Positions 1 through 64,000 are shown, counted from the first letter of the stretch. The stretch: 64,000 bases of DNA from Natronorubrum sediminis (GCF_900108095.1 NZ_FNWL01000001.1:434001-498000); one strand, 5' to 3'. Program-made: numbers and translations. The notes: generated by a model from the sequence alone, not told the origin.

Positions 1-284
1 TCGAGTGCGGTTGGAACTGCCGTCGGCGAGACGGCGTCGATACCGACAACGTCGCCGACGGGTACGACAGGGACGGACGGTTCGGCACGTGCGAGGGCTG
101 AGAGAGACGATTCTCCGTCGGCAATGACGAGCGTCGGGTCTGCGGCGAGAACAGTCTCTACGTCGTCGCGGACCGTCCTCACGTCGTCACTAGCGTCGAT
201 CGAGTCGCCGACCGGAAGTGCGTCGGCCTCTGGCGAGACGACGCCGACGACCACCTGCTCGTTCGGAGGCCACGCGAGGTCCAT
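1..284 (-). CDS. Partial protein, possibly haloarchaeal NAD kinase-like
   Basis: An open minus-strand frame runs from an ATG at 284 off the left edge. The visible N-terminus begins MDLAWPPNEQVVVGVVSP and has alternating short beta strands and Ala/Asp-rich helices, including LVIADGESSLSALAR followed by VPVVPVGDVVGIDAV. That layout resembles the N-terminal nucleotide-binding half of the haloarchaeal ATP-NAD kinase-like family, but the catalytic GGDGT-type motif is not visible, so the assignment is tentative. The M28 peptidase gene ends 43 nt upstream on the same strand, so the two may be cotranscribed. The family name is a recollection of pattern, not an alignment. Confidence 0.45.
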   Translation of the reverse strand, partial: MDLAWPPNEQVVVGVVSPEADALPVGDSIDASDDVRTVRDDVETVLAADPTLVIADGESSLSALARAEPSVPVVPVGDVVGIDAVSPTAVPTAL

Positions 285-327
285 ACCACCAGTTCGGGTA
301 GCGCAGAAAAAAGCGTGCGGGGGGAAG

Positions 328-1638
328 TTACTCGTCGTACGGCCAATCGCCGGTTCGGCGCATGCCCTCGGCGAGGTTCTGCGCCTCGAGGTCGTCCGCA
401 ATCTCCGCGGGCGAACGCCGCTCGACGTCGACGGCCTCGCGTGCGAGGTGGACCGTCAGGTCGGTCAGTAAGATCGCCTGTTCGCGAAGCGTTCGCTGCT
501 CGAGTTTTTCGAATGTGTCGGCGAAGGTGTGTCCCCAGCCCCGCCCAACGTCCTCGGACGTCGATTTGACGTGATAGCCGGGGACGCCCCACTGGACGAA
601 CGGCCAGTGATCGCTGTGAGGGCCCAATTTCGGCACGGTCTCGATCGGGTGACCGTAGCGGCTGGCGATCTCGTCCGCAGCAGCCTCGAGATCGTCGAAT
701 CCGTGGGTGGTGAACGAGAGCGTTCGATCACGGACGACGCCGTCGTTGTTGACGATGGCCGTGATCGTGTCGTGATCGGTCGTCTCGGCGTGGTACGCAG
801 AGCCGACGAGGCCGACTTCCTCCGCGCCGTAGGCGACGAACTCGACGCGCGTCTCGAGGTCGTCTTCGCGCGCAGCGAGTGCGTTCGCGATCTCGAGAAC
901 CATCGCCGTTCCAGCCCCGTTGTCGAGTGCCCCCTCTGCGATGTCGTGGGCGTCGACGTGACTCGTCACGAGCACGCGTTCGTCCGTCTCCGGGCCGAGT
1001 TCCGCGTGGACGTTCTGGCTCTCGGCCGCGTGGATATCTGCGTCGATCGTCAGTTCGATTTCGTCGCCGTCGAATCGACGAGCCAATCGCGCGCCGGTCT
1101 CACTCGAGACGCCGACGGCCGGAATCTCGCCGATTGGATCGTCTTCGGTCCCCACGCTTCCCGTCGGTGGGAGACAGCCTTCGACGTGATTTCGGTAGAT
1201 GAACCCGACAGCACCGCTCTCGACGGCGTTATAGTACTTCTCTCGGCGGTGAATGTAGCGCTCGTAGTGGCCCGGAATGTCGCTTCGCACCATGACGATC
1301 GTCCCCTCGAGATCGGTCTCGGCGAAGTCCTCGGGCAGTCCGTAGCCGAGGTCGACCAGTGGTGCCGTGACCTGATCGGACGGACTTCGAGGGAGGGCGA
1401 TACACTCCTGTGTCGTCTCGCCGGCCTCGATCGAACTGTCGCCGCGCGTCCAGCCCTGAATCTCGAACGACTCGAGGCGGGCGTTTCGTGCCCCTGCCTC
1501 CTCGAGTGCGTCACGCGTTCGTTCGGCGGCGACTCGTTCGCCGTCACTGCCCGCCATTCTGGTCTCAAGATCGACGAGTGTCTCGAGGTGGTTCCAGCCA
1601 ACGTCGCTCGTAAACACTTCACTGATCCACGATGTCAT
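328..1638 (-). CDS. M28 family zinc aminopeptidase
   Basis: A 436-residue M28-type metallopeptidase expected to remove N-terminal residues with a two-zinc centre. The ligands of the co-catalytic site can be read in order: SHVDAH (His227, Asp229), ALDNGAG (Asp239), YGAEEVG (Glu273 general base, Glu274), NNDG (Asp299) and WGHTFADT (His370). Residues about 90-210 between the N-terminal segment and the catalytic core look like an inserted protease-associated-type domain. No signal peptide is visible, so it is probably cytoplasmic. It diverges from the polyprenyl synthase gene, and a 113-bp region separates the two starts. The partial gene downstream probably shares its transcript. Confidence 0.88.
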   Translation of the reverse strand: MTSWISEVFTSDVGWNHLETLVDLETRMAGSDGERVAAERTRDALEEAGARNARLESFEIQGWTRGDSSIEAGETTQECIALPRSPSDQVTAPLVDLGYGLPEDFAETDLEGTIVMVRSDIPGHYERYIHRREKYYNAVESGAVGFIYRNHVEGCLPPTGSVGTEDDPIGEIPAVGVSSETGARLARRFDGDEIELTIDADIHAAESQNVHAELGPETDERVLVTSHVDAHDIAEGALDNGAGTAMVLEIANALAAREDDLETRVEFVAYGAEEVGLVGSAYHAETTDHDTITAIVNNDGVVRDRTLSFTTHGFDDLEAAADEIASRYGHPIETVPKLGPHSDHWPFVQWGVPGYHVKSTSEDVGRGWGHTFADTFEKLEQRTLREQAILLTDLTVHLAREAVDVERRSPAEIADDLEAQNLAEGMRRTGDWPYDE

Positions 1639-1689
1639 ATGCTTACACAGAACGGAGGAGTGGGTAATTGTACCGTTCGCGGAAGAGAT

Positions 1690-1714
1690 AGTTTCACTAC
1701 TGACAAGTGAAACT
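1690..1714. promoter_or_regulatory. 9-7-9 inverted repeat, candidate operator
   Basis: A perfect inverted repeat, AGTTTCACT - 7 nt - AGTGAAACT, ends 7 nt before the T-run TATA box of the polyprenyl synthase gene. It lies between two divergent genes. The symmetry and position suit a dimeric repressor or activator site overlapping the transcription factor B recognition region. No regulator is identified. Confidence 0.5.
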
Positions 1715-1720
1715 GGGAAT

Positions 1721-1728
1721 CTTTTTTA
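1721..1728 (+). promoter_or_regulatory. TATA box of polyprenyl synthase gene
   Basis: CTTTTTTA is centred about 27 nt upstream of the ATG at 1752, the spacing of a leaderless haloarchaeal promoter. This supports starting the gene at 1752 rather than at the in-frame GTG at 1707, which would precede the TATA box. Confidence 0.6.
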
Positions 1729-1751
1729 CGCCACTCTCTCACGATTCGAGT

Positions 1752-2816
1752 ATGCGGGAGACGCTTGCCGACTGGCGCCCGGCTATTGACGACGCAATCG
1801 CCGATCTGGTCCCACGCGAGATCGACGACGAGTACCTCGAGTCGTACTTCGGCGAACCGACGTACGAGTACGACCCATACGCCGTCCAGCGATCGCTCTC
1901 GACGCCGCTTTGGGACTTGCTCGATCGAGGGGGGAAACGCTGGCGGGCCGTGCTCTTTCTCGTCTTCATCGAGGGGTTCGGCGAAGATCCCGCCGAATAC
2001 GTCCACTACGCCTGTATACCCGAGATCCTCCACAACGGGACGATCATCGTCGACGACGTCGAAGACGGCGCAACGATCCGTCGGGGTGAGCGAGCGCTCC
2101 ACCACCTCTACGGACAGGACATCGCCCTCAACGCGGGCAACGCGTTGTACTTCCTGCCGCTGAAAGTCCTGAGCGACCGGGCGGACGAGATTCCAGCGGA
2201 TCGTCGTCTCGAGGCCTTCGAGATGCTCATGTACGAACTCAATCGAACCCACCTCGGACAGGGGATGGACATCTGCTGGCACAACGAACACGCCACCCGC
2301 GCTACGCCCGAGCAATACCTCGAGATGTGTGCGTGCAAGACGGGGTGTCTCGCGCGGATCGTCGCCCGTCTCGCGGCGATCCTCACCGACCAACCTGCCG
2401 AAGTCGAGCAGGCTGTCGCCACCTACGCTGAACTGACGGCCGTCGCCTTCCAGATCGGCGACGATATTCTCGACGTCGAACACTCTCTGGGCAGAGCCGG
2501 CGACTTCGGCAAGGAGTTCGGTAACGACATCCGCGAAGGCAAGCAAACGTTGCTGGTCATCCACGCCCTCCAGGAGAGCGACCCCGATCAGGCCGAGCGT
2601 CTCCAGAACATTCTGAGTGCCGACTCGAACACCGACGAGGAAGTCGCGGCGGCCCTCTCGATCATCGAGGACGCCGGCAGCCTCGAGTACGCGCGCGAAC
2701 GCGCCCTCGAACTCTCAGCACAGGCCCGTCGCGAAATCGACGCCCTCGAGTTCGACGAGGAGACCACCCGAAAGCTCCGGGAGTTCACCGAGTTCGTGAT
2801 CGAACGCGAGGAATAA
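1752..2816 (+). CDS. Polyprenyl diphosphate synthase (geranylgeranyl/farnesylgeranyl type)
   Basis: A 354-residue trans-isoprenyl diphosphate synthase that condenses allylic diphosphates with isopentenyl diphosphate, making precursors of archaeal ether lipids or quinone and carotenoid side chains. Family motifs are present: GGKRWR at 60-65, the first aspartate-rich motif DDVED at 101-105, LGQGMD near 168-173 and the second motif DDILD at 247-251. Chain length cannot be set from the motifs alone. The start is chosen from the TATA box 27 nt upstream. An unusual inverted repeat lies just upstream of the promoter, so this gene may be regulated separately from other isoprenoid synthases of the cell. 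Confidence 0.9.
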   Translation: MRETLADWRPAIDDAIADLVPREIDDEYLESYFGEPTYEYDPYAVQRSLSTPLWDLLDRGGKRWRAVLFLVFIEGFGEDPAEYVHYACIPEILHNGTIIVDDVEDGATIRRGERALHHLYGQDIALNAGNALYFLPLKVLSDRADEIPADRRLEAFEMLMYELNRTHLGQGMDICWHNEHATRATPEQYLEMCACKTGCLARIVARLAAILTDQPAEVEQAVATYAELTAVAFQIGDDILDVEHSLGRAGDFGKEFGNDIREGKQTLLVIHALQESDPDQAERLQNILSADSNTDEEVAAALSIIEDAGSLEYARERALELSAQARREIDALEFDEETTRKLREFTEFVIEREE

Positions 2817-2875
2817 CACCCAGTATTCCACCGGAAACCACAACAGTCTCGGTTGCCTCCGTCTAACACTGGCCC

Positions 2876-3142
2876 GTGAGCGTCGACCGAGAACCGGGCA
2901 ACCGACGGCGACTCGTAGGAACGCTCCTCGCAGCGACTGCCGTCGCCACCGTCGGTGGGGCACTCCTCGGCTTCTTCCTTCCGACGGCCGTTGGCCTCGA
3001 GGAACTGGTCGTCCTCGAGATGACGGTGCCGATCACGCCCTCGTCGGTCGGCTTGTACGCGGGCGTAATCGTCGGCGTCTTTCTCCTCACGCTGGGTCTC
3101 GTCGTCGCTGCGGTCTCACACTTCGACGACGAGACCGTCTGA
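2876..3142 (+). CDS. Small two-helix membrane protein, unknown function
   Basis: An 88-residue protein starting at a GTG (MSVDREPGNRRR). It has a basic N-terminus, a first hydrophobic helix at about 13-33 (LVGTLLAATAVATVGGALLG), a short acidic/hydrophobic loop, a second helix at about 58-80 (GLYAGVIVGVFLLTLGLVVA) and an acidic tail FDDETV. The charge pattern puts both termini inside. It lies 59 nt after the polyprenyl synthase and 56 nt before the next plus-strand membrane gene, so these three may form one transcript. I do not recognise a family with a known function. Confidence 0.65.
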   Translation: MSVDREPGNRRRLVGTLLAATAVATVGGALLGFFLPTAVGLEELVVLEMTVPITPSSVGLYAGVIVGVFLLTLGLVVAAVSHFDDETV

Positions 3143-3198
3143 TTGCTCGCCCTCGCGCAGTCGGGGGAATTATGCGCGCTCGCCGGAAACCGGCCGGT

Positions 3199-4146
3199 AT
3201 GTCGTTCGCAGACGTTCTCGTCGTCAGCGCCGTCGCCATGGTAGGGGTTGGTATCGTCACCGGTAGCATCACTATCGTGCGGACCGGCATGCGACGAGTT
3301 CGGACGGTTCGAACGATTCGCGAGAACGGTCCGACGCCAGTGGGTGAACTCACCACGACCACGGACCCGATCAGGGTCGATGGGATTGTACGGGCAAGCG
3401 AAGACGGAACGCTCGAGGCGCCGCTTTCTGGCGACTCGTGCGTGGCGTACGCCGTCGACGCTCGGTCAGTGGTCGAAGCGAGTGACGGCGGCGAGCGCGC
3501 AGCAAGCGAACACACCGCCGCCGACGTCGTCCGTCAGCGAGACGGACAGGCGACGGGCCGAACGCGATTCGTCGTCGAAGACGAGTACGACGCCGTCTCG
3601 GTCGACCCGTCGAACGCCACGCTCTCGCTCTCGGGCGGACAGCCAAGCGCCGACCCCGACTCACAGACACCGTCGTGGACCGCCGAACGAGCCCTTTCCC
3701 AGCCAGCGAGACGTCGACTCGAGGATGAGAATCTCCTTCGTCCCGGCGATTTCGGCGGAGGCGACACCAGAACCTCCAGTGTTCACGACGGTCACGAACC
3801 GAGCGACCAGAGCGGCGGTATCGTCCGTCAGTACCGCGAACGACGCCTCGGGCCCGGCGATGACGTCTCCGTGCTCGGTGGCCGCGTCGTCGACTCGAGT
3901 GACTCTGTCGGTGCCGTCGGTTACAATGAGTCCGCTGGCACCGTCAGTCCCAGTGAACCCGTTGGCACCGTCAGTGCTGATGAGACTGGCTGGTTCGAAA
4001 TCTCGAACGTGGGTCACTTCGACGTGCTCGCAGCCAAGCGACGAACCGGCACCATGTACGTCCTCTTCGGCGGCTTACTCCTCGTTCCGGGGCTCGGCTT
4101 CTCGCTGGCGGGACTCGTCGGCCTTCTTTCGACGCTCGTCTTGTAG
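3199..4146 (+). CDS. GIDE-like membrane protein (E3-ligase-type family, archaeal)
   Basis: A 315-residue membrane protein. The first helix (about 5-27, VLVVSAVAMVGVGIVTGSIT) is followed by a long soluble region and a C-terminal hydrophobic hairpin (about 280-315). The soluble part has the GIDE pattern: PIRVDGIVRASEDGTLEAPLSGDSCVAY (in two pieces: strand, then SGDSCVAY), then RFVVEDEYDAVSVDPSNATL, and late in the chain GDDVSVLGGRV. Eukaryotic GIDE/MUL1 proteins add a RING finger; none is seen here, so ubiquitin-ligase activity should not be inferred. Residues 215-260 are Ser/Val/Gly repeats (DSVGAVG..SAGTVSPSEPVGTVS). The start at 3199 is preferred, with 3172 as an alternative. Confidence 0.6.
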   Translation: MSFADVLVVSAVAMVGVGIVTGSITIVRTGMRRVRTVRTIRENGPTPVGELTTTTDPIRVDGIVRASEDGTLEAPLSGDSCVAYAVDARSVVEASDGGERAASEHTAADVVRQRDGQATGRTRFVVEDEYDAVSVDPSNATLSLSGGQPSADPDSQTPSWTAERALSQPARRRLEDENLLRPGDFGGGDTRTSSVHDGHEPSDQSGGIVRQYRERRLGPGDDVSVLGGRVVDSSDSVGAVGYNESAGTVSPSEPVGTVSADETGWFEISNVGHFDVLAAKRRTGTMYVLFGGLLLVPGLGFSLAGLVGLLSTLVL

Positions 4147-4166
4147 CGAATCTGGTGGTGAGGGGC

Positions 4167-5867
4167 TTACGCGAGTCCGATCTCCTCGCTGTACGCACCG
4201 TGTGCGTCCTCGAAGACTTGCATGATCTCGCCTACCGTCGCGTACGCTTTCACGGCCTCGACGAGCACCGGAATGGTGTTTTCACCGCGGTCGATCGTAC
4301 GTTGGAGTTCCTCGAGTGCGTCCTCGACAGCCGCGTCGTCTCGCTGGGCTTTGACCTGCTCGAGGCGCTCGAGTTGGCGTTCGGCCGTCGTCTCGTCGAT
4401 CTTGAGCGTTTCTGGGCTGGTGTCTTCCTCGAGGGTGAACTCGTTGACGCCGACGACGACCTCTTCGCCGCGCTCGACGCGTTCTTGGTACTCGTAGGAG
4501 GCGTCCTGAATCTCGCGGAGGAAGTAGCCGTCGTCGATCCCCTTCAAGACGCCGTCGCGCATGGACCCCTCACCCATCTCGCGAATCTCCGTCAAGTAGC
4601 GCATCGTTCGCTCTTCGGTTTCGTCGGTGAGGGCTTCGACTGCAAAACTGCCGCCCATCGGATCGACGATGTCTGCGGCACCCGACTCCTCGGCGATGAT
4701 CTGCTGGGTGCGGAGTGCGACTCGGACGGCGTCTTCGGAGGGAAGGGCGAGCGCTTCGTCGAAACTGTTCGTGTGCAGAGACTGCGTCCCGCCGAGGACG
4801 CCCGCGAGCGCCTGAATCGTCACTCGAACGACGTTATTCATCGGTTGTTGAGCCGTCAGCGATTGGCCCGCGGTCTGGGTGTGGAACTTCAGTTGCTTCG
4901 ATTCGTCTCGGCCCGCGTCGTACCACTCGTCCATCACCCGGGCGTAGATCCGTCTGGCCGCCCGGTACTTGGCGATCTCCTCGAAAAAGGAGTTGTGGCA
5001 GTTGAAGAAAAAGGAGAGTCGCGGCGCGAACTCGTCGACGGTGAGTCCGCGGTCCATCGCGTCCTCGACGTACGCGAAGCCGTCGGCGAGCGTGAAGGCG
5101 AGTTCTTGCACGGCCGTGGAACCGGCCTCACGGATGTGGTACCCGGAAACCGAAATTGGGTGGAATTTCGGCGTCTCTTCCGTGCTGAACTCGAGGACGT
5201 CCGTCACGAGTTTGAGGGAAGGCTCCGGTGGAACGACCCACTCCTTTTGGGCGATGAACTCCTTGAACATGTCGTTCTGGAGGGTGCCACGGATGTTCTC
5301 GCGGGGAACTCCCTGCTGGTCCGCCATCGCGATGTACATCGCGTAGATCACCGGCGCGGAGGGGTTGATCGTAAACGAAGTCGAAATCTCCTCGAGATCG
5401 ATACCGTCGAAGAGGATCTCCATATCCCGCAGGGTATCGACGGCGACGCCCTCTTTGCCGATCTCGCCCTCGCTCATGCGGTCGTCCGAGTCGAGTCCCA
5501 TGAGTGTCGGCATGTCGAACGCCACCGAGAGTCCGGTCTGTCCCTCGTTGATCAGGTAATGAAACCGCTCATTGGTCTCCTCTGCGGTCCCGAAACCGGC
5601 GAATTGACGCATCGTCCACGTGCGTCCGCGGTACATCGTCGGGTAGGGGCCGCGAGTGTAGGGTTCCTCGCCCGGAAAGCCCAGGTCCTCGAGGTAATCG
5701 AGGTCCGCGACGTCCTCGGGCGTGTACAGGCGATCCACGTCGATATTCGAGACGGTCGCGAAGTTATCCTGTCGTTCACCGTGACGCTCGAGGACCGGAT
5801 CGAGCGTGTCAGTCTCCCACTTCTCGCCAGACTCTCGAATCGCCTCGAGGTCCTCGTCGTCGTACAT
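4167..5867 (-). CDS. mcmA: Methylmalonyl-CoA mutase, large (catalytic) subunit
   Basis: A 566-residue protein matching the TIM-barrel catalytic part of adenosylcobalamin-dependent methylmalonyl-CoA mutase, which interconverts (R)-methylmalonyl-CoA and succinyl-CoA in propionate metabolism and haloarchaeal carbon pathways. Signature stretches are YTRGPYPTMYRGR and TMRQFAGFGTAEETN at about residues 70-97, and the TAGQSLTAQQPMNNVVR segment near 330. The chain stops after the barrel and a helical linker, so the C-terminal cobalamin-binding domain is absent. Haloarchaea usually encode that domain as a separate small subunit, which is not in this window. Start at 5867 (MYDDEDLE) is chosen by family convention; 15 more residues upstream are possible. 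It converges on the GIDE-like gene. Confidence 0.93.
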   Translation of the reverse strand: MYDDEDLEAIRESGEKWETDTLDPVLERHGERQDNFATVSNIDVDRLYTPEDVADLDYLEDLGFPGEEPYTRGPYPTMYRGRTWTMRQFAGFGTAEETNERFHYLINEGQTGLSVAFDMPTLMGLDSDDRMSEGEIGKEGVAVDTLRDMEILFDGIDLEEISTSFTINPSAPVIYAMYIAMADQQGVPRENIRGTLQNDMFKEFIAQKEWVVPPEPSLKLVTDVLEFSTEETPKFHPISVSGYHIREAGSTAVQELAFTLADGFAYVEDAMDRGLTVDEFAPRLSFFFNCHNSFFEEIAKYRAARRIYARVMDEWYDAGRDESKQLKFHTQTAGQSLTAQQPMNNVVRVTIQALAGVLGGTQSLHTNSFDEALALPSEDAVRVALRTQQIIAEESGAADIVDPMGGSFAVEALTDETEERTMRYLTEIREMGEGSMRDGVLKGIDDGYFLREIQDASYEYQERVERGEEVVVGVNEFTLEEDTSPETLKIDETTAERQLERLEQVKAQRDDAAVEDALEELQRTIDRGENTIPVLVEAVKAYATVGEIMQVFEDAHGAYSEEIGLA

Positions 5868-5968
5868 GCTCGTAATATTTGCCACCGACCGATGTAAGGA
5901 TTCGGGAGCCAACAGGTTGGGACGAGACTCCTCATCGAGTTGTGAGATAGACTTCCGCGACGACTATG

Positions 5969-6772
5969 CTAGCGAGATTGGAGACGTTTCGTCGTCTGGA
6001 CGAGCGGGTGACGCGCGTAGTCGACGATGTCGATATCGTCGATTTGCTCGAGTTCTTCTTTTTCGGCTGTCTCGGCCATGCCGAGATCGATTTCGTGATC
6101 GACGACGATGACGTAGGCGTCCATCTCGTCGATGCCGAGGCGGTCCGAGGCGAGTACCCGGTGGTGGCCGTCTGCGAGCAATAAGGTCCCATCGTTGTCG
6201 ATGACAACTAACGGCTCTGCGAGGCCGCGTTCGAGTTCGTAGCGCCGTCCCTCGAGTTCGTCTGCGTAGACGCGCCCCTGTGTCGGCGTGAGTTCCGCCA
6301 GCGAGACCGTTCGGCGTTCTTGCGTTAAATTCGTGTTGTGGATCTGTTCGAGCGTCCGCATCAGCTTCCCGACCTTCTCGGGCGTCGCGCGTTCGATCTG
6401 GCTACGGATCACGTCGGCGTTCGAGATGATTCCGACGAGGTTACCTGCGTCGTCGACGACGGGAAGTTTCTGGATTCCCGAACGGAGGATGACGCGGGCG
6501 GCGTCGGTTACTTTCATATCCGGGTGTGCGACCAGCAGGTCTGTCGTCATCACCTTGAAAATCGGTTCGCCGTCGTCGGCCAGTAACAGGTCTCGAGCGC
6601 TGACGAATCCTTCGACGCGTCGTCGTTCACAGACGGGGAAACCGCTGTGCTCGTCGCTGCCAGCGATTCGCTCCGCGACGTCACCGACGGTTTCATCGGG
6701 GGTGACGGTCACGACATCGCGCGTCATGTACTCGTTGACCTGGGGCTTCGTTCCGTCCGACGCGACCTCCAT
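5969..6772 (-). CDS. Two CBS domains fused to a ParB/sulfiredoxin-like domain
   Basis: A 267-residue protein with two CBS repeats (about 10-60, VNEYMTRDVVTVTPDETVGDVA; about 75-125, VMTTDLLVAHPDMKVTDAARV) that normally bind adenine nucleotides. A ParB-like nuclease/kinase fold follows (about 150-235) with the hallmark LLLADGHHRVLAS. The fusion is recurrent in haloarchaea; its substrate is unknown. The ParB GHHR motif can act as an ATPase/CTPase-type or serine-kinase-type site, so an adenylate-sensing switch is inferred only. Start at 6772 (MEVASDGTKP) is preferred; 6799 is also in frame. It lies 113 nt downstream of the DHH gene on the same strand. Confidence 0.75.
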   Translation of the reverse strand: MEVASDGTKPQVNEYMTRDVVTVTPDETVGDVAERIAGSDEHSGFPVCERRRVEGFVSARDLLLADDGEPIFKVMTTDLLVAHPDMKVTDAARVILRSGIQKLPVVDDAGNLVGIISNADVIRSQIERATPEKVGKLMRTLEQIHNTNLTQERRTVSLAELTPTQGRVYADELEGRRYELERGLAEPLVVIDNDGTLLLADGHHRVLASDRLGIDEMDAYVIVVDHEIDLGMAETAEKEELEQIDDIDIVDYARHPLVQTTKRLQSR

Positions 6773-6885
6773 AGCAGGTTCCACGGTCTCCGCGCGCAAA
6801 AGCGTGTCTTCCCGTCGCTCTCACTCGATCGAGTCCGTCTCCTGAGCCAATCGGGTTCGATGCGGAGTGGTCGCCCGTCTCGGTG

Positions 6886-8430
6886 TCACTGGGACTCTTC
6901 GCCCCGTTGCTTTCCGTCGTCGGCCGTCGGTGGCCCCTCGGTTTCGCCCTCTTCGATATCGAACAGCCACTGACTCGTCTGGGAGTACGCGCCAACTGAG
7001 GACCCTGGTTGAGTGTCGATCGCCTCGAGGAATCGGTTCGTGATCACCTCTTCGACGACGCTCACGATCGATTCGACCTCGTCTTCGTCGTCTGCGCTGG
7101 CGAGAATGCCGACCTCGAGTTGGGCACCGGCCATCCCGGCGTGTCCACCGGCGCTGCCGATTCGTTCGAAGGCGTCTCGAAGCGTTTCGCCGAGGTCGAT
7201 ATCGCTCCCCCGCGAGCGCGCGGAGAGAAACGCCATCTCGTCTTTGAAGCCGAAGACGAGCGTCGACTCGATTCCATCCATCGCCAGCAACTGATCGGCA
7301 GCCTGTGGTAAGGCATCGCGGTTGTTGATCTGGCCGACGCTCGCGACGGCGACTGAGTCGTGTTGAATGCGATTCTTGATGGCCCGCGCGATGGTCTCTA
7401 AAATCTCCCCCTCGATTGTCGGCTGTTCGATCTGCTCGAGGAGCGAGACGTCGACGTGTGGCCAGAGGATCGACGCGGCTTCGAAATCGGCCGGTGAAAC
7501 CTCCCGGCTGAAATCGTTCGTATCGATTCGAATGCCATAGAGCAGCGCCGTCGCCGTCGACTCCCGGGGCTCGAGGCGAAAGCGAGTGAGATAATCCGTC
7601 ATGACGGTACTCGTCGCACCGGCCTGTTCTCGAAGGTCGACGAAGTCGCCCGGAACCGGCCCGCGTGGAGGGTGGTGGTCGATGACGATATCGACGTGAA
7701 GATCCTCGGGGAGTTGGTCGTTGACCCCCGGACGGGAGTGATCGACCAGTGCGAACGCCTCGTACTCCTCGAGTGAATCGTCGGGCGAGAGGTTACGCAA
7801 GTCGAGACCGAGCAAGTTGACCATCGCTCGATTCTCCTGGTGGGAGATATCGCCGAAGTAGCAGGCATCCGCCTCGACGCCGACCTCGGCGGCGATGTCG
7901 ACGAGCGTGACGGCGCTCGCGATGGCGTCCGGATCAGGGTTGTCGTGCATGAAGACGCCCAGGCGTCCGTCAATCGCCGTCAGGTGCTTGCGGAGACCGA
8001 TCGCGGCCCCGGCCGACGGTCGGGCGACGCCGTCGATGATGTGTGAAACCATCGCGTCCGTCGCATCGAGGACGTGATCTGCCAGGTTCTCGAACACCCG
8101 CCGGTCGGATTCCGTCGCGTTCCCGCCGAGGTAGGCGACGATCGACGCCATCGGGAAGCGCTCGCGCGCTCGCTCGAGGGCGACGCGGTTGACGTCGGTG
8201 CGGTCGCTTCCGATGAAAATGACGTCCGGCCGCTCGATGTTGGCGATCATCGACGGGTCGGTCGGATCGCCCGCTCGAGCCGGAATGCTCTCGTCGCGAA
8301 GCGCTTCCACGACGCTTTCGTTCTCGGTGACGACGTGGAGTCGGTCGCTGTCATCACCGGTGCGCTCGGGTATCTGCTCGACCACCTGGCGGCCGACCGT
8401 CGTACACCCGAGCACGAGCCGAAAAACCAT
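6886..8430 (-). CDS. TrkA-N / DHH-DHHA1 phosphoesterase fusion
   Basis: A 514-residue protein. Residues 1-105 form a Rossmann TrkA-N-like nucleotide-binding domain (VLGCTTVGRQVVEQI; FIGSDRTDVN). Residues 150-340 form a DHH phosphoesterase domain with MHDNPDPDAIASA at 161-173, VDHSRP at 229-234 and DHHPP at 251-255, which supply Mn ligands. Residues 345-470 hold a DHHA1 domain with SAGGHAGMAGA. The last 40 residues are a disordered acidic tail. DHH-DHHA1 proteins degrade oligonucleotides or cyclic dinucleotides; with a TrkA-N domain the arrangement recalls ligand-gated GdpP-like enzymes, but the substrate is inferred. It starts 42 nt after nuoN on the same strand, so readthrough from the nuo operon is possible. 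Confidence 0.82.
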   Translation of the reverse strand: MVFRLVLGCTTVGRQVVEQIPERTGDDSDRLHVVTENESVVEALRDESIPARAGDPTDPSMIANIERPDVIFIGSDRTDVNRVALERARERFPMASIVAYLGGNATESDRRVFENLADHVLDATDAMVSHIIDGVARPSAGAAIGLRKHLTAIDGRLGVFMHDNPDPDAIASAVTLVDIAAEVGVEADACYFGDISHQENRAMVNLLGLDLRNLSPDDSLEEYEAFALVDHSRPGVNDQLPEDLHVDIVIDHHPPRGPVPGDFVDLREQAGATSTVMTDYLTRFRLEPRESTATALLYGIRIDTNDFSREVSPADFEAASILWPHVDVSLLEQIEQPTIEGEILETIARAIKNRIQHDSVAVASVGQINNRDALPQAADQLLAMDGIESTLVFGFKDEMAFLSARSRGSDIDLGETLRDAFERIGSAGGHAGMAGAQLEVGILASADDEDEVESIVSVVEEVITNRFLEAIDTQPGSSVGAYSQTSQWLFDIEEGETEGPPTADDGKQRGEESQ

Positions 8431-8471
8431 ATACCGCGCTTTGCAATTCCGATGGGGAAAAGCTACCGGGT

Positions 8472-10007
8472 TCAGTTCAGCAGCGCCGTCGCCGCCTCGA
8501 GGGCGGCGTCGACGACCGGGCCGAAGCCGGGGAGGATGACGATCGTCATCACCGCGGCGACGACGATTGCCGCGTAGAGTCCCGTCGGCTTCGCGAGTCG
8601 GTCACGCGTTGTCGCGGGCTCTTCGATCCAGAGCGCCTTGACCAGCCGCGAGTAGTAGAACAGCGAGAGCGCGCTGTTGACGACGAGCGCGGCGGCCACC
8701 GCGAGCATCGCGGTGTTCGTCGCGGCTGCCTCGAGCGAGCCCATGAACAGGAAGAACTTGCTGAAGAAGCCGCCAAACGGCGGGATGCCCGCGAGGCTGA
8801 ACATGAAGACGGCCATCGCCCCGCAGGCCACGGGTGCCCGCGCGGAGAGGCCGTTGTAGTCCTCGAAGGTCCGCCCGACGCCCCAGTGTTCGGCCAGCGC
8901 GACGAACAAGAACGCGCCGGTGTTCATGAAGCCGTAGACGAGCAGGTGCATCATCGCCGCGCCCATGACGAGTTCGCCGCCGTCGACGGTGAGACCCGCG
9001 AGGCCGATCAGCGCGTAGCCGGCGTGGCCGATCGAGGAGTACGCGAGCATCCGCTTGACGTTGTTCTGGGTCGCCGCGGCGAAGTTCCCGAGCGTCATCG
9101 TGACGATGGCGAGGATGATGAACGCGATCGTCCAATCGAAGCCAATCGCGACGCGCATCTCCTCACCGAGCGGGAACGCTTCCGTGAACACCCGAAAGAG
9201 CACGACGAAGCCGGCCGCTTTCGACGCCGAAGAGAGGAAAGCACTGACGGGTGCGGGCGCGCCTTCGTAGGCTTCCGGTGCCCAGAAGTGGAAGGGCACG
9301 CTCGCCGTCTTGAACGCGAAGCCACCGATCAACAGCAGGATGCCGAGTCCGAGCAACCCGCCGTAGTCGGCCGCCTCACCCTCGAGGATGACGTTCGCGA
9401 TCGCGGACAACTCGAGGTAGCCCGTCGCGCCGTAGACCAGCGAGATGCCGTAGACGAAGATCGCCGACGACAGCGCGCCGATCAGGAAGTACTTCAGCCC
9501 GGCTTCGACGCTGCCGCGATTATCCTTGAGAATCGCCACGAGCGCGTACGACGGCAGGCTCGCCAGCTCGAGCGCGATGAAGATCGTCACGAGGCTGTCG
9601 GCCGCCGCGAGCAGCGACATTCCCGACGCGGCGAGGATGATCAGCGAGTAGTACTCGGCCTGGTAGGCGTGATCGACCAGGTAATCGTAGCTGGCGACCA
9701 CGACCAGCGCCGTCACGATCGCGACGATGATCATGAAGAACAGCGCGAGCTGGTCGACGACGAAGCCGTGGATCGGATCGATCTCGCCGAGACCGCCGTC
9801 TGCGGTCGGCGTGCCGACGCCGGCGACGGTGAACCACGCGGCGACGGCGAGCGATGCGAGCGAGCCGCCGGCAGCAGTGGCGGCGATCAGCGATCGGTTC
9901 GTGGAGTGGGGCGAGATGCTATCGAAGACGAACAACACCAGCGCCGTGCCCACGAGGAGCAAGGCCGGTGCGAGTGCAGCCCACTCGGGGAGTTGTAACG
10001 GTTCCAT
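8472..10007 (-). CDS. nuoN: Complex I antiporter-like subunit NuoN
   Basis: A 511-residue polytopic membrane protein of the Mrp/Nuo antiporter family, with about 14 helices, forming one of the proton-pumping modules of complex I. Recognisable conserved pieces are LEIDPIHGF-type entry to helix 3, the LELASLPSYALVAI segment carrying a functional Glu, SAIFVYGISLVYGATG, and FHFWAPEAYEGAPAPVSAFLSSASKAAGF with the key Lys. It is the last gene of the operon and overlaps nuoM at its first bases. Translation is probably driven by the strong Shine-Dalgarno sequence inside the end of nuoM. Confidence 0.95.
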   Translation of the reverse strand: MEPLQLPEWAALAPALLLVGTALVLFVFDSISPHSTNRSLIAATAAGGSLASLAVAAWFTVAGVGTPTADGGLGEIDPIHGFVVDQLALFFMIIVAIVTALVVVASYDYLVDHAYQAEYYSLIILAASGMSLLAAADSLVTIFIALELASLPSYALVAILKDNRGSVEAGLKYFLIGALSSAIFVYGISLVYGATGYLELSAIANVILEGEAADYGGLLGLGILLLIGGFAFKTASVPFHFWAPEAYEGAPAPVSAFLSSASKAAGFVVLFRVFTEAFPLGEEMRVAIGFDWTIAFIILAIVTMTLGNFAAATQNNVKRMLAYSSIGHAGYALIGLAGLTVDGGELVMGAAMMHLLVYGFMNTGAFLFVALAEHWGVGRTFEDYNGLSARAPVACGAMAVFMFSLAGIPPFGGFFSKFFLFMGSLEAAATNTAMLAVAAALVVNSALSLFYYSRLVKALWIEEPATTRDRLAKPTGLYAAIVVAAVMTIVILPGFGPVVDAALEAATALLN

Positions 10008-11533
10008 TAGCTGTCACCTCCGTTCTCGAGAATCGGATCGACGGCATCGGTTATCATCTCGAAGATCAGGTCCGGTGCGACGCCCAGCAGGATGATCAAT
10101 CCGAGCAACACGAACATCGGTGCGACGTCGTGTAGCGGGGCGCGAGTCACGTCGTAGTCGGTCTCGAGTTCGTAGGGGCCGAAAACGGCCCGCTGGAGCG
10201 CGAAGAGCAGGTAGCCGGCGACGATGACGATTCCGAACATCGCAAGCGCGGTGAACACCTGCGAGTACGCGAGCGCCTCGGAGCCGAAGGCCCCGAAGAA
10301 GATCGTGAACTCGCCGAAGAACCCGCTCATCAGCGGCAGTCCCATGTAGCCGAACGCGCCGGCGATGAGGATGCCGACGGCGATTGGCATTCGGTCGGCG
10401 ACGCCGGACATGTCGGTGACGAGGCGGGTGTGGGTCGCGTTGTAGATCACGCCGACGGCCATGAACATCAGCCCCGAGATGAGGCCGTGTGAGACCATCT
10501 GGAACGTCGCGCCACCGACGCCGAAGTGGGTGAACGCGATCAAGCCGAGGATCACGTAGCCCATCGACGACACCGAGGAGTACGCCACGATCCGTTTCAG
10601 GTCGGTCTGTGCGAGCGCGAGCATCGCGCCGTAGATGACGCTGATGACCGCAATTGCGGCGATCGGCACCGCGTAGGTCTCGACCTGCTCGGGGAACATC
10701 GTGAAGTTGAACCGGAGCAGGGCGTAGGTACCCATCTTCAGGAGAACGCCCGCCAGCAACACCGACGCGGGCGTCGGTGCCTGCACGTGAGCGTCCGGTA
10801 GCCACGTGTGGAACGGCACGACCGGCACCTTCACCGCAAAGCCGAGGAACATCGCGATGAACACGACCGCGGCGAGCGTCGATCCCTCGAGGCCAAAGAG
10901 GCCGTCGGGGCCGCCCTCGAGCATCGCCGTCGCGATCTCCGGCAGGGCAAAGCTCGTGACGTCGCCGAGACCGAGGACGAGCGCGATGAACGCACCGAAC
11001 ATCACGAGCGAGGCGACGTTCGTGTAGACGAAGAACTTGATTGCCGCGTACTTCCGGCGCGGGCCGCCCCAGACCCCGATCAGTAGGTACATCGGAATGA
11101 GGACGGCCTCCCAGAAGATGAACCAGAGGAAGAAATCGAGCGCGGTGAAGACGCCGATCAGGTTCGCCTCGATGAAGAGCACGAGGCCGTAGAATTGGGA
11201 CTCGCGCTCGTCGATCGGCGTCCAGGAACTCATGATCGCGAGCGAACAGAGTATCGTGGTCAACACGACGAGTGGCAGGCTAATGCCGTCGACGCCGACG
11301 AACCACGAGATGGAGTACTCGCCGAGTTGGATCCACTCGAGGTGGGATTCGAAGGCGAGCGTGCCGTCGATCAACGCGTTGCCGCTGCCGTCGAAGGTCG
11401 CGAACATCCAGAGGCTGAGGGCGACAGGAATCAGGCTGATAGCGAACGCCAGTTTGCCCGCCACGCGATTCGGCGCGATGAACGTGAGGAGTGCGCCGAC
11501 CAGTGCGACTGCGATTAGTGCTTCGATCATCAT
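10007..11533 (-). CDS. nuoM: Complex I antiporter-like subunit NuoM
   Basis: A 508-residue membrane subunit homologous to NuoL and NuoN, forming a proton channel of complex I. Seen motifs are the helix with FFLWFIFWEAVLIPMYLLIGVWGG (Glu in the channel), VPVVPFHTWLPDAHVQAPTPASVLLAG, and AYSSVSSMGYVILG. The ORF opens at 11542, but that codon overlaps the GGAGGG ribosome site at 11542-11547, so the ATG at 11533 (TGATG overlap with the nuoL stop) is the better start; 11530 is also possible. It is translationally coupled on both sides. Confidence 0.95.
   Translation of the reverse strand: MMIEALIAVALVGALLTFIAPNRVAGKLAFAISLIPVALSLWMFATFDGSGNALIDGTLAFESHLEWIQLGEYSISWFVGVDGISLPLVVLTTILCSLAIMSSWTPIDERESQFYGLVLFIEANLIGVFTALDFFLWFIFWEAVLIPMYLLIGVWGGPRRKYAAIKFFVYTNVASLVMFGAFIALVLGLGDVTSFALPEIATAMLEGGPDGLFGLEGSTLAAVVFIAMFLGFAVKVPVVPFHTWLPDAHVQAPTPASVLLAGVLLKMGTYALLRFNFTMFPEQVETYAVPIAAIAVISVIYGAMLALAQTDLKRIVAYSSVSSMGYVILGLIAFTHFGVGGATFQMVSHGLISGLMFMAVGVIYNATHTRLVTDMSGVADRMPIAVGILIAGAFGYMGLPLMSGFFGEFTIFFGAFGSEALAYSQVFTALAMFGIVIVAGYLLFALQRAVFGPYELETDYDVTRAPLHDVAPMFVLLGLIILLGVAPDLIFEMITDAVDPILENGGDS
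10014..10021 (-). promoter_or_regulatory. Strong Shine-Dalgarno site of nuoN
   Basis: GGAGGTGA on the minus strand sits 6 nt before the nuoN ATG, within the last codons of nuoM. Similar sites precede nuoM (GGAGGGT), nuoL (GAGGTGG), nuoK (GGGAGGTGA) and nuoH (GAGGTGG), so internal operon genes use Shine-Dalgarno initiation, unlike the many leaderless genes around. Confidence 0.7.
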
Positions 11534-13566
11534 CAGAACCACCCTCCGTAGACGCCGAGAACGGCCAGTAAGGCGACGACGCCCGCGACGATCAACGCCG
11601 CGTAGTTCGTCACGAGCCCGGTCTGTATGCGTTTCACCCAGTTACTGCCGAACAGACTGACACTCGAGACGCCGTCGACCGTCCCGTCGATGACGGTCTG
11701 GTCGAATCGGTTCGCGGCTCGAGCGAGTGGCAGCGCGACGCCGCGAGCGAGCCAGACCTGGAACTCGTCCTGGTAGTAGTTGTCCTCGACGATCTTGCGA
11801 GCGCCACCCAGTCGTTCCTTGTGAGCGACCGGTTCGGGGACGTTGTAGAGCTTCCAGGCGAGTCCAGCCCCGGAGAATGCAAGGAGTAATGACAGGCCGG
11901 CAGCGACGAGCACTGTCACCTGCTCGGAGCCGATGACGCCGCTCTCGAAGGCGATCATCTCACTGTACGCGCTGTAGGTGAGCGCGTCGATCGCACCGTA
12001 CTCGCCGTCGAGCCAGTGCTCTAAGAACGTGATGTCAACGCCGACGATTTTGGCGACCGGCGCGAGATTCGCGGCACCCGCAACGAGCGCGAGCACGCCG
12101 AGCGTGATGAGTGGCACCTTGACGCTCCAGCCTACCGGATGTGGGTCTTCTGCCGCTTCCGAACGTGGCTCACCGTGGAAGGTCAAGAAGACCATCCGGA
12201 AGGTGTAGAAGCCAGTGAAGAAGACGGCCGCGAGCCCCATCGCGTACGCCGCGAGGATAACAGGCTCCTCGAGGCCGACGATCATGGCGTCGTAGAGGAT
12301 CTCGTCTTTGGACCAAAAGCCCGAGAATGGGATGATCCCGGCGAGCGCGAGTGCGCCCGCGAGGAACGTGTAGTAGGTGACGGGCGCTTTGTCCTTCAAC
12401 CCGCCCATCTTCCACATGTCCTGTTCGTGGTGCATGAGGATGATGACGGCACCGGCACCGAGGAACAAGAGCGCCTTGAAGAAGGCGTGGTTCATGAGGT
12501 GGAAGACCCCGGCGACGTAGCCGCCGACGCCGAGGCCGAGCATCATGTAGCCGTACTGGCTGATCGTCGAGTACGCCAGTACTTGCTTGATGTCGTCTTT
12601 GACGACGCCCATCGTTGCGGCGAAGAGCGCGGTAAAGCCGCCGACGAACGCGATAATCGCGAGTGCGGTGGGCGACAGCGCGTAGTAGCCGAACATCCGG
12701 GCGACGAGGTAGACACCTGCTGCGACCATCGTCGCTGCGTGAATCAGTGCAGAGACGGTGGTCGGGCCTTCCATCGCGTCCGGAAGCCACGTGTGAAGCG
12801 GGAACTGAGCCGACTTGCCCAGCACGCCGCCGAGCACGAGTAACCCGGTGATCGTCACCCAGGTCTCAGCGCCGAACCCGAAGAGCGTCTCGCCGTCGTT
12901 GATCGCCGTTTCTGCGGCCGTGACGAACGAGTCGTCGCCGGCGAAGCCGACCGTGCCGAACGTTGCAGCGATGGCAACGACCCCAATCAGGAAGAAGTAG
13001 TCCCCGAATCGAGTGACGAGGAACGCCTTCTTCGCGGCTGAAGGGGCCGACTTCGTGCGGAACCAGAAGCCGATTAGCAGGTACGAACACAGGCCCACGA
13101 GCTCGAAGAACATGAACGCCATTAGCAGGTTGTCCGAGTAGACGAACGCGAGCATGCTGAATGTAAACAGGCCGAGACTGGCGTAGTAGCGCGGGAGCCC
13201 GGTCTCGCCTTCGGCGTTCATGTAGCCGAGGCTGAACACGTGGACGAGAAACGCCACGAGCGAAACGATAACCAGCATGAGCGCCGCCAGCGGATCGATC
13301 AGGATACCGAAGGTGAACTCGATTCCATCGGCACCGACCTCGCTTGCGGCTTCACCGCTTGTCCACTCGTAGAGCGTCTCGTTGTACACTTCGCCGCTCG
13401 CGACCACCGCGAGCATCCACAGCGAGAACAGCAGTGACGCTGCCGTCGCTGCGATGCCCGGAATCGCCCCCTTCTTCGGCAACCACTTGCCGAAGACGAG
13501 CGCGACCACGAAGGCCACCAGCGGGAACGCCGCTATCGCCGGCGCGTAGGAGAATGCCCCTTCCAT
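11533..13566 (-). CDS. nuoL: Complex I antiporter-like subunit NuoL
   Basis: A 677-residue protein, the longest of the three antiporter-like subunits. It carries the NuoL hallmarks: FFELVGLCSYLLIGFW, FPLHTWLPDAMEGPTTVSALIHAATMVAAGVYL, AYSTISQYGYMMLGLG and FSGFWSKDEIL. A C-terminal extension with a further helix and a long amphipathic stretch (about 560-650, ARKIVEDNYYQDEFQVWLARG) matches the lateral helix HL that spans the membrane arm. The start has a GAGGTGG ribosome site 4 nt upstream, and nuoK ends 1 nt before it. Confidence 0.95.
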   Translation of the reverse strand: MEGAFSYAPAIAAFPLVAFVVALVFGKWLPKKGAIPGIAATAASLLFSLWMLAVVASGEVYNETLYEWTSGEAASEVGADGIEFTFGILIDPLAALMLVIVSLVAFLVHVFSLGYMNAEGETGLPRYYASLGLFTFSMLAFVYSDNLLMAFMFFELVGLCSYLLIGFWFRTKSAPSAAKKAFLVTRFGDYFFLIGVVAIAATFGTVGFAGDDSFVTAAETAINDGETLFGFGAETWVTITGLLVLGGVLGKSAQFPLHTWLPDAMEGPTTVSALIHAATMVAAGVYLVARMFGYYALSPTALAIIAFVGGFTALFAATMGVVKDDIKQVLAYSTISQYGYMMLGLGVGGYVAGVFHLMNHAFFKALLFLGAGAVIILMHHEQDMWKMGGLKDKAPVTYYTFLAGALALAGIIPFSGFWSKDEILYDAMIVGLEEPVILAAYAMGLAAVFFTGFYTFRMVFLTFHGEPRSEAAEDPHPVGWSVKVPLITLGVLALVAGAANLAPVAKIVGVDITFLEHWLDGEYGAIDALTYSAYSEMIAFESGVIGSEQVTVLVAAGLSLLLAFSGAGLAWKLYNVPEPVAHKERLGGARKIVEDNYYQDEFQVWLARGVALPLARAANRFDQTVIDGTVDGVSSVSLFGSNWVKRIQTGLVTNYAALIVAGVVALLAVLGVYGGWF

Positions 13567-13567
13567 C

Positions 13568-13873
13568 TTACCACCTCATCGTCGTTGGAACCGTGACGTC
13601 GACGTCACGGAAGTTTCGGTACAACACCAGGATGATCCCGAGCCCGACGGCCACCTCCGCGGCGGCCAGTCCCATCGTGAACAGGGCAAACACCTGTCCC
13701 GTCAGGTTGCCGTGGTAGAACGCGAAGGCGATCAGGTTGATGTTCGCCGCGTTCAACATGAGTTCGACGGACATCAGGAACATCAGTGCGTTTCGACGCG
13801 TCAACACGCCGACGAGCCCGATACAAAACAGGGCCATCGACAGCAAAACGTAGTACTCGACGCCGACCGTCAT
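13568..13873 (-). CDS. nuoK: Complex I subunit NuoK
   Basis: A 101-residue three-helix protein. It has NuoK features: [44 protein letters not shown], with the functional Glu in SVELMLNA of helix 2, and a second acidic residue in [15 protein letters not shown]. It forms part of the central proton path of the membrane arm. Start at 13873 has a GGGAGGTGA site 7 nt upstream, in the end of nuoJ2, and overlaps that gene by 4 nt (ATGA). Confidence 0.95.
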
Positions 13874-14409
13874 CGGTCTTCACCTCCCGACGACACGTCG
13901 TCGTCATCCGCATCCGCGTCGGGACCAGCAGCGACACCGTCGTCACCGTCATCGGTGGCGACGTCGTCCGTCGTCCCATTAGTGTCACCCGTTCCACCGT
14001 CGGTTGCCGCCGGTCCAGAGTGGCTAAAACCACTCGAGTCCCCGGAGCCGGTTCCAGGGGCTGCATCGCTCGGACCGATGCTCCCGAGCGCCGACACCGG
14101 TTCACCGTCTTCCTCGCGCTTTGCGAGGACGAGCGAGGCGTCGAGTGCGGCGTCGAGTGCGACCGCGATCAATAAGAACGCGGCGAGGAACGGCTCGGTT
14201 CCGGGCACGCCGTCGGATTGCTGAAGCGCGTCGAAATTGAACAGCGAGTAGCCGATGGCGGCGGTGATCGACTCCGCCTCGAAGCCGCCGTCGGCCATCG
14301 AGTCGAACGGCGTGTTGAGGACGACCAGCGCCATCAACGCGAACAGCGCGACGGCGAGAAGCCCGGGGACGAGCGTCTTCCCGAGTTTGAGTTTCGGTCC
14401 GGTCGTCAT
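13870..14409 (-). CDS. nuoJ2: Complex I subunit NuoJ, C-terminal half (NuoJ2)
   Basis: A 179-residue protein holding the C-terminal helices of NuoJ. It begins with a helix at about 14-32 ([19 protein letters not shown]), then [17 protein letters not shown]-type loop residues and a helix [19 protein letters not shown] at about 76-95. The rest, about 105-179, is a hydrophilic Ser/Gly/Asp tail ([19 protein letters not shown]...) with no counterpart in bacterial NuoJ and presumably disordered. The split of NuoJ into two coupled genes is usual for haloarchaea. It overlaps nuoJ1 and nuoK by 4 nt each. Confidence 0.88.
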
Positions 14410-14675
14410 GGCTGTACCACCTCTTCGGACGCTCCCGTCTCACGCTGGGTGAGCATCACAGCGAACGTGATGAGCACGAGCACCCCGCCGACGTAGACGA
14501 GCACCTGCATCATGGCGACGAACTCCGCCGCCAGCATCACGAAGTGAATCGCGATACTCATCAGGGCAACGCCGAGCATGAGCGCCGCGTGCCACGGGTC
14601 CTCGAGGAGGACCACGCCGAGCGCACTGGCGAGCGTCACGAACGCAAACACCGCAAACGCAATCGTTTCCATCAT
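14406..14675 (-). CDS. nuoJ1: Complex I subunit NuoJ, N-terminal half (NuoJ1)
   Basis: An 89-residue protein with three helices corresponding to the first part of NuoJ. It contains FAVFAFVTLASALGVVLLEDPWHAALMLGVALMSIAIHFVMLAAEFVAMMQVLVYVGGVLVLITFAVML (read in segments), including the conserved AEFVAMMQVLVYVGGVLVL that carries the pi-bulge helix of complex I. The gene is 2 nt after nuoI and overlaps nuoJ2 by ATGA, so stoichiometric synthesis of the two halves is likely. Confidence 0.92.
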   Translation of the reverse strand: MMETIAFAVFAFVTLASALGVVLLEDPWHAALMLGVALMSIAIHFVMLAAEFVAMMQVLVYVGGVLVLITFAVMLTQRETGASEEVVQP

Positions 14676-14677
14676 TG

Positions 14678-15139
14678 TTACTGGTAATCGACGTCCCCCT
14701 CTCCCTCACCGATCCACGCGCCCCGGTCGGGCTCGCGCGACTCGAGTGGGTCGATATCCTTGTACCACGGTACCGCTTTGAGCTGTTCTTTGTTGTAGAC
14801 CAGATCGTCCTTGGTATCACCCGTGAACTCGAAGTTCTGGGTGAGCAAGATCGCGTCGACAGGACAGACCTCCTCACAGAGTCGACAGTAGATGCACTGT
14901 CCGATGTGGAGGTTGTACTGTTCGCCGTTTCGTTGGTCGTCCATGACGATCTGGATGGTGTCATTTGGACAGACGTTCTCACACTGACGACACCAGATAC
15001 ACCGTTCCTGACTGAACTTGTGGACGCCTCGGAATCGCGGGGAGACGTCGGGTGCGGTGTCGGGGTACTCGACGGTGAACGTCGAGCCGTCCAATGCGTG
15101 TTTCATCGTCGTGGCCATGGATTTGAGTAGTCCGATCAT
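14678..15139 (-). CDS. nuoI: Complex I 2x[4Fe-4S] ferredoxin subunit NuoI
   Basis: A 153-residue protein carrying clusters N6a and N6b that pass electrons to NuoB. The two cysteine motifs are CIWCRQCENVCP (Cys47, 50, 53, 57) and CIYCRLCEEVCP (Cys82, 85, 88, 92). The frame stays open upstream, but the ATG at 15139 (MIGLLKSMATTMKHALDG) is the family start and overlaps the nuoH stop by 4 nt. The C-terminal tail ends in GEGEGDVDYQ, acidic as usual here. Confidence 0.95.
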   Translation of the reverse strand: MIGLLKSMATTMKHALDGSTFTVEYPDTAPDVSPRFRGVHKFSQERCIWCRQCENVCPNDTIQIVMDDQRNGEQYNLHIGQCIYCRLCEEVCPVDAILLTQNFEFTGDTKDDLVYNKEQLKAVPWYKDIDPLESREPDRGAWIGEGEGDVDYQ

Positions 15140-16224
15140 GCTATCAGCCCCACAATGACTGCGGTGAGTATAAGATTCGCAAACGAGAGGACGAGCAGCC
15201 CCTTCCAGCCGATCTCGATTAGCTGATCGATCCTGACGCGTGGCACCGCAGAACGGAGCCACTGGGTAAGGAAGAACACCGCCCAGATTTTGATGAGGAA
15301 CCAGACGATTCCCGGTAGTACCGGTCCGGCTGGCCCGCCGAGGAAGATCGTTGCGATGATCGCGCCGCCGAGGAAGATGTGGAGGAACTCTCCGAGGTAG
15401 ATCAACACGAAGTACACGGAGGAGTACTCGGTCTGGTAGCCGGCGACGATTTCGGTCGGTGCCTCGGGCGTGTCGAACGGGTTTCGGCCAACTTCAGCGA
15501 AGTTCGCCAGCAAGAACAGGACGAACGCGAACGGATTGACCAGTGCGTACCACGCCGGAATCGAAACGACCCCGAGATCGATCAGCGTCGCGGCCTGTGC
15601 CTCGACGATGGTACTCATCTGCAACGAGCCGGCGAAGATGACGACCGACATCCCGGTGACGACCAGCGGGATCTCGTAGGCGACGTTCTGTGCGACCGCA
15701 CGCAATCCGCCGAGCATCGAGTACTTGTTCGCCGACGCGTAGCCGGCCATCACGAGTCCGATACTCGCGATGCCGGCGACAGCGAAGACGAACGCCAGCC
15801 CGACTTCGGGGTCGGCGAGGTGAATGCCACTGCCCATCGGAATCACGGCGAAGCCGAGGAGCGCAGAGGAGGCGACGACGATAGGCGCGAGGTCGTAGGC
15901 CGGTCGATCGGCGTTCTCTGGAATAATCAACTCCTTCGAGAGCAGCCGCACGGCGTCTGCCACGATGATGAACAGCCCTGCCGGGCCGAGGTGCGTGACC
16001 GCGATTCGGTCCGTGAACGCGGCCGTGATCTTTCGTTTCGCCCATGGGCCGGCGACGCCCGTCATCGCGAGCATCAGGTTGCCGATGATGAACGCGGCGA
16101 TGAACGCGGCGAGGAGTTCCCCGCCGATTCCGAGTCCATCGAGTCCCGTCAGGTCCCCGATTCGCTCGGGGAGCAAGACCGGTTCGTCGTTCTGGAGCGG
16201 CGCGGTGGTGATTTCGGCTGCCAT
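15136..16224 (-). CDS. nuoH: Complex I membrane subunit NuoH
   Basis: A 362-residue subunit with about 8 helices that anchors the peripheral arm and builds the quinone tunnel. Conserved segments include AKRKITAAFTDRIAVTHLGPAG, AGYASANKYSMLGGLRAVAQNVAYEIPL (family signature of acidic and aromatic residues), FAEVGRNPFDTPEAPTEIVAGYQTEYS and WLRSAVPRVRIDQLIEIGWKG. The start ATG is preceded by GAGGTGG within the end of nuoCD, 2 nt downstream of that stop. Confidence 0.95.
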   Translation of the reverse strand: MAAEITTAPLQNDEPVLLPERIGDLTGLDGLGIGGELLAAFIAAFIIGNLMLAMTGVAGPWAKRKITAAFTDRIAVTHLGPAGLFIIVADAVRLLSKELIIPENADRPAYDLAPIVVASSALLGFAVIPMGSGIHLADPEVGLAFVFAVAGIASIGLVMAGYASANKYSMLGGLRAVAQNVAYEIPLVVTGMSVVIFAGSLQMSTIVEAQAATLIDLGVVSIPAWYALVNPFAFVLFLLANFAEVGRNPFDTPEAPTEIVAGYQTEYSSVYFVLIYLGEFLHIFLGGAIIATIFLGGPAGPVLPGIVWFLIKIWAVFFLTQWLRSAVPRVRIDQLIEIGWKGLLVLSFANLILTAVIVGLIA

Positions 16225-16226
16225 CC

Positions 16227-17882
16227 TTACCGGTCCACCTCGCCGAGAACGATGTCGAGACTACCGAGCGAGGCGATCAGATCGGGGATGTACTCCCCTT
16301 CGGTCATCTCGCCGAGCGCCGAGAGGTTGTGGAAACACGGACTGCGGATCTTGAACCGGCCGGGCTTGTCCGTCCCGTCCGATCGGATGTAGATCCCGAG
16401 TTCCCCCTTCGCCCCTTCGACGGCGCGATAGACTTCCGAGTCCGCGTCGGGTTTGAGCGTCCGCGGAACGTTGGCCTGTACCTCCCGGTCGTCTTCGGGC
16501 CACCCCTCGAGCAAGTCGAGACACTGCTCGATGATCTTCGCGGACTCCTCGACTTCCTGCATGCGCACGAGGACGCGGCTGTAGTTGTCACAGCCGTCCT
16601 TAGTGACGACATCCCAATCCAGTTCGGGGTAGTAGCCGTAGGGGTCATCGCGTCGGAGGTCGTAGTCGATTCCCGAGCCTCGAGCGACGGGGCCGGTACA
16701 GCCGTAGTCTTTGGCGACGCTTGGCTCTAAGATGCCCGTGTCGTTGCAGCGAATCTGGAAGATTTCGTTTCCGGTGACGAGGTCGTTGTACTCGTCGATT
16801 TTCGCTGGCAGTTCGTCGAGGAAGTCCCGCGTTTTCTCGATGAACTCCTCGCGAGGTTCGGGGAGGTCCCAGGCGACGCCGCCCAGACGGAAGTAGTTGA
16901 ACATCAATCGCTGGCCGGTGAGGTCTTCCAGAATATCCTGGACGACCTCTCGGTCGCGGAAGGCGTACTGGAAGACGGCGTTGAAGTCGCCGTAGACGTC
17001 GAGACAGAAGGTTCCGAGCGCGAGCATGTGTGAAGCGATCCGACACAACTCGGCACCCATTGTGCGGATGATCTGTGCGTACTCGGGCACTTCGATATCC
17101 GCCAGATCCTCCGCTGCGCGCGCGTACGCCCACTCGTTCAACAGCCCTGCGGAGACGTAGTCCCAGCGGTCCGGATAGGGCATGATCTGGTGGCGGTAGG
17201 TTCCCTGCTGGCACATCTGCTCCTCACAGCGGTGAAGGTAGCCGATGTCGGGGTCGATGTCGACGATCGTTTCGCCGTCCAACACGGCCTTGACGTGTAA
17301 CACGCCGTGTGTCGCCGGATGGTGTGGCCCGATGTTCAGGAACATCGTGTCCGATTCGGCCTCGTGGTGATCCGGCTGAATCGGGTTCTCGTGTTCGGCG
17401 AGCGTCACCACCTGTGGCTTCTCCTGATTGTACCCCTTCGAGAGTGGGTGTCCCTGCCAGGTTTCAGGCAGCAAGATTCGTCGGGGATCAGGGTGGCCCT
17501 CGTAGTCGATTCCCACGAGGTCGAACGCTTCCCGTTCGTGCCAATCTGCCGTCCGGTAGACCGATGCGGCCGACTCGCTGACGGGGTCGTCCGTCGGCGT
17601 CGGCACGACGATCGAGACCTCCTGCGTCGGATCGGCGTACTTCTTCAGGTGGTAAATCGACTCGTAGCGATCTTCGTACTGCTGTGCGGTCAAACACGAA
17701 CAGTGGTCGAAGCCCGCTTGGTCACGCAGGTCCGTCAGCACGTCCTCGACGTCGTTCGGACGGATGACGAACCCCGGTGCGTTCAGGTGGTCGTCACGCG
17801 CGAGCGCGCGATCACCGATCACCGCCTCGAGGGCGGATTCCGTCACTTCGACCGACGGTTGTTCCTCGAGTCCCGTGCTCAT
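16227..17882 (-). CDS. nuoCD: Complex I fused NuoC-NuoD subunit
   Basis: A 551-residue fusion. Residues about 35-165 are the 30-kDa NuoC domain, ending in DWHEREAFDLVGIDYEGHPDPRRILLPETW. Residues about 175-551 are the 49-kDa NuoD domain with FLNIGPHHPATHGVLH, GYLHRCEEQMCQ, FNYFRLGGVAWDLP and the terminal GSLDIVLGEVDR. The NuoD part lines the quinone site with NuoB. Fusion of C and D is found in E. coli and in haloarchaea. It overlaps nuoB by 4 nt. Confidence 0.95.
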   Translation of the reverse strand: MSTGLEEQPSVEVTESALEAVIGDRALARDDHLNAPGFVIRPNDVEDVLTDLRDQAGFDHCSCLTAQQYEDRYESIYHLKKYADPTQEVSIVVPTPTDDPVSESAASVYRTADWHEREAFDLVGIDYEGHPDPRRILLPETWQGHPLSKGYNQEKPQVVTLAEHENPIQPDHHEAESDTMFLNIGPHHPATHGVLHVKAVLDGETIVDIDPDIGYLHRCEEQMCQQGTYRHQIMPYPDRWDYVSAGLLNEWAYARAAEDLADIEVPEYAQIIRTMGAELCRIASHMLALGTFCLDVYGDFNAVFQYAFRDREVVQDILEDLTGQRLMFNYFRLGGVAWDLPEPREEFIEKTRDFLDELPAKIDEYNDLVTGNEIFQIRCNDTGILEPSVAKDYGCTGPVARGSGIDYDLRRDDPYGYYPELDWDVVTKDGCDNYSRVLVRMQEVEESAKIIEQCLDLLEGWPEDDREVQANVPRTLKPDADSEVYRAVEGAKGELGIYIRSDGTDKPGRFKIRSPCFHNLSALGEMTEGEYIPDLIASLGSLDIVLGEVDR

Positions 17883-18586
17883 GGTGAATCAGCCCAGTTG
17901 TAGCGCATGACGAGGTCCTCCTCGTCGATGTCGTCTGCGAGTTTTTGAACGAGTTCGTCCTTCGGCAGGTCGCCGAATTGCTCGAGTTCGTAGGGTTTGA
18001 CGACGACCGGCGAGGATTCGCCGTTTTGAATCCGTTCTTGAAGCTTCAAAACCCCGTAGATCAGCGCTTCGGGTCGTGGCGGGCAGCCGGGAACGTGGAT
18101 GTCGACGGGGATGATTTCCTCGGCACCCTTGACGACGTTGTACCCTTCTTGAAACGGGCCGCCAGAGATCGTACACGAGCCCATGCCGACGACGAACTTG
18201 GGTTCGGGCATCTGGTCGTAGACGCGCTTCATGCGCGGGCCGAACTTCGAGACGATCGTCCCGGGAACGATCATCACGTCGGCCTGGCGCGGCGAGGCGC
18301 GTGGCACACCGGCACCGTAGCGATCGATATCGTGTCTGATCGCGTACGTGTGGATCATCTCGATACTGCAACAGGCGATCCCGAACTGCAGCATGAACAT
18401 CGAGTTTCCGCGGACCCAGTTCATGAACTGGTCGAACTTCGTGAGGATGAACGGAGACGCGCCGAAAGCCTCTCGAAGTTTCGAGTTGAACCGGTTGTCG
18501 GGACCCTCACCGATCCGCGAGTCGCGGGTATCCGTCGACGGGTCGGTACTGTCGTAGATCGATTGCCGTGGATTGTTACTACTCAT
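17879..18586 (-). CDS. nuoB: Complex I N2-cluster subunit NuoB
   Basis: A 235-residue subunit that ligates the terminal [4Fe-4S] cluster N2, donor to quinone. Ligands are Cys72-Cys73 in FGIACCSIEM, Cys137 in GMGSCTISGGPF and Cys167 in VPGCPPRPEAL. The N-terminal 40 residues are hydrophilic and variable, and the C-terminal 45 are acidic (DDIDEEDLVMRYNWADSP). It overlaps nuoA and nuoCD by ATGA junctions. Confidence 0.96.
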   Translation of the reverse strand: MSSNNPRQSIYDSTDPSTDTRDSRIGEGPDNRFNSKLREAFGASPFILTKFDQFMNWVRGNSMFMLQFGIACCSIEMIHTYAIRHDIDRYGAGVPRASPRQADVMIVPGTIVSKFGPRMKRVYDQMPEPKFVVGMGSCTISGGPFQEGYNVVKGAEEIIPVDIHVPGCPPRPEALIYGVLKLQERIQNGESSPVVVKPYELEQFGDLPKDELVQKLADDIDEEDLVMRYNWADSP

Positions 18587-18996
18587 TGTCGGTCACTCTC
18601 AGACGCTGCCTGACGAGGTGTCTGTGCCCACTGTACCGCACCGGTGCGCCACGCCCACGCGAGTCCGACGAGGAGGATAGCGACGAACAGCAACATCGGA
18701 CCCAGCGCCTCGAGAAGCCCGTACTCCGGCGCGGCCAGCGCATCCTGGTAGACGACCGCCCAGGGAAACAAGAGGACGGTCTCGATATCGAAGACCACGA
18801 ACAGTAGCGCAACCATGTAGTACTGGATGTTAAAGCGAATGCGCGTTCCGCCGGTGGGAATCTCGCCACTCTCGTAGGTGGCACGCTTACTCGTTTCGGG
18901 AACCGACGGTCGCAGGAGTGCTGAGACCACCATCATGCCAAATGGTATCAACAGCCCCACGAGCGCCAGTGCCCCGATAGCGATCCAATCGTTCAT
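18583..18996 (-). CDS. nuoA: Complex I membrane subunit NuoA
   Basis: A 137-residue three-helix protein, first gene of the operon. It shows the NuoA features KRATYESGEIPTGGTRIRFNIQYYMVALLFVVFDIETVLLFPWAV (read in segments), with the loop cysteine position of bacterial NuoA replaced by Ser/Glu (YESGE). The ATG at 18996 (MNDWIAIGAL) is preferred over an ATG 30 nt earlier because the TATA box 35 nt upstream would leave only a short leader. No nuoE, nuoF or nuoG is present anywhere in the window, as expected for haloarchaea; the electron-input partner is not encoded here. Confidence 0.94.
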   Translation of the reverse strand: MNDWIAIGALALVGLLIPFGMMVVSALLRPSVPETSKRATYESGEIPTGGTRIRFNIQYYMVALLFVVFDIETVLLFPWAVVYQDALAAPEYGLLEALGPMLLFVAILLVGLAWAWRTGAVQWAQTPRQAASESDRQ

Positions 18997-19372
18997 CTCG
19001 ATAACGTTCGGAGATTCAGACCGCACGCATATAAGGGTTGATTGTTCGTTTAGGGGCCGCAGACGGGCTACATCCCCGACTTCTGCGATCCGACGCGAAA
19101 TTGATTTATCTCCTTATACAATATATTCACGTTTCAGGAGTGAACGAACCGTCAGTCGAAGATCACGACGACGAAGAAACCACGGGACTGCGTCGGGTTC
19201 GGTGGTGCGAAGAACACGATCCCATCAGCAACAATCGGACGAACGATCGATTCGGTTGCACTACAATTCGCCGCGACGGTCGAGCACGTACTTCCGATTC
19301 GAGTCACCCGATCCGCAACCGTGGTTACCCGCGTACTCTCCCACTTGCTGACCGATGTATCCACTCACCTGC
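18997..19372. other. Intergenic region with nuo promoter
   Basis: 376 nt between purE and nuoA (both minus strand). The part next to nuoA holds its promoter. The rest includes an AT-rich stretch around 19106-19130 (a second TATA-like site on either strand). A 70-codon minus frame at 19152-19364 has no recognisable domain, and I do not call it a gene. Confidence 0.5.
19029..19034 (-). promoter_or_regulatory. TATA box of the nuo operon
   Basis: TTATAT on the minus strand (within CCTTATATG) is centred about 35 nt upstream of the nuoA ATG, giving an expected start of transcription about 10 nt before it. It would drive the whole nuoA-N operon. Confidence 0.55.
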
Positions 19373-20005
19373 TCACTTATTCGAGAACGAAACGGTCCCC
19401 TCGTCGTGAAGTTCTCGAGAGACGTCCCCGACACCCGCTCGCAACTCGTCGTGGTAGGCGACGAGACGGTCGCGAACCTCGTCGTGTTGTCGCGCGAGAA
19501 TTTGGGCGGCCGAGAGGGCAGCGTTGAACGATTTTCCCGCGTCGACGGCGACGAGTGGGGCACCGGTCGGCATCCCGATGACGCTATCGACCGACTTCTC
19601 CTGGACCGGGACGCCGATCACCGGCAGCGGGTAGGCGATCGACGCGGTCATGTTCGGCAGGTCTGCCGACTTACCGCCCGCACCGGCGATGAGCACCTCG
19701 AGGCCGCGATCTTCGGCCGTCTCCGCGTAGGCCGCCATCAGGTCGGGAGTTCGGTGGGCGGAGGTGACGGACGTCTCGAACGTGAACCGTTCTGCTGGCG
19801 GTTCGTCGTAGTCGGTCTGTTCGGCGAAGCCGAGTTCGTCGACGAAGGCGTCGTACGCGCCGCGGCGCTCGCCGCCGGTGGACATGACCGTGAGATCCGA
19901 GTCGCTTCCCATGACGATGCCTACGTCGGGCGTCTCCTCGGCCGAGAGGTTCTGTCCAGCCTCGCGGTGTAACCGATCGATCAGGTCGCTCACGCTGTCG
20001 CTCAT
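19373..20005 (-). CDS. purE: N5-carboxyaminoimidazole ribonucleotide mutase PurE
   Basis: A 210-residue protein that converts N5-CAIR to CAIR in purine synthesis, acting on the product of the adjacent purK. The class I signature is visible: VGIVMGSDSDLTVM near 34-47, ETSVTSAHRTPDLM, and AGAGGKSADLPNMTAS with the active-site loop. It has N- and C-terminal hydrophilic extensions relative to bacterial PurE (about 165 residues) and a short insert after GSDSDLTVM (STGGERRG). Start at 20005 (MSDSVSDLIDRL) is chosen; 20035 is possible. It lies 55 nt after purK. Confidence 0.94.
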   Translation of the reverse strand: MSDSVSDLIDRLHREAGQNLSAEETPDVGIVMGSDSDLTVMSTGGERRGAYDAFVDELGFAEQTDYDEPPAERFTFETSVTSAHRTPDLMAAYAETAEDRGLEVLIAGAGGKSADLPNMTASIAYPLPVIGVPVQEKSVDSVIGMPTGAPLVAVDAGKSFNAALSAAQILARQHDEVRDRLVAYHDELRAGVGDVSRELHDEGTVSFSNK

Positions 20006-20060
20006 ACTCGAGAGTCGTCGGGCGGGTGACTTCAAACGGTGGTAAACGCCGCGCGATTCG

Positions 20061-21272
20061 TTACTCGGGTCGGAACGTGAGTCCGTCCTCGAGGTCGCGC
20101 GCGGTCTCGAGCAAGGCCTCGACGTCGGCGTCTTCCTCGTGACCCGACACCGTCACGTGTCCCATCTTGCGGAGCGGGCGGGCCTGCTCTTTGCCGTACC
20201 AGTGGAGGTGCGCGTCGGGCGTCTCGAGCACCGAATCGATATCGCGCAGTTGCGCCGTCCGTTCGTCTTCGACGTCGGCCAGCAGGTTCGTGAGCACGGT
20301 CGGCGAGCGAAGTTGGGTTTCACCGAGGGGCCACCCCAACACCGCGCGGAGGTGTTGTTCGAACTGGGAGTGGTGTGTTCCCTCGATCGTCCAGTGGCCC
20401 GAATTGTGCGGGCGCGGTGCGATCTCGTTGAGCAAAATTTCGCCGCCGCCCGCTCGGTTCTCACCCGGGTCACCGTCAGCGCGCGCCGACTCGCTCGTCT
20501 CGAACAGTTCGATGCCGTAGACGCCGCGTCCGTCCATCACCTCGAGGACGTCTCGGGCAACCTCGTATGCACGTTCCGTCACGTCCGCACTCGAGCGCGC
20601 GGGCACGATCGTTTCCCGCAGAACCTCCTCGACGTGTACGTTTTCCCCGAGCGGGAAGGTTGCGACGTCGTCCTCACCCTTCACCGCGATGACGGACACC
20701 TCGCGCTCGAACTCGACGAAGGCCTCGACCATCGCGGGACCGGCGACGGACTCGAGGGCGTCTGCAGCCTCGTCTTTCGACTCGACGGGGACGTTGCCGC
20801 GGCCGTCGTAGCCGCCCGTTCGGGCCTTGAGCATCACCGGCGCGCCGTAGTCGTCGATCGCTTCCCGAACGTCGTCGGCGTCTTCGACCTCCCGGAACGG
20901 TGGAACGGGGATCCCAGCGTCCTCGAGTTCCCGCTTCTGGACGAGTTTGTCGTGAATCGTCCGCAGCGTCGCGGGTTTCGGGTGGACCGGCGTGCCCGTC
21001 TCCGCCTCGACGCGCTCGAGGACGTCTTGATCGGCGAGTTCGATTTCGAACGTGAGCACGTCCGCGCATGAGGCGAGGTCACGGATGGCTTCCTCGTCGT
21101 CGAACCCGGCGACGAGCTGGTCGCTAACGACGGGTGCTGCCGGACACTCCGGCGTCGGATCGAGTACGATCACCTCGATGCCAAGCGGTGCAGCCGCCTC
21201 GCCGAGCATCCGTCCGAGTTGTCCCCCTCCGACGACGCCGACTGTCGGTCCCGGCGTCTCGAGCGTGGTCAT
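20061..21272 (-). CDS. purK: N5-carboxyaminoimidazole ribonucleotide synthetase PurK
   Basis: A 403-residue ATP-grasp enzyme joining AIR, bicarbonate and ATP into N5-CAIR. Landmarks are the N-terminal VGVVGGGQLGRMLGEAA, LTFEIELADQDVLE, ARTGGYDGRGN (ATP-binding loop), VEAFVEFEREVSVIAVKG and the metal site NEIAPRPHNSGHWTIEG. It includes a small insertion about 275-290 rich in Ala/Arg/Glu/Gly (SESARADGDPGENRAGGG) before the metal site. It is the first gene of a purK-purE pair. Confidence 0.96.
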   Translation of the reverse strand: MTTLETPGPTVGVVGGGQLGRMLGEAAAPLGIEVIVLDPTPECPAAPVVSDQLVAGFDDEEAIRDLASCADVLTFEIELADQDVLERVEAETGTPVHPKPATLRTIHDKLVQKRELEDAGIPVPPFREVEDADDVREAIDDYGAPVMLKARTGGYDGRGNVPVESKDEAADALESVAGPAMVEAFVEFEREVSVIAVKGEDDVATFPLGENVHVEEVLRETIVPARSSADVTERAYEVARDVLEVMDGRGVYGIELFETSESARADGDPGENRAGGGEILLNEIAPRPHNSGHWTIEGTHHSQFEQHLRAVLGWPLGETQLRSPTVLTNLLADVEDERTAQLRDIDSVLETPDAHLHWYGKEQARPLRKMGHVTVSGHEEDADVEALLETARDLEDGLTFRPE

Positions 21273-21338
21273 TGCACGGCGGTTTCGGGCGGCTGTGCTT
21301 AAGGATTCTCAAAAAATACAGCCCGCAGAGCCGGAGGC

Positions 21339-21743
21339 TCAGTCGCTTCCCGACATCGCGGCCTGTTGCGTTTCGATGTGTTCGACCATCTCCGCCGTCT
21401 CGCTGACGAACGCATCGTACTCGATCTCGGAGCCGTGTAGGACCGACGAGAAGTATCGGACTTCTCCCGCGATGTTGACCGCCTCTTGCAACTCTTCGTC
21501 CGTCACGCCATCGAGTTCGGCCTCCGCTCTGTGGAAGTGTACGCAGTACGGACACTGGGTCGCACTCGCCGCGCCGAGGCCGACGAGTGCCTTCTCGCGT
21601 GCCGATAGCTCGGTTTCTTCCAACTGGAGGTCGCGCACGAGTTTCCAACTGTGATCTGCGGCCGGTTCCGGAAGCGATTCGATCCAGCTTGGAACCGTTC
21701 CGAGATACGCCTCGATTTCTTCCTGTATTTCTGTCGATACCAT
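21339..21743 (-). CDS. Carboxymuconolactone decarboxylase / AhpD-like protein
   Basis: A 134-residue all-helical protein of the AhpD-like/CMD family. The redox motif CPYCVHFH has Cys64 and Cys67, preceded by ALVGLGAASATQ. Such proteins act as peroxidase-linked thiol reductants or small-molecule decarboxylases; the paired cysteines favour the AhpD-like thiol role, but the partner is not visible here. The start at 21743 is supported by GGAGG 8 nt upstream (21751-21755) on the minus strand. An ATG 39 nt earlier would produce a basic leader unlike the rest. Confidence 0.8.
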   Translation of the reverse strand: MVSTEIQEEIEAYLGTVPSWIESLPEPAADHSWKLVRDLQLEETELSAREKALVGLGAASATQCPYCVHFHRAEAELDGVTDEELQEAVNIAGEVRYFSSVLHGSEIEYDAFVSETAEMVEHIETQQAAMSGSD

Positions 21744-22044
21744 TGGGACCCTCCTGTGGATTCTCACCCGCCGTTCGACCACTCCTTGCGCCCGACCGAC
21801 TCGCCGCTCACGAGAGTGGGAAATCCACGTGATAGTACGACACGAACGGTGATGAAACTAACCGATGGCTATCTGATAACAGGGGGGATAGAATTAGCCC
21901 GAAACCTGGAAACGGCAGTGTCACTCTCGGGTTGAACGGGCGATCGGTCCACGTCCTTACACGTGTCGACGGCCGCACGCACCGACGAGATCCGCGTCGC
22001 TCGAGAACGGTACCTCTTTTACCCGCCCTCTCCACCGCTCGCGT
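21744..22044. other. Intergenic region between divergent genes
   Basis: 301 nt between the AhpD-like gene (minus) and ribH (plus). It contains the Shine-Dalgarno site of the former and the TATA box of ribH at 22016-22021. No other gene or obvious FMN-riboswitch-like conserved box is seen. Confidence 0.5.
22016..22021 (+). promoter_or_regulatory. TATA box of ribH
   Basis: CTTTTA is centred 26 nt before the ribH ATG, so the transcript is probably leaderless. Confidence 0.5.
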
Positions 22045-22467
22045 ATGACCACGCTCGGATTGGTGGTCGCGGAGTTCAACCGTCCGATCACCGAGCAGAT
22101 GGAGAATGACGCCCTCGAGGCCGCCCAGTCGGCGGGTGCCGAGGTGTACGACACGGTCACCGTTCCGGGCGTGTACGATGCGCCACTCGCGGCGGATCGC
22201 CTCGCCCGTCTCGAGGCCGTCGACGCCGTGGCCGTCATTGGGACGGTCATCACTGGCGACACCGACCACGATCAGGTTATCACCGACGCGGCCGCACAGC
22301 GCCTCGCTGACGTGAGCCTCGAGCGTGATACGCCCGTCACCCTCGGCGTGACGGGACCGGGCATGTCCGCCGCCGAATCGCGCGAACGCGTCGAGAACGC
22401 GGCGAAAGCCGTCGACGGCGCGCTCGACCTCGTCGAGGAACTTCCCGACGCTGAAGACCAACAATGA
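22045..22467 (+). CDS. ribH: 6,7-dimethyl-8-ribityllumazine synthase
   Basis: A 140-residue enzyme that condenses 5-amino-6-ribitylaminouracil with dihydroxybutanone phosphate in riboflavin synthesis. It has the family layout: LVVAEFNRPITEQM at the N-terminus, VPGVYDAPLAADRLA, VAVIGTVITGDTDHDQVITDAAAQ with the catalytic His, and TLGVTGPGMSAAESRER. Length is normal for archaeal lumazine synthase. It overlaps the aminotransferase gene by 4 nt, so the two are cotranscribed. Confidence 0.93.
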   Translation: MTTLGLVVAEFNRPITEQMENDALEAAQSAGAEVYDTVTVPGVYDAPLAADRLARLEAVDAVAVIGTVITGDTDHDQVITDAAAQRLADVSLERDTPVTLGVTGPGMSAAESRERVENAAKAVDGALDLVEELPDAEDQQ

Positions 22468-23612
22468 CCATGGAATTCACCGACCGCCTGACCCGAGTCG
22501 AACCGTCCGCAACCCTCGCCATCTCCGCGCTCGCGACCGAACTCGAGAACGACGGCGCAGACGTCGTCGACCTCTCCGTGGGCGAACCCGACTTCCCGAC
22601 GCCCCAGAACGTCGTCGACGCCGGCCAGGACGCGATGGACGCCGGCCACACCGGCTACACCACCTCTGCGGGGATCATCGACCTCCGCGAGGCGATCGTC
22701 GACAAACTCGCCGACGACGGCCTCGAGCACACGACCGACGAGATCATCGTCACGCCGGGTGCGAAGCAGGCGCTGTACGAAATCATTCAGGCCCTGATCG
22801 GCGAGGGCGACGAGGTCGCCCTGCTTGACCCCGCGTGGGTTTCCTACGAGGCGATGGTCAAGATGGCTGGCGGCGACCTCACGCGCGTCGATCTCTCCAC
22901 CTCCGACTTCCAACTCGAGCCAGCCCTCGACGACCTCACTGAGGCCGTCTCCGACGACACCGAACTTCTGATCGTCAACTCGCCGTCGAACCCGACCGGC
23001 GCGGTCTACTCCGACGCGGCACTCGAGGGCGTGCGCGACCTCGCCGTCGAACACGACATCACGGTCATCTCCGACGAGATCTACAAGGAGATTACCTACG
23101 GTGTCGAGCCAACGAGCCTCGGCACGCTCGAGGGGATGGCCGACCGAACGATCACCGTCAACGGCTTCTCGAAAGCCTACTCGATGACTGGTTGGCGGCT
23201 TGGCTACTTTGCCGGCCCCGAGGAACTGATCGACCAGGCTGGCAAACTCCACAGCCACTCGGTCTCCTCCGCAGTCAACTTCGTCCAGCACGCCGGAATC
23301 GAGGCACTCGAGAACACCGACGACGCAGTGTCGGAGATGGTCGAAGCGTTCAGCGAGCGCCGCGAACTCGTCGTCGACTTACTCGAAGAGCACGATGTCG
23401 ACGTCGCCGTGCCGGACGGTGCGTTCTACATGATGCTTCCCGTGGACGACGACGATCAGGCCTGGTGTGAGGGTGCGATCGAAGACGCCCACGTCGCGAC
23501 GGTCCCTGGCAGCGCGTTCGGCACGCCCGGTTACGCTCGAATCTCCTACGCCGCGAGCGAGGAACGACTCGAGGAAGGTATCGAGCGACTGGCCGACGAA
23601 GGCTACCTGTAA
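22464..23612 (+). CDS. Class I/II pyridoxal-phosphate aminotransferase
   Basis: A 382-residue aspartate-aminotransferase-like enzyme of fold type I. Motifs are LSVGEPDFPTPQNV, GHTGYTTSAGIIDLREAI, NSPSNPTGAVYSD, ISDEIYKEITYG and the Schiff-base lysine in NGFSKAYSMTGWRLGYF. The amino donor cannot be fixed; aspartate or aromatic amino acids are plausible. Start may be 22464 (ATGA overlap) or the ATG 6 nt later. The partner ribH suggests only cotranscription, not a shared pathway. Confidence 0.92.
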   Translation: MTMEFTDRLTRVEPSATLAISALATELENDGADVVDLSVGEPDFPTPQNVVDAGQDAMDAGHTGYTTSAGIIDLREAIVDKLADDGLEHTTDEIIVTPGAKQALYEIIQALIGEGDEVALLDPAWVSYEAMVKMAGGDLTRVDLSTSDFQLEPALDDLTEAVSDDTELLIVNSPSNPTGAVYSDAALEGVRDLAVEHDITVISDEIYKEITYGVEPTSLGTLEGMADRTITVNGFSKAYSMTGWRLGYFAGPEELIDQAGKLHSHSVSSAVNFVQHAGIEALENTDDAVSEMVEAFSERRELVVDLLEEHDVDVAVPDGAFYMMLPVDDDDQAWCEGAIEDAHVATVPGSAFGTPGYARISYAASEERLEEGIERLADEGYL

Positions 23613-23712
23613 TCGCGTACTCCTCGCGTCTCGGTTTTGTTTTCGAAGGATTGGCGGACGTGTAAGCGGGGTCAAAACGAGCTGTCGTCGAACAAATCGC
23701 CAGTGCCTCGGA

Positions 23713-24318
23713 TTAGGGAAGCGGAGCGACGACGATGGCGAATTCGTAGGTGTAGACGTGGTTGAGCATCACGTACGTGACGACGCCGAGGACGAGACTG
23801 ACTACCCACGACGCCGCGGCGATGCGACCGATTTTCGCGTGGGACGTGTTCCGAAGTTCCGACGGGGTGTGTGTCAACCCGAGAATCAGCGCGTAGAGCA
23901 CGACCGGAACGGCCACGATCGAGAGGATAATGTGGATTCCAAGCATGATCTGGTAGGCTAGCGTCTCGAGTGCAGGTGCAACGATCTGCTTCTCACCGTC
24001 TCCACCGCCGACTCGAGTCAGATACGTAACTAAGAACAACACGATGGAGACGAATGCACTAATCATCGCTTTTCGGTGTTTTTCGACCTCACCGACTCGA
24101 ATCCAGTACCAACCGGCGACGATGAGGATCGTGGTCACTGCATTGATCACCGCAATTGCGTGCGTGAATATCGTGACCTGATCGGGCGTTAGATCCGGGT
24201 AGATCGGCAAGTCGAGGAGGAACGTCCCGAAGACCAGTGCGTACCCGACGATCGTTAGCGCAATCGTGGCACCGATCGGCTGTTCTCGAAGCCGCCGTCT
24301 CGCGGAAGCAGTCGCCAT
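23713..24318 (-). CDS. DUF420 family membrane protein
   Basis: A 201-residue integral membrane protein with about five or six helices (ATIALTIVGYALVFGTFLL; AINAVTTILIVAGWYWI; AFVSIVLFLVTYLTRV; YQIMLGIHIILSIVAVPVVLYALILG; WVVSLVLGVVTYVMLNHVY). Conserved His residues in FTHAIAVINA, EKHRKAMI and IHIILS match DUF420, a family often found beside heme-copper oxidase genes and suspected to help assemble cytochrome oxidase. No oxidase gene is nearby here, so the role is inferred. Confidence 0.8.
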   Translation of the reverse strand: MATASARRRLREQPIGATIALTIVGYALVFGTFLLDLPIYPDLTPDQVTIFTHAIAVINAVTTILIVAGWYWIRVGEVEKHRKAMISAFVSIVLFLVTYLTRVGGGDGEKQIVAPALETLAYQIMLGIHIILSIVAVPVVLYALILGLTHTPSELRNTSHAKIGRIAAASWVVSLVLGVVTYVMLNHVYTYEFAIVVAPLP

Positions 24319-24464
24319 TAGTGGACGTTTGAATAGACGCCGTATCTGTCTTGCTGTTCGCTATCGCTCACACGCCCTGGTCCAAGCGATGCGGTCGCGT
24401 CGACACGATGACAGCCTCGAGTGCATCGACAACTCGGCGGTACACGTTCGCGGCGGCGTGTCCG

Positions 24465-24752
24465 TCAGTCGGATAACTCCTCGAGCGTTATCTCGCCGTT
24501 CCACTCGATGGTAACGTCGTACTCACAGAACGGAAACGAAATTTCGCCGTTCGGTCGTTGAATGCCGTTGGGTTGCGATGCAAAGAGCGAGTCGAGCGCT
24601 TCTGGATCGACAACAGTGTACAACGATTCGTAGGCCGGTGGACACAACTCTTCAGGCGGAACTCCTTCGGCCGCAGCGACCGCTTCGACTACGGCCTGAC
24701 TCGGTGTCTTCTGGCAGGACATGTCAACACTGTCGCCGTCCCCCTCCGTCAT
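24465..24752 (-). CDS. HalOD1 output-domain protein
   Basis: A 95-residue single-domain protein of the haloarchaeal HalOD1 type: PSQAVVEAVAAAEGVPPEEL, then PPAYESLYTVVDPEALDSLF and a beta-hairpin ISFPFCEYDVTIEWNGEI. The domain was predicted from haloarchaeal signalling proteins as an output module; stand-alone copies are common and have no established target. A TATA box (TTTTATTC, 24777-24784 on the minus strand) lies 28 nt before the ATG, so the mRNA is leaderless. A perfect palindrome is farther upstream. Confidence 0.85.
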   Translation of the reverse strand: MTEGDGDSVDMSCQKTPSQAVVEAVAAAEGVPPEELCPPAYESLYTVVDPEALDSLFASQPNGIQRPNGEISFPFCEYDVTIEWNGEITLEELSD

Positions 24753-24776
24753 ACTGACACTCTACCGAATCAGATA

Positions 24777-24784
24777 GAATAAAA
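24777..24784 (-). promoter_or_regulatory. TATA box of the HalOD1 gene
   Basis: TTTTATTC on the minus strand, 28 nt upstream of the ATG at 24752. Confidence 0.5.
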
Positions 24785-24826
24785 CTGTCCTTCCGTCCCG
24801 AAAACCTGACCGGAACCGGCTGAAAA

Positions 24827-24842
24827 CCTTCGATATCGAAGG
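24827..24842. promoter_or_regulatory. Perfect 16-bp palindrome
   Basis: CCTTCGATATCGAAGG is fully self-complementary. It lies about 45 nt upstream of the HalOD1 TATA box and about 107 nt past the leuS stop. It could be an operator or part of a transcript end. Confidence 0.4.
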
Positions 24843-24948
24843 ACGGCGAGACCAAACTCTGGTCAGGCCGCGACGATTCGTTCCGCCGAGTCAGCACAAC
24901 GACAACGTCGTAATGACATGGGTTTGATCAGTATCTCGGTTGCCACAC

Positions 24949-27756
24949 TCACTCGATTCGAATCGCAGGCTTGCCCGGTCGCGCCCGCGTGGCCAACTCG
25001 TCGTCCGCCTTTGCTTGACGGACGACGACGGACGCATCGAACTCGTCGGTGACGAGCCACGAACTTCGCTCGAGTATCGCTCGCTCCTCGGTCGCTGGAA
25101 GCGAGGGCTCGTCGTCTCGTTGCTCGCCCCGCGTCGCCTGCGCTGAAAGGAACGTGGCAACGCGCTCGCGATCGACCGAGAGTTCCGCGACGGTGTCACC
25201 GTCGAGGACGGCGTCGATCATCGATGTCGGCTCTACGTTCGCACCGGCGGCGTCGACGTGGTCTTCGAGCGCGCGCGTGACATCGTACTTCCACTCCTGT
25301 GCGGCGACGAGTTCGATCCGCTCAGGATCGTCGATCGCCGCCGTCTCGACGATATCTCGCACGTCGGCCAGCGTCGTGTCGACGAGGCGTCGCTCGAGTC
25401 GGTAGTTCTCGAGGTCGTGTTCTGGCGTCGGCCAGTCGGCCTCGACGACGAGTCCGTCACCTCGGAGTTTGTTCCAGCACTCCTCGCCGAGGTGGGGGGC
25501 CATCGGTGCGATCAACGCGGCGAGTGCGAGTAGCCCGCGTCGGTAGCACTCATCGTGTGGTTGGTCGTAGGCCCTGTACCGGCGGAGAAGTCGAGCGAGT
25601 TCCTGTATCTCCGTCGCGGCCCGGTGGAACCGGAATCGGTCGTACTCTTCGGTGACGGCGGCGATTGTTCGGTCGATCTCCCGGCTGACGTACTCGTCGT
25701 GTGGCTCACGTTCGACGCGCGTGTCGCCTTCCTCGACGAACGCGGCCGCCATGCCGTACAAATTCTGTTGAAGGTCGTAGGCCCCGCGAACGTTGTTCGC
25801 CGTCCACTCGAAGTCCTGTTCAGGGTGGGCCGCCGAGAGAACGAACAGCCGCGTCGTCTCCGCGCCGTACTCCTGGGGCGCGACGACGTTCCCCTTCGAA
25901 CTCGACATCTTCTCGCCGTCGTAGAGCACTGTTCCCTGGCTCTTGAGTTCCGTGATGGGTTCGCGGCGCTCGAGCATGTCGAGGTCCGCCAGCGCCTTCG
26001 TGAAGAATCGCGTGTAGAGCAGGTGGAGGATGGCGTGTTCCTCGCCGCCGACGTAGACGTCGACGGGAAGCCACTCGTCGGCGAGGTCGGTGTCGAACGG
26101 CGCGTTCTCGAGGTGGGGTGAGAGGAATCGCAGGAAGTACCACGAGGAGTCCACGAAGGTGTCCATCGTGTCCGTCTCGCGGCGAGCGGGTCCGCCACAG
26201 TCCGGACACGTCGTCTCGTGGAACGTGTCGTGTTCCTCGAGGGGGTTCCCCGTCGTCCGCACGAATTCGGGAAGCTCGATCGGTAGCTCCTCGTCGGGAA
26301 CGAGCACGTGCCCACAGTCCTCGCAGTGGACGACTGGAATCGGCGTCCCCCAGTAACGCTGGCGGGAGATCAGCCAGTCGCGCAGCCGGTACGTTACGTC
26401 GCTTTCGAGTTCATCGTGTTCGTCGACGATTCGGCCGCGGGCCACGTCGCTCTCGAGGCCGTCGTAGTCCGTTTCGTAGCCGTCTTCGGTGTCTCCATTG
26501 TACTCGACGATTCCGTCTTCGGTGTAGGGGCCACTCTCGAGGCTGTCGTGAGCCGCCGGCGTGGACGGGACGACGACCTGTTCGATCGGTAGATCGTGCT
26601 CGCGCGCGAAGGAGTGATCTCGGTCGTTGTGGGCGGGAACGCCCATGACGGCCCCGGTGCCGACGTCCTCGAGGACGTACCCCGCTACGTACACCGGCAG
26701 TTCCTCGCCGGTTAACGGGTTGATCGCCGTCGCGTCGGTTTCGACGCCGGCGAATCCGACGTCGCTCGGGTCTTTCTCGCGGACCGACTCGACGTACTCC
26801 GCGACTTCCTCGTCGGTTTCGGCGAGCGCTCGCGCTAGATCGTGGCCCGGCGACACGGCGAGGTACGTCGCCCCGAAGACCGTCTCCGGGCGAGTGCTAA
26901 AGACGTCGACCTCGCCGCCGTCCGCGTCTGGAACCTCGAACGTGATTCTGGCTCCCTCTTGTCGCCCGATCCAGTTTCGCTGAATCTCGCGAACGCCGTC
27001 TGGCCACCCCTCGAGGGCCTCGAGTCCGTCGTGGAGTTCCTCGGCGTAGTCGGTGATCGTGAAGAACCACTGATCGAGTTCGCGTCGGTTGACCGGCGTT
27101 TCACAGCGCCAGCAGACGCGTTCGGTCTCGGGGCTCACAGCGTTGTGGCTCGCTCCTTCCGAAGTCTCACTCCGTTCGGTCACGCGGCTCGCGGCGTCAC
27201 CGTCCGCATTCTCCGAGGTCTCACTTTGTTCGACTTCGCGCTCTTCCACCTGGGCCGCGGCGAGAACCGTCTCGCAGTCGGGACACCAGTTGACGGAGGC
27301 CGCTTCGTACTCGACGAGTCCGGCCTCGTAGAAGCGTTTGAACAGCCACTGGTTCCATCGGTAGTACTCCGGCTCGCAGGTGGTCACTTCTCGAGACCAG
27401 TCGTAGCCAAAGCCCATGGTCTCGAGTTCCTCGCGCATCCGGCGAATGCACGCTTCGGTCCAGGAGCGCGGGTCGGTCTTCCGCTCGAAGGCAGCGTTTT
27501 CGGCGGGGAGGCCAAACGCGTCCCACCCCATCGGGTGGAGTACGTCGTCGCCGCGCATTCGCCGGTACCGGGCGTAGGCGTCGGTAATCGCGTAGTTCCG
27601 AACGTGTCCCATATGGAGCGTCCCGGAGGTGTAGGGGAACATTCCGAGGACGTACGTCGGATCCTCGGCGTCTGCAGGGAGCGTATAGACATCGTCGCGT
27701 TCCCAGACGTACTGCCAGAACTCCTGGACCTTCGCGTGATCGTAATGATTCGTCAT
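24949..27756 (-). CDS. leuS: Leucyl-tRNA synthetase, bacterial type
   Basis: A 935-residue class Ia synthetase charging tRNA-Leu. HIGH motif is HMGH at 48-51 (TSGTLHMGHVRNY) and KMSKS motif is KMSSSKGN. The order of catalytic, editing (TFVDSSWYFLRF, PVYVAGYVL) and anticodon-binding domains is that of bacterial LeuRS, as known for haloarchaea. The zinc knuckle CPDC (158, 161) ... CWRC (215, 218) is split by about 40 extra Ser/Glu/Thr-rich residues (172-213) made of two imperfect repeats around SETSE. The last residues, about 860-900, are hydrophilic. Confidence 0.96.
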   Translation of the reverse strand: MTNHYDHAKVQEFWQYVWERDDVYTLPADAEDPTYVLGMFPYTSGTLHMGHVRNYAITDAYARYRRMRGDDVLHPMGWDAFGLPAENAAFERKTDPRSWTEACIRRMREELETMGFGYDWSREVTTCEPEYYRWNQWLFKRFYEAGLVEYEAASVNWCPDCETVLAAAQVEEREVEQSETSENADGDAASRVTERSETSEGASHNAVSPETERVCWRCETPVNRRELDQWFFTITDYAEELHDGLEALEGWPDGVREIQRNWIGRQEGARITFEVPDADGGEVDVFSTRPETVFGATYLAVSPGHDLARALAETDEEVAEYVESVREKDPSDVGFAGVETDATAINPLTGEELPVYVAGYVLEDVGTGAVMGVPAHNDRDHSFAREHDLPIEQVVVPSTPAAHDSLESGPYTEDGIVEYNGDTEDGYETDYDGLESDVARGRIVDEHDELESDVTYRLRDWLISRQRYWGTPIPVVHCEDCGHVLVPDEELPIELPEFVRTTGNPLEEHDTFHETTCPDCGGPARRETDTMDTFVDSSWYFLRFLSPHLENAPFDTDLADEWLPVDVYVGGEEHAILHLLYTRFFTKALADLDMLERREPITELKSQGTVLYDGEKMSSSKGNVVAPQEYGAETTRLFVLSAAHPEQDFEWTANNVRGAYDLQQNLYGMAAAFVEEGDTRVEREPHDEYVSREIDRTIAAVTEEYDRFRFHRAATEIQELARLLRRYRAYDQPHDECYRRGLLALAALIAPMAPHLGEECWNKLRGDGLVVEADWPTPEHDLENYRLERRLVDTTLADVRDIVETAAIDDPERIELVAAQEWKYDVTRALEDHVDAAGANVEPTSMIDAVLDGDTVAELSVDRERVATFLSAQATRGEQRDDEPSLPATEERAILERSSWLVTDEFDASVVVRQAKADDELATRARPGKPAIRIE
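27118..27243. repeat. Imperfect direct repeats inside leuS zinc knuckle
   Basis: Two related segments, each with a core like gtctcactccgttcg or gtctcactttgttcg, encode the SETSE-containing units of the LeuRS insertion (VEQSETSENADGDAASR and VTERSETSEGASHNAVSP). The insertion keeps the reading frame. Confidence 0.55.
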
Positions 27757-27923
27757 AGTAGCGAGCGTTCTTGGCGAACAGTGTGCGTGCCGGCTATTTC
27801 ATTGTTCGGCCCGCGCGGAGAGTTCAGCACCGATGGAATTCGCCGAGATGCCGTCAGTATCAGTTCGTCTCGAAGTTGGCTGACCTTAACAAAGTCACTC
27901 TCCCCGAACAAGACGAGTATCGA

Positions 27924-28484
27924 ATGGCTCGCTCAAGTGATCCCCACAGGTCTGGCGACGACTCGAGACCGCCCACATCGACAGTCTTGGTTACCGCTGT
28001 CGTCGTTTTGCTCACGTTCGTCGCGCTCGCGATGGTGTTTACGCCCGGACTCGGCCCCGATTTCCTCGGCCCGGAGGCGAACGCAGATTCGAACTCCCCG
28101 GCGAACGACTCGAGCGTCGAGTCCCTGGCCGAAAATGGCGACGACGATGCCACGGACGATGACGACTCGGAGACGGCGGACAACGACTCGAGTGAGAACG
28201 ATACCGACGAGACCGATCCTCCGTTTGGCGATGGCGATGGCCTCTTCGGGAGTAACGAGTCGGACGACGAACCGACGAACGAGTCTGTCGGAGACGATGC
28301 GATGGCGGACAACGATTCCGTTGACGCGGACGATGGCGACGATGGCGTCACTGAGACAGATGATGACGACGACGTGACCGAGGCCGACGATGCCGACGAT
28401 GACGACGACGGCCCCTTCGGTGACGATGGCCCGTTCGGATCTGACGGACTCTTCGGTAGCGACGATGACGGCGACGACGACTGA
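27924..28484 (+). CDS. Membrane-anchored aspartate-rich surface protein
   Basis: A 186-residue protein of unknown function. After a short polar start (MARSSDPHRSGDDSR) comes one hydrophobic segment at about 22-42 (VLVTAVVVLLTFVALAMVF). The remainder is a low-complexity Asp/Ser/Glu/Asn tail, presumably outside the cell. It includes the motifs PPFGDGDGLFGSNES and GPFGDDGPFGSDGLFGSDDDG near the end. Residues before 27924 in the same frame are basic and unlikely to be coding, so this ATG is chosen. A second protein of similar build lies at 29604. A tail like this could bind cations or act as a spacer; that is inference. Confidence 0.65.
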   Translation: MARSSDPHRSGDDSRPPTSTVLVTAVVVLLTFVALAMVFTPGLGPDFLGPEANADSNSPANDSSVESLAENGDDDATDDDDSETADNDSSENDTDETDPPFGDGDGLFGSNESDDEPTNESVGDDAMADNDSVDADDGDDGVTETDDDDDVTEADDADDDDDGPFGDDGPFGSDGLFGSDDDGDDD

Positions 28485-28492
28485 CCGTGACA

Positions 28493-28507
28493 CCGCCGTT
28501 TCGGCGG
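28493..28507. terminator. GC hairpin between convergent genes
   Basis: CCGCCG-TTT-CGGCGG, a perfect 6-bp stem with 3-nt loop, begins 9 nt after the stop of the aspartate-rich gene. It is not followed by a T run, so a role as terminator is uncertain. Confidence 0.3.
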
Positions 28508-28592
28508 CCGAATAGTGATGCAGCTACTCGAGTGAACTTTCATTGTCCCGAACAGGATCCTCAAAACGAGGTAACGGTTTCGTGGCGATTCG

Positions 28593-29054
28593 TCAACACG
28601 TTTCGGCTGGCGTTCCGGTTCGGACATCCGAACCCGCAGCGTAGGCGATGGACGCCCCGAGTCCTGCCGCGATGGGCCCGGAGACGACGTTACTCCAGAC
28701 GGGCCCCTCGCTCGCGACGCCGAGAGTGGCCATCGCGAACTGGCCCTCGAAGGCGAACGGTGCAACGATGGTCCACAGCGCGAGGAGGGTTACGGGTGAG
28801 ATGACACCCGTGCTGGTCGAGTGTCCGGCGACGATTCGGTAGAAGTTGTCCCCCGCGAGCAAGAAGATCGCGCCGCCGGCTATCGTATTGTTCCAGGTAA
28901 TCGATGCTGCCGTCTCGTACATCGTCGGTGAGACGGCAATCTACAGGCCGATAACCGACACGATGCCGCTGAGCGACTTCTGTCCGTCTGGCTCGCCTTG
29001 CTCTCGCGTACTCGCCTCTCCGCTCGGTGAGTCGTTGGTTGTCGATTCGCTCAT
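28593..29054 (-). pseudogene. SPW-repeat membrane protein interrupted by one TAG
   Basis: From an ATG at 29054 the frame reads MSESTTNDSPSGEASTREQG then DGQKSLSGIVSVIGL, hits TAG at 28941-28943, and continues in the same frame as IAVSPTMYETAASITWNNTI... to 28593 (152 codons plus the TAG). The SPW family has the pattern GLWxxxSP followed by WxNxxxG. The stop occupies exactly the expected Trp position, one base (TGG to TAG) away. The second repeat, LALWTIVAPFAF ... PVWSNVVSGPI, is intact. Upstream and downstream halves therefore belong to one gene. It is probably a recent pseudogene; a shortened product from MYETAAS would lack the first helix. Confidence 0.7.
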
Positions 29055-29603
29055 AGTGATCTCCAGGTGAGCGAAAGCTGACTTCGGACAAAAACGGCCA
29101 CGACTGTTCCACGAACCGGATCGAAACTGGATTGAAACCTTAATTCGCCCCTTCATTACCCGTTTGGCTACGTGTGGATTTCATCGCACCAAGTGGGGAC
29201 TGGTGGGTACCGCCCATCGACGGTAGTTCGTGGTTACTCGGTCCACTCTTCGTTACTAAATAGACAAGAATTTGGGCTATCTGACAACCCCCATTTGATT
29301 GAGAGCACGCTTTCGACTGCTGAAACAGTCTTACCAGCGGTATAGTCATCCGCCGATAGACGAAACGAACCGACAATGACTGTCCCGACACGCGGACGCG
29401 ATAGACATCGTGCCCACCTCTGTGGCTCGAACCGCCACTCGAGTCGAGCGCTGGTCCGACGCGCCGCCACGGTGGCCACACCAGCTTTCGGTACTCGTGC
29501 GATGGCACGCCGTCAGTCGACTGTCTCGACTGTCGGTCGATCGCGAGTGGACGTGTCGAAGACCGCTGGCGACACTTCGGGGACCTACCTGGGGGTTTAA
29601 TCT
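29055..29603. other. Intergenic region, nothing firm
   Basis: 549 nt between the SPW gene (minus) and the aspartate-rich gene at 29604. Small plus-strand frames (29376-29600, 29410-29607) reach the next start, the latter with an ATGA overlap. Both are arginine-rich and unlike local proteins, so I do not call them genes. The stretch 29240-29350 is less GC-rich than the surroundings. Confidence 0.4.
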
Positions 29604-30638
29604 ATGAGTCCCAATGTCGATCAACGCGACGCCGAAGCCCAGTCGATTCAGAGTACCATCCAGATCCTGCTCACCGTCAGCGGAATCGTCTTCTTGATCG
29701 TCGGCCTCGGACTCGCTGCGAGTGGTGCATCGGTCGGCGGCATGCTCGGCTCCGTCTCGGACGACGGAGACGACAATGCGGAACCGGCCGACGATGCCGA
29801 CGATGATGACGGTGACGACGCAGACGAAAGCGACGATGGTGATGCAGACGACGGGGGTGATGACGGTGACGACGCGGACGACGGCGACAGTGGCGACGAC
29901 GACGCGGACGATGGCGACAGCGACGACGATGCAGACGATAGCGACGACGACGCAGGTGACGATGACGACGCAGATGATAGCGATGACGACGACGCAGGTG
30001 ACGATGACGACGCAGATGATAGCGATGACGACGACGCAGGTGACGATGACGACGCAGACGATAGCGATGACGGCGATAGCGACGACGATCAAGATCCGTC
30101 TGACGGTGACGACAGCGATGGAGACGAAGACGACGAACAGACACTCACGGTTACGACCGAGGACGACGACGGTGACGCGGTCACCGACGCGACGGTCGAA
30201 ATCGACGGCGGCTTCGGTCTGAGCGACCAACAAGATGTCGACGGCGACGGCGAAGCCGTCTTCGAGGTCGAAGACACCGACTACACGGTGAGCGCGGATG
30301 CAGACGACCACGAGTCCGCCGAAGACGACGTCGAAATCGACGGCGACGACGATGAACTCACCCTCGAGCTCGAGGCCGAAGACGACGATGACGCAGACGA
30401 TGATGACGCAGACGATGATGACGCAGACGATGATGACGCAGACGATGATGACGCAGACGATGATGACGCAGACGATGATGGTTCAGATTTCTTCGGTTCG
30501 AGTGGGACGGAGAATGACGACGCAGACGACGATGATGGCGTGGACGACGATGATGGCGTGGACGACGATGATGGCGTGGACGACGATGATGGCGCGGACG
30601 ACGATGACGGTTCGTTCTTCGGCTCGAGTGGGACGTAG
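29604..30638 (+). CDS. Membrane-anchored, tandem-repeat aspartate-rich protein with beta domain
   Basis: A 344-residue protein of unknown function. One hydrophobic segment lies at about 19-42 (IQILLTVSGIVFLIVGLGLAA). Then come an Asp-rich region (52-178) with three copies of a 14-residue unit (ADDSDDDDAGDDDD), a folded-looking segment 179-258 (LTVTTEDDDGDAVTDATVEIDGG ... AVFEVEDTDYTVSADADDHES) like a carboxypeptidase-regulatory/PEGA-type beta sandwich, and six DDDDA units. The motif FFGSSGT follows, then DDDDGV units, and FFGSSGT again at the C-terminus. The same FGS signature ends the protein at 27924. Orientation suggests the acidic part is extracellular. Confidence 0.65.
   Translation: MSPNVDQRDAEAQSIQSTIQILLTVSGIVFLIVGLGLAASGASVGGMLGSVSDDGDDNAEPADDADDDDGDDADESDDGDADDGGDDGDDADDGDSGDDDADDGDSDDDADDSDDDAGDDDDADDSDDDDAGDDDDADDSDDDDAGDDDDADDSDDGDSDDDQDPSDGDDSDGDEDDEQTLTVTTEDDDGDAVTDATVEIDGGFGLSDQQDVDGDGEAVFEVEDTDYTVSADADDHESAEDDVEIDGDDDELTLELEAEDDDDADDDDADDDDADDDDADDDDADDDDADDDGSDFFGSSGTENDDADDDDGVDDDDGVDDDDGVDDDDGADDDDGSFFGSSGT
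29931..30068 (+). repeat. 42-bp tandem repeat (14-residue acidic unit)
   Basis: About three copies of a 42-bp unit, two almost identical, encode ADDSDDDDAGDDDD in the aspartate-rich protein. Near-identity at DNA level suggests recent expansion. Confidence 0.7.
30381..30482 (+). repeat. 15-bp tandem repeat (DDDDA unit)
   Basis: Six to seven virtually identical copies of gacgatgatgacgca encode DDDDA. Confidence 0.8.
30520..30612 (+). repeat. 18-bp tandem repeat (DDDDGV unit)
   Basis: Four to five copies of an 18-bp unit encode DDDDGV between the two FFGSSGT motifs. Confidence 0.7.
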
Positions 30639-31745
30639 AAGGTTGACGACGACATAGAATCCACCCACTTCGAACTCGAGGAGGACTAACGGTCTAGCGA
30701 AAATCGGTGCCGCTCGAGTGGTTTGTTGACGCCGTTTTGCTCCGATCACTTAGACACATTCGTTCTTGGACGAATTTCCTATCACGGGTGCACGCGTCTC
30801 TTTTTACTTCGACCCTCTCAAACCTCGAAAACTTCGTTCGGAGAGAACCGCTCGTGAAAATCACCGGTCAAGAGCCCGCTCGCACCCGCAAGTCATTCGC
30901 GGGTGCTGTACTCGTGGCTCGGAACGCTGCAGCCAAGACCTCAGCCCGTACTGAACGCGGAACGTACCGAAGCACTCTCAGATCGAGAGTCGTCCCATTA
31001 GGGTCGTTCGAAGCAAAGCGGTGTTGGCCCAGCCACCTGTCCAATCGGTGGCGCTCAAACCTCCGTGTACAATCTACACGTGTTACTCTCCGCCGGTGCC
31101 TTCGGTTCATCCGCCTGTTCGTTCACAGGGTCGATCCGAGCCGTGAACCCGGCAACGAGCAGTACGTATCGGAATCGTCGTCCGAACACCTCTCTGTCGA
31201 GCGGATCGAGACGTCATCCGTTTCGTCCGATTCGCCAACGGTGATGGTTTCCCTGGTTCACGAATCCCGCTCGGTACCTCGAGCCCCGCCCACTCCGCTA
31301 GTCGTTGGACAGGGAGCCACACGTAGATCGTGTACGCGCGCACATCACCGAAGGCACCTTGGATGACCACGTCGCTTGCCTCGCCCCGTCGACGGCGCTG
31401 CACCGATCTCTCGGCGTCGAAATACACTGCGTCGTTTCGTCGATCAGCACGCCTCGGGTCATATCCGCTGTAGGGGCAGCGATGACGACCTCGAGTCTCT
31501 CGACACGGGTCACGTCTAACGCGCCCCTCCGAAGTGGGACGCGATAGTTGCCAGCCGCTGCGACCGGGAGAACGACCAACTGGAGGGGTTGTTGGCGGCG
31601 TGACGCGGTAGTACCGTTGCTCGTCGATACAAATCCAACACCTGGTTGTTAAATAGGGGAGACTATCGATACACGAGAAACGGCCTCCCATCGTCGATGG
31701 ACGGCGAACGGGGCGTAAATACAGGTTAGAAGCGGTCCGCGAGAA
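30639..31745. other. 1.1-kb region without a convincing gene
   Basis: Long frames exist on both strands (for example plus 30707-31366, minus 31107-31691 and 31298-31579). All are Arg/Ser/Pro-rich or have no recognisable family, and none has the acidic composition of the real genes. The left third contains a series of hairpins described separately. The minus frame 31298-31579 (NYRVPLRRGALDVTRVERLEVVIAAPT) looks slightly protein-like and may be decayed coding sequence. Confidence 0.45.
30872..31080 (+). ncRNA. Candidate structured RNA with four hairpins
   Basis: Four stem-loops follow one another: GCACCCGC/GCGGGTGC (30882-30906) closed by an outer GAGCC/GGCTC (30872-30920); ACTCTC/GAGAGT (30974-30990); GCCACC/GGTGGC (31032-31052); CGTGTA/TACACG (31064-31080). 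A T-rich promoter-like box (CTTTTTAC, 30800-30807) precedes them on the plus strand. I looked for RNase P and SRP RNA signature boxes and did not find them. The strand and ends are guesses. Confidence 0.3.
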
Positions 31746-33551
31746 TCATTCGACCGTCACGCTCTTCGCCAGATTCCGTGGCTTGTCGATCGACCGGCCG
31801 AGTTCGTCCGCCGCGTAGTACGAGAGCAACTGAAGTTGCACGTTCGCGAGGAGGCCAGCCCAGACGGGGTGCGTGTCCGGAATCGAGAGGTGGTCCTCAG
31901 CAACGTCGACGAGTGGGTTATCGTCCGGGCTCACGGCGACGATCGGTGCGCCACGCGTCTGGGCCTCAATCGCGTTCGTCTTCGTCTTACTGTCGGAACC
32001 CGTCGCGACCGCGAAGACGGGAGTCTCCGGCGTCACGAGTGCGAGCGGACCGTGTTTGAGTTCGCCGGAAGCGAACCCTTCGGCGTGTTCGTACGTGATT
32101 TCCTTGAACTTGAGCGCGCCCTCGAGTGCGACCGGGTGACCGAGTCCGTTGCCGATGAAGAAAAACGACTGGCTGTCGATCAGTTCCGACGCGAGCGACT
32201 CGGCGTTCGATTTCTCGAGGACCGTCTCGAGGTGTCCCGGGAGCGCGTCGAGTGACTCGAGCATCACATCGCTGTCCTCGGGAGGACTGACATCGGGAAT
32301 GTCGGCCGCGAGTTGCTGGGAGAGCAACGCGAGGGTTACCGCCTGCGAGGAGAACGTCTTCGTCGCGGCGACGCCGACTTCCGGGCCGGCACGGATGTAG
32401 ACGGCGTCGTCAGTCTCTCGAGCGGCCGTCGAACCGACGACGTTGGTGACGGCGAGCGACCGCGCGCCGTTCGCACTCGCCGTTCGGACGGCGTCGAGCG
32501 TGTCTGCCGTCTCGCCACTTTGGGTGACCGCGACGACGAGCGTGTTCTCGTCTACGGGTCCGGACATCGAGTCGTACTCGCTCGCGCGGACGACGTCCGT
32601 TCTGATACCAGCCGACCGCAGCAACTGGTCTGCGTACATCGCCGCGTGATAGGAGGTCCCACAGGCGACGAATTGAACTGTTTCGACGTCTGCAAACGTT
32701 CCCTCTGGGAGATCCTCGAAGACGACGTCACCGTCTTGGACCCGCCCCTCGATCGTGTTCGCGAGGGTCGTCGGCTGGCTGTTGATCTCCTTGAGCATGT
32801 AGTGGTCGTACTCGCCTTTCCCGGCGTCTTCGGGGTCCCAATCGACGGTGTCGATCGATCGTTCGACCGTCTCGCCACCGAGGTCGGTGATCTGATAGGA
32901 ATCCGGCTCGAGCACGACGAGGTCGCCGTCTTCGAGATAGATGACTTCGTCGGTGTAATCGAGGAACGCGGGGACGTCACTCGCGAGGAACCACTCCTCT
33001 TCGTCGAGACCGAGGACGAGCGGCGAGCCTTTCCGCGCGGCGTACACCGCTTCTTCGCCGTCGACGATCGCGGCGATCGCGTAGCTCCCCTCGAGCGTTT
33101 CGACGGCGCGACGGACTGCCGTTTCGCTGTCGCCAGTCTCTTCGCGGTAGTCGTCGATGAGGTGTGGAATTACCTCGGTGTCGGTCTCGCTTTCGAACTC
33201 GTGGCCCTTGGCCTGGAGCTCTGTGCGGAGTTCGTCGTAGTTGTCGATGACGCCGTTGTGGACGACCGCGACGTCACCTGCCGTGTCCGTGTGTGGGTGT
33301 GCGTTCTCGTCCGTCGGCGGACCGTGGGTACTCCAGCGCGTGTGTCCGATTCCCATGTTGCCGTGGGGTCGTGACTCGAGGGAGGATTTGAGATCAGAGA
33401 CCTCACCCGAGCACTTGTGGATCTTGACGCCGGAGCCGTTCTGAACCGCGATTCCCGCCGAGTCGTAGCCGCGATACTCGAGGTTTTCGAGGCCGGAAAG
33501 CAGCGTCTCTGCTGCGTTTCCGTGCCCAATGCGTGCGATAATTCCGCACAT
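31746..33551 (-). CDS. glmS: Glutamine--fructose-6-phosphate aminotransferase (isomerizing)
   Basis: A 601-residue enzyme making glucosamine-6-phosphate from fructose-6-phosphate and glutamine, first step of UDP-GlcNAc synthesis. The N-terminal nucleophile domain begins MCGIIARIGHG (Cys2), with RGYDSAGIA, GHTRWSTHGPPTDENAHPH and HNGVIDNYDELR. Two SIS sugar-isomerase domains follow (VACGTSYHAAMYADQ; AVTQSGETADT; GNGLGHPVALEGALKFKEITYEHAEGF), and the C-terminus ends in KPRNLAKSVTVE. The open frame extends 129 codons upstream, but Cys2 chemistry requires this start; GAGGTGA lies about 8 nt before it. It supplies hexosamine for the glycan genes downstream. Confidence 0.97.
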   Translation of the reverse strand: MCGIIARIGHGNAAETLLSGLENLEYRGYDSAGIAVQNGSGVKIHKCSGEVSDLKSSLESRPHGNMGIGHTRWSTHGPPTDENAHPHTDTAGDVAVVHNGVIDNYDELRTELQAKGHEFESETDTEVIPHLIDDYREETGDSETAVRRAVETLEGSYAIAAIVDGEEAVYAARKGSPLVLGLDEEEWFLASDVPAFLDYTDEVIYLEDGDLVVLEPDSYQITDLGGETVERSIDTVDWDPEDAGKGEYDHYMLKEINSQPTTLANTIEGRVQDGDVVFEDLPEGTFADVETVQFVACGTSYHAAMYADQLLRSAGIRTDVVRASEYDSMSGPVDENTLVVAVTQSGETADTLDAVRTASANGARSLAVTNVVGSTAARETDDAVYIRAGPEVGVAATKTFSSQAVTLALLSQQLAADIPDVSPPEDSDVMLESLDALPGHLETVLEKSNAESLASELIDSQSFFFIGNGLGHPVALEGALKFKEITYEHAEGFASGELKHGPLALVTPETPVFAVATGSDSKTKTNAIEAQTRGAPIVAVSPDDNPLVDVAEDHLSIPDTHPVWAGLLANVQLQLLSYYAADELGRSIDKPRNLAKSVTVE

Positions 33552-34556
33552 TAGCCGCTCACCTCGAGGCGGATACGATTTCGGGACGACGTCGCACGAC
33601 TGGATAACCGGTCGACAGCGAGTCGAACCGTCTGTAGAACGGTCATCGAGAGTCGGTTCGAGACGGATACCTGCCGTACAGTGCCGTTGTATGTCATTAT
33701 TGTCACCTACCCGACCAATGGCCGATCGCCGACAGGCCGGGTCACTATTCACTCCAAGACTACGGCGGGCCATTACTATACCACGAATAAGCTGAGGGTG
33801 ATGGTCAGATTGCGCTGAAATTCGGTTGCATTTCGTGCAAACGAGCACTCGATTGTGACAGTCACTCCCGAATGTAGTGCCAGCCAGCGACCTTCTGTGA
33901 ATGCCTGTAATTCGAGGAAATTGACCTGTTACCGCCATTCACAATAGCTTCGTCGTCGGGTATACTCGAGCACTCGCGTCCGATACGTGCGCGTAACGAA
34001 ATCATGTGGTCAGTATAAATGGCTAGAGCACAGCCCCGACTCGAGGGGTGCTCGAAGATCGGTGAGGGGAACGGAGATGGGTGAGGGGGACGCAGATCGG
34101 AGAGGGAAACGATGGGAGCGACTGGCTGACAAAACGGGGCTGAGGCCCAACTGCGGGAGGGAGGGGTGAGCTATTCGATAGGCCAGTATCATCGAGATGG
34201 GTAGAAACTGTCACTCAGCGCGAATTCGTTCGATCAATGGAAACGTCTGCTGAGACTTCTTCCGGATCGACGGCTTCCACGAAGTCAACACCGTTCTTCG
34301 AGGGCGATGATCGTCGTCGAGAGTGTTCGAGAGGACACCCCCTCGGCTTTCGACGCTGGGTAAGACCCCGCGAGAACGAACCGCAGTCTCGTCGTTCGTG
34401 GCTGACTCGAGTGTGCTCGGGGGAAGATGAGACGGAAACTCCTCACTCGAGGAAGGGCCGTGTGCGATGAGGCGATCCGAGCGGGACGTACTGTATACGG
34501 CGAAGTGACGCGAGTGGAAAATTGGATCGAGTGTCGATGTCGATGAGCGACGGATG
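33552..34556. other. 1-kb non-coding region upstream of glmS
   Basis: No convincing gene. It holds the glmS Shine-Dalgarno site, AT-richer patches near 33770-33990, a 3 x 19-bp degenerate tandem repeat (34057-34113) and short low-quality frames. The glmS promoter was not pinned down. Confidence 0.45.
34057..34113 (+). repeat. Three degenerate 19-bp tandem repeats
   Basis: Units gatcggtgaggggaacgga, gatgggtgagggggacgca and gatcggagagggaaacgat follow head to tail in non-coding DNA. Each differs from the others at 3 to 6 positions. Confidence 0.65.
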
Positions 34557-35198
34557 TTACTGAAGCGGACTCGTCGGATCGCTGGTGTGTGACTCCGAGT
34601 CTGGCGATTGATCGGCCAGGGTAATGACGTTCTCTCGGCCGACTGATGTCTTCTCGATCGTGCCGTCAGTGTGCATCTGTGAGCAGATACGACTGACCTT
34701 CGATTTCGACCAGCCGGTTTCTTCTGCGATCTGATGTTGTCGAATACGACCGTGGTTCGCGACGAGCAGGCGAACCACTTCACCCTTGTCGCTCAAGAGC
34801 TCGACCGGTGTTTCCGGCGAGAGGTACTGTTCGTAGGGTTGTTGGTCGTCGGTGGGTGAGCGTGCGCTAGCTTTTGAGTCGGTGGTTGACTCCGCCAGTA
34901 GCGAATTCGACGCGAGATCGACGTCGCGTCTCGAAATGATTTCGCGCAGGCGTATGCCAACCAAACCACTTATCAACACAAACAAAACCACGATCATTCC
35001 CACTTCCCAGAGTGACGAGCCACGGAGTAACGCGACCGAGGTGAGTGGCTCACTGACGTGTTCGCCAACACTCGTCACTGTCGAGATGTCCGACTGACTA
35101 TCGAATCGACGAATCGACGTCGGAATCGTGCCTGCCGATACACTGCTGTAGAGCGCATCGATCGCCGGCGTAACTCCGATCTGGGAAGGTTGAACCAT
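34557..35198 (-). CDS. Membrane-tethered winged-helix regulator
   Basis: A 213-residue protein. The first 60 residues are Ser/Thr-rich and probably extracellular. One helix follows at about 66-86 (VGMIVVLFVLISGLVGI), then a positive-inside segment RLREIISRRD and a linker. A C-terminal winged helix covers about 135-200 (LLSDKGEVVRLLVANHGRIRQHQIAEETGWSKSKVSRICSQM in segments, then DGTIEKTSVGRENVITL). This is a common haloarchaeal architecture for surface-sensing transcription regulators; targets are unknown. Start at 35198 (MVQPSQIG) is preferred over 35273, whose extra residues are basic. It sits upstream of the glycan operon on the opposite strand. Confidence 0.75.
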   Translation of the reverse strand: MVQPSQIGVTPAIDALYSSVSAGTIPTSIRRFDSQSDISTVTSVGEHVSEPLTSVALLRGSSLWEVGMIVVLFVLISGLVGIRLREIISRRDVDLASNSLLAESTTDSKASARSPTDDQQPYEQYLSPETPVELLSDKGEVVRLLVANHGRIRQHQIAEETGWSKSKVSRICSQMHTDGTIEKTSVGRENVITLADQSPDSESHTSDPTSPLQ

Positions 35199-35563
35199 GG
35201 TTTTCACGGTAGTTGTACGGTCGGTGCATGGCCGATTTCCGATGGTCGTTCTCGGGGCCGACCGTATGAGCAACTCATGGACCGAGCCCCTTCATTATGG
35301 ATTCGTATAGGTCCGTTTAACATCGGTATAAGCCGCTGTACTCGCAATTATCGAAAAGTCATCGAACGGCAACAATTTCGACGAACACGCCCGTCTCCTG
35401 GTAGATGAACCTGACACAACTGTTTATTTTGGCTATAGTAAACGGCCCACGGCGGCTCAACCCGAGTGAGGCACGTGAACGGTATCACTCCGGACGTATC
35501 GTTTCCGGACCACGACAGTACCCTACACGAGCGCGTGTGGCGGTACAATGACCTCTCTCACCC
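35199..35563. other. Intergenic region between divergent genes
   Basis: 365 nt between the winged-helix gene and the sugar dehydrogenase. A TATA-like TTTATTTT is at about 35422-35429 with a second AT-rich site GGCTATAGTAAAC just after it. If used for the plus-strand operon, the leader would be about 110 nt. Nothing else is recognisable. Confidence 0.4.
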
Positions 35564-36964
35564 ATGACTACGACACTCAGCGACACCGAAACGCGAGCGG
35601 ACGAACGAGACCACGATCGATTTTCCCTCTCCTCGAGCGACGGGAACACGCCACTCGAGCACGTCGACGAGCGTGACGTCCGAGAGGCGACGATCTGTGT
35701 CGTCGGCCTCGGATACGTTGGCTTGCCACTCGCCGTTGGCTTCGCACAGTCGAACTATCGCGTCATCGGCTACGACGTCGACGAATCGACGGTCGAAAAG
35801 CTCCAAAACGGTGTCGACACGACCGGCGATCTCTCTTCCGAGGCAGTTGCGGACGACGACATTACGTACACGACTGACGACACCGAGATCGCCGAGGCGG
35901 ATTACGTTATCATCGCCGTCCCGACGCCGATCGACGACGGCGACCGACCCGACTTACAGTACGTCGAGAGCGCGGCAGCGACCGTCGGCTCGAAACTCAC
36001 GGTCGGGACGACCGTCATCCTCGAGTCGACCGTCTATCCGGGAACCACGCGCGACGTGCTCGTCCCGGAACTCGAGTCAGCCTCCGACCTCACCGCTGGC
36101 GAGGAATTCTTCGTCGGCTACTCGCCGGAACGGGCGACGCCAGGTGACTCCAAACACGGGCTCGCGGACGTCGTAAAGGTCGTCAGCGGTCAAAACGAGA
36201 CGATTCTAAATGACGTCGCGACGCTGTACGAATCGGTCGTCGACGCCGGCGTGCACCGAGCCGCGTCGATCGAAGTCGCCGAGGCCTCCAAGGTCGTCGA
36301 GAACACCCAGCGGGACCTCAACATCGCGTTCGTCAACGAACTCTCGATGGCACTCGAGCGCATGGACGTCGACTCACAGGCAGTCCTCGACGCGGCGGGA
36401 ACCAAGTGGAACTTCCACGATTACAAGCCCGGATTGGTGGGTGGTCACTGTATCCCGGTCGACCCGTACTTCCTCGCGTATCGCTCGGCCCAGGAAGGGT
36501 TCGACCCTGCCCTCATGCGCACGGGGCGGAAAGTAAACGAGTCGGTGTCGAACCACGTCGCCGACCTGACGATCAAAGCGCTCAATCAGTGTCACAAGAC
36601 CCTCCGCGACAGTCGCGTGCTGGTACTCGGCCTTTCATACAAACCGGACGTCGGTGACATTCGCAGCTCGAAAGTCGCCGACGTCGTCGAGAATCTCCGC
36701 GAGTACGACGTGGATATCGAGGGCTACGACCCACACGCCGATCACGAAGCGGTCAGCGAGGTGTTCGACCTGCACGTCCAGGACGACCTCTCGTTCGACG
36801 GAATCGACGCCGTCATCTTCGCGACCCCACACGCCGAGTTCGAATCGCTCGAGCTCGAGCAGATGGCCGCCGAACTGGGGGAGAACCCCGCACTTATCGA
36901 CGTGACGGGGACGTTCGACGAAGACGAAGCACACGCAGCAGGATTCGTTTATCGGAGGTTGTAA
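35564..36964 (+). CDS. Nucleotide-sugar dehydrogenase (UDP-glucose/UDP-ManNAc type)
   Basis: A 466-residue NAD-dependent enzyme that oxidises C6 of a UDP-sugar to a uronic acid. The Rossmann motif VVGLGYVGLPLAVGFAQ starts at 47; the central domain has GYSPERATPGD; the catalytic cysteine is Cys296 in GGHCIPVDPYFLAY; the UDP-binding C-terminus has VLVLGLSYKPDVGDIRSS. Residues 1-40 are an acidic extension. The WecC/AglM distinction (UDP-ManNAc versus UDP-glucose) cannot be made safely; the GLVGGHCIPVDPYFLA context fits the ManNAc-type group well. It is the first gene of a tight operon and the source of the acidic sugar. Confidence 0.92.
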   Translation: MTTTLSDTETRADERDHDRFSLSSSDGNTPLEHVDERDVREATICVVGLGYVGLPLAVGFAQSNYRVIGYDVDESTVEKLQNGVDTTGDLSSEAVADDDITYTTDDTEIAEADYVIIAVPTPIDDGDRPDLQYVESAAATVGSKLTVGTTVILESTVYPGTTRDVLVPELESASDLTAGEEFFVGYSPERATPGDSKHGLADVVKVVSGQNETILNDVATLYESVVDAGVHRAASIEVAEASKVVENTQRDLNIAFVNELSMALERMDVDSQAVLDAAGTKWNFHDYKPGLVGGHCIPVDPYFLAYRSAQEGFDPALMRTGRKVNESVSNHVADLTIKALNQCHKTLRDSRVLVLGLSYKPDVGDIRSSKVADVVENLREYDVDIEGYDPHADHEAVSEVFDLHVQDDLSFDGIDAVIFATPHAEFESLELEQMAAELGENPALIDVTGTFDEDEAHAAGFVYRRL

Positions 36965-36970
36965 CCGATA

Positions 36971-38041
36971 ATGCGAGTCGTGATAACGATTCAACACCCT
37001 GGTCACGTCCACTTCTTCCGACACCCGATCGCGGAACTGGAAGCGCGGGGACACGATGTGCACGTCTTCGCGCGCGAAAGCGACGTGGCGATTGCGCTCC
37101 TCGAGGCGTACGACATCGACCACGAGGTGTTAGCCGGGGAGTCCGATTCGCTGCTCTCGCTCGCTGCGGTCCAGGCGACGTACGAAAGTCGACTCCTCGC
37201 TCGAGCGCGACGCGTCGATCCCGATGTGATCACGGCCATCGGTGGCGTCGCCGCCGCCCACGTCGCGTCGGTCTTGCGCACGAAGAGCGTCGTCTTCTAC
37301 GATACGGAACACGCGACGCTGATCACGAAACTCGCGTACCCGTTCGCGGACGTGATCTGTACGCCGTCGTGTTACCGCGACGACCTCGGCGCGAAGCAGG
37401 TGCGCTACCCGGGCTATCACGAACTCGCGTACCTCCACCCCGACCGATTCGACCCCGACCCGTCCGTCCTCGAGTCTGTCGGCCTCGACGGCGACGACGA
37501 GTTCGCCGTCGTCCGCCTCAGCAGTTGGGAGGCGTCCCACGACGTCGGCCACGGCGGACTTTCGGATCCGCGAGCGGTCGTCGACCGTCTCGAGGACGCC
37601 GGGTTAGAAGTGCTCCTCACTGCGGAGGGACGTCCACCGGCAGACCTCGAGTCGGCGCAGTTCTCGACGCCGCCGGATCGACTCCACGACCTCCTCGCGC
37701 ACGCGAACCTCGTGGTGAGCGAGGGCGCGACGACGGCGACCGAAGCGGCCGTCCTCGGCACGCCGGCCGTCTACGCGAACCCGCTCTCGCTCGGCTATAC
37801 GGCCGAACTCGAGTCCGAGTACGGGTTGCTCTTCGAGTGTACCGACGAGAATCGACAGGAACGGACACTTGAGTCGATCGATTCGATCCTCGAGCGCGAT
37901 GAGGAGACGTGGGACCGACGACGGACCCGCATGCTCGACGACAGAATCGACGTGACCTCGTTCGTCGTCGACCGACTCGAGCGCCACGCGCGCCATCGAC
38001 CGATCGAACGACCCCTAACAGCCGACTCACACTACCGATGA
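36971..38041 (+). CDS. DUF354 family GT-B-fold protein
   Basis: A 356-residue protein of the DUF354 family, structurally like UDP-GlcNAc 2-epimerase and GT-B glycosyltransferases. It begins MRVVITIQHPGHVHFFRHPI and contains AIGGVAAAHVASVLRTKSVVFYDTEHA and the late nucleotide-binding type segment VSEGATTATEAAVLGTPAVYANP. Members are often found in archaeal surface-sugar loci; catalysis has not been settled. It is 6 nt after the dehydrogenase and overlaps the next gene by ATGA. Confidence 0.85.
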   Translation: MRVVITIQHPGHVHFFRHPIAELEARGHDVHVFARESDVAIALLEAYDIDHEVLAGESDSLLSLAAVQATYESRLLARARRVDPDVITAIGGVAAAHVASVLRTKSVVFYDTEHATLITKLAYPFADVICTPSCYRDDLGAKQVRYPGYHELAYLHPDRFDPDPSVLESVGLDGDDEFAVVRLSSWEASHDVGHGGLSDPRAVVDRLEDAGLEVLLTAEGRPPADLESAQFSTPPDRLHDLLAHANLVVSEGATTATEAAVLGTPAVYANPLSLGYTAELESEYGLLFECTDENRQERTLESIDSILERDEETWDRRRTRMLDDRIDVTSFVVDRLERHARHRPIERPLTADSHYR

Positions 38042-39000
38042 AGGTCCTTCAATTGGTTACCTCCCCGCGGCCGTTTTTCGACCAGCAGGTATCGGCACTC
38101 GAACGCCGCGGCGTCGACTGTACCGTCTGTGCCGTTCCAGGGGCACACAGCGGCGACTCGGGCCGGTCGCCGGCGGATTACGTCCGCTACTATCCGGCTA
38201 TTATCGATGCGATCAGATCAGAGGATTTTGACCTCGTGCACGCGAACTACGGGCTCGTCGCCCCGTTCGCACTCGCTCAGCCGACCCGCCCCGTCGTGAT
38301 GACACTGTGGGGGTCTGACCTTATGAGCGACAAGCGGTGGCTTCGCTCGATCAGCCGCGTCGGCGCTCGCCGCTCGGCCGCGACGATCGTTCCGAGCGAA
38401 CCGATGTCCCGCGAACTCGAGACCGAGCACGAACTGATTCCCTTCGGGGTGGATACAGCCACCTTCCAACCGATTCCACAGGAGGACGCACGCGAGCGGA
38501 TCGGTTGGGAGAGCGAGGACCCGATTGCACTCTTTCCATACGACCGGACTCGAGACGTCAAGGACTTCGAGCGGGCCCGTCGGCTGGTCGACGCCGTCGA
38601 GGCCGACCTCGAGTTGCGGACAGTCACCGGTGTTGACCACGATATGATGCCATATTACATGAACGCGAGCGACGCGCTGTTGGTAACCTCGAGACGCGAG
38701 AGCGGCCCGATGGTCGTCAAAGAGGCCGCGGCGTGTCGGTTGCCAGTCATCTCGACCGACGTCGGCTTCGTCCGGGAGACCGTCGCGGACGTCAGTCACT
38801 GCGTCGTCAGCGACGACGACGACCGACTCCGGGACGGCCTCGAGTCCGTCGCGACGACCCGCGCTCGCTCTAACGGCCGAGCGGTCGTCGACGGATTAGG
38901 ACTCGAGTCACTCGGCGAGAATCTACTGGGGGTGTACCGACGCGTACTCGATCGCGACGAGCCGTCGGGAACGCAGGCGGGGGTCACCCATGGCGTTTAA
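38038..39000 (+). CDS. Glycosyltransferase, GT4-like
   Basis: A 320-residue GT-B glycosyltransferase. The N-terminal domain begins MKVLQLVTSPRPFFDQQVSALERRGVDC and includes LVHANYGLVAPFALAQPTRPVVMTLWGSDLM. The C-terminal nucleotide-sugar domain has LLVTSRRESGPMVVKEAAACRLPVISTDVG, matching the EX7E-type region of GT4. The frame extends upstream, but this ATG overlaps the DUF354 stop (ATGA) and restores the family start. Sugar and acceptor are unknown. Confidence 0.88.
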   Translation: MKVLQLVTSPRPFFDQQVSALERRGVDCTVCAVPGAHSGDSGRSPADYVRYYPAIIDAIRSEDFDLVHANYGLVAPFALAQPTRPVVMTLWGSDLMSDKRWLRSISRVGARRSAATIVPSEPMSRELETEHELIPFGVDTATFQPIPQEDARERIGWESEDPIALFPYDRTRDVKDFERARRLVDAVEADLELRTVTGVDHDMMPYYMNASDALLVTSRRESGPMVVKEAAACRLPVISTDVGFVRETVADVSHCVVSDDDDRLRDGLESVATTRARSNGRAVVDGLGLESLGENLLGVYRRVLDRDEPSGTQAGVTHGV

Positions 39001-40969
39001 CACCTTATCCGAACTCCGTCCGCTGCGGATCGATACCGTCGCCGCAATCGTCGGACTCGCCCTCGCGTTGATTATGCTTCCACTGCGGTTTTTCGCCTCG
39101 CAGATCTATCTCAACACCGTCCCGATCGTTCTGGGGACGGCGTGTCTCCTCTATCTCGTCGCGCTCTATCAGGGAGAGTCGGAGTCGGAACTACCGACGT
39201 TGCCTTCGGGTGTGGCGATGGCGCTGCCGAGTTTCGTCCTGATCGGTCTCTCGGCACTCGTGGGACTGACGGTGATTCAGGGCCAGCGAACGACGGTGTT
39301 TTTCGGCCTGGCGAGCGTCGTCGGGACGCTCGTCCTCGGTCAGATACTCTTCGTCCACGAGCGCGACCTTCACCCCGGACTCATGCTGTTTCAGATCTTG
39401 GCTTTCGCGTTCGTCTTCCGATTTACCGCGCTTTACGCAACGCCGGGATACATCGGAATCGACATCTGGACGCACGCCGAGTTGACCCAGGACATTCTCG
39501 AGGCCCAATCCGTCAGTGGTATCGACCACGACAAACACTACGCGTCGCCGTTCTACCACCTGTTGGCTGCCTCGTCCTCGATCCTGTTCGACCTCCCGCT
39601 TCGGAGCGCGATCTACCTCTCCGTCGGCGTCGTGATGCCACTGTCGGTGTTACTCGTCTACGCGACGACGAACCTGCTGACGACGACGCGGTGGGCAATC
39701 TTCGCGACGGCGCTCTTTGCCTTCGCGAGTCACGTCACCCAGTGGGGACTGCACCTGATCCCGACGAGTCTCGGCCTCGTCTTCTTCCTCGGCATGTTGT
39801 ACGCCCTCGTCAGGGTGATGCGAATCGAGTACACACTTCGAGACTTCGCACTCTTAGTCCTGTTTAGCGTCGCCGTCATCCTGACCCATCAGGTGTCGAC
39901 GTTCATCATGCTCGTGCTCTTGTTGTCTGCATTCCTCGCCCAGCTCGTCTTCGAGATCGATCCGCTCGGTCTGACTCGAGTCGACACGAGCGTCTTCCGG
40001 ACGAAGAAGCCGGTCAACCTGATCGGGCTCGTCGTCTTCAACTTCGGGCTCACGATCTTCATGTGGTCGCTGACGCCCTATCGCGAGCAGTCGTTCCTCG
40101 CGACGGTGCTCGGATTCTTCACCGAGACGCTCGAGGAAAGTGCCGGTTTTCTCAACATCGCGAGCGACACCGGCGACGACGACGCCGAGGCGGCAGAAGC
40201 GGCGACGACGTTGCTCGATCAGGTTCTTCCCTACATCGATACGCTCGGCTTCCTCTTCTTGCTCGGGGCCACGTTCGTCGGGTGTCTGTACGTCGTCCAC
40301 CGGCGCAGAGCCGAACAGTCGGTGTTCACGCTCTTGCTCGCGTCGGCGATCATGCTGGTGTTCGTCCTGCTCTTGCCGATGTTCGGCATTCGAAACTTCA
40401 TCCCGACGCGATGGTTCGCGTTCCTCTTTGCACCAATGGCGATTCTCGCAGCGATCGGCCTTCGGATGCTCGTCGGGAGCCTCGATAGACGAGTCGTCGT
40501 CTCCGTCCTCCTCGTGTTCGTCCTCGTCTACCCCGGCGCGATGATCTTTGCAGCCGAGAGTAACGTCGACCAACCAGTGTTCGACGAGAATCACGAACAA
40601 CTGGCCTACAACGAAGCCGAACTCGCCGCAGTCGACAGTATCGGCGAGTTGACGGGCGCGCCTAACGGCAGTGAGATTCGTGAAGACCAGCGGCTGTACA
40701 CGGATCATCCGTATCAGACGGTGATCTATCGGACCGGAGCTTATGCTGAGACCGGGACACAGACCGCAATGGTGCCCGACGACGGCGCTGCCGAGCACGA
40801 CTACACCGTCTACCGATCGGCTCAATCAGATGCGGCGACACACTTCGAAGACGAGAACGAAGACCGACGCGTCAAACAAATCTCCGAAGGCCAACTCTGT
40901 GGACCGAATCAGGGAACGGTGTACACGAACGGCGACGTAACGATGTGCACGCCCGGTCCGAACTCGTAG
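38990..40969 (+). CDS. Polytopic membrane protein, GT-C-like candidate
   Basis: A 659-residue protein with about 12-13 membrane helices up to residue 525 and a soluble C-terminal domain of about 130 residues outside (ESNVDQPVFDENHEQLAYNEAELAAVDSIG ...). The first large loop has GYIGIDIWTHAELTQDILEAQSVSGIDHDKHYASPFYHLLAA, with acidic/His residues after the third helix pair as in GT-C glycosyltransferases that use lipid-linked sugars. I do not recognise a named family. A glycan transferase or polymerase role is inferred from layout and from position last in the operon, overlapping the GT4 gene by 11 nt. Confidence 0.6.
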   Translation: MAFNTLSELRPLRIDTVAAIVGLALALIMLPLRFFASQIYLNTVPIVLGTACLLYLVALYQGESESELPTLPSGVAMALPSFVLIGLSALVGLTVIQGQRTTVFFGLASVVGTLVLGQILFVHERDLHPGLMLFQILAFAFVFRFTALYATPGYIGIDIWTHAELTQDILEAQSVSGIDHDKHYASPFYHLLAASSSILFDLPLRSAIYLSVGVVMPLSVLLVYATTNLLTTTRWAIFATALFAFASHVTQWGLHLIPTSLGLVFFLGMLYALVRVMRIEYTLRDFALLVLFSVAVILTHQVSTFIMLVLLLSAFLAQLVFEIDPLGLTRVDTSVFRTKKPVNLIGLVVFNFGLTIFMWSLTPYREQSFLATVLGFFTETLEESAGFLNIASDTGDDDAEAAEAATTLLDQVLPYIDTLGFLFLLGATFVGCLYVVHRRRAEQSVFTLLLASAIMLVFVLLLPMFGIRNFIPTRWFAFLFAPMAILAAIGLRMLVGSLDRRVVVSVLLVFVLVYPGAMIFAAESNVDQPVFDENHEQLAYNEAELAAVDSIGELTGAPNGSEIREDQRLYTDHPYQTVIYRTGAYAETGTQTAMVPDDGAAEHDYTVYRSAQSDAATHFEDENEDRRVKQISEGQLCGPNQGTVYTNGDVTMCTPGPNS

Positions 40970-41057
40970 GAACGAAGTCAAGCGGACGGCGGTGTTTGAT
41001 CTCGAGACCGACACTCGTCGGGAGCAGCGTTTTCTCGCTCGACCAATTGTGAGGCGT

Positions 41058-42140
41058 ATGCACCCACGGGAGGACTCACTCGTCGTCTCAGCGATCGACA
41101 CACTCCCGATTACCATCGCTATCCTCGACGACGACGGAACCATTCTCCAGACGAATCGCGCCTGGTCCGAGTTCGCGACGGAAAACGACCTCGAGATGCA
41201 CCCCGATACGGTCGGCACAAATTATCTCGCGATCACCGCACAGGGGGAGACGGAACACGCTCAGACGGCAGCAACCGGGTTATCCGAGACGCTTTCGGGC
41301 GACCGCGAGGAATTCGAACTCGAGTACCCGTGTCACTCTCCCGACGAGCGACGGTGGTTTTTGATGCGAGCCGTCTCGTTTACCGAAGAGGGCGAGCGCT
41401 ACGTCGCCGTCGCACACTTCGACATCACCGAGCGCTACGAGTTCCGACACCAACTGGAGGCGTCCAACGAACGCCTCGAGCAATTCGCCTACGCCGTCTC
41501 CCACGACCTTCAGGAGCCGCTTCGAATGGTCACGAGTTACCTCGAACTCCTCGAACAGCGCTACGCAGGGGAACTCGATGCGGAAGCCGACGAGTTCATC
41601 GAATTTGCTGTCGGGGGAGCCACACGGATGGAGGCGATGATCGAGGGACTTCTCACGTACTCTCGAGTTCACACGCAAAACAATCTCGTTCAGCAGGTCG
41701 ATCTCGAGTCCGTCCTCGACGACGTCCGTGCGGATCTCGAGCGACGAATCGAGGAGACCGAGGCCGAAATCACCACTGACTCGCTCCCAGTCGTCGAAGG
41801 CAACGCGAGCCAACTTCGGCAGGTCTTCCAGAACCTAGTGGACAATGCACTCGAATACAGCGGTGGGGATTCGCCGCGAGTAACGATTTCGGCCGAACGA
41901 GCGGGTGATGAGTGGATCGTCTCCGTCAGTGATGAGGGAGTTGGAATGGACCCGTCGGACGCCGATCGAGTCTTCGACGTCTTCGAGCGCCTCCACAGTT
42001 ACGAAGAACACGAGGGAACGGGGATCGGCCTCGCACTGTGCCGGCGGATCATCGAGGAACACGGCGGTGAGATTTGGATCGATACCGAACCGTCCAACGG
42101 CATCACGGTTTCGTGTACGTTACCAGCCACAGACCAATGA
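41058..42140 (+). CDS. PAS-domain sensor histidine kinase
   Basis: A 360-residue soluble kinase. A PAS domain covers about 12-125 (AIDTLPITIAILDDDGTILQTNRAWSEFA), the dimerisation domain holds the phospho-acceptor His149 in YAVSHDLQEPLRMV, and the ATPase domain has the N box FQNLVDNALEYSGG, the D box VSDEGVGMD and the G box GTGIGLALCRRI. No membrane segment or receiver domain is present. Start at 41058 (MHPREDS) is chosen; the preceding frame is basic. No response regulator is adjacent, as usual in haloarchaea. Confidence 0.92.
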   Translation: MHPREDSLVVSAIDTLPITIAILDDDGTILQTNRAWSEFATENDLEMHPDTVGTNYLAITAQGETEHAQTAATGLSETLSGDREEFELEYPCHSPDERRWFLMRAVSFTEEGERYVAVAHFDITERYEFRHQLEASNERLEQFAYAVSHDLQEPLRMVTSYLELLEQRYAGELDAEADEFIEFAVGGATRMEAMIEGLLTYSRVHTQNNLVQQVDLESVLDDVRADLERRIEETEAEITTDSLPVVEGNASQLRQVFQNLVDNALEYSGGDSPRVTISAERAGDEWIVSVSDEGVGMDPSDADRVFDVFERLHSYEEHEGTGIGLALCRRIIEEHGGEIWIDTEPSNGITVSCTLPATDQ

Positions 42141-42175
42141 GTGGACGCGTACCACAAACTACGCAGGGGTACGCC

Positions 42176-42754
42176 TCACGTTTGACGCTGAGTTCGGAGC
42201 CACCGCCAGGCGTCGGCCGCGATCGGTGCCCCGTCGACGATCCAGAGTGCGACGACGGCCCCGCCCAGAAACAGTTGCATGACGACTGGCGGCGTCAATC
42301 CACCGGCGAGAATTTCGTCGACGTACTGGAGGAAGTACACGCCGAAGTGATCGAGTAACCCTCCGTGGTCGTCAGCCGGCGGCGACTCGAGCGGCCAGAG
42401 TACGACCCGTGGTTCGACAGTAGGGTTCGGTCGCAGTGGATCGTACACGTCGGTCGCGAGGTGGGAGACGTACGCGAGCGTGAACGCCCCAGCGAGTACT
42501 CGCTCGCCGTATCTCGAGGCGACAAGGAAGACGACGAAACAGACGGCTGTCGCAAAAAATATCGAGTGACCGATCGAATACCCCGTCTCAGTGATGCCGA
42601 GTGACCAGGCGAGGGGCTTATCGATGAGATCTGGCAACTGAGAGCCGATGACGACGGCGAGCGTGTCCCAGGCCTTCGGCGGTCGTCTGAGGACGATTCG
42701 AGAAACAATCGAGTAGAGCACGTACGCGGCGGCGAGGTGTTCCCACGGCCACAT
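42176..42754 (-). CDS. YdjM/DUF457-like membrane-bound metal-dependent hydrolase
   Basis: A 192-residue membrane protein with about five helices. It starts MWPWEHLAAAYVLYS and has the family His/Asp set: WEHLA, GSQLPDLIDKP, TGYSIGHSIFF and YVSHLATDVYDPL. These residues match the LexA-regulated membrane-bound hydrolase (YdjM-like) family, whose substrate is unclear. The DUF1616 gene ends just before it (no gap), so they are cotranscribed. Confidence 0.8.
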   Translation of the reverse strand: MWPWEHLAAAYVLYSIVSRIVLRRPPKAWDTLAVVIGSQLPDLIDKPLAWSLGITETGYSIGHSIFFATAVCFVVFLVASRYGERVLAGAFTLAYVSHLATDVYDPLRPNPTVEPRVVLWPLESPPADDHGGLLDHFGVYFLQYVDEILAGGLTPPVVMQLFLGGAVVALWIVDGAPIAADAWRWLRTQRQT

Positions 42755-43759
42755 CTATTCGACCTCGATCGGCAGATGAATCGCTTCGTCTGCGTTCTCG
42801 GTCGTTGGGTCGGATGGTGGCTCCTCGGTGTAGAGCAACAGCGTGATTCGAAGGTCTTCTCCCTGCATCGACGGCGCGATTTCGAGGTCCTGTTCGACGG
42901 TTTCGCCGTCGGCGACGGTCGTCGATTCGCGATTGAGTTCCTCCGCTTCCTCCACGCTCGCCTCGCCGTCGTCGTCGTCGCTCACGTCCTCAAGTAAGGC
43001 GACGGTCGTATAGGTGTGTTCTTCGTGCTCCTCGTTCGTGATCGTGGTCGTGAGCGTTTCGCTCTCACCCGCGGCATAACTCGATTCGTACATCGTCTCG
43101 GTTTCACCAGTCACGTTCTCGGTTTCGATCGAAAACTCGGTGAACCCGTCGTGTTGTGGCGGGTTCGCGATTGCGAAGCCACCGGTCGCGAGTAACAAGA
43201 CGAGTCCGACGACGATCGCGACGTTGAACAGGTGTGGGTTCGGTCGCGAGCGGCTTTGAAATCCGGGTTGATCGCGTGACTGTGTTCGATAGAATATCCC
43301 GGACGAAAGCGACGGTACGAACCGTCTCTCTGCCGGACAGCGGTAGCGAGCGACGATAGCGAGCAACGACAGGACGATAGTGAGCAACGCAATCCCGGAG
43401 AGTACTGTTTCGAGGGTAAGACCCCCAGGGGTTGCAGAGGCTAGAATGGCAATCGACGGAACCAGCGCAACACTAAAGACGACCGACAGGACGAACCGCT
43501 CGACTGACTCGATGCCGCCGGTGACGACGAGTGGTGTTCCAAACCGACTCTTTTCGTCATCGAAGGACTGGTACTCGTCGGTCGGGTTATCTGGAAACAT
43601 CACGGAGACGAGCGCATACCCGGGAATAAAGAGGATAAGCGGCATCAAGAGTAGCGTTCGTGCGATGGTCCCGACACCGTAGAATACGGCAAACGTGCTA
43701 ATGCCAGTGATCGCAACGACGGCTGCCAAGTCAGAATACCACCAGTGGCTGTCACTCAT
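42755..43759 (-). CDS. DUF1616 membrane protein
   Basis: A 334-residue protein. Helices lie at about 8-28 and 34-54 (LLLMPLILFIPGYALVSVMFP, the DUF1616 signature), about 78-100 and 110-135, with a fifth at about 183-203 (VAIVVGLVLLLATGGFAIANP). A large extracellular C-terminal beta domain (FSIETENVTGETETMYESSYAAGESE..) resembles an immunoglobulin-like fold. DUF1616 genes are regular members of archaeal surface-glycan loci with no known activity. A TATA box at 43785-43794 is about 30 nt before 43759, so that ATG is chosen over 43771. Confidence 0.85.
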   Translation of the reverse strand: MSDSHWWYSDLAAVVAITGISTFAVFYGVGTIARTLLLMPLILFIPGYALVSVMFPDNPTDEYQSFDDEKSRFGTPLVVTGGIESVERFVLSVVFSVALVPSIAILASATPGGLTLETVLSGIALLTIVLSLLAIVARYRCPAERRFVPSLSSGIFYRTQSRDQPGFQSRSRPNPHLFNVAIVVGLVLLLATGGFAIANPPQHDGFTEFSIETENVTGETETMYESSYAAGESETLTTTITNEEHEEHTYTTVALLEDVSDDDDGEASVEEAEELNRESTTVADGETVEQDLEIAPSMQGEDLRITLLLYTEEPPSDPTTENADEAIHLPIEVE

Positions 43760-44146
43760 TATACGACTCAACGCAGACTCGAGGGTTTATTATCGGCACG
43801 GTAAGCCCGTATCGAGGGGGACGTCAGCCGACCGTCTTACGCCAATGTATCAAATATCGGATACAGAATCCACATAAGTCCCTTTCGGCGGTTGTAAACG
43901 CTTCCACGATACACAACAGTCACAAATCACAGATGATCGTTTTCAAATTCGTTGTACATTCACGAGAAATTAACTGTTTCGCACGAACTGTATTTCCCCC
44001 CACTGGGGCCTCAAACACTCGTTTTGGCTGTATAAAATGACTAAAAGGATCCGCTGAACGAAATGAATTCAACGAAATCGTCACTGCTGTGGATGTACAG
44101 TTTCAATGCTTTATTACTCCCTTCTGTTTACGGGGTAACTGGTGCG
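43760..44146. other. Divergent promoter region
   Basis: 387 nt. GATAATAAAC (43785-43794, minus) is the likely TATA box for the DUF1616 operon. CTTTATTAC (44110-44118, plus) lies about 33 nt before the ATG at 44147. The middle, 43850-44050, is AT-rich compared with the surroundings and has no gene. Confidence 0.5.
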
Positions 44147-44734
44147 ATGAAATCGACATATATCAACGAAGAAGAACAGGGTGAGCACGAGACGGATGAC
44201 GAAGAGACAACGTCATCTGAAACGCCTGACTTCTCGAAAGACGAAATATTCCATCTCCTGCAAAATGAACGCCGTCGGTTGGTTCTCAGACACCTCCGTG
44301 GCACTAGTGGCCCCGTACGCATGCGCGACATTGCAGAGCAAGTCGCAGCATGGGAACACGATACGACCGTTAGCGAACTCACATCGACACAACGCCAGCG
44401 CGTCTACATCCCGCTATATCAATCACACCTCTCGAAGCTCGATGAAGCAGGTATCATCGACTACCAGAAAAACCGCGGTATCGTCGAACGAAAGCCCTTC
44501 GCCGACCAGGTAGACCAATATCTCCAGATCGACCCCGAACACGACTCGCCAGCACGACCAGAGACAACTGAAAACTGGGACGACTATTACATCGGCGCGA
44601 CAGTCCTCTGTTACGTGCTTCTAATCGGTGCCGTTATCGAATTACCGTTCACGTCGTTCCTCTCGGGAATTGCACTGAGCGCTGTAATCTTGTTGCTCTT
44701 TACAGTCTTGACCGTCAGTCGACTTCTCGAGTAA
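44147..44734 (+). CDS. DUF7344 winged-helix regulator with two helices
   Basis: A 195-residue protein. The winged helix spans about 22-115: FSKDEIFHLLQNERRRLVLRHLRG, VRMRDIAEQVAAWEHDTTV, TSTQRQRVYIPLYQSHLSKLDEAGIIDYQKNRGIVE. The C-terminus has two helices at about 145-190. It belongs to the haloarchaeal DUF7344 family and is a close paralog of the gene at 60272-60904 (shared ELTSTQRQRVYIPLYQSHL). Start is set by the TATA box; 28 upstream residues in frame include LLWMYSFNALLLPSVYG and are not needed. Target unknown. Confidence 0.82.
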   Translation: MKSTYINEEEQGEHETDDEETTSSETPDFSKDEIFHLLQNERRRLVLRHLRGTSGPVRMRDIAEQVAAWEHDTTVSELTSTQRQRVYIPLYQSHLSKLDEAGIIDYQKNRGIVERKPFADQVDQYLQIDPEHDSPARPETTENWDDYYIGATVLCYVLLIGAVIELPFTSFLSGIALSAVILLLFTVLTVSRLLE

Positions 44735-44768
44735 TTCGCGTCGATAGCCGCACCAGTTCTATCGAAAC

Positions 44769-45296
44769 TTAGACGATGAAAGTAAACGCGACGAACAGCA
44801 TCGTTCCGACCAGCAAGAGCGACAACAACACGAACAGTGTCGTCGACGAGTTCATCACTGCGACTCGTGAGCCGGATGCGGCAACGGCGACGCCGCTATT
44901 GGCCCCGGGTTCCGTGTGTGCCGGTCGCTCGACGAGCCCCTGGCTCTTATCGAACACGAGGGCACCAGAGTCAGCGAGCGCTGGTAGTCGCACCTCGTGT
45001 AACTGCTCGTGAATGCTCGCCCAGGTTTCGACCGGCGGACGTTCCGATCCGACGAGTTGGTCGGCTACCTCGTCGACTGTGACGGGCGTGTTCAGTTCAT
45101 CGATTTCGGTTACGAGTGCGATATCAGAGTCTGGAATGTACGTCGAGGCCTGTTCGTCTGCTCGTGAACCGGCCTCCATTCCTTCGTCTAATGGGGTGTG
45201 ATAAATCGTCACGCCCCCGTTATCGTCGGAATCGGTGGAGCCGTCCCCAGCGGCATCTTCCGACGAAGAACGGACCCAAGACGGCGTCAGACGCAT
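44769..45296 (-). CDS. DUF7344-like winged-helix protein with C-terminal anchor
   Basis: A 175-residue protein. An acidic N-terminus (about 1-50) is followed by a winged-helix region, IALVTEIDELNTPVTVDEVADQLV and IHEQLHEVRLPALADSGALVFDKSQGLVE, and one C-terminal helix (STTLFVLLSLLLVGTMLFVAFTFIV). TTATATA at 45319-45325 (minus) is centred 26 nt before the ATG at 45296, a textbook leaderless promoter that excludes the in-frame ATG at 45311. It converges on the regulator at 44147. Confidence 0.75.
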   Translation of the reverse strand: MRLTPSWVRSSSEDAAGDGSTDSDDNGGVTIYHTPLDEGMEAGSRADEQASTYIPDSDIALVTEIDELNTPVTVDEVADQLVGSERPPVETWASIHEQLHEVRLPALADSGALVFDKSQGLVERPAHTEPGANSGVAVAASGSRVAVMNSSTTLFVLLSLLLVGTMLFVAFTFIV

Positions 45297-45318
45297 ACTT
45301 CGCGCTATCATTGCGCAG

Positions 45319-45325
45319 TATATAA
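45319..45325 (-). promoter_or_regulatory. TATA box of the 45296 gene
   Basis: TTATATA on the minus strand, 26 nt from the start codon at 45296. Confidence 0.6.
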
Positions 45326-45449
45326 GTATTGTCTCAGTTTATGCCCCGCAAACGATCTACGCCGTCATTAGTGCCGTTTCAAGGGCTATTCTCTCCACTG
45401 AGAACGTGCGTGAATACAAGTAAGGAATCGTGAAAGTAACGTAGATTGT

Positions 45450-47132
45450 CTAGTTCGAGTTCTCGAGCCACGGAAGTGACTGATCGCCCGAATTGCGCCA
45501 GTAGCCAAGCCACGTCCGGAGGTCGATGAGTCGCAGTTTGTGCCTGGCTGGCAGGTCGTGAACGTGTTCGACGTCAGCAAGGAGACGTTGATCGTAATCG
45601 TGGCGCTCGAACAACGTTTGTCTGTCGGGCCACGGTGGTTGGAACGATGCCAAAAACGGCGTCTTCCGCCGTACGAACCGTTCGATTTCGTTGAGCAACA
45701 TCGTATCGTGCGGTCGATCCGGTGGACGATGTTCGAGAATGTCGTCGTCGAGTTGTGTACACGCCGCGAGGAACGTCTCTGTCGTTCGGTACGCAGGTGG
45801 CGTCTGGAGGTGCCACTCGATTAGCTCTCGATCGATCGCCAGAAACGACGTCAGGAAGTGATCCGAAAGGTGATCGTGAAACGGAACGGAAGGCTGGTTG
45901 GCGATTCCAACACAATTGAGCCGGTTTTGAACCGTCTTTGCACGCGTCTCTTTCTCCTCGAGTTGGTCGTTGAGCGTTTCTCTGACGAACGAGCGCGGAT
46001 CGACGTTGAAGTCCATCCGATCGGTCAAATCCAGGCTCGCGTCGCGAGTGTACCCAAACTTTCGAAGGAGGACTTCCGCGGGCTCCGGATCGGTCTCGAC
46101 GCGACCAGTTGGGACACGCTTTCCCAGGACGTCGACCGACTGTTCCGCATTGAAGTGCCCGCGGAAGAACGTGTCACAGAGCAATCCGTGATACACCGTA
46201 TCGACGTCGAACTCGTCTGTGTATCCCGCGTGGTGGATATGCAACGATTCTTTGATGCCTTGCCCATAGCGGATTTTCGATTCGTCGGCGCGCAGGTATC
46301 GCTCGTCCGGTTCGAATGCGGTATGCGTGACGTCGTACTGTTCTGAGAGCCGTTTTGCCCCCTGAACTTCCTGTGCTGCAGGTGCACCGACGGTATAACT
46401 TCGCTCGATATCCGGAATTCGAGAGAGGATAACCCGCGAATCGTACCCCGCTGAGAGAAGGATACCTTTCTTGCCGGGAAGCACTCTGCGCCGACGAAGT
46501 GCCCGCTCGAGGCGTTGTGCGAGTTCGTCCACGTAGTCGAACTCACGAGGGTCGTAGACGAATCGCTCGAGGTCCTCGACCGTTTTCGAGCGCAGACAAC
46601 TGTCGATCGGCAGCCGCTGTATCTCTTCGAGTGCGGATTTCTCCCCGAGGGTCACGCCGAGGTGGAGAAACTCGAGGATCCCGTTGCGATCGAGCGTCGG
46701 GTTGTCGACAGATTGAGCGATCTGCGACGCGTCGGTTCCGAAACGTCGTGTCCCACCTTCGTCGGTGTAGAAACACGCACGTGAACGGACGGGGTCCGTT
46801 GCGACGAACGCCTCGTTGGCGCTTGCGGAGTCGAGAACGGCGACGTACGAGCCGTTGAGCTGTGACAACGCGTCACGCCCGTGTTCCGGATACCGCTCGA
46901 GGAGCCACCGTGCCGCGTTCGTGTCGTCGTCGGGGACGAAGATTTCACCCCAGATAAGACAGAATCCATCGTCGGTGGCACACAGCGCGCTCCATCCGGG
47001 TTCGCCGAGATCTGGGTCTCGAACGCCGACCGTGAGCGATGGGCCGGTGACCACCTCGTCGAACGCGTCGTTGGACCGAAATCGATTGAACGTGTCGATA
47101 TCACCGAATACGCCGAAGAGTTCCCTGTTCAT
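45450..47132 (-). CDS. Asparagine-synthase-like protein lacking the glutaminase Cys
   Basis: A 560-residue AsnB-type protein. The N-terminal half keeps the class II amidotransferase shape (WGEIFVPDDD, LNGSYVAVLD, TDPVRSRACFYTDE) but begins MNRELFGVFG, without the Cys2 nucleophile. The ATP-pyrophosphatase loop ILLSAGYDSR (225-233) is present, in place of SGGxDS. So it probably activates a carboxylate with ATP and takes ammonia or an amine acceptor instead of glutamine nitrogen. Such variants occur in capsule and natural-product loci. It is divergent from the first deacetylase. Confidence 0.8.
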   Translation of the reverse strand: MNRELFGVFGDIDTFNRFRSNDAFDEVVTGPSLTVGVRDPDLGEPGWSALCATDDGFCLIWGEIFVPDDDTNAARWLLERYPEHGRDALSQLNGSYVAVLDSASANEAFVATDPVRSRACFYTDEGGTRRFGTDASQIAQSVDNPTLDRNGILEFLHLGVTLGEKSALEEIQRLPIDSCLRSKTVEDLERFVYDPREFDYVDELAQRLERALRRRRVLPGKKGILLSAGYDSRVILSRIPDIERSYTVGAPAAQEVQGAKRLSEQYDVTHTAFEPDERYLRADESKIRYGQGIKESLHIHHAGYTDEFDVDTVYHGLLCDTFFRGHFNAEQSVDVLGKRVPTGRVETDPEPAEVLLRKFGYTRDASLDLTDRMDFNVDPRSFVRETLNDQLEEKETRAKTVQNRLNCVGIANQPSVPFHDHLSDHFLTSFLAIDRELIEWHLQTPPAYRTTETFLAACTQLDDDILEHRPPDRPHDTMLLNEIERFVRRKTPFLASFQPPWPDRQTLFERHDYDQRLLADVEHVHDLPARHKLRLIDLRTWLGYWRNSGDQSLPWLENSN

Positions 47133-47345
47133 CGTCGAAGTCCACTATCTAAGTAGCGTACGGGTGTGACGAACGCGAGTCGACCGATCAGACGGGTGAG
47201 AGACACCAGTCGACCCGATCGTCACGAACGTACGCTGACGTTGGTTCGCCTATCGGAGTGTGGTGGCGTTAACTATTCCATTGTTAAACGGTTAGACGAC
47301 CGAACAGACGGTTCTGAACGGATTACCGGTACCCCACTATCGGAT

Positions 47346-47354
47346 CTATAATAA
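47346..47354 (+). promoter_or_regulatory. TATA box of first deacetylase gene
   Basis: CTATAATAA is centred about 36 nt upstream of the ATG at 47386, within the 253-nt divergent region 47133-47385, which holds no other feature I can support. Confidence 0.5.
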
Positions 47355-47385
47355 TGGGCTAGCTGTCGATAGATTCGACTCGACC

Positions 47386-48711
47386 ATGACAGATAACCGG
47401 ATGACACGGCGACGTGCCATTGCACTGTCGAGCACAGCGGCGATCGCAGGCCTGGCAGGCTGCAGTGACCGCATCGATTCCGTGTTGGGTGACTCCGACG
47501 ACGACGAGGAGGGATCCGAGACCGGCTCGAGTGCATCAGCGCTCGCGGATGGTGTTCCATCACTCGAAACCGAATACAATAGCCGAGAAGAGTACAGTCA
47601 GCCGGGATCGTCGTTGGACGACTTCAGTGACATCGACGAGTGGGACGTCGTCGAGGGATCCGGTGAAGCGGACGAAGACGAAGTGTACGACGGTGACCAC
47701 AGCTTGCATCTGGAGTCGGATGGGAGCGACAACATCGTCGTCGAACGCGATATCTCGGGGGAGGACCTGACCGACATGGACATCTCCATCGCAGTGCGTA
47801 CCACGACACCCCAGAACATTACAATCAACCTTCGCCTCGTCGACCAATTCGGCAGCGACCGTGTCCACTCGCTGCGGGAAGTGAGCTACAGAGAACCCGA
47901 CGTTGGTTGGTTCCGAGCGAGCCCCGGCGTATTCGAACAGAGTGACTACGACCCGGCGATGGACTCACTCGACCGAATCGAGATTCAGGTCCTTCACTCC
48001 ATGGACGAAGCGGAGGTCTGGGTCGACGACCTTCGAGCACACGAGCGTCCGGATGGCGGATACGTGATGTTGGTCTGGGACGACGGCTTTACCGATTACT
48101 ACGAGACAGCCTCGCCGCTCCACGACGAGTACGACTTCCCGACGATTCAGGCACCAGTGCCACAGTGGACCCAACAGGGACGTGACGGCATTATGACGAC
48201 GGAGGAACTCCTCGAGCGCCAGGACGAAGGCGATCAGATCGTTCTCCACGGCACACACAACCCGATCCACGAGTACGAAGACGAGGAGGACATTCAGAGT
48301 CGTCTCGAGAGCGACAAACAGTGGTTCATCAACAACGAGTTCGAGGGTGCGAACTACATCGTCTACCCACACAACAGCTTCGACAAGACGAGCCTCGAGT
48401 ACATCTCGGACTACCACTACTGTGGCGGATTCAATCAGTCCGGTAATGTCAACACGACCAGCGTCTACGGCTTCGATCCGCTGGTGTTACCGCGAACGAT
48501 CGGCCACGACCTCGACATCGCAACACAGTGTGTCGACCTCGCAGCGGCACACAATCAGTGTACGATCTTGAACTTCCACGCGTTCGACGAAGACAACACG
48601 ATGTCAGAAGACGACTACGAAGAACTCCTCGAGCACATCGATGAGGCCGATGTCGAGGTCATCACCTTCGATGACCTTTGGGAACTACGAACGGCCCAGC
48701 ATCACGAATAA
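47386..48711 (+). CDS. Tat lipoprotein with polysaccharide deacetylase domain
   Basis: A 441-residue secreted protein. The Tat signal MTRRRAIALSSTAAIAGLAGC puts a lipobox cysteine at Cys26, followed by an acidic Ser linker. Residues about 75-220 look like a carbohydrate-binding beta sandwich (YDGDHSLHLESDGSDNIVVE). The NodB-type domain begins at 226: YVMLVWDDGFTDYYETASPL with the metal Asp pair. The usual HxxxH is represented by VLHGTHNPIH. It would remove N-acetyl (or O-acetyl) groups from surface glycans, anchored outside the membrane. The His arrangement is unusual enough that activity is not assured. Confidence 0.82.
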   Translation: MTDNRMTRRRAIALSSTAAIAGLAGCSDRIDSVLGDSDDDEEGSETGSSASALADGVPSLETEYNSREEYSQPGSSLDDFSDIDEWDVVEGSGEADEDEVYDGDHSLHLESDGSDNIVVERDISGEDLTDMDISIAVRTTTPQNITINLRLVDQFGSDRVHSLREVSYREPDVGWFRASPGVFEQSDYDPAMDSLDRIEIQVLHSMDEAEVWVDDLRAHERPDGGYVMLVWDDGFTDYYETASPLHDEYDFPTIQAPVPQWTQQGRDGIMTTEELLERQDEGDQIVLHGTHNPIHEYEDEEDIQSRLESDKQWFINNEFEGANYIVYPHNSFDKTSLEYISDYHYCGGFNQSGNVNTTSVYGFDPLVLPRTIGHDLDIATQCVDLAAAHNQCTILNFHAFDEDNTMSEDDYEELLEHIDEADVEVITFDDLWELRTAQHHE

Positions 48712-48738
48712 ATCCGCTTCGTTCGACGACTCGAGCGA

Positions 48739-50259
48739 TTAGTTCGTCGTCAGTGATATTTCGTCGGTCGACTCTTCACCAGCATCGTCAGTGACGTGTA
48801 AGACGACCGTGTGATCTCCGTTTGAACCGATAGTGATGTCGATGCACTCTTCGGTTTCGTCGATACAGCCGTCACCACCGAGGTCCCACTCGTAGGAGAC
48901 GATTTCCTCGTTCGGTGTCGAGGATGGCGACGCGTCGAACTCGACCGTCTCACCGCAGTCGAACGTTCGGTCGTCGGCGTCGGAGGGGTTCGTCTCTATC
49001 TCTGCAGTTAGTGGCTCCGCAGTTTCGTCTTCGTCGTCTTCGTCTTCAACTTCGTCCTCGTCTTCGTCGTCTTCAGCTTCGTCGTCTTCCGCATCCTCGT
49101 CTACGTCTTCTTCATCCTCATCGTCTTCGTCTTCAGCTTCGTCGTCCTCGTCATCCGCATCCTCGTCGTCTGCATCATCGTCCTCGTCGTCTGCGGGTTC
49201 GTCAGGTTCCTCTTCAGATTCGTCTGGTTCCTCGTCCTCGGAGTCGTCAGGTTCCTCTTCAGATTCGTCTGGTTCCTCGTCCTCGGAGTCGTCAGGTTCC
49301 TCTTCAGATTCGTCCGGTTCCTCGTCCTCGGAGTCGTCAGGTTCCTCTTCAGATTCGTCCGGTTCCTCGTCCTCAGCGTCGTCTTCGGGTTCCTCTTCTG
49401 GGTCTTCTCCTGGCGTTTCGGATGGATCTTCTTCGAAAATAGCCGGGATGTCGTCAGTTTGGAACTCAGTATTGACGAACAGTTCGTCCTCGAGTAGGTA
49501 CGCGACGAGCTGATACTGCCAGTCGACTCGAGTGTCGAGGTCGACGTCGGTCGAAACCGTCTCGACGAGATAGCTCTGCGCATCGAGTTCTCGAGACGCT
49601 TTGTGAACGAGCAGGCCCCGCGGATCAGAGTTCGGTCCGGTGAACCCGCCGGATTGGAACGATTTGTCCGGATCGTCGACGGAGTCTTCGTTGACGGTTT
49701 CGATCGCGTTACTCGCGGCGGCAGTCGCCTCCTCGTCGCTCGAGTGGAAGATAGCCTGGCCGACGCCGTCGACCGGGTCACCGGCGTAGATACCGGTCGA
49801 TTCGTGCAGGTCGATGACCGCGTCGGCGTCGTAGTCGGTGACGACATCCCAGAGTGCTTGTGCCAGTTCTGTCTGTGGTTCGGATCCTTCTGGGAACTGG
49901 CGGTTGAGGTCGTTTCCTTCGTCGTCCGTTCTGGTTCCTCGTTCGACTGCGACGGCACTCGCTTCGGGAATCGTGACGAGCGTTCCGGCATCGATCGACC
50001 AGTCGGCGATATCTTCCGCTGCGGTGAACCCTGCGACCTCGTTGCCGTGAACGCCACCGAGGATGACGGCTGTCGGTCCGTCGGCGTCTGCCGTCGTCAC
50101 GTACACCGTCGTCTCTTCGTCCGTTCCCTCGCGAATGTTGAACGACTCTCGAGAGACGCCACCGTCGGTCGTGCTCGCCGTCACGGCACCGATACTCGCC
50201 AGTACTGACCCTGCCGTGAGAGACAGTGCTGTTCGTCGTGTGAGTGAATTCCGTTGCAT
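48739..50259 (-). CDS. Secreted AstE/M14-like amidohydrolase with acidic repeats and PKD domain
   Basis: A 506-residue Tat-exported protein (SLTRRTALSLTAGSVLASIG). The catalytic domain, about 38-275, has the zinc-carboxypeptidase/succinylglutamate-desuccinylase ligands GGVHGNE (His71, Glu74) and VIDLHES (His152), plus the substrate loop NDLNRQFPEG. A 140-residue acidic linker with four near-identical 15-residue units (DEEPDESEEEPDDSE) follows, then a PKD-type domain (about 430-506; PSSTPNEEIVSYEWDLGGDG, TVVLHVTDDAG). It probably hydrolyses an amide outside the cell. A TATA-like CATAATCC lies 27 nt before the start. Confidence 0.83.
   Translation of the reverse strand: MQRNSLTRRTALSLTAGSVLASIGAVTASTTDGGVSRESFNIREGTDEETTVYVTTADADGPTAVILGGVHGNEVAGFTAAEDIADWSIDAGTLVTIPEASAVAVERGTRTDDEGNDLNRQFPEGSEPQTELAQALWDVVTDYDADAVIDLHESTGIYAGDPVDGVGQAIFHSSDEEATAAASNAIETVNEDSVDDPDKSFQSGGFTGPNSDPRGLLVHKASRELDAQSYLVETVSTDVDLDTRVDWQYQLVAYLLEDELFVNTEFQTDDIPAIFEEDPSETPGEDPEEEPEDDAEDEEPDESEEEPDDSEDEEPDESEEEPDDSEDEEPDESEEEPDDSEDEEPDESEEEPDEPADDEDDDADDEDADDEDDEAEDEDDEDEEDVDEDAEDDEAEDDEDEDEVEDEDDEDETAEPLTAEIETNPSDADDRTFDCGETVEFDASPSSTPNEEIVSYEWDLGGDGCIDETEECIDITIGSNGDHTVVLHVTDDAGEESTDEISLTTN
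49196..49378 (-). repeat. 45-bp tandem repeats in the acidic linker
   Basis: About four near-identical 45-bp units encode DEEPDESEEEPDDSE. Small differences (tctggt versus tccggt) distinguish the copies. Confidence 0.8.
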
Positions 50260-50408
50260 CCGGGTGATCCCTTCAGATAGGATTATGTTAACTATCGTTC
50301 CAATAACTCAAACCTTGACAACTTTCAGTTCCGAAATGGTTATCGAGACGACTCGAATAGCCGTTTCAGCGACGAAATGGTTCAACAGCTAACACGCTTC
50401 GAACGCGC

Positions 50409-51641
50409 TCAGCACACGTTGTGTCGCTCGTAGAAGCGCCGCACGCGGTCGTCCGTCAGCAACGGCCCGTGGACCTGAATCGATTTCATCCCCGGATAGC
50501 TGTTGGCTTCGATGATTTTGAACTCGCCACCGTCACCAGTCACGATCACGTCCCACCCGGCGTAAGGAACGAACGAGCACGCATCTGCAATCTCGAGCAA
50601 CCGCGTTCGAATGTCCTCCCAGCCGGGAACCTGTGTCCCGTCGATCGTTGTCTCGGTCTCGGGGTGATCGGAGTGCCACTCGAGTCTGTTTCCGTCGCTG
50701 AGTTTCACGCCGGGACCGAGTTCGCCCGTCTCGAGGTCGATTTCTGCGGAGAGGCCACCCTGTGTAAAGTTGTCCAGCGGTTCGGACGTCTCGGTTCCGA
50801 TTCGGTGGATGGCTGCGGCGATGAAGGGCTCCCCGGCCTCCTCGTCGTACATCGTGATAATTCGAAGGGTGTTCGGCGTTACCGGATAGAATCCCGCCGA
50901 GAACGTGCCCTGTTCGACGTGCTCACAGACGAGGTACTCCTCGAGGTCGGCGACCAGCGACCGAAACGCCGACTCGCTGTAGCGGTCACCGTTGACCGTA
51001 TACCCGTCTTCACAGCGTTTGCACAACAACACGTTGTTTCCACCACCGCCGTGGACCCACTTCAAGACGAGTTGTGATTCGGACTCGAGTCGGTCGACGA
51101 CTCGCTGTGCCGCGTCATTCGGTTCGGGTGAGGTCAGTCCGCTCTGGTCGTCGATCGACGGACCATCACTCGAGACGACGGCTCCGCCGTCAGTCAACTC
51201 GTGGCGAGCGTCGATCGAGTCGATCGAGTGGAACGACCCATCACGGATCATGCCGTAAACGTCCATCCGATGCTCGTCGAATGGGCCCATGAGCTGGTGG
51301 AAGAGGAGTTTGTTCGAGAGCGCGACGGACCACGTGCCGTTGATACGTTTGGTTTTGACGAATCGCTGATAATCAGTCAAGTACGAGTCGTGGTTCTTTT
51401 TCGTCAGACCGAAAACGGCGTCCGATCGGCTCAGAAAGCCCCGACGCCAGAGCCAGAGTCGTCGCTGAATCGAGGGTGAAACCGACGCTTCGCGTTCGGT
51501 CGTCACGAGGTCCTGTACCCCCCGAGCCGTGTGATAGAGTTTGCGGACGTTCACGTCCGAATAACACAGCGAACCGATGTTAGTTATCGATCCGACAAGG
51601 CCGTTGCACGACCAGTATCGGTCACCGGAATCGTTCGACAC
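50409..51641 (-). CDS. Sugar-transfer-associated ATP-grasp protein
   Basis: A 410-residue ATP-grasp enzyme. Residues about 75-130 form the N-terminal subdomain (FGLTKKNHDSYLTDYQRF, LSNKLLFHQLM). Then come LVLKWVHGGGGNNVLLCKR (the ATP-binding loop), CEHVEQG and TPNTLRIITMYD, AAIHRIGT, and the metal-binding end YAGWDVIVTGDGGEFKIIEANSYPG. This is the pattern of the sugar-transfer-associated ATP-grasp family found in polysaccharide loci. It is expected to form an amide by activating a carboxylate with ATP. No signal or membrane segment. It is next to GT2 on the same strand. Confidence 0.85.
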   Translation of the reverse strand: MSNDSGDRYWSCNGLVGSITNIGSLCYSDVNVRKLYHTARGVQDLVTTEREASVSPSIQRRLWLWRRGFLSRSDAVFGLTKKNHDSYLTDYQRFVKTKRINGTWSVALSNKLLFHQLMGPFDEHRMDVYGMIRDGSFHSIDSIDARHELTDGGAVVSSDGPSIDDQSGLTSPEPNDAAQRVVDRLESESQLVLKWVHGGGGNNVLLCKRCEDGYTVNGDRYSESAFRSLVADLEEYLVCEHVEQGTFSAGFYPVTPNTLRIITMYDEEAGEPFIAAAIHRIGTETSEPLDNFTQGGLSAEIDLETGELGPGVKLSDGNRLEWHSDHPETETTIDGTQVPGWEDIRTRLLEIADACSFVPYAGWDVIVTGDGGEFKIIEANSYPGMKSIQVHGPLLTDDRVRRFYERHNVC

Positions 51642-51703
51642 GCAGAACGAACGAGGAACCCATTAGGGTCCACAACACAGTACTCGAAACGAACGATCCG
51701 AAG

Positions 51704-52705
51704 TTACTCGTCCTCGAGGCGGCCTGAGACCGTGTGTACGCCGTACCCAACGACGATCGCGCTGAGCAGTGTCAGTACCGTTATGATCACTGCAACTGGT
51801 GCCGGTCGACGGCGGACTCCCGTTGCAACGGCCCAGCCAAGACCAGGATACTGTCGCGGAGCGACACCCGCATTTCGCAAGTGCCACGCCGCTCGAAGGA
51901 TTCGTCCCTCGCTGGCGTACGCTTTCGCGAGAATGAGTTCGTGACTCGAGTGAATGTCGTATCCTTCCGCTTCGAAGCGATCGATCGTGTCGGCGTATCG
52001 CTCCCGATAGGCCTCGTTTGCACCCCTGATCAGATCGGCCGACGGCTGACCGGTATCTTCGCGCACCACGAGTTCCTCGTCGACGTAGGCGAGGTTCCCC
52101 GCCTCGAGCACTCGGAGACAGAACTCGGGGTCCTGGAACCGATCGAGTTCTTCGTCGAAGCCGCCGACGGCCCGGGCGACGTTGGTCCGAACGAGCAACG
52201 TCGAGCCGGCACCCGGCTGGACGTTGTCGGCGAGAATTTCACCGATCAGTTCGTCGCCGCCTTCCATCGTCGGCTGTTCGTCACCGCTCGCGAGCACCGT
52301 TGCAGCCGTCGTGCGGAGCAGCCCACTCGTCCCGGACAGTTCGAGCGTCGAGTCGCAGTACGCGCCGACCCACGCTTCGGAGCGTCCCTCGAGAACGGCG
52401 AGTTGTCGCTCGAGTTTCGTCGGGTCCCACACGTCGTCGGAGTCGAGGAAGGCGACGTACTCGCCGCGGGCGTGTGCGAGGCCGGTGTTTCGAGCCACGT
52501 TCGCCCCCTGGTTCGTCGCGTGGACGATCGGTCGGACGCGCCTGTCGTCGTACGCCGAGAGCACGGTCGCCGTTTCGTCGGTCGAACCGTCGTCGACGAC
52601 GACCACCTCGAGATCGTCGACCGTTTGTGCGAGTGCGCTATCGATCGCACGCGAGAGCGACCCCGCTCTGTTGTACGTTGGAATAATGACGCTGACACGG
52701 GTCAT
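51704..52705 (-). CDS. Family 2 glycosyltransferase with C-terminal membrane segment
   Basis: A 333-residue GT-A enzyme. It starts MTRVSVIIPTYNRAGSLSRA and has EVVVVDDGSTDET, GANVARNTGLAHARGEYVAFLDSDDVWD (DxD) and a long region of helices. A C-terminal hydrophobic segment (about 303-325, APVAVIITVLTLLSAIVVGYG) anchors it to the membrane. Donor and acceptor are unknown. It is 62 nt from the ATP-grasp gene and divergent from the next GT2. Confidence 0.92.
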   Translation of the reverse strand: MTRVSVIIPTYNRAGSLSRAIDSALAQTVDDLEVVVVDDGSTDETATVLSAYDDRRVRPIVHATNQGANVARNTGLAHARGEYVAFLDSDDVWDPTKLERQLAVLEGRSEAWVGAYCDSTLELSGTSGLLRTTAATVLASGDEQPTMEGGDELIGEILADNVQPGAGSTLLVRTNVARAVGGFDEELDRFQDPEFCLRVLEAGNLAYVDEELVVREDTGQPSADLIRGANEAYRERYADTIDRFEAEGYDIHSSHELILAKAYASEGRILRAAWHLRNAGVAPRQYPGLGWAVATGVRRRPAPVAVIITVLTLLSAIVVGYGVHTVSGRLEDE

Positions 52706-53008
52706 ATACGCGACGCTAGGTCAACGGATTGCATTATTATCTGGTCGGTAAACTGCTCGAGACGGCGGTTTCGAGCAATTAGCGTCGTCGTCGAGGGAGA
52801 CCAATACGCGTCGACAGATTCGGGTCGTACTCGAGACAGCGACCAACCTAAGACGTGTATAAGAAAGGCTAAATCGGTCGTCGACGCCCACAATGACGAA
52901 TCGAGACCGACGAGTACGCTGGCGATCGAGCGAATGCGCCGACGATCCGTTCGTGCAGCGACGGCGACGGCGACCCTGCGACGGGAAGCGACTGGGGGAG
53001 ATGGCCTA
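52706..53008. other. Region between divergent glycosyltransferases
   Basis: 303 nt. AT-rich ATTATTAT near 52732-52740 may serve the minus-strand GT2. The open frame upstream of 53009 on the plus strand is arginine-rich and not considered coding. Nothing else seen. Confidence 0.45.
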
Positions 53009-54064
53009 ATGTATCGCGGAGCGAGCGTGGGCGTCGTGCTCCCGGCGTACAACGAGGCGGGATTCGTCGGCGATGTCATCCGGGAGATGCCCGAGTACGT
53101 CGACCGAATGTACGTTATCGACGATCAATCGACTGACAGCACGTGGGAAGAGATCCTCGACGCTGCTCGAGACGATGCCACCGCGAACGGGACGCCTCAG
53201 TCGGGTGAACGGGCAGCTCTCGTCGCCGACGGCGGGACGTCGGTCCTCAATCGCGCCTCGGTCCACGAGACCATCGGCCGCGTCGTCCCAATCCGCCACA
53301 CCGAAAACCGCGGGGCTGGCGGCGCGATCAAGACGGGTTACCTCGCGGCGCGAGAGGACGGCGTCGACGTGACGACGACCGTCGACGCGGACGGCCAGAT
53401 GGATCTCTCGCAACTCCCGCAGTTGCTCGACCCGATCGTCGATGGCAAGGCCGACTACGCGAAAGGGAATCGTCTCCTCTCGCGTGAGTATCGCGCGACC
53501 ATGCCTCGATTTCGGTTCATCGGAAACTCGATGTTGACGTTTCTGACGAAGATTTCCTCGGGCTACTGGAAGACGATGGACCCCCAAAACGGGTATACGG
53601 CCATCTCACACGACGCACTGGACGCAATCGACCTCGAGAACCTCTACGAGTACTACGGTTACTGCAACGACATTCTCGTCAAACTCAACGTGCAGGAGAT
53701 GCGCGTCGCCGACGTCGCGATGCCGGCCCTCTACGGCGACGAGGAGTCGAGTATCCAGTACTCACAGTACATCCCGAAGGTCTCGACCATGTTGCTCCAG
53801 AACTTCCTCTGGCGGCTCAAGACGAAGTACCTCACCGTCGACTTCCATCCGCTTGCGCTGTTCTACCTCGTCGGCGGTGGATTGGCCGCGAGCGGGGCCC
53901 TCGCGATCGGCGCGCTGCTCATCTCGCTGCTCTCGAGTGTCGTTCCGACGCTCTTGGGCGCGACGACGAGTTTGCTATTGGTGATCTCCGGTATCGCGTT
54001 CTTGCTGTTCGCGATGGTGTTCGACATGGCAGAGAGCGAGCGCCTCGAGATGCAGGTGCAGTGA
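53009..54064 (+). CDS. Family 2 glycosyltransferase, dolichol-phosphate-sugar synthase-like
   Basis: A 351-residue protein. The GT-A domain has VGVVLPAYNEAGFVGDVI, MYVIDDQSTDST, RGAGGAIKTGYLAA and TTVDADGQMDLSQLPQLL, then AKGNRL, which together fit the DPM1/AglJ-like group that charges a polyprenyl phosphate carrier. The C-terminus has two helices at about 285-340. The first sugar of a lipid-linked glycan is a reasonable inference. The start is the ATG at 53009 (MYRGASVG); an earlier start would add several hundred low-quality residues. Confidence 0.9.
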   Translation: MYRGASVGVVLPAYNEAGFVGDVIREMPEYVDRMYVIDDQSTDSTWEEILDAARDDATANGTPQSGERAALVADGGTSVLNRASVHETIGRVVPIRHTENRGAGGAIKTGYLAAREDGVDVTTTVDADGQMDLSQLPQLLDPIVDGKADYAKGNRLLSREYRATMPRFRFIGNSMLTFLTKISSGYWKTMDPQNGYTAISHDALDAIDLENLYEYYGYCNDILVKLNVQEMRVADVAMPALYGDEESSIQYSQYIPKVSTMLLQNFLWRLKTKYLTVDFHPLALFYLVGGGLAASGALAIGALLISLLSSVVPTLLGATTSLLLVISGIAFLLFAMVFDMAESERLEMQVQ

Positions 54065-54204
54065 GCAACGCGTGGTGTAGAAACGAGGCGTACTTTACGA
54101 GGCGTACACGGAAATTCTTGGAACGAACGGGAACTCAAGCAGCCTTCCACTCGGTTCAAAATCACACACGTCACCATCGGGATAGTCGTCGAGTCGGGGG
54201 TTCG

Positions 54205-55842
54205 TCAGGACGACATGAACTCCAACTCGGCACCGAGCAGTCCCAAAATGACTCCGGAGAGAAGCAACGAGAGCCCGGTGAGGAATAACAGCCACTGGAG
54301 TCCCTCACTCGGTGGCCGGGTTCCAATCCTCGCTTCGATTCGCTCCTGAATCGACTCGGCCGTCGCGCCCACGGTTCCCGGCGCGTGCGCGAGAATTTCG
54401 AACGGCTCGCTGAGATCGAGCGCGCCGACGAGGAGTGCGAAGGCAACGAAGAGTACGAACCCGAGGGGCGGAACGACGGCGAGCGCGAGCCACGGGTTCG
54501 AGATGGTCGTCGCGAGCGCGACGATAGGGATCCCAGCGAGGACGGTCGTGATGGTCGCCCGAACGAGACGTGCGTCCTCGAGCGGATCGAATCCGACGAC
54601 GCGGGCGCTCCAACAGTGGAACGCGAACATCGTTCCGTAGCCGATACTGGTCGCGACCGCCGCACCGACCATCCCGTACGTCGGAATGAGGGCGACGTTG
54701 AGGACGACGTTGATCAGGGCCGCACCACCGGTTGCCGCGACGGGGTATCGAAGGGTCCCATTCCCCTGAGAAATCGCGAGAACCGGGCGCGCGAGTGCGA
54801 ATCCGAGCGATCCCGGCAACAACAATAGTAGCGGGGCGATAGCCGGAATCGCCTCGTCGCCGAAGTAAATCGGGACGGCGACGTCTGCCAGTGCAGCGAG
54901 ACCGACGGCCATCACAGCCGTCAGCAAAAACGTGTACCGAGTCGTTCGAGCGGCCAGTTCCGAAATCTTCTGGCGACGATTCTGCGACCAAAGCTCCGAC
55001 GTCGAGTGGACGAATACGGTCTGAATCGCGAGCGGAACGAACCAGAGGAATTCGGCGAGCGTCAGTGCCGCCCGGTAGTTTCCGACGTCGTCGCTCGAGG
55101 TAAACTGCTGGAGCATGACGATGTCGATGTGGTAGAGCGACATCAACAAGAACACGAGCGCGATGCTCATCGTGTTGAACGTGAGCATCTGTTTTCGCGG
55201 GAACTCCCGGGACGGCAAACTGGCCACGCACGACAGCGAGACGCGACGATTGACGATCACTAACCCGCCGACGGCGACGAGCACGCTGGCGACGAGGTGG
55301 CCCGCGAGTGCCCCCGTGACGCCGAACCCGAGCGCGACGAGTGGAATCGCGACGAAGACGAACCCGACCTTATCGAGGATCTTCAGCGGTTCCGAGTATC
55401 GCTCGAGTCCGAATCCCATCAGCGTCTTTCTGGCGTAATCGCGAAACTGTGCCGTCACCACGAGAACGGCGAGCACGTAGAAGTACGGCGCGAGGTCACT
55501 GCCGAACGCAGCGTCGACGACGCCGCTCGAGGCGGCCCACATCATCACGCCAGCACCGAGGACGGCGAGGATGACGGCGAGTCGGAAGTAAAAGCCGACG
55601 ACGTGTTCGCTCCAGTTCGCCTCCCGTCGGTCTTCTGCGAGGAATTTTCTGACGCCGTCCGTGATCCCCGAACTGACGAAGATCATGTAGATGGCGAAGA
55701 CGGACATCAAAAACGCGTAGTCCCCGAATCCTGCTGCACCGAGATAGCGATACAAAAGCGGCGTCGAAACCGCCGTCAGGATGAGTACGACGACTTTCGA
55801 ACTGACGACGGAAAAGACTCCACTCGCGATACTTCTGTTCAC
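54205..55842 (-). CDS. Polysaccharide flippase (MATE-superfamily, Wzx/AglR-like)
   Basis: A 545-residue protein with about 14 helices, starting MNRSIASGVFSVVSSKVVVLILTAVSTPLLYRYLG. It has ASSGVVDAAF and LALGFGVTGALAGHLVASVL type segments and ends in two helices (LQWLLFLTGLSLLLSGVILGLLG). It fits lipid-linked oligosaccharide exporters, and would move the glycan built by the neighbouring transferases across the membrane. It converges with GT2. Confidence 0.9.
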   Translation of the reverse strand: MNRSIASGVFSVVSSKVVVLILTAVSTPLLYRYLGAAGFGDYAFLMSVFAIYMIFVSSGITDGVRKFLAEDRREANWSEHVVGFYFRLAVILAVLGAGVMMWAASSGVVDAAFGSDLAPYFYVLAVLVVTAQFRDYARKTLMGFGLERYSEPLKILDKVGFVFVAIPLVALGFGVTGALAGHLVASVLVAVGGLVIVNRRVSLSCVASLPSREFPRKQMLTFNTMSIALVFLLMSLYHIDIVMLQQFTSSDDVGNYRAALTLAEFLWFVPLAIQTVFVHSTSELWSQNRRQKISELAARTTRYTFLLTAVMAVGLAALADVAVPIYFGDEAIPAIAPLLLLLPGSLGFALARPVLAISQGNGTLRYPVAATGGAALINVVLNVALIPTYGMVGAAVATSIGYGTMFAFHCWSARVVGFDPLEDARLVRATITTVLAGIPIVALATTISNPWLALAVVPPLGFVLFVAFALLVGALDLSEPFEILAHAPGTVGATAESIQERIEARIGTRPPSEGLQWLLFLTGLSLLLSGVILGLLGAELEFMSS

Positions 55843-56122
55843 GTCTTACTCACCCGTCGTCGACGAGTCCCGTATGCCACATGCACCCACACCACGATAC
55901 CAACATCCCACACGCATGATATCGAATGATGACGCTACTGGTGCCTTATTATACCCGTATTAAACGTGCGTGCGAGGAGAGTGGGTAGAACGCTTCGGGG
56001 AAGCGTCGGTCAAACGCCCGCCGTCACTGGAATGTCGGGTTGGTCGAACTCGATGCTCGTTCGGGATGTGCTTAGCTGACGGATAAGTATAGGCTGGCTC
56101 ACTCGAGTCGGAATCGAACACG

Positions 56123-57190
56123 ATGAGTCAGGAATCGACGCGCCGTCGCTTCATCGGTGCGAGCGGAGTCGGTGCGATCGGATTGATGGCTGGGTGTACC
56201 GATTCGCTCACCGGCGATGGCGCCGAGTCCGACGATACCGGGAGCGACGACGAGAATGGAGATGGGGACGACTCAGACGACATCGACGACGGCGACGACG
56301 TTCCGGACCTCGATGGCGGCGCGGTCGTTTTCGTCTACGACGACGGTCCGATGGAAGACTACGACGACGCGTTTCCTGTCCACGAGGAGTTCGACGCTCC
56401 TGCCAGTACGGGAGTCGTCACCGAGTGGATGGGCCGAGAGGACTTCAACGACAGCGACTGGATGGACGTCGAGCACATGGAGGAACTCGTCGACGCTGGC
56501 TGGGAGATCATGTCCCACACGACGGCCCACACCGCACTCGGCTCGTTCGAACTCGTCGAAGACGTCGAGTCCGACGACACCAGAATTTATCCGGAAGAGC
56601 GCAACCACGGTTTCCACCAGGGCTACGACATCGAAATTACTGACGGTGAGGACAGCGTCCAGCGAACGGTCGTCGACTCCGATACCGACGACATCGGGGG
56701 CTACCTCGAGTTCGGGGAGTCCATCGGGGAATCCTTCGCCGCCGGCGAGACGGTCGAACGCTACCCCGAAGACGTCATGCACGAGTTCCTCGGCGAGTCG
56801 AAGTCGGAACTCGAGTCACTCGGCTTCGAGATCGAGACGTTGCTTGCTCCGTACGACATCGTCGACGACTGGGCGATCGATGTCGCGCGCGAGTACTACG
56901 ACGGCATCGCGAACGTCAACCCAGGGTCGATGTACAACGATCCCGACTCGCTCGACGCCTTCGATACGAACCGAGACTACTTCATCGAGTTTACGACGCC
57001 AGAAGAAGTCGAGGCCGACCTCGAGCACGTCGCCGCCGAGGAGGCGATCGGTATCATCGGCGCGCATACGTTCAAAGAGGAAGTGACTGCGGAGCGAATT
57101 CGCGAAACGCTCGAGTGGGTCGAAGACCACGACCTCGAGGTACTCACGTTCCGCGAGGCCCTCCACGCGACAGGAGCGCTCGAGGGCTGA
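56123..57190 (+). CDS. Tat lipoprotein polysaccharide deacetylase (second)
   Basis: A 355-residue secreted protein. Tat signal STRRRFIGASGVGAIGLMAGC, lipobox Cys25, then an Asp-rich linker (about 30-60). The NodB-like domain starts with GAVVFVYDDGPMEDYDDAF (metal Asp pair), has MSHTTAHTAL (canonical HxxxH) and ends with HTFKEEVTAERI. It has no separate carbohydrate-binding domain, unlike the paralog at 47386. A TATA-like ATAAGTATA lies about 36 nt upstream. Confidence 0.86.
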   Translation: MSQESTRRRFIGASGVGAIGLMAGCTDSLTGDGAESDDTGSDDENGDGDDSDDIDDGDDVPDLDGGAVVFVYDDGPMEDYDDAFPVHEEFDAPASTGVVTEWMGREDFNDSDWMDVEHMEELVDAGWEIMSHTTAHTALGSFELVEDVESDDTRIYPEERNHGFHQGYDIEITDGEDSVQRTVVDSDTDDIGGYLEFGESIGESFAAGETVERYPEDVMHEFLGESKSELESLGFEIETLLAPYDIVDDWAIDVAREYYDGIANVNPGSMYNDPDSLDAFDTNRDYFIEFTTPEEVEADLEHVAAEEAIGIIGAHTFKEEVTAERIRETLEWVEDHDLEVLTFREALHATGALEG

Positions 57191-57291
57191 AGGTATGAGT
57201 TCCACATGGTGACCGCTTCGCCGGATACCACGTCCGGGGAGTCTGCTGCCGGCAGCGTTCACCTCGCGCCGGCACGGGGGAGACCGGTCGA

Positions 57292-58941
57292 CTAGGTGGT
57301 ATTCTGCCAGTCGGTGACGTTCGTCGCACCGAGGTCGTCGATTCCGTTTACGATGGTGTTCGCACGGAGTTCGGGGCCGTCGATATCGGGATAGAGTCGA
57401 ACGCCCTCGCGAGAGCTGTTGTCGGATTCTGCGTGGGCATTTCGGAACACGTTCCCGTTTCCTTGGTCGACGTAGGGGTACTGACTCGCACGGAACGTCC
57501 CTTGATAGACCGTCGTATCGTCGGCGGCGACGACGAGGCCGTTCCGGTCGTCACCGCCGCGGCCGGGCTGGTCGACACTCACGTGACTAAAGCGACAGTT
57601 GTCGCGACCGCAGCGAATCCCGTCCTGGAAGCCGGCGTTCGTGACGCCTGCCTCACCCGAAATGTCGGTGAGTTCGACGAGGACGCGATCGTCCTTGGTG
57701 GTGTCTCGGATCCAGAGCGGGTAGCCGCCGGCCGCTTCGTGGACGATTTCGGAGTTGACGATGTGCGTGTAGCCCGCCTCGGGAGAGACGACGACGCCGT
57801 GGTTCACCTCGTCTCCGGAGATTTCGACCGACGTCTCCTCGATTCGAGAGCTCCGACAGGTGTTCATCACGGCGATCGCGTGGCTGGTCGACTGTGGCGA
57901 GGTGATCGTGATGTCGACGTTGTCGACGTGGATGTCGTCTGCGTTCTCGAGTCGAACCGCGCGCTGACTGTTGTCGTAGGAGCGCGTTCGGTCGACGACG
58001 ACGCTTACGTCTCTGATGACGCTATCCTGGCCGCCGATGCGGACGTTCGCGCCGTTACTGTTCGCGAATCGGCCGCCTTCGACGGTGACCGTCCCCTCTT
58101 CGTTGATCGCGTAAATACCGTTGTCGGGGAACCCGCCGAGCTCACAGTCGACGAACTCGAGTTCGCCGACGTTCGTGTTCGCCTCGATACCGATTGGACC
58201 TCGCCAGATGTTCCCGGCATTCGGCGTCTGGTCGGCGTGAAGCCCACCGTCAGGCGCGTGGAACCGTTCGACGGTTCCGTGGCCACTCGGTTCGGTCATG
58301 GCGAACATTCCGGGACCCCACGTTCCGCTATCGTGCTCTCCCTCGATGGTAATATCTCGCACCTCGAGGTGTTGGGAGACGTTCGCTTCGATTACCCGAA
58401 TACCCGTATCGGACGCCGTCTGATCGACGTCGAAGCCTTCGAAGAGCAAGTCTCCACCAGGGCTGTAGGAAACGCCGAGGCGAAAGAGCCTGAACTGCGG
58501 GCCAGCAAAATCGTGGTAATTCGCCGGGACCAGCGTTGCGCCGTCCCCAACCATTCCGAATTGGTCGAATCCCGTAAAGCGGAACTGTTCGTCCATATAG
58601 TATCGCCCCTCGGGGAACACGAGCAGCGTGTTATCTGCTCGGAGGTCCTCGAGGACGGGATTGATCGACTGTGATCCGCTGGTATCTGCACCAGCATCGG
58701 CGACGTTGACGACGTTGTCGTAGTTGCCACCGTATTCTGATTCCGGATTCGCCGTTGCCTGCATGGCTGTTGCCAGACCGAGTCCGGCAACGCCCGTACC
58801 AACGATTCCACGAAGGAATGTTCGTCGTGACCCACTTCCACATGAGTGTACATCCGAACGGCGTCCGTTTTGTTCGTTACTCGCGTCGGTCTGAGGGACC
58901 ACCTCATGACCTGTAGACTTCGTACTACTTCGTTCCGACAT
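57292..58941 (-). CDS. Secreted right-handed beta-helix protein
   Basis: A 549-residue protein. A hydrophilic leader of 36 residues precedes the Tat motif SRRTFLRGIVGTGVAGLGLATAMQATA. The rest shows repeated parallel beta-helix rungs (DNGIYAINEEGTVTVEGGRFANSNGANVRI; VDNVDITITSP). The first turn is like the pectate-lyase superfamily NVADAGADTSGSQSINPVLEDLRADNTLLVFPEGRYYMD, so it may be a polysaccharide-binding or -degrading enzyme. No catalytic residues can be assigned. Start at 58941 (MSERSS) or 58950. Confidence 0.82.
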   Translation of the reverse strand: MSERSSTKSTGHEVVPQTDASNEQNGRRSDVHSCGSGSRRTFLRGIVGTGVAGLGLATAMQATANPESEYGGNYDNVVNVADAGADTSGSQSINPVLEDLRADNTLLVFPEGRYYMDEQFRFTGFDQFGMVGDGATLVPANYHDFAGPQFRLFRLGVSYSPGGDLLFEGFDVDQTASDTGIRVIEANVSQHLEVRDITIEGEHDSGTWGPGMFAMTEPSGHGTVERFHAPDGGLHADQTPNAGNIWRGPIGIEANTNVGELEFVDCELGGFPDNGIYAINEEGTVTVEGGRFANSNGANVRIGGQDSVIRDVSVVVDRTRSYDNSQRAVRLENADDIHVDNVDITITSPQSTSHAIAVMNTCRSSRIEETSVEISGDEVNHGVVVSPEAGYTHIVNSEIVHEAAGGYPLWIRDTTKDDRVLVELTDISGEAGVTNAGFQDGIRCGRDNCRFSHVSVDQPGRGGDDRNGLVVAADDTTVYQGTFRASQYPYVDQGNGNVFRNAHAESDNSSREGVRLYPDIDGPELRANTIVNGIDDLGATNVTDWQNTT

Positions 58942-59229
58942 GATAGTCATTCTTTTTGAGTAATCATACAATCCAATAGCTATGGATTCGAATAGCAAGC
59001 CTTTAAGTGAACGTACGGCTGGCTGAAACGTCATCCGGACAACAAAAATGAAGAATTAAACAGTTGCCTCAGGGGCAAATGTGTGCTACTGGTCGTGACA
59101 CCTCAACCGAGCCACATTTCGATCGCAGACCATATCGCGTAGATTCTGTTATGTGTTTGATTTGTGACCCAAAGAGACACTCCCGCTCTTCGAAATCTGA
59201 CACCGTCCACAGATCGTGATTGGCTCCAA

Positions 59230-59892
59230 TCATATTCGCATATACGGCGTCCGATCGTCCTCTAGTGTTGCCCCGATCAGCTCCGAGACCGCCCGCCGAA
59301 TGCGCTGAGACACTGCCGAATCGGAAACGTTCAACCGATCGGCCAAGCCGTCTTGAGTGATTCCTCGAGGAATGTCGAAGTAGCCGGTGTAGTAGGCCAT
59401 CAGGAGGATTTCGTGTTGCTGTTCGGTCAAAAAGTACGTGCCAGCATCTGATGCAGAGAGATCGTACAACTGCGTCACACGGAACGACATGTTGCGTTCG
59501 CGACTCCACGCTCGAAACGCGCTCAACGTCTCCCTGTCTGGGAGATGGACCCGCGCGATCCACCCTCGCTCACCGCTCGTGATGGTAAACACGAACACAC
59601 CACTTTCAGCACACCGTGGTGGCACGATCTCGAGGTCGGTCTCGCGTGTCATCCGATAGATCGCCCGGTTCTCGAACGTCGCAACCCGTGTCGGGTTCGA
59701 GACCGTGTGGTCCGTTTCCATCGCCGACTCGAGGGTCTCGTACTCGTCACTGAAGACGGAGACGAACTGAAACGTTTCGTCGTCGGTGGTCTCCTCGTAC
59801 TCGCGTCTGAACGTTACATCCGGATAGCGAGCTATCGTCGGAGCTAACGCCAGATTGTCGTGGACGAGTTGGATCTCTGCAATGAATCCCAT
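59230..59892 (-). CDS. Bacterio-opsin activator HTH protein
   Basis: A 220-residue regulator. The N-terminal half, about 1-150, is a ligand or sensory domain typical of Bat-like proteins. The C-terminal HTH_10 has LTEQQHEILLMAYYTGYFDIPRGITQDGLADRLNVSDSAVSQRIRRAVSELI. Family members regulate stress, light or phosphate genes in haloarchaea; a target is not visible. It follows the beta-helix gene on the same strand. Confidence 0.88.
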   Translation of the reverse strand: MGFIAEIQLVHDNLALAPTIARYPDVTFRREYEETTDDETFQFVSVFSDEYETLESAMETDHTVSNPTRVATFENRAIYRMTRETDLEIVPPRCAESGVFVFTITSGERGWIARVHLPDRETLSAFRAWSRERNMSFRVTQLYDLSASDAGTYFLTEQQHEILLMAYYTGYFDIPRGITQDGLADRLNVSDSAVSQRIRRAVSELIGATLEDDRTPYMRI

Positions 59893-60271
59893 ACGATACC
59901 CGTGACGTGTTCAATCAGAGGCCCCATTCGATCATACCTATAGGGTGTGTAACCGGCTGTTGCAGTTTCTGGGACCGTCGGCGCTATCACTGGGAAGTTG
60001 TTCAATCGTCAGTTTCAGACTCCCACCCTCTATGATACTTCCCAAACTTCATGTCAGCCGTAACATGGATAAGATGGGTCTTCGGAACGAATGTCCGTTA
60101 TCGAATCACATCGATAATTCGGCCCACTCGAGACCGAACGTGGCCCCGCTCCAACTATCGACAACCACATCTCTCACGCCGAAGACGGCCGGCAGTTCCT
60201 CCACTGTTGTGCGACACCGATGACGATAGTCTCCACCTGATCGTCGTACTCACGAAATCGTGACAGCGTGC
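59893..60271. other. Intergenic region, no gene seen
   Basis: 379 nt between the Bat-like gene start and the end of the DUF7344 gene. Two short plus-strand frames (59945-60223, 60051-60263) have no recognisable family. Nothing else seen. Confidence 0.4.
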
Positions 60272-60904
60272 TTACGGTGTTGAGTGCGGATCGACAGAGT
60301 CGCTCGTCACGAGCGTTTCGGACGCCATCGTCGCAATCGTTGCCAGTGTGAACAATCCGACGATGGACACTGCGAGGAGCAACTGCGGAATCTGGAACAC
60401 ACCGAACGCGGTCGCAGCCAACAGGACCGTGCTCATGCACACTGAGCTCACGTAGTAGTCGTCGACGAAACTCGTCAGTTGTGAGGTCAGTGAGTGCTCG
60501 GATTCTGCTTCAGTTGTCGTTTCCGGCGGCTCGAGATACGGCTCGAACACCGAAATCCGGTCGGTCGTCTCGACGATGCCGCGTGGTTTGTTGTAGTCGA
60601 TGATCCCTTTCTCGTCGAGTTTTGGGAGGTGTGACTGATACAGCGGGATGTAGACGCGCTGGCGTTGTGTCGACGTGAGCTCCTCGACAGTCGTCCCGTG
60701 CTCACGTGCTGCGACGTACTCTGCAACGTCGCTCATCTTGACCGGTCCACGCTTTTCTACTAGGTACGAGATCGCATCTCGGCGGCGATTGGTTTGGAGG
60801 ATGTGGAAGATTTCGTCTTGTGAAAGCGGCGCTTGCCGGTCTGACGACGCTGGGTCGTCAGACCCCTCAGGACGACAGCGCTGGCGGTTTTGTGTGGTCG
60901 TCAT
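60272..60904 (-). CDS. DUF7344 winged-helix regulator with two helices (paralog)
   Basis: A 210-residue paralog of the protein at 44147. The shared core is LSQDEIFHILQTNRRRDAISYLVEKRGPVKMSDVAEYVAAREHGTTVEELTSTQRQRVYIPLYQSHLPKLDEKGIIDYNKPRGIVE (read in segments), followed by two C-terminal helices (VSSVCMSTVLLAATAFGVF; LLLAVSIVGLFTLATIATMA). Start at 60904 (MTTTQNRQ) is chosen. An inverted repeat at 60980 lies 76 nt upstream and may be its operator. Confidence 0.82.
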   Translation of the reverse strand: MTTTQNRQRCRPEGSDDPASSDRQAPLSQDEIFHILQTNRRRDAISYLVEKRGPVKMSDVAEYVAAREHGTTVEELTSTQRQRVYIPLYQSHLPKLDEKGIIDYNKPRGIVETTDRISVFEPYLEPPETTTEAESEHSLTSQLTSFVDDYYVSSVCMSTVLLAATAFGVFQIPQLLLAVSIVGLFTLATIATMASETLVTSDSVDPHSTP

Positions 60905-60979
60905 ACCCTGTGTGTGGAATGGGTTCGTAATCATACGTAAACCTTCTGTTCTTGGAATGAAATCGGAAGATTTTGAGAA

Positions 60980-60995
60980 ATTATTTGGAAATAAT
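60980..60995. promoter_or_regulatory. AT-rich inverted repeat ATTATTT-GG-AAATAAT
   Basis: A perfect 7-bp inverted repeat with a 2-bp centre, upstream of the DUF7344 regulator gene on the minus strand. It could be an operator or an unusual promoter element. Confidence 0.4.
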
Positions 60996-61348
60996 ACTTC
61001 TCGAACTCTCTATGGGTGAAACAACATCCATCGGGTTGAGTTAGCTTTCTGATCTTCAGTGCTGGTTTGACACTCTATACTACATATAAAAAAGCGTAGT
61101 ACCAACAAAATTTGGTCCCTGAGACACAATTGCTAGCGCTGAGGCTCGACGTGCATATTCTGCGTGTAACTTCGTCCGACCTCTCGAGGGGGTCGTCACC
61201 GTCTCGCTCGGTCATTCGACCCGTTAGGGGCGAGCGATTTCACCAACCGGGACTGTTTTGCGGTGGCTCAGCACAGTCGTGTTCTCCCCGAACAAATATC
61301 GAATTCGCTCGCTCGAGTTCACTTCGGTCCACCGTCGATGTGCTAGAA

Positions 61349-61366
61349 GACGAACGCACGTTCGTC
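61349..61366. promoter_or_regulatory. Hairpin GACGAAC-GCAC-GTTCGTC
   Basis: A 7-bp stem with 4-nt loop, about 55 nt upstream of the TATA box of the next gene. Its role is unknown. Confidence 0.3.
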
Positions 61367-61452
61367 GTTCGATAGCCGGCCGTACTCTCAGCGCGAGAGA
61401 CATACGTCAACTGGCAAGAACGCTTAAGAGCGCCTGAACGAGTTGTCTCCGC

Positions 61453-61704
61453 ATGACCACGGATCACGAAGGCCTGCAGTTACGATTTCGGGCTGGATTC
61501 CTCGAACACCATCTACTCAAACTGGTCCTCGTCCTGCAGTTTACCATCGGTGCGATGATCTGTTTCGTCACGATGGGCTTTTTCTACCTGACGTTCGGGG
61601 CCTATCTGGATCCCCAGGATCGGACACTGCTGTACGCTGGTGTCGTTCCGTACCTGATCGGCGCAGTGGTGGTCGTGTCCCTTCTTAACCTACTGTACGA
61701 GTAA
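61453..61704 (+). CDS. Small two-helix membrane protein
   Basis: An 83-residue protein. A polar/basic N-terminus (MTTDHEGLQLRFRAGFLEHH) is followed by helices at about 22-45 (LKLVLVLQFTIGAMICFVTMGFFYL) and 61-80 (YAGVVPYLIGAVVVVSLLNLLY). The TATA box CTTAAG is centred 27 nt before the ATG, so the mRNA is leaderless and the gene is likely real. I do not recognise a function. Confidence 0.7.
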   Translation: MTTDHEGLQLRFRAGFLEHHLLKLVLVLQFTIGAMICFVTMGFFYLTFGAYLDPQDRTLLYAGVVPYLIGAVVVVSLLNLLYE

Positions 61705-61896
61705 GTCGATGCTCGAGGAGGCCTGTGATGGGCGTGGCTCGAGTTCGGACCACTCCGGCCTTACCCATTGTATCGTGTGAATCACGTCCAATTCGGGGTA
61801 TCCGTGCTTGCTGTCGCTATCGCTCACGGACTGGGGGTTGCAGTTGTAGACGGATTCGAAGACAGTCGTCGCTCGTGGATTTGTGTGCGACAGAAG

Positions 61897-61920
61897 TAGT
61901 CCCGGGCGGATTCGAACCGC
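61897..61920 (-). repeat. Second copy of the tRNA-Gln 3' end (att-like)
   Basis: 24 bp identical to 61999-62022, which is the 3' half of the T arm and acceptor of tRNA-Gln. One mismatch follows, then 4 more identical bases. Integrases of haloarchaeal elements often use the 3' end of tRNA genes as attachment site, so this is a candidate att repeat or excision scar. Confidence 0.6.
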
Positions 61921-61999
61921 GGTCACTCCGCTTCGCTTCGTTCCCTGATTCGAATCCGCTGGACGTATTTCGCACTCACGGAGTTGTTCGCGCGAAAAT

Positions 62000-62071
62000 A
62001 GTCCCGGGCGGATTCGAACCGCCGTCATAGGCTCCAAAGGCCCATATGATTGGCCACTACACCACGGGACT
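62000..62071 (-). tRNA. tRNA-Gln (anticodon UUG)
   Basis: 72-nt cloverleaf on the minus strand: acceptor AGTCCCG pairs with CGGGACT; D arm around GTGTAGTGGCCAATCAT; anticodon stem TGGGC/GCCTA (one G-T pair) with loop CTTTGGA, anticodon TTG; T arm GGCGG-TTCGAAT-CCGCC. No encoded CCA or intron is seen. It is near a second copy of its 3' end. Confidence 0.93.
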
Positions 62072-62229
62072 GCAATGCCCGGATAGAGCCGACAGCCGAA
62101 ACCGACATCGGCCGTCGAGCGGGCGTCACTTCCGGGATAGGAGATGACCGCACAATAGTGTTACTTTTCGGTGCGAGGAGATGACGGCGTCGACCGGTCT
62201 CGACGATGCCGCTCCTCCTCTCGAGGAAC

Positions 62230-63003
62230 TCAATCCGTCTGTGGAATCGAACGTGCACCGAGCCAGAAGGCGAGCACTGCCAGGACCGAGAGGATGAGGA
62301 GATTCCCGACTGCAGGCTCGAGACCGGCCACAGTAACTGTTTCAGCCGCGGGGTCGGTCGCCGCCCGGACGCCGCGAGCGAAGTACGTCAGCGGCGAAAT
62401 GTCGACGAAGGGGGCGAACCAACCGGGAAGTTGCTCGAGGGAGACGAACGTCTCCGAGAGGAAGAGCAGCGGGAGTCCGATGGCGTTACTCGCGGCGACA
62501 GCTCCATCTTGGGAGTCGGTGTAGCTGCCGAGCATCGCGCCGACGCCACAGAAACAGACGACGCCGATCAGGATGTAGGGCACGAGCAGCGGCGAGAACG
62601 CGATCTCTGCGCCCGTCAGGGCGACCACGAGGATGAGGATGAGGATACTCGCGAGGCCGATGATAACGGCGTTGACGAGCGTCTGTGCGAGGAGCCACTC
62701 CCCGCGGGTGACCGGCGTCGTCGCGAGCTTTTCGAACCGGTTACCCTCACGGTGGCGGGCGACTTCGCTGCCCATCCTCGAGAGTGGCGTAAAGAGGACG
62801 ACGACGGCGAGGTAGCCCGGGACGTAGTAGGCCGGAGGTTCGGTGAACAGCCCTTCGCCCGTGGGGTCCGTCCGAACGAGCGCACCGAAGATGACGATCA
62901 GAATGACGGGGAAGAAGAACGTAAAGAAGACGGCCGTCCGCCTGCGGACGAACGACCGCCAACCGGCGCTGGCCTCCGCACGAACGCGAGTAAGCCGGCT
63001 CAC
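62230..63003 (-). CDS. ABC-2 type transporter permease
   Basis: A 257-residue permease with about six helices (FFTFFFPVILIVIFGALV; YVPGYLAVVVLFTPLS; TLVNAVIIGLASILILILVVAL; YILIGVVCFCGVGAMLG; and a C-terminal helix). It fits the ABC-2 / DrrB-NodJ family: MGSEVARHREGNRFEKLATTPVTRGEWLLAQTLVNA is the typical cytoplasmic loop. It overlaps the ATPase gene by 4 nt (ATGA). Substrate unknown. Confidence 0.9.
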   Translation of the reverse strand: MSRLTRVRAEASAGWRSFVRRRTAVFFTFFFPVILIVIFGALVRTDPTGEGLFTEPPAYYVPGYLAVVVLFTPLSRMGSEVARHREGNRFEKLATTPVTRGEWLLAQTLVNAVIIGLASILILILVVALTGAEIAFSPLLVPYILIGVVCFCGVGAMLGSYTDSQDGAVAASNAIGLPLLFLSETFVSLEQLPGWFAPFVDISPLTYFARGVRAATDPAAETVTVAGLEPAVGNLLILSVLAVLAFWLGARSIPQTD

Positions 63004-64000
63004 GCTGTCTCACCCGTTTGGGCGACGCCGTCGTCCGTCGAATCGTCTCCAGGCTCCGTCCCGTGATTCGTCCGCTCGAGTTCTGTCTCGTCGGCCAGCG
63101 TGAGATAGACGTCCTCGAGGTCGGGTTCACTCCACGAGAGGCCAGTGTACTCGAGGTCGTGTCCCTCGAGAAAGTCGACGACCGCTCCGATCTCGGCCGG
63201 CTCGATTTCCTGGACCACGACCGCGTCGTTCGAACGCCGAGCGCGAACGCGCCCCTGCTCCGGTCGGTCGACGGGGAACGCGAGGTCGGCGAACGCGTCC
63301 AGTTTGGCCGTCGTTTCGATCGTGAGGCGACTCGAGCCGCCGTGTTCGGCCACGAGGTCGGTCGGCGTTCCGCGGGCGACGACGGATCCGTTGGCGAGTA
63401 AGCCGACGCGGTCGGCCAGCCGTTCGGCTTCGGCCATGTCGTGGGTGGTGAGCACGACGGTCGTCCCACCTGCTGCGAGGTCTTCGATCAAGCGCCAGAC
63501 CGTCCGCCGGCCGGCGGGGTCGATCCCCGTCGTCGGCTCGTCCAGAAAGAGCACGTCCGGATCGTTGACCAGCGTCGAGCCGACGCAGACGCGTCGTTGC
63601 TGGCCACCCGAGAGGTCCTCGTACCAGGTGTCACCCGCGTCGGCGAGGCCGACGTCGGCGAGCACGGAATCGGGGTCTCGAGGATCGTCGTAGAGTCCGG
63701 CGTAGTACGAAAGCAGTTCGCGGGCACTGAGGCGATCCGGCGGCGAGAAGTCCTGTGGGAGCACCCCCAGTCGGTCTCGGTCGATAGCCGAGGGGACCTC
63801 GCCGAGCACTCGAGCGGATCCCGAGTCGGGCGTCGTCGTTCCCGTCAACGCGCGAACGAGCGTCGTCTTTCCCGCACCGTTCGGGCCGATGAGCGCGAAG
63901 ACCTCGCCGCCCCCGACGGAGAGTGACGCTCCCGAGAGCGCCACCGTCTCGTCGTAGGTCTTCTCGAGGTCCGTCGCGTCGACCACGGCTTCGGCGTCCA
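63000..64000 (-). CDS. ABC transporter ATP-binding protein (start at window edge)
   Basis: An ATPase of the DrrA-like exporter class. Numbering from the GTG at 63986: Walker A GPNGAGKTT at 34-42, signature LSGGQQRR at 125-132, Walker B VLFLDEP at 145-151 and a switch His in VVLTTHDMAEAERLADR. The frame continues upstream as DAEA and then a codon with bases ?TG at the window edge, so the real start is probably an ATG that lacks one base here; GTG at 63986 is the alternative. The C-terminal 100 residues (about 225-328) are the regulatory extension. Confidence 0.88.
   Translation of the reverse strand, partial: DAEAVVDATDLEKTYDETVALSGASLSVGGGEVFALIGPNGAGKTTLVRALTGTTTPDSGSARVLGEVPSAIDRDRLGVLPQDFSPPDRLSARELLSYYAGLYDDPRDPDSVLADVGLADAGDTWYEDLSGGQQRRVCVGSTLVNDPDVLFLDEPTTGIDPAGRRTVWRLIEDLAAGGTTVVLTTHDMAEAERLADRVGLLANGSVVARGTPTDLVAEHGGSSRLTIETTAKLDAFADLAFPVDRPEQGRVRARRSNDAVVVQEIEPAEIGAVVDFLEGHDLEYTGLSWSEPDLEDVYLTLADETELERTNHGTEPGDDSTDDGVAQTGETA

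Follow-up and report, generated by a model that had tools for sequence, protein, structure and literature searches.

Two questions are raised by a 64,000-nucleotide stretch of the Natronorubrum sediminis genome (the window, from contig C1 of a genome of 3.78 Mb): whether a diverse set of sugar-nucleotide, glycosyltransferase, ligase and export genes forms one system, and what that system makes. We find a block of about 18 adjoining genes that is kept in near-constant order in many haloarchaea. It probably represents the Natrialbaceae version of a haloarchaeal dolichol-dependent pathway to an acidic exopolysaccharide of the GlcNAcA type, with tailoring by Tat-exported enzymes. To our knowledge, archaeal exopolysaccharide pathways are almost unmapped.

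Profile searches placed all the kinds of genes named in a first-pass annotation of the region, from the NDP-sugar dehydrogenase to the regulators, in real open reading frames with family support, at the positions given below. The genes it assigned to 35564-58941 thus stood, and its limits did not. The conserved block extends beyond this span to GlmS, glutamine--fructose-6-phosphate transaminase (31746-33551, minus strand; start MCGI; TIGR01135, 717 bits, cut-off 418), and to a membrane-anchored winged-helix regulator of the DUF7343 family (34557-35273, minus strand; PF24034, 94 bits), whose position is conserved. Within the span, a PAS histidine kinase (40992-42140, plus strand) was rejected as a cluster member at this place, its position not being conserved in relatives. 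The dehydrogenase (35564-36964), DUF354 (36971-38041), GT4 (38038-39000; PF00534/PF13439, start set by homology) and GT-C (38990-40969) genes, all on the plus strand, are spaced like a single transcription unit, with 6 bases between the first two followed by overlaps of 4 and 11 bases. The DUF457/YdjM membrane protein (42176-42754, minus strand; PF04307) pairs in relatives with the DUF1616 membrane protein (42755-43771, minus strand; PF07760, 274 bits). A membrane-anchored HTH regulator of the DUF7344 family (44063-44734, plus strand; PF24035) is followed by a second, divergent one at a conserved position (44769-45311, minus strand; 22 bits with PF24035, below the cut-off), and a HTH_10/BAT regulator (59230-59892, minus strand; PF04967) has a conserved position at the cluster edge.

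The locus genes were compared by tblastn with loci of relatives, including those of the host family, Natrialbaceae. The order in relatives starts with DUF7343 and the dehydrogenase, continues with DUF354, GT4, GT-C, DUF457 and DUF1616, and in many of them a GT2 gene resembling that at 53009-54064 is placed between the dehydrogenase and DUF354. Two DUF7344 genes, the AsnB-like gene, a deacetylase, the M14-like gene, ATP-grasp and a GT2 follow, and then a deacetylase, GT2, flippase, beta-helix and BAT genes. Loci of Natrialbaceae vary from this common order by small losses and moves. Conservation was observed in about 40 loci of relatives and in 45 loci of named genomes, two sets whose species partly overlap, and GlmS lies upstream of the cluster in all 10 relatives having enough flank. 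The AsnB-like gene served as an independent anchor in named genomes. Across 56 haloarchaeal loci, the 10 kb neighbourhood of this gene contained GT-C (47 loci), DUF1616 (47), DUF354 (46), the dehydrogenase (45) and the flippase (44), giving the same picture as the tblastn survey. The sugar-transfer-associated ATP-grasp ligase (ATPgrasp_ST; 50409-51641, minus strand; PF14397, 104 bits) is found in only part of the loci and is therefore accessory rather than core. In several Haladaptatus and in Halomicrococcus the cluster is plasmid-borne.

Presence of the genes is linked as well. Among 149 relatives searched, GT-C orthologues (at least 480 bits) were detected in 64 genomes, every one of which also has the AsnB-like gene; the latter occurs in 66, and the remaining two genomes have a GT-C match at 427-450 bits, under the threshold. 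The module is missing in many relatives, and in ten genera (one of which rests on an incomplete genome, G047) some species have both genes and others neither, never one alone. A chance clustering was rejected, given a gene order kept in dozens of genomes and the linked presence of GT-C and AsnB-like genes. The first-pass annotation had proposed one surface-polysaccharide system, to be checked by gene order, with scattered orthologues counting against it; order and joint presence or absence being conserved, the orthologues are not scattered, and the idea of a single system is borne out.

We then consider which sugar acid the cluster would provide. The dehydrogenase (TIGR03026, 385 bits) scores 352 bits with the TviB profile, 246 with that of archaeal UDP-ManNAc dehydrogenase and 183 with that of AglM (cut-off 670), being under the equivalog cut-off for all three. 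In PDB, a UDP-ManNAcA dehydrogenase and Cap5O come closest to it. The active-site segment reads GGHCIPVDP and is conserved among orthologues; AglM of the same genome has GGSCFPKD, a difference that we take to distinguish N-acetylhexosamine from glucose dehydrogenases. Profile scores, PDB neighbours and the active-site signature thus all place the enzyme with the UDP-HexNAc type, in support of the sugar-acid polysaccharide suggested earlier. The enzyme is TviB-like, TviB being a UDP-GlcNAc 6-dehydrogenase, and GlmS is encoded nearby; most likely, therefore, its product is UDP-GlcNAcA. Genes for both UDP-GlcNAc supply (GlmS) and 6-oxidation are present in the window cluster, where GlmU was not found.

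The DUF354 protein (PF04007) bears on the identity of this acid. A sequence search of PDB gave nothing significant for it. Its AF2 model (pLDDT 90) has a GT-B fold, and the best TM-score in Foldseek, 0.71, is to WecB. Were the protein a UDP-GlcNAc 2-epimerase, the acid would be ManNAcA, and UDP-ManNAc dehydrogenase is indeed the second-best equivalog of the cluster dehydrogenase. Yet the best Foldseek E-values belong to glycosyltransferases, and the stretch aligned by eye with HGD, the catalytic motif of WecB, reads GG, as in MurG. We consider the ManNAcA reading unlikely and, because of the GG motif, favour a MurG-like sugar transferase as the predicted function of DUF354.

A polymer of glucuronic acid, with a dehydrogenase acting on UDP-glucose, would have a precedent in the exopolysaccharide (EPS) of Haloarcula hispanica, whose GlcA is made through AepG (PMC9943897). 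Against it stand the signature and profile scores of the dehydrogenase, which are those of the UDP-HexNAc group, the presence of GlmS in the cluster, and the location of the UDP-glucose type enzyme elsewhere in the genome. This makes a glucuronic polymer improbable, and GlcNAcA is retained as the candidate acid in what follows.

The glycosyltransferases indicate how such a polymer may be built. The GT-C protein has no sequence match in Pfam, NCBIfam or PDB, including a PDB search with the GT-C alignment. Its AF2 model (pLDDT 84) nonetheless confirms the fold proposed in the first-pass annotation: all 20 PDB matches with E ≤ 0.001 are GT-C enzymes, the best being AftA, AglB/STT3/PglB and ArnT. 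An invariant D158 in G-x-D-x-W-x-H supplies the acidic residue of an early outer loop, as in the GT-C superfamily. Among the cluster genes no Wzy polymerase was detected with Pfam or NCBIfam, and the GT-C protein is a candidate polymerase or side-sugar transferase; the polymerase role is our guess. One GT2 enzyme, with a C-terminal membrane segment, is encoded at 51704-52705 (minus strand; PF00535, 127 bits). The second, at 53009-54064 (plus strand), resembles polyprenyl-phosphate sugar synthases and has C-terminal membrane segments. The longer reading frame 51734-54064 was rejected as a single 776-aa protein; the gene is its last part only. In layout, this tailed GT2 is similar to AepG, which acts as DolP-GlcA synthase in H. 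hispanica (PMC9943897). A flippase of the MOP superfamily, Wzx/MurJ type, is encoded at 54205-55842 (minus strand; PF01943, PF13440).

GT2, flippase and NDP-sugar dehydrogenase genes are also shared with Agl clusters, and the earlier annotation had hinted at N-glycans through an AglJ-like GT2. This hint did not hold. The cluster GT2 enzymes score 58-75 bits with the AglJ profile (cut-off 325), and the tailed one, at 75 bits with TIGR04182, is only distantly AglJ-like. In contrast to Agl clusters, the AglB, AglJ and AglM equivalogs of this genome lie outside the cluster: the genuine AglJ scores 452 bits and its neighbour AglM 688 (cut-off 670), both on contig C2, which also carries AglB, the single STT3-family gene of the genome, in agreement with its reported absence from the window. 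Conceivably, the glycan made by the cluster is attached to S-layer or pilin proteins, N-linked or otherwise, with AglB or the GT-C protein as oligosaccharyltransferase. AglB/STT3 are among the GT-C enzymes that the GT-C model resembles, and a flippase with a dolichol-type GT2 would suit N-glycosylation. However, the only STT3-family gene and the genuine AglJ and AglM neighbours are on the other contig, the module is missing from many relatives, and the similar AepG of H. hispanica serves EPS, not S-layer glycans (PMC9943897). We regard a protein-linked product as unlikely, and an exopolysaccharide as the preferred product.

Bacterial amino-uronate pathways of the TviB/WbpO type (Vi antigen, O antigens) include an AsnB homologue and share with the present cluster a UDP-HexNAc 6-dehydrogenase beside an AsnB-family gene. 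They differ in that the archaeal AsnB-like protein is without the GATase cysteine and the archaeal cluster has a GT-C enzyme and no recognised Wzy. The AsnB-like assignment (45450-47132, minus strand) was confirmed with TIGR01536 at 50 bits, far under the cut-off of 267; no AsnB in the genome passes this cut-off, and the best other AsnB-like genes are also without an MCG start. Alignment with E. coli AsnB by hhalign stops before the general-base glutamate. The SGGxDS pyrophosphatase loop (PP-loop) is kept as SAGYDS, with S227, G229, Y230, D231 and S232 invariant. In 56 named-genome and 3 plasmid loci, the N-terminus reads M(or V)-x-x-x-x-FGV or a near variant, and Cys2 is missing in 59 of 59; the protein therefore does not carry out canonical glutamine hydrolysis.

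The first-pass suggestion that the polymer is amidated has thereby lost its support. For the AsnB-like protein to amidate a uronic acid with glutamine, giving a uronamide polymer, would agree with the retained PP-loop and with an AsnB-family protein that always accompanies the cluster. The lack of a canonical glutaminase in all 59 loci and a score far below the AsnB cut-off argue against this, as does the same gene in the Haloferax mediterranei cluster, since the structure summary available for the EPS of that species includes no amide (PMC5467301). We give such a uronamide little credence. Slightly better, and still doubtful, is that the protein acts as an ATP-dependent ligase joining an activated sugar-acid carboxylate to some amine that is not ammonia released from glutamine, with an amino sugar, an amino acid or a lipid amine as candidates.

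The exported enzymes would act on the finished chain. Two polysaccharide deacetylases (both PF01522) have Tat-type lipoprotein signals and keep the NodB-type metal-binding Asp-Asp and His motifs. The first (47386-48711, plus strand) has conserved WDD and HGTH; in the second (56123-57190, plus strand), YDDG and SHTTxH are conserved in its few orthologues. Exported deacetylases had been noted before, and deacetylation of the polymer is predicted from these motifs. The enzyme previously called amidohydrolase-like is a Tat-exported deacylase of the AstE/AspA (M14-like) group with a PKD domain (48739-50259, minus strand; PF24827, PF18911) and conserves the zinc motifs HGNE, LNRQF and DLHES. A right-handed beta-helix protein with a Tat-type signal (57292-59034, minus strand; weak PF13229/PF12708) is a candidate epimerase, lyase or scaffold. 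The first deacetylase aligns over 85% of its length, at 25% identity, with a viral protein, the turret head protein of HFTV1 (8qpg), which has been proposed to act on host glycans (PMC12494034). Plasmid pHGLR2 of H. gibbonsii LR2-5, the HFTV1 host, bears a version of the cluster in which no deacetylase is annotated; a scan of viral contigs for the deacetylase revealed no relative.

Comparison with known systems supplied the match that the first-pass annotation could not find in a described pathway. By sequence, nothing comes closer than a plasmid cluster of the slime-producing H. mediterranei ATCC 33500 (NZ_CP039140.1, about 442-471 kb), with identities of 57% for the dehydrogenase, 49% for DUF354, 45% for GT-C, 43% for the AsnB-like protein, 62% for GlmS, 49-51% for the GT2s, 42% for the flippase, and 29-39% for DUF1616 and DUF457. 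The M14-like and beta-helix proteins are shared too. Found only in H. mediterranei are a second dehydrogenase, GlmU, an acyltransferase, an ATP-grasp of another family and a different order, whereas the PF14397 ATP-grasp, the two deacetylases and the DUF7344 pair set the window apart from Haloferax, in whose cluster versions no polysaccharide deacetylase was seen. The related Haloferax clusters have GlmS and GlmU inside, and two of them GlmM. The H. mediterranei plasmid cluster is probably the EPS locus of that species. As summarised in PMC5467301, deletion of a gene cluster abolished EPS, the repeat of which contains one Man and two GlcNAcA, one of them sulfated. The acidic EPS of H. hispanica (HAH_1661-1667, AepG HAH_1206), compared by published description (PMC5467301, PMC9943897), shares a dolichol-phosphate GT2 carrying two membrane segments at the C-terminus and differs in containing GlcA and in being encoded by two clusters. 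In our literature search, no member of the Natrialbaceae had a published analysis of what this cluster produces. For Natrialba magadii, exopolysaccharide-like material seen by TEM is mentioned in PMC3403918. A gene listing of 2012 for this species includes, from a region resembling the cluster, deacetylases Nmag_3271 and 3278, glycosyltransferases 3273, 3275 and 3285 and polysaccharide protein 3272, given as individual genes and, in the passages concerned, not as a cluster.

From the genes, folds, catalytic motifs, synteny, co-occurrence and separation from N-glycan genes described above, we infer substrates, an order of steps and a polymer composition, as well as the tentative roles of the AsnB-like and ATP-grasp proteins. 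GlmS would start UDP-GlcNAc supply, and the TviB-like dehydrogenase would oxidise UDP-GlcNAc to UDP-GlcNAcA. The membrane-tailed GT2 would charge dolichyl phosphate with a sugar; the lipid-linked unit assembled inside the cell by DUF354, GT4 and the remaining GT2 would be turned outward by the flippase. Outside, the GT-C protein may extend or polymerise the chain, from a dolichyl-phosphate sugar or from the lipid-linked unit. The polymer would then be modified by the deacetylases, the M14-like deacylase and the beta-helix protein, with the DUF7343, DUF7344 and BAT proteins presumably regulating the cluster.

The locus thus provides a clearly delimited and widely conserved set of genes, whose steps can be tested, and a candidate sugar acid. 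It includes a likely extracellular GT-C glycosyltransferase, for which there is no family model, and, cluster-wide, an AsnB-like enzyme unable to work as annotated. Through its homologue, the HFTV1 turret head protein, and a virus host with a version of the cluster, an exported deacetylase is tied to a haloarchaeal virus. If the ligase reading of the AsnB-like protein were true, an archaeal surface polymer would contain an amide linkage of a new type.

The GlmS gene at 31746-33551 belongs to the probable exopolysaccharide cluster, and two more full GlmS genes are found elsewhere in the genome, on contigs C2 and C5. The respiratory complex I genes upstream of the cluster (6886-17882), encoding three proton-antiporter-type subunits, NADHdh and a 49/30 kDa fusion, are ordinary. 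Past the other cluster edge lies an additional DUF7344 regulator (60272-60934), which is kept only in some relatives.

A third NDP-sugar dehydrogenase of the genome, located at position 132710 of contig C5 (locus L166), carries the signature GGHCIPYYP, which the Haloferax clusters have in their second dehydrogenase. An AglJ-like GT2 match was observed close to this gene. The part of C5 around 132710 is possibly a second glycan locus.

The cluster deacetylase (47386-48711) has a homologue in the turret head protein of the archaeal virus HFTV1. A version of the cluster is present on a plasmid of the HFTV1 host strain.

One relative (G022, loci L038 and L039) has a split version of the cluster: the membrane glycosyltransferase GT-C is the last cluster gene, and the AsnB-like gene is ~195 kb distant. 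In N. sediminis itself, the MCG start is missing also from other AsnB-like proteins of the genome (loci L152 and L154); cysteine-less AsnB-like proteins may therefore be common in haloarchaea.
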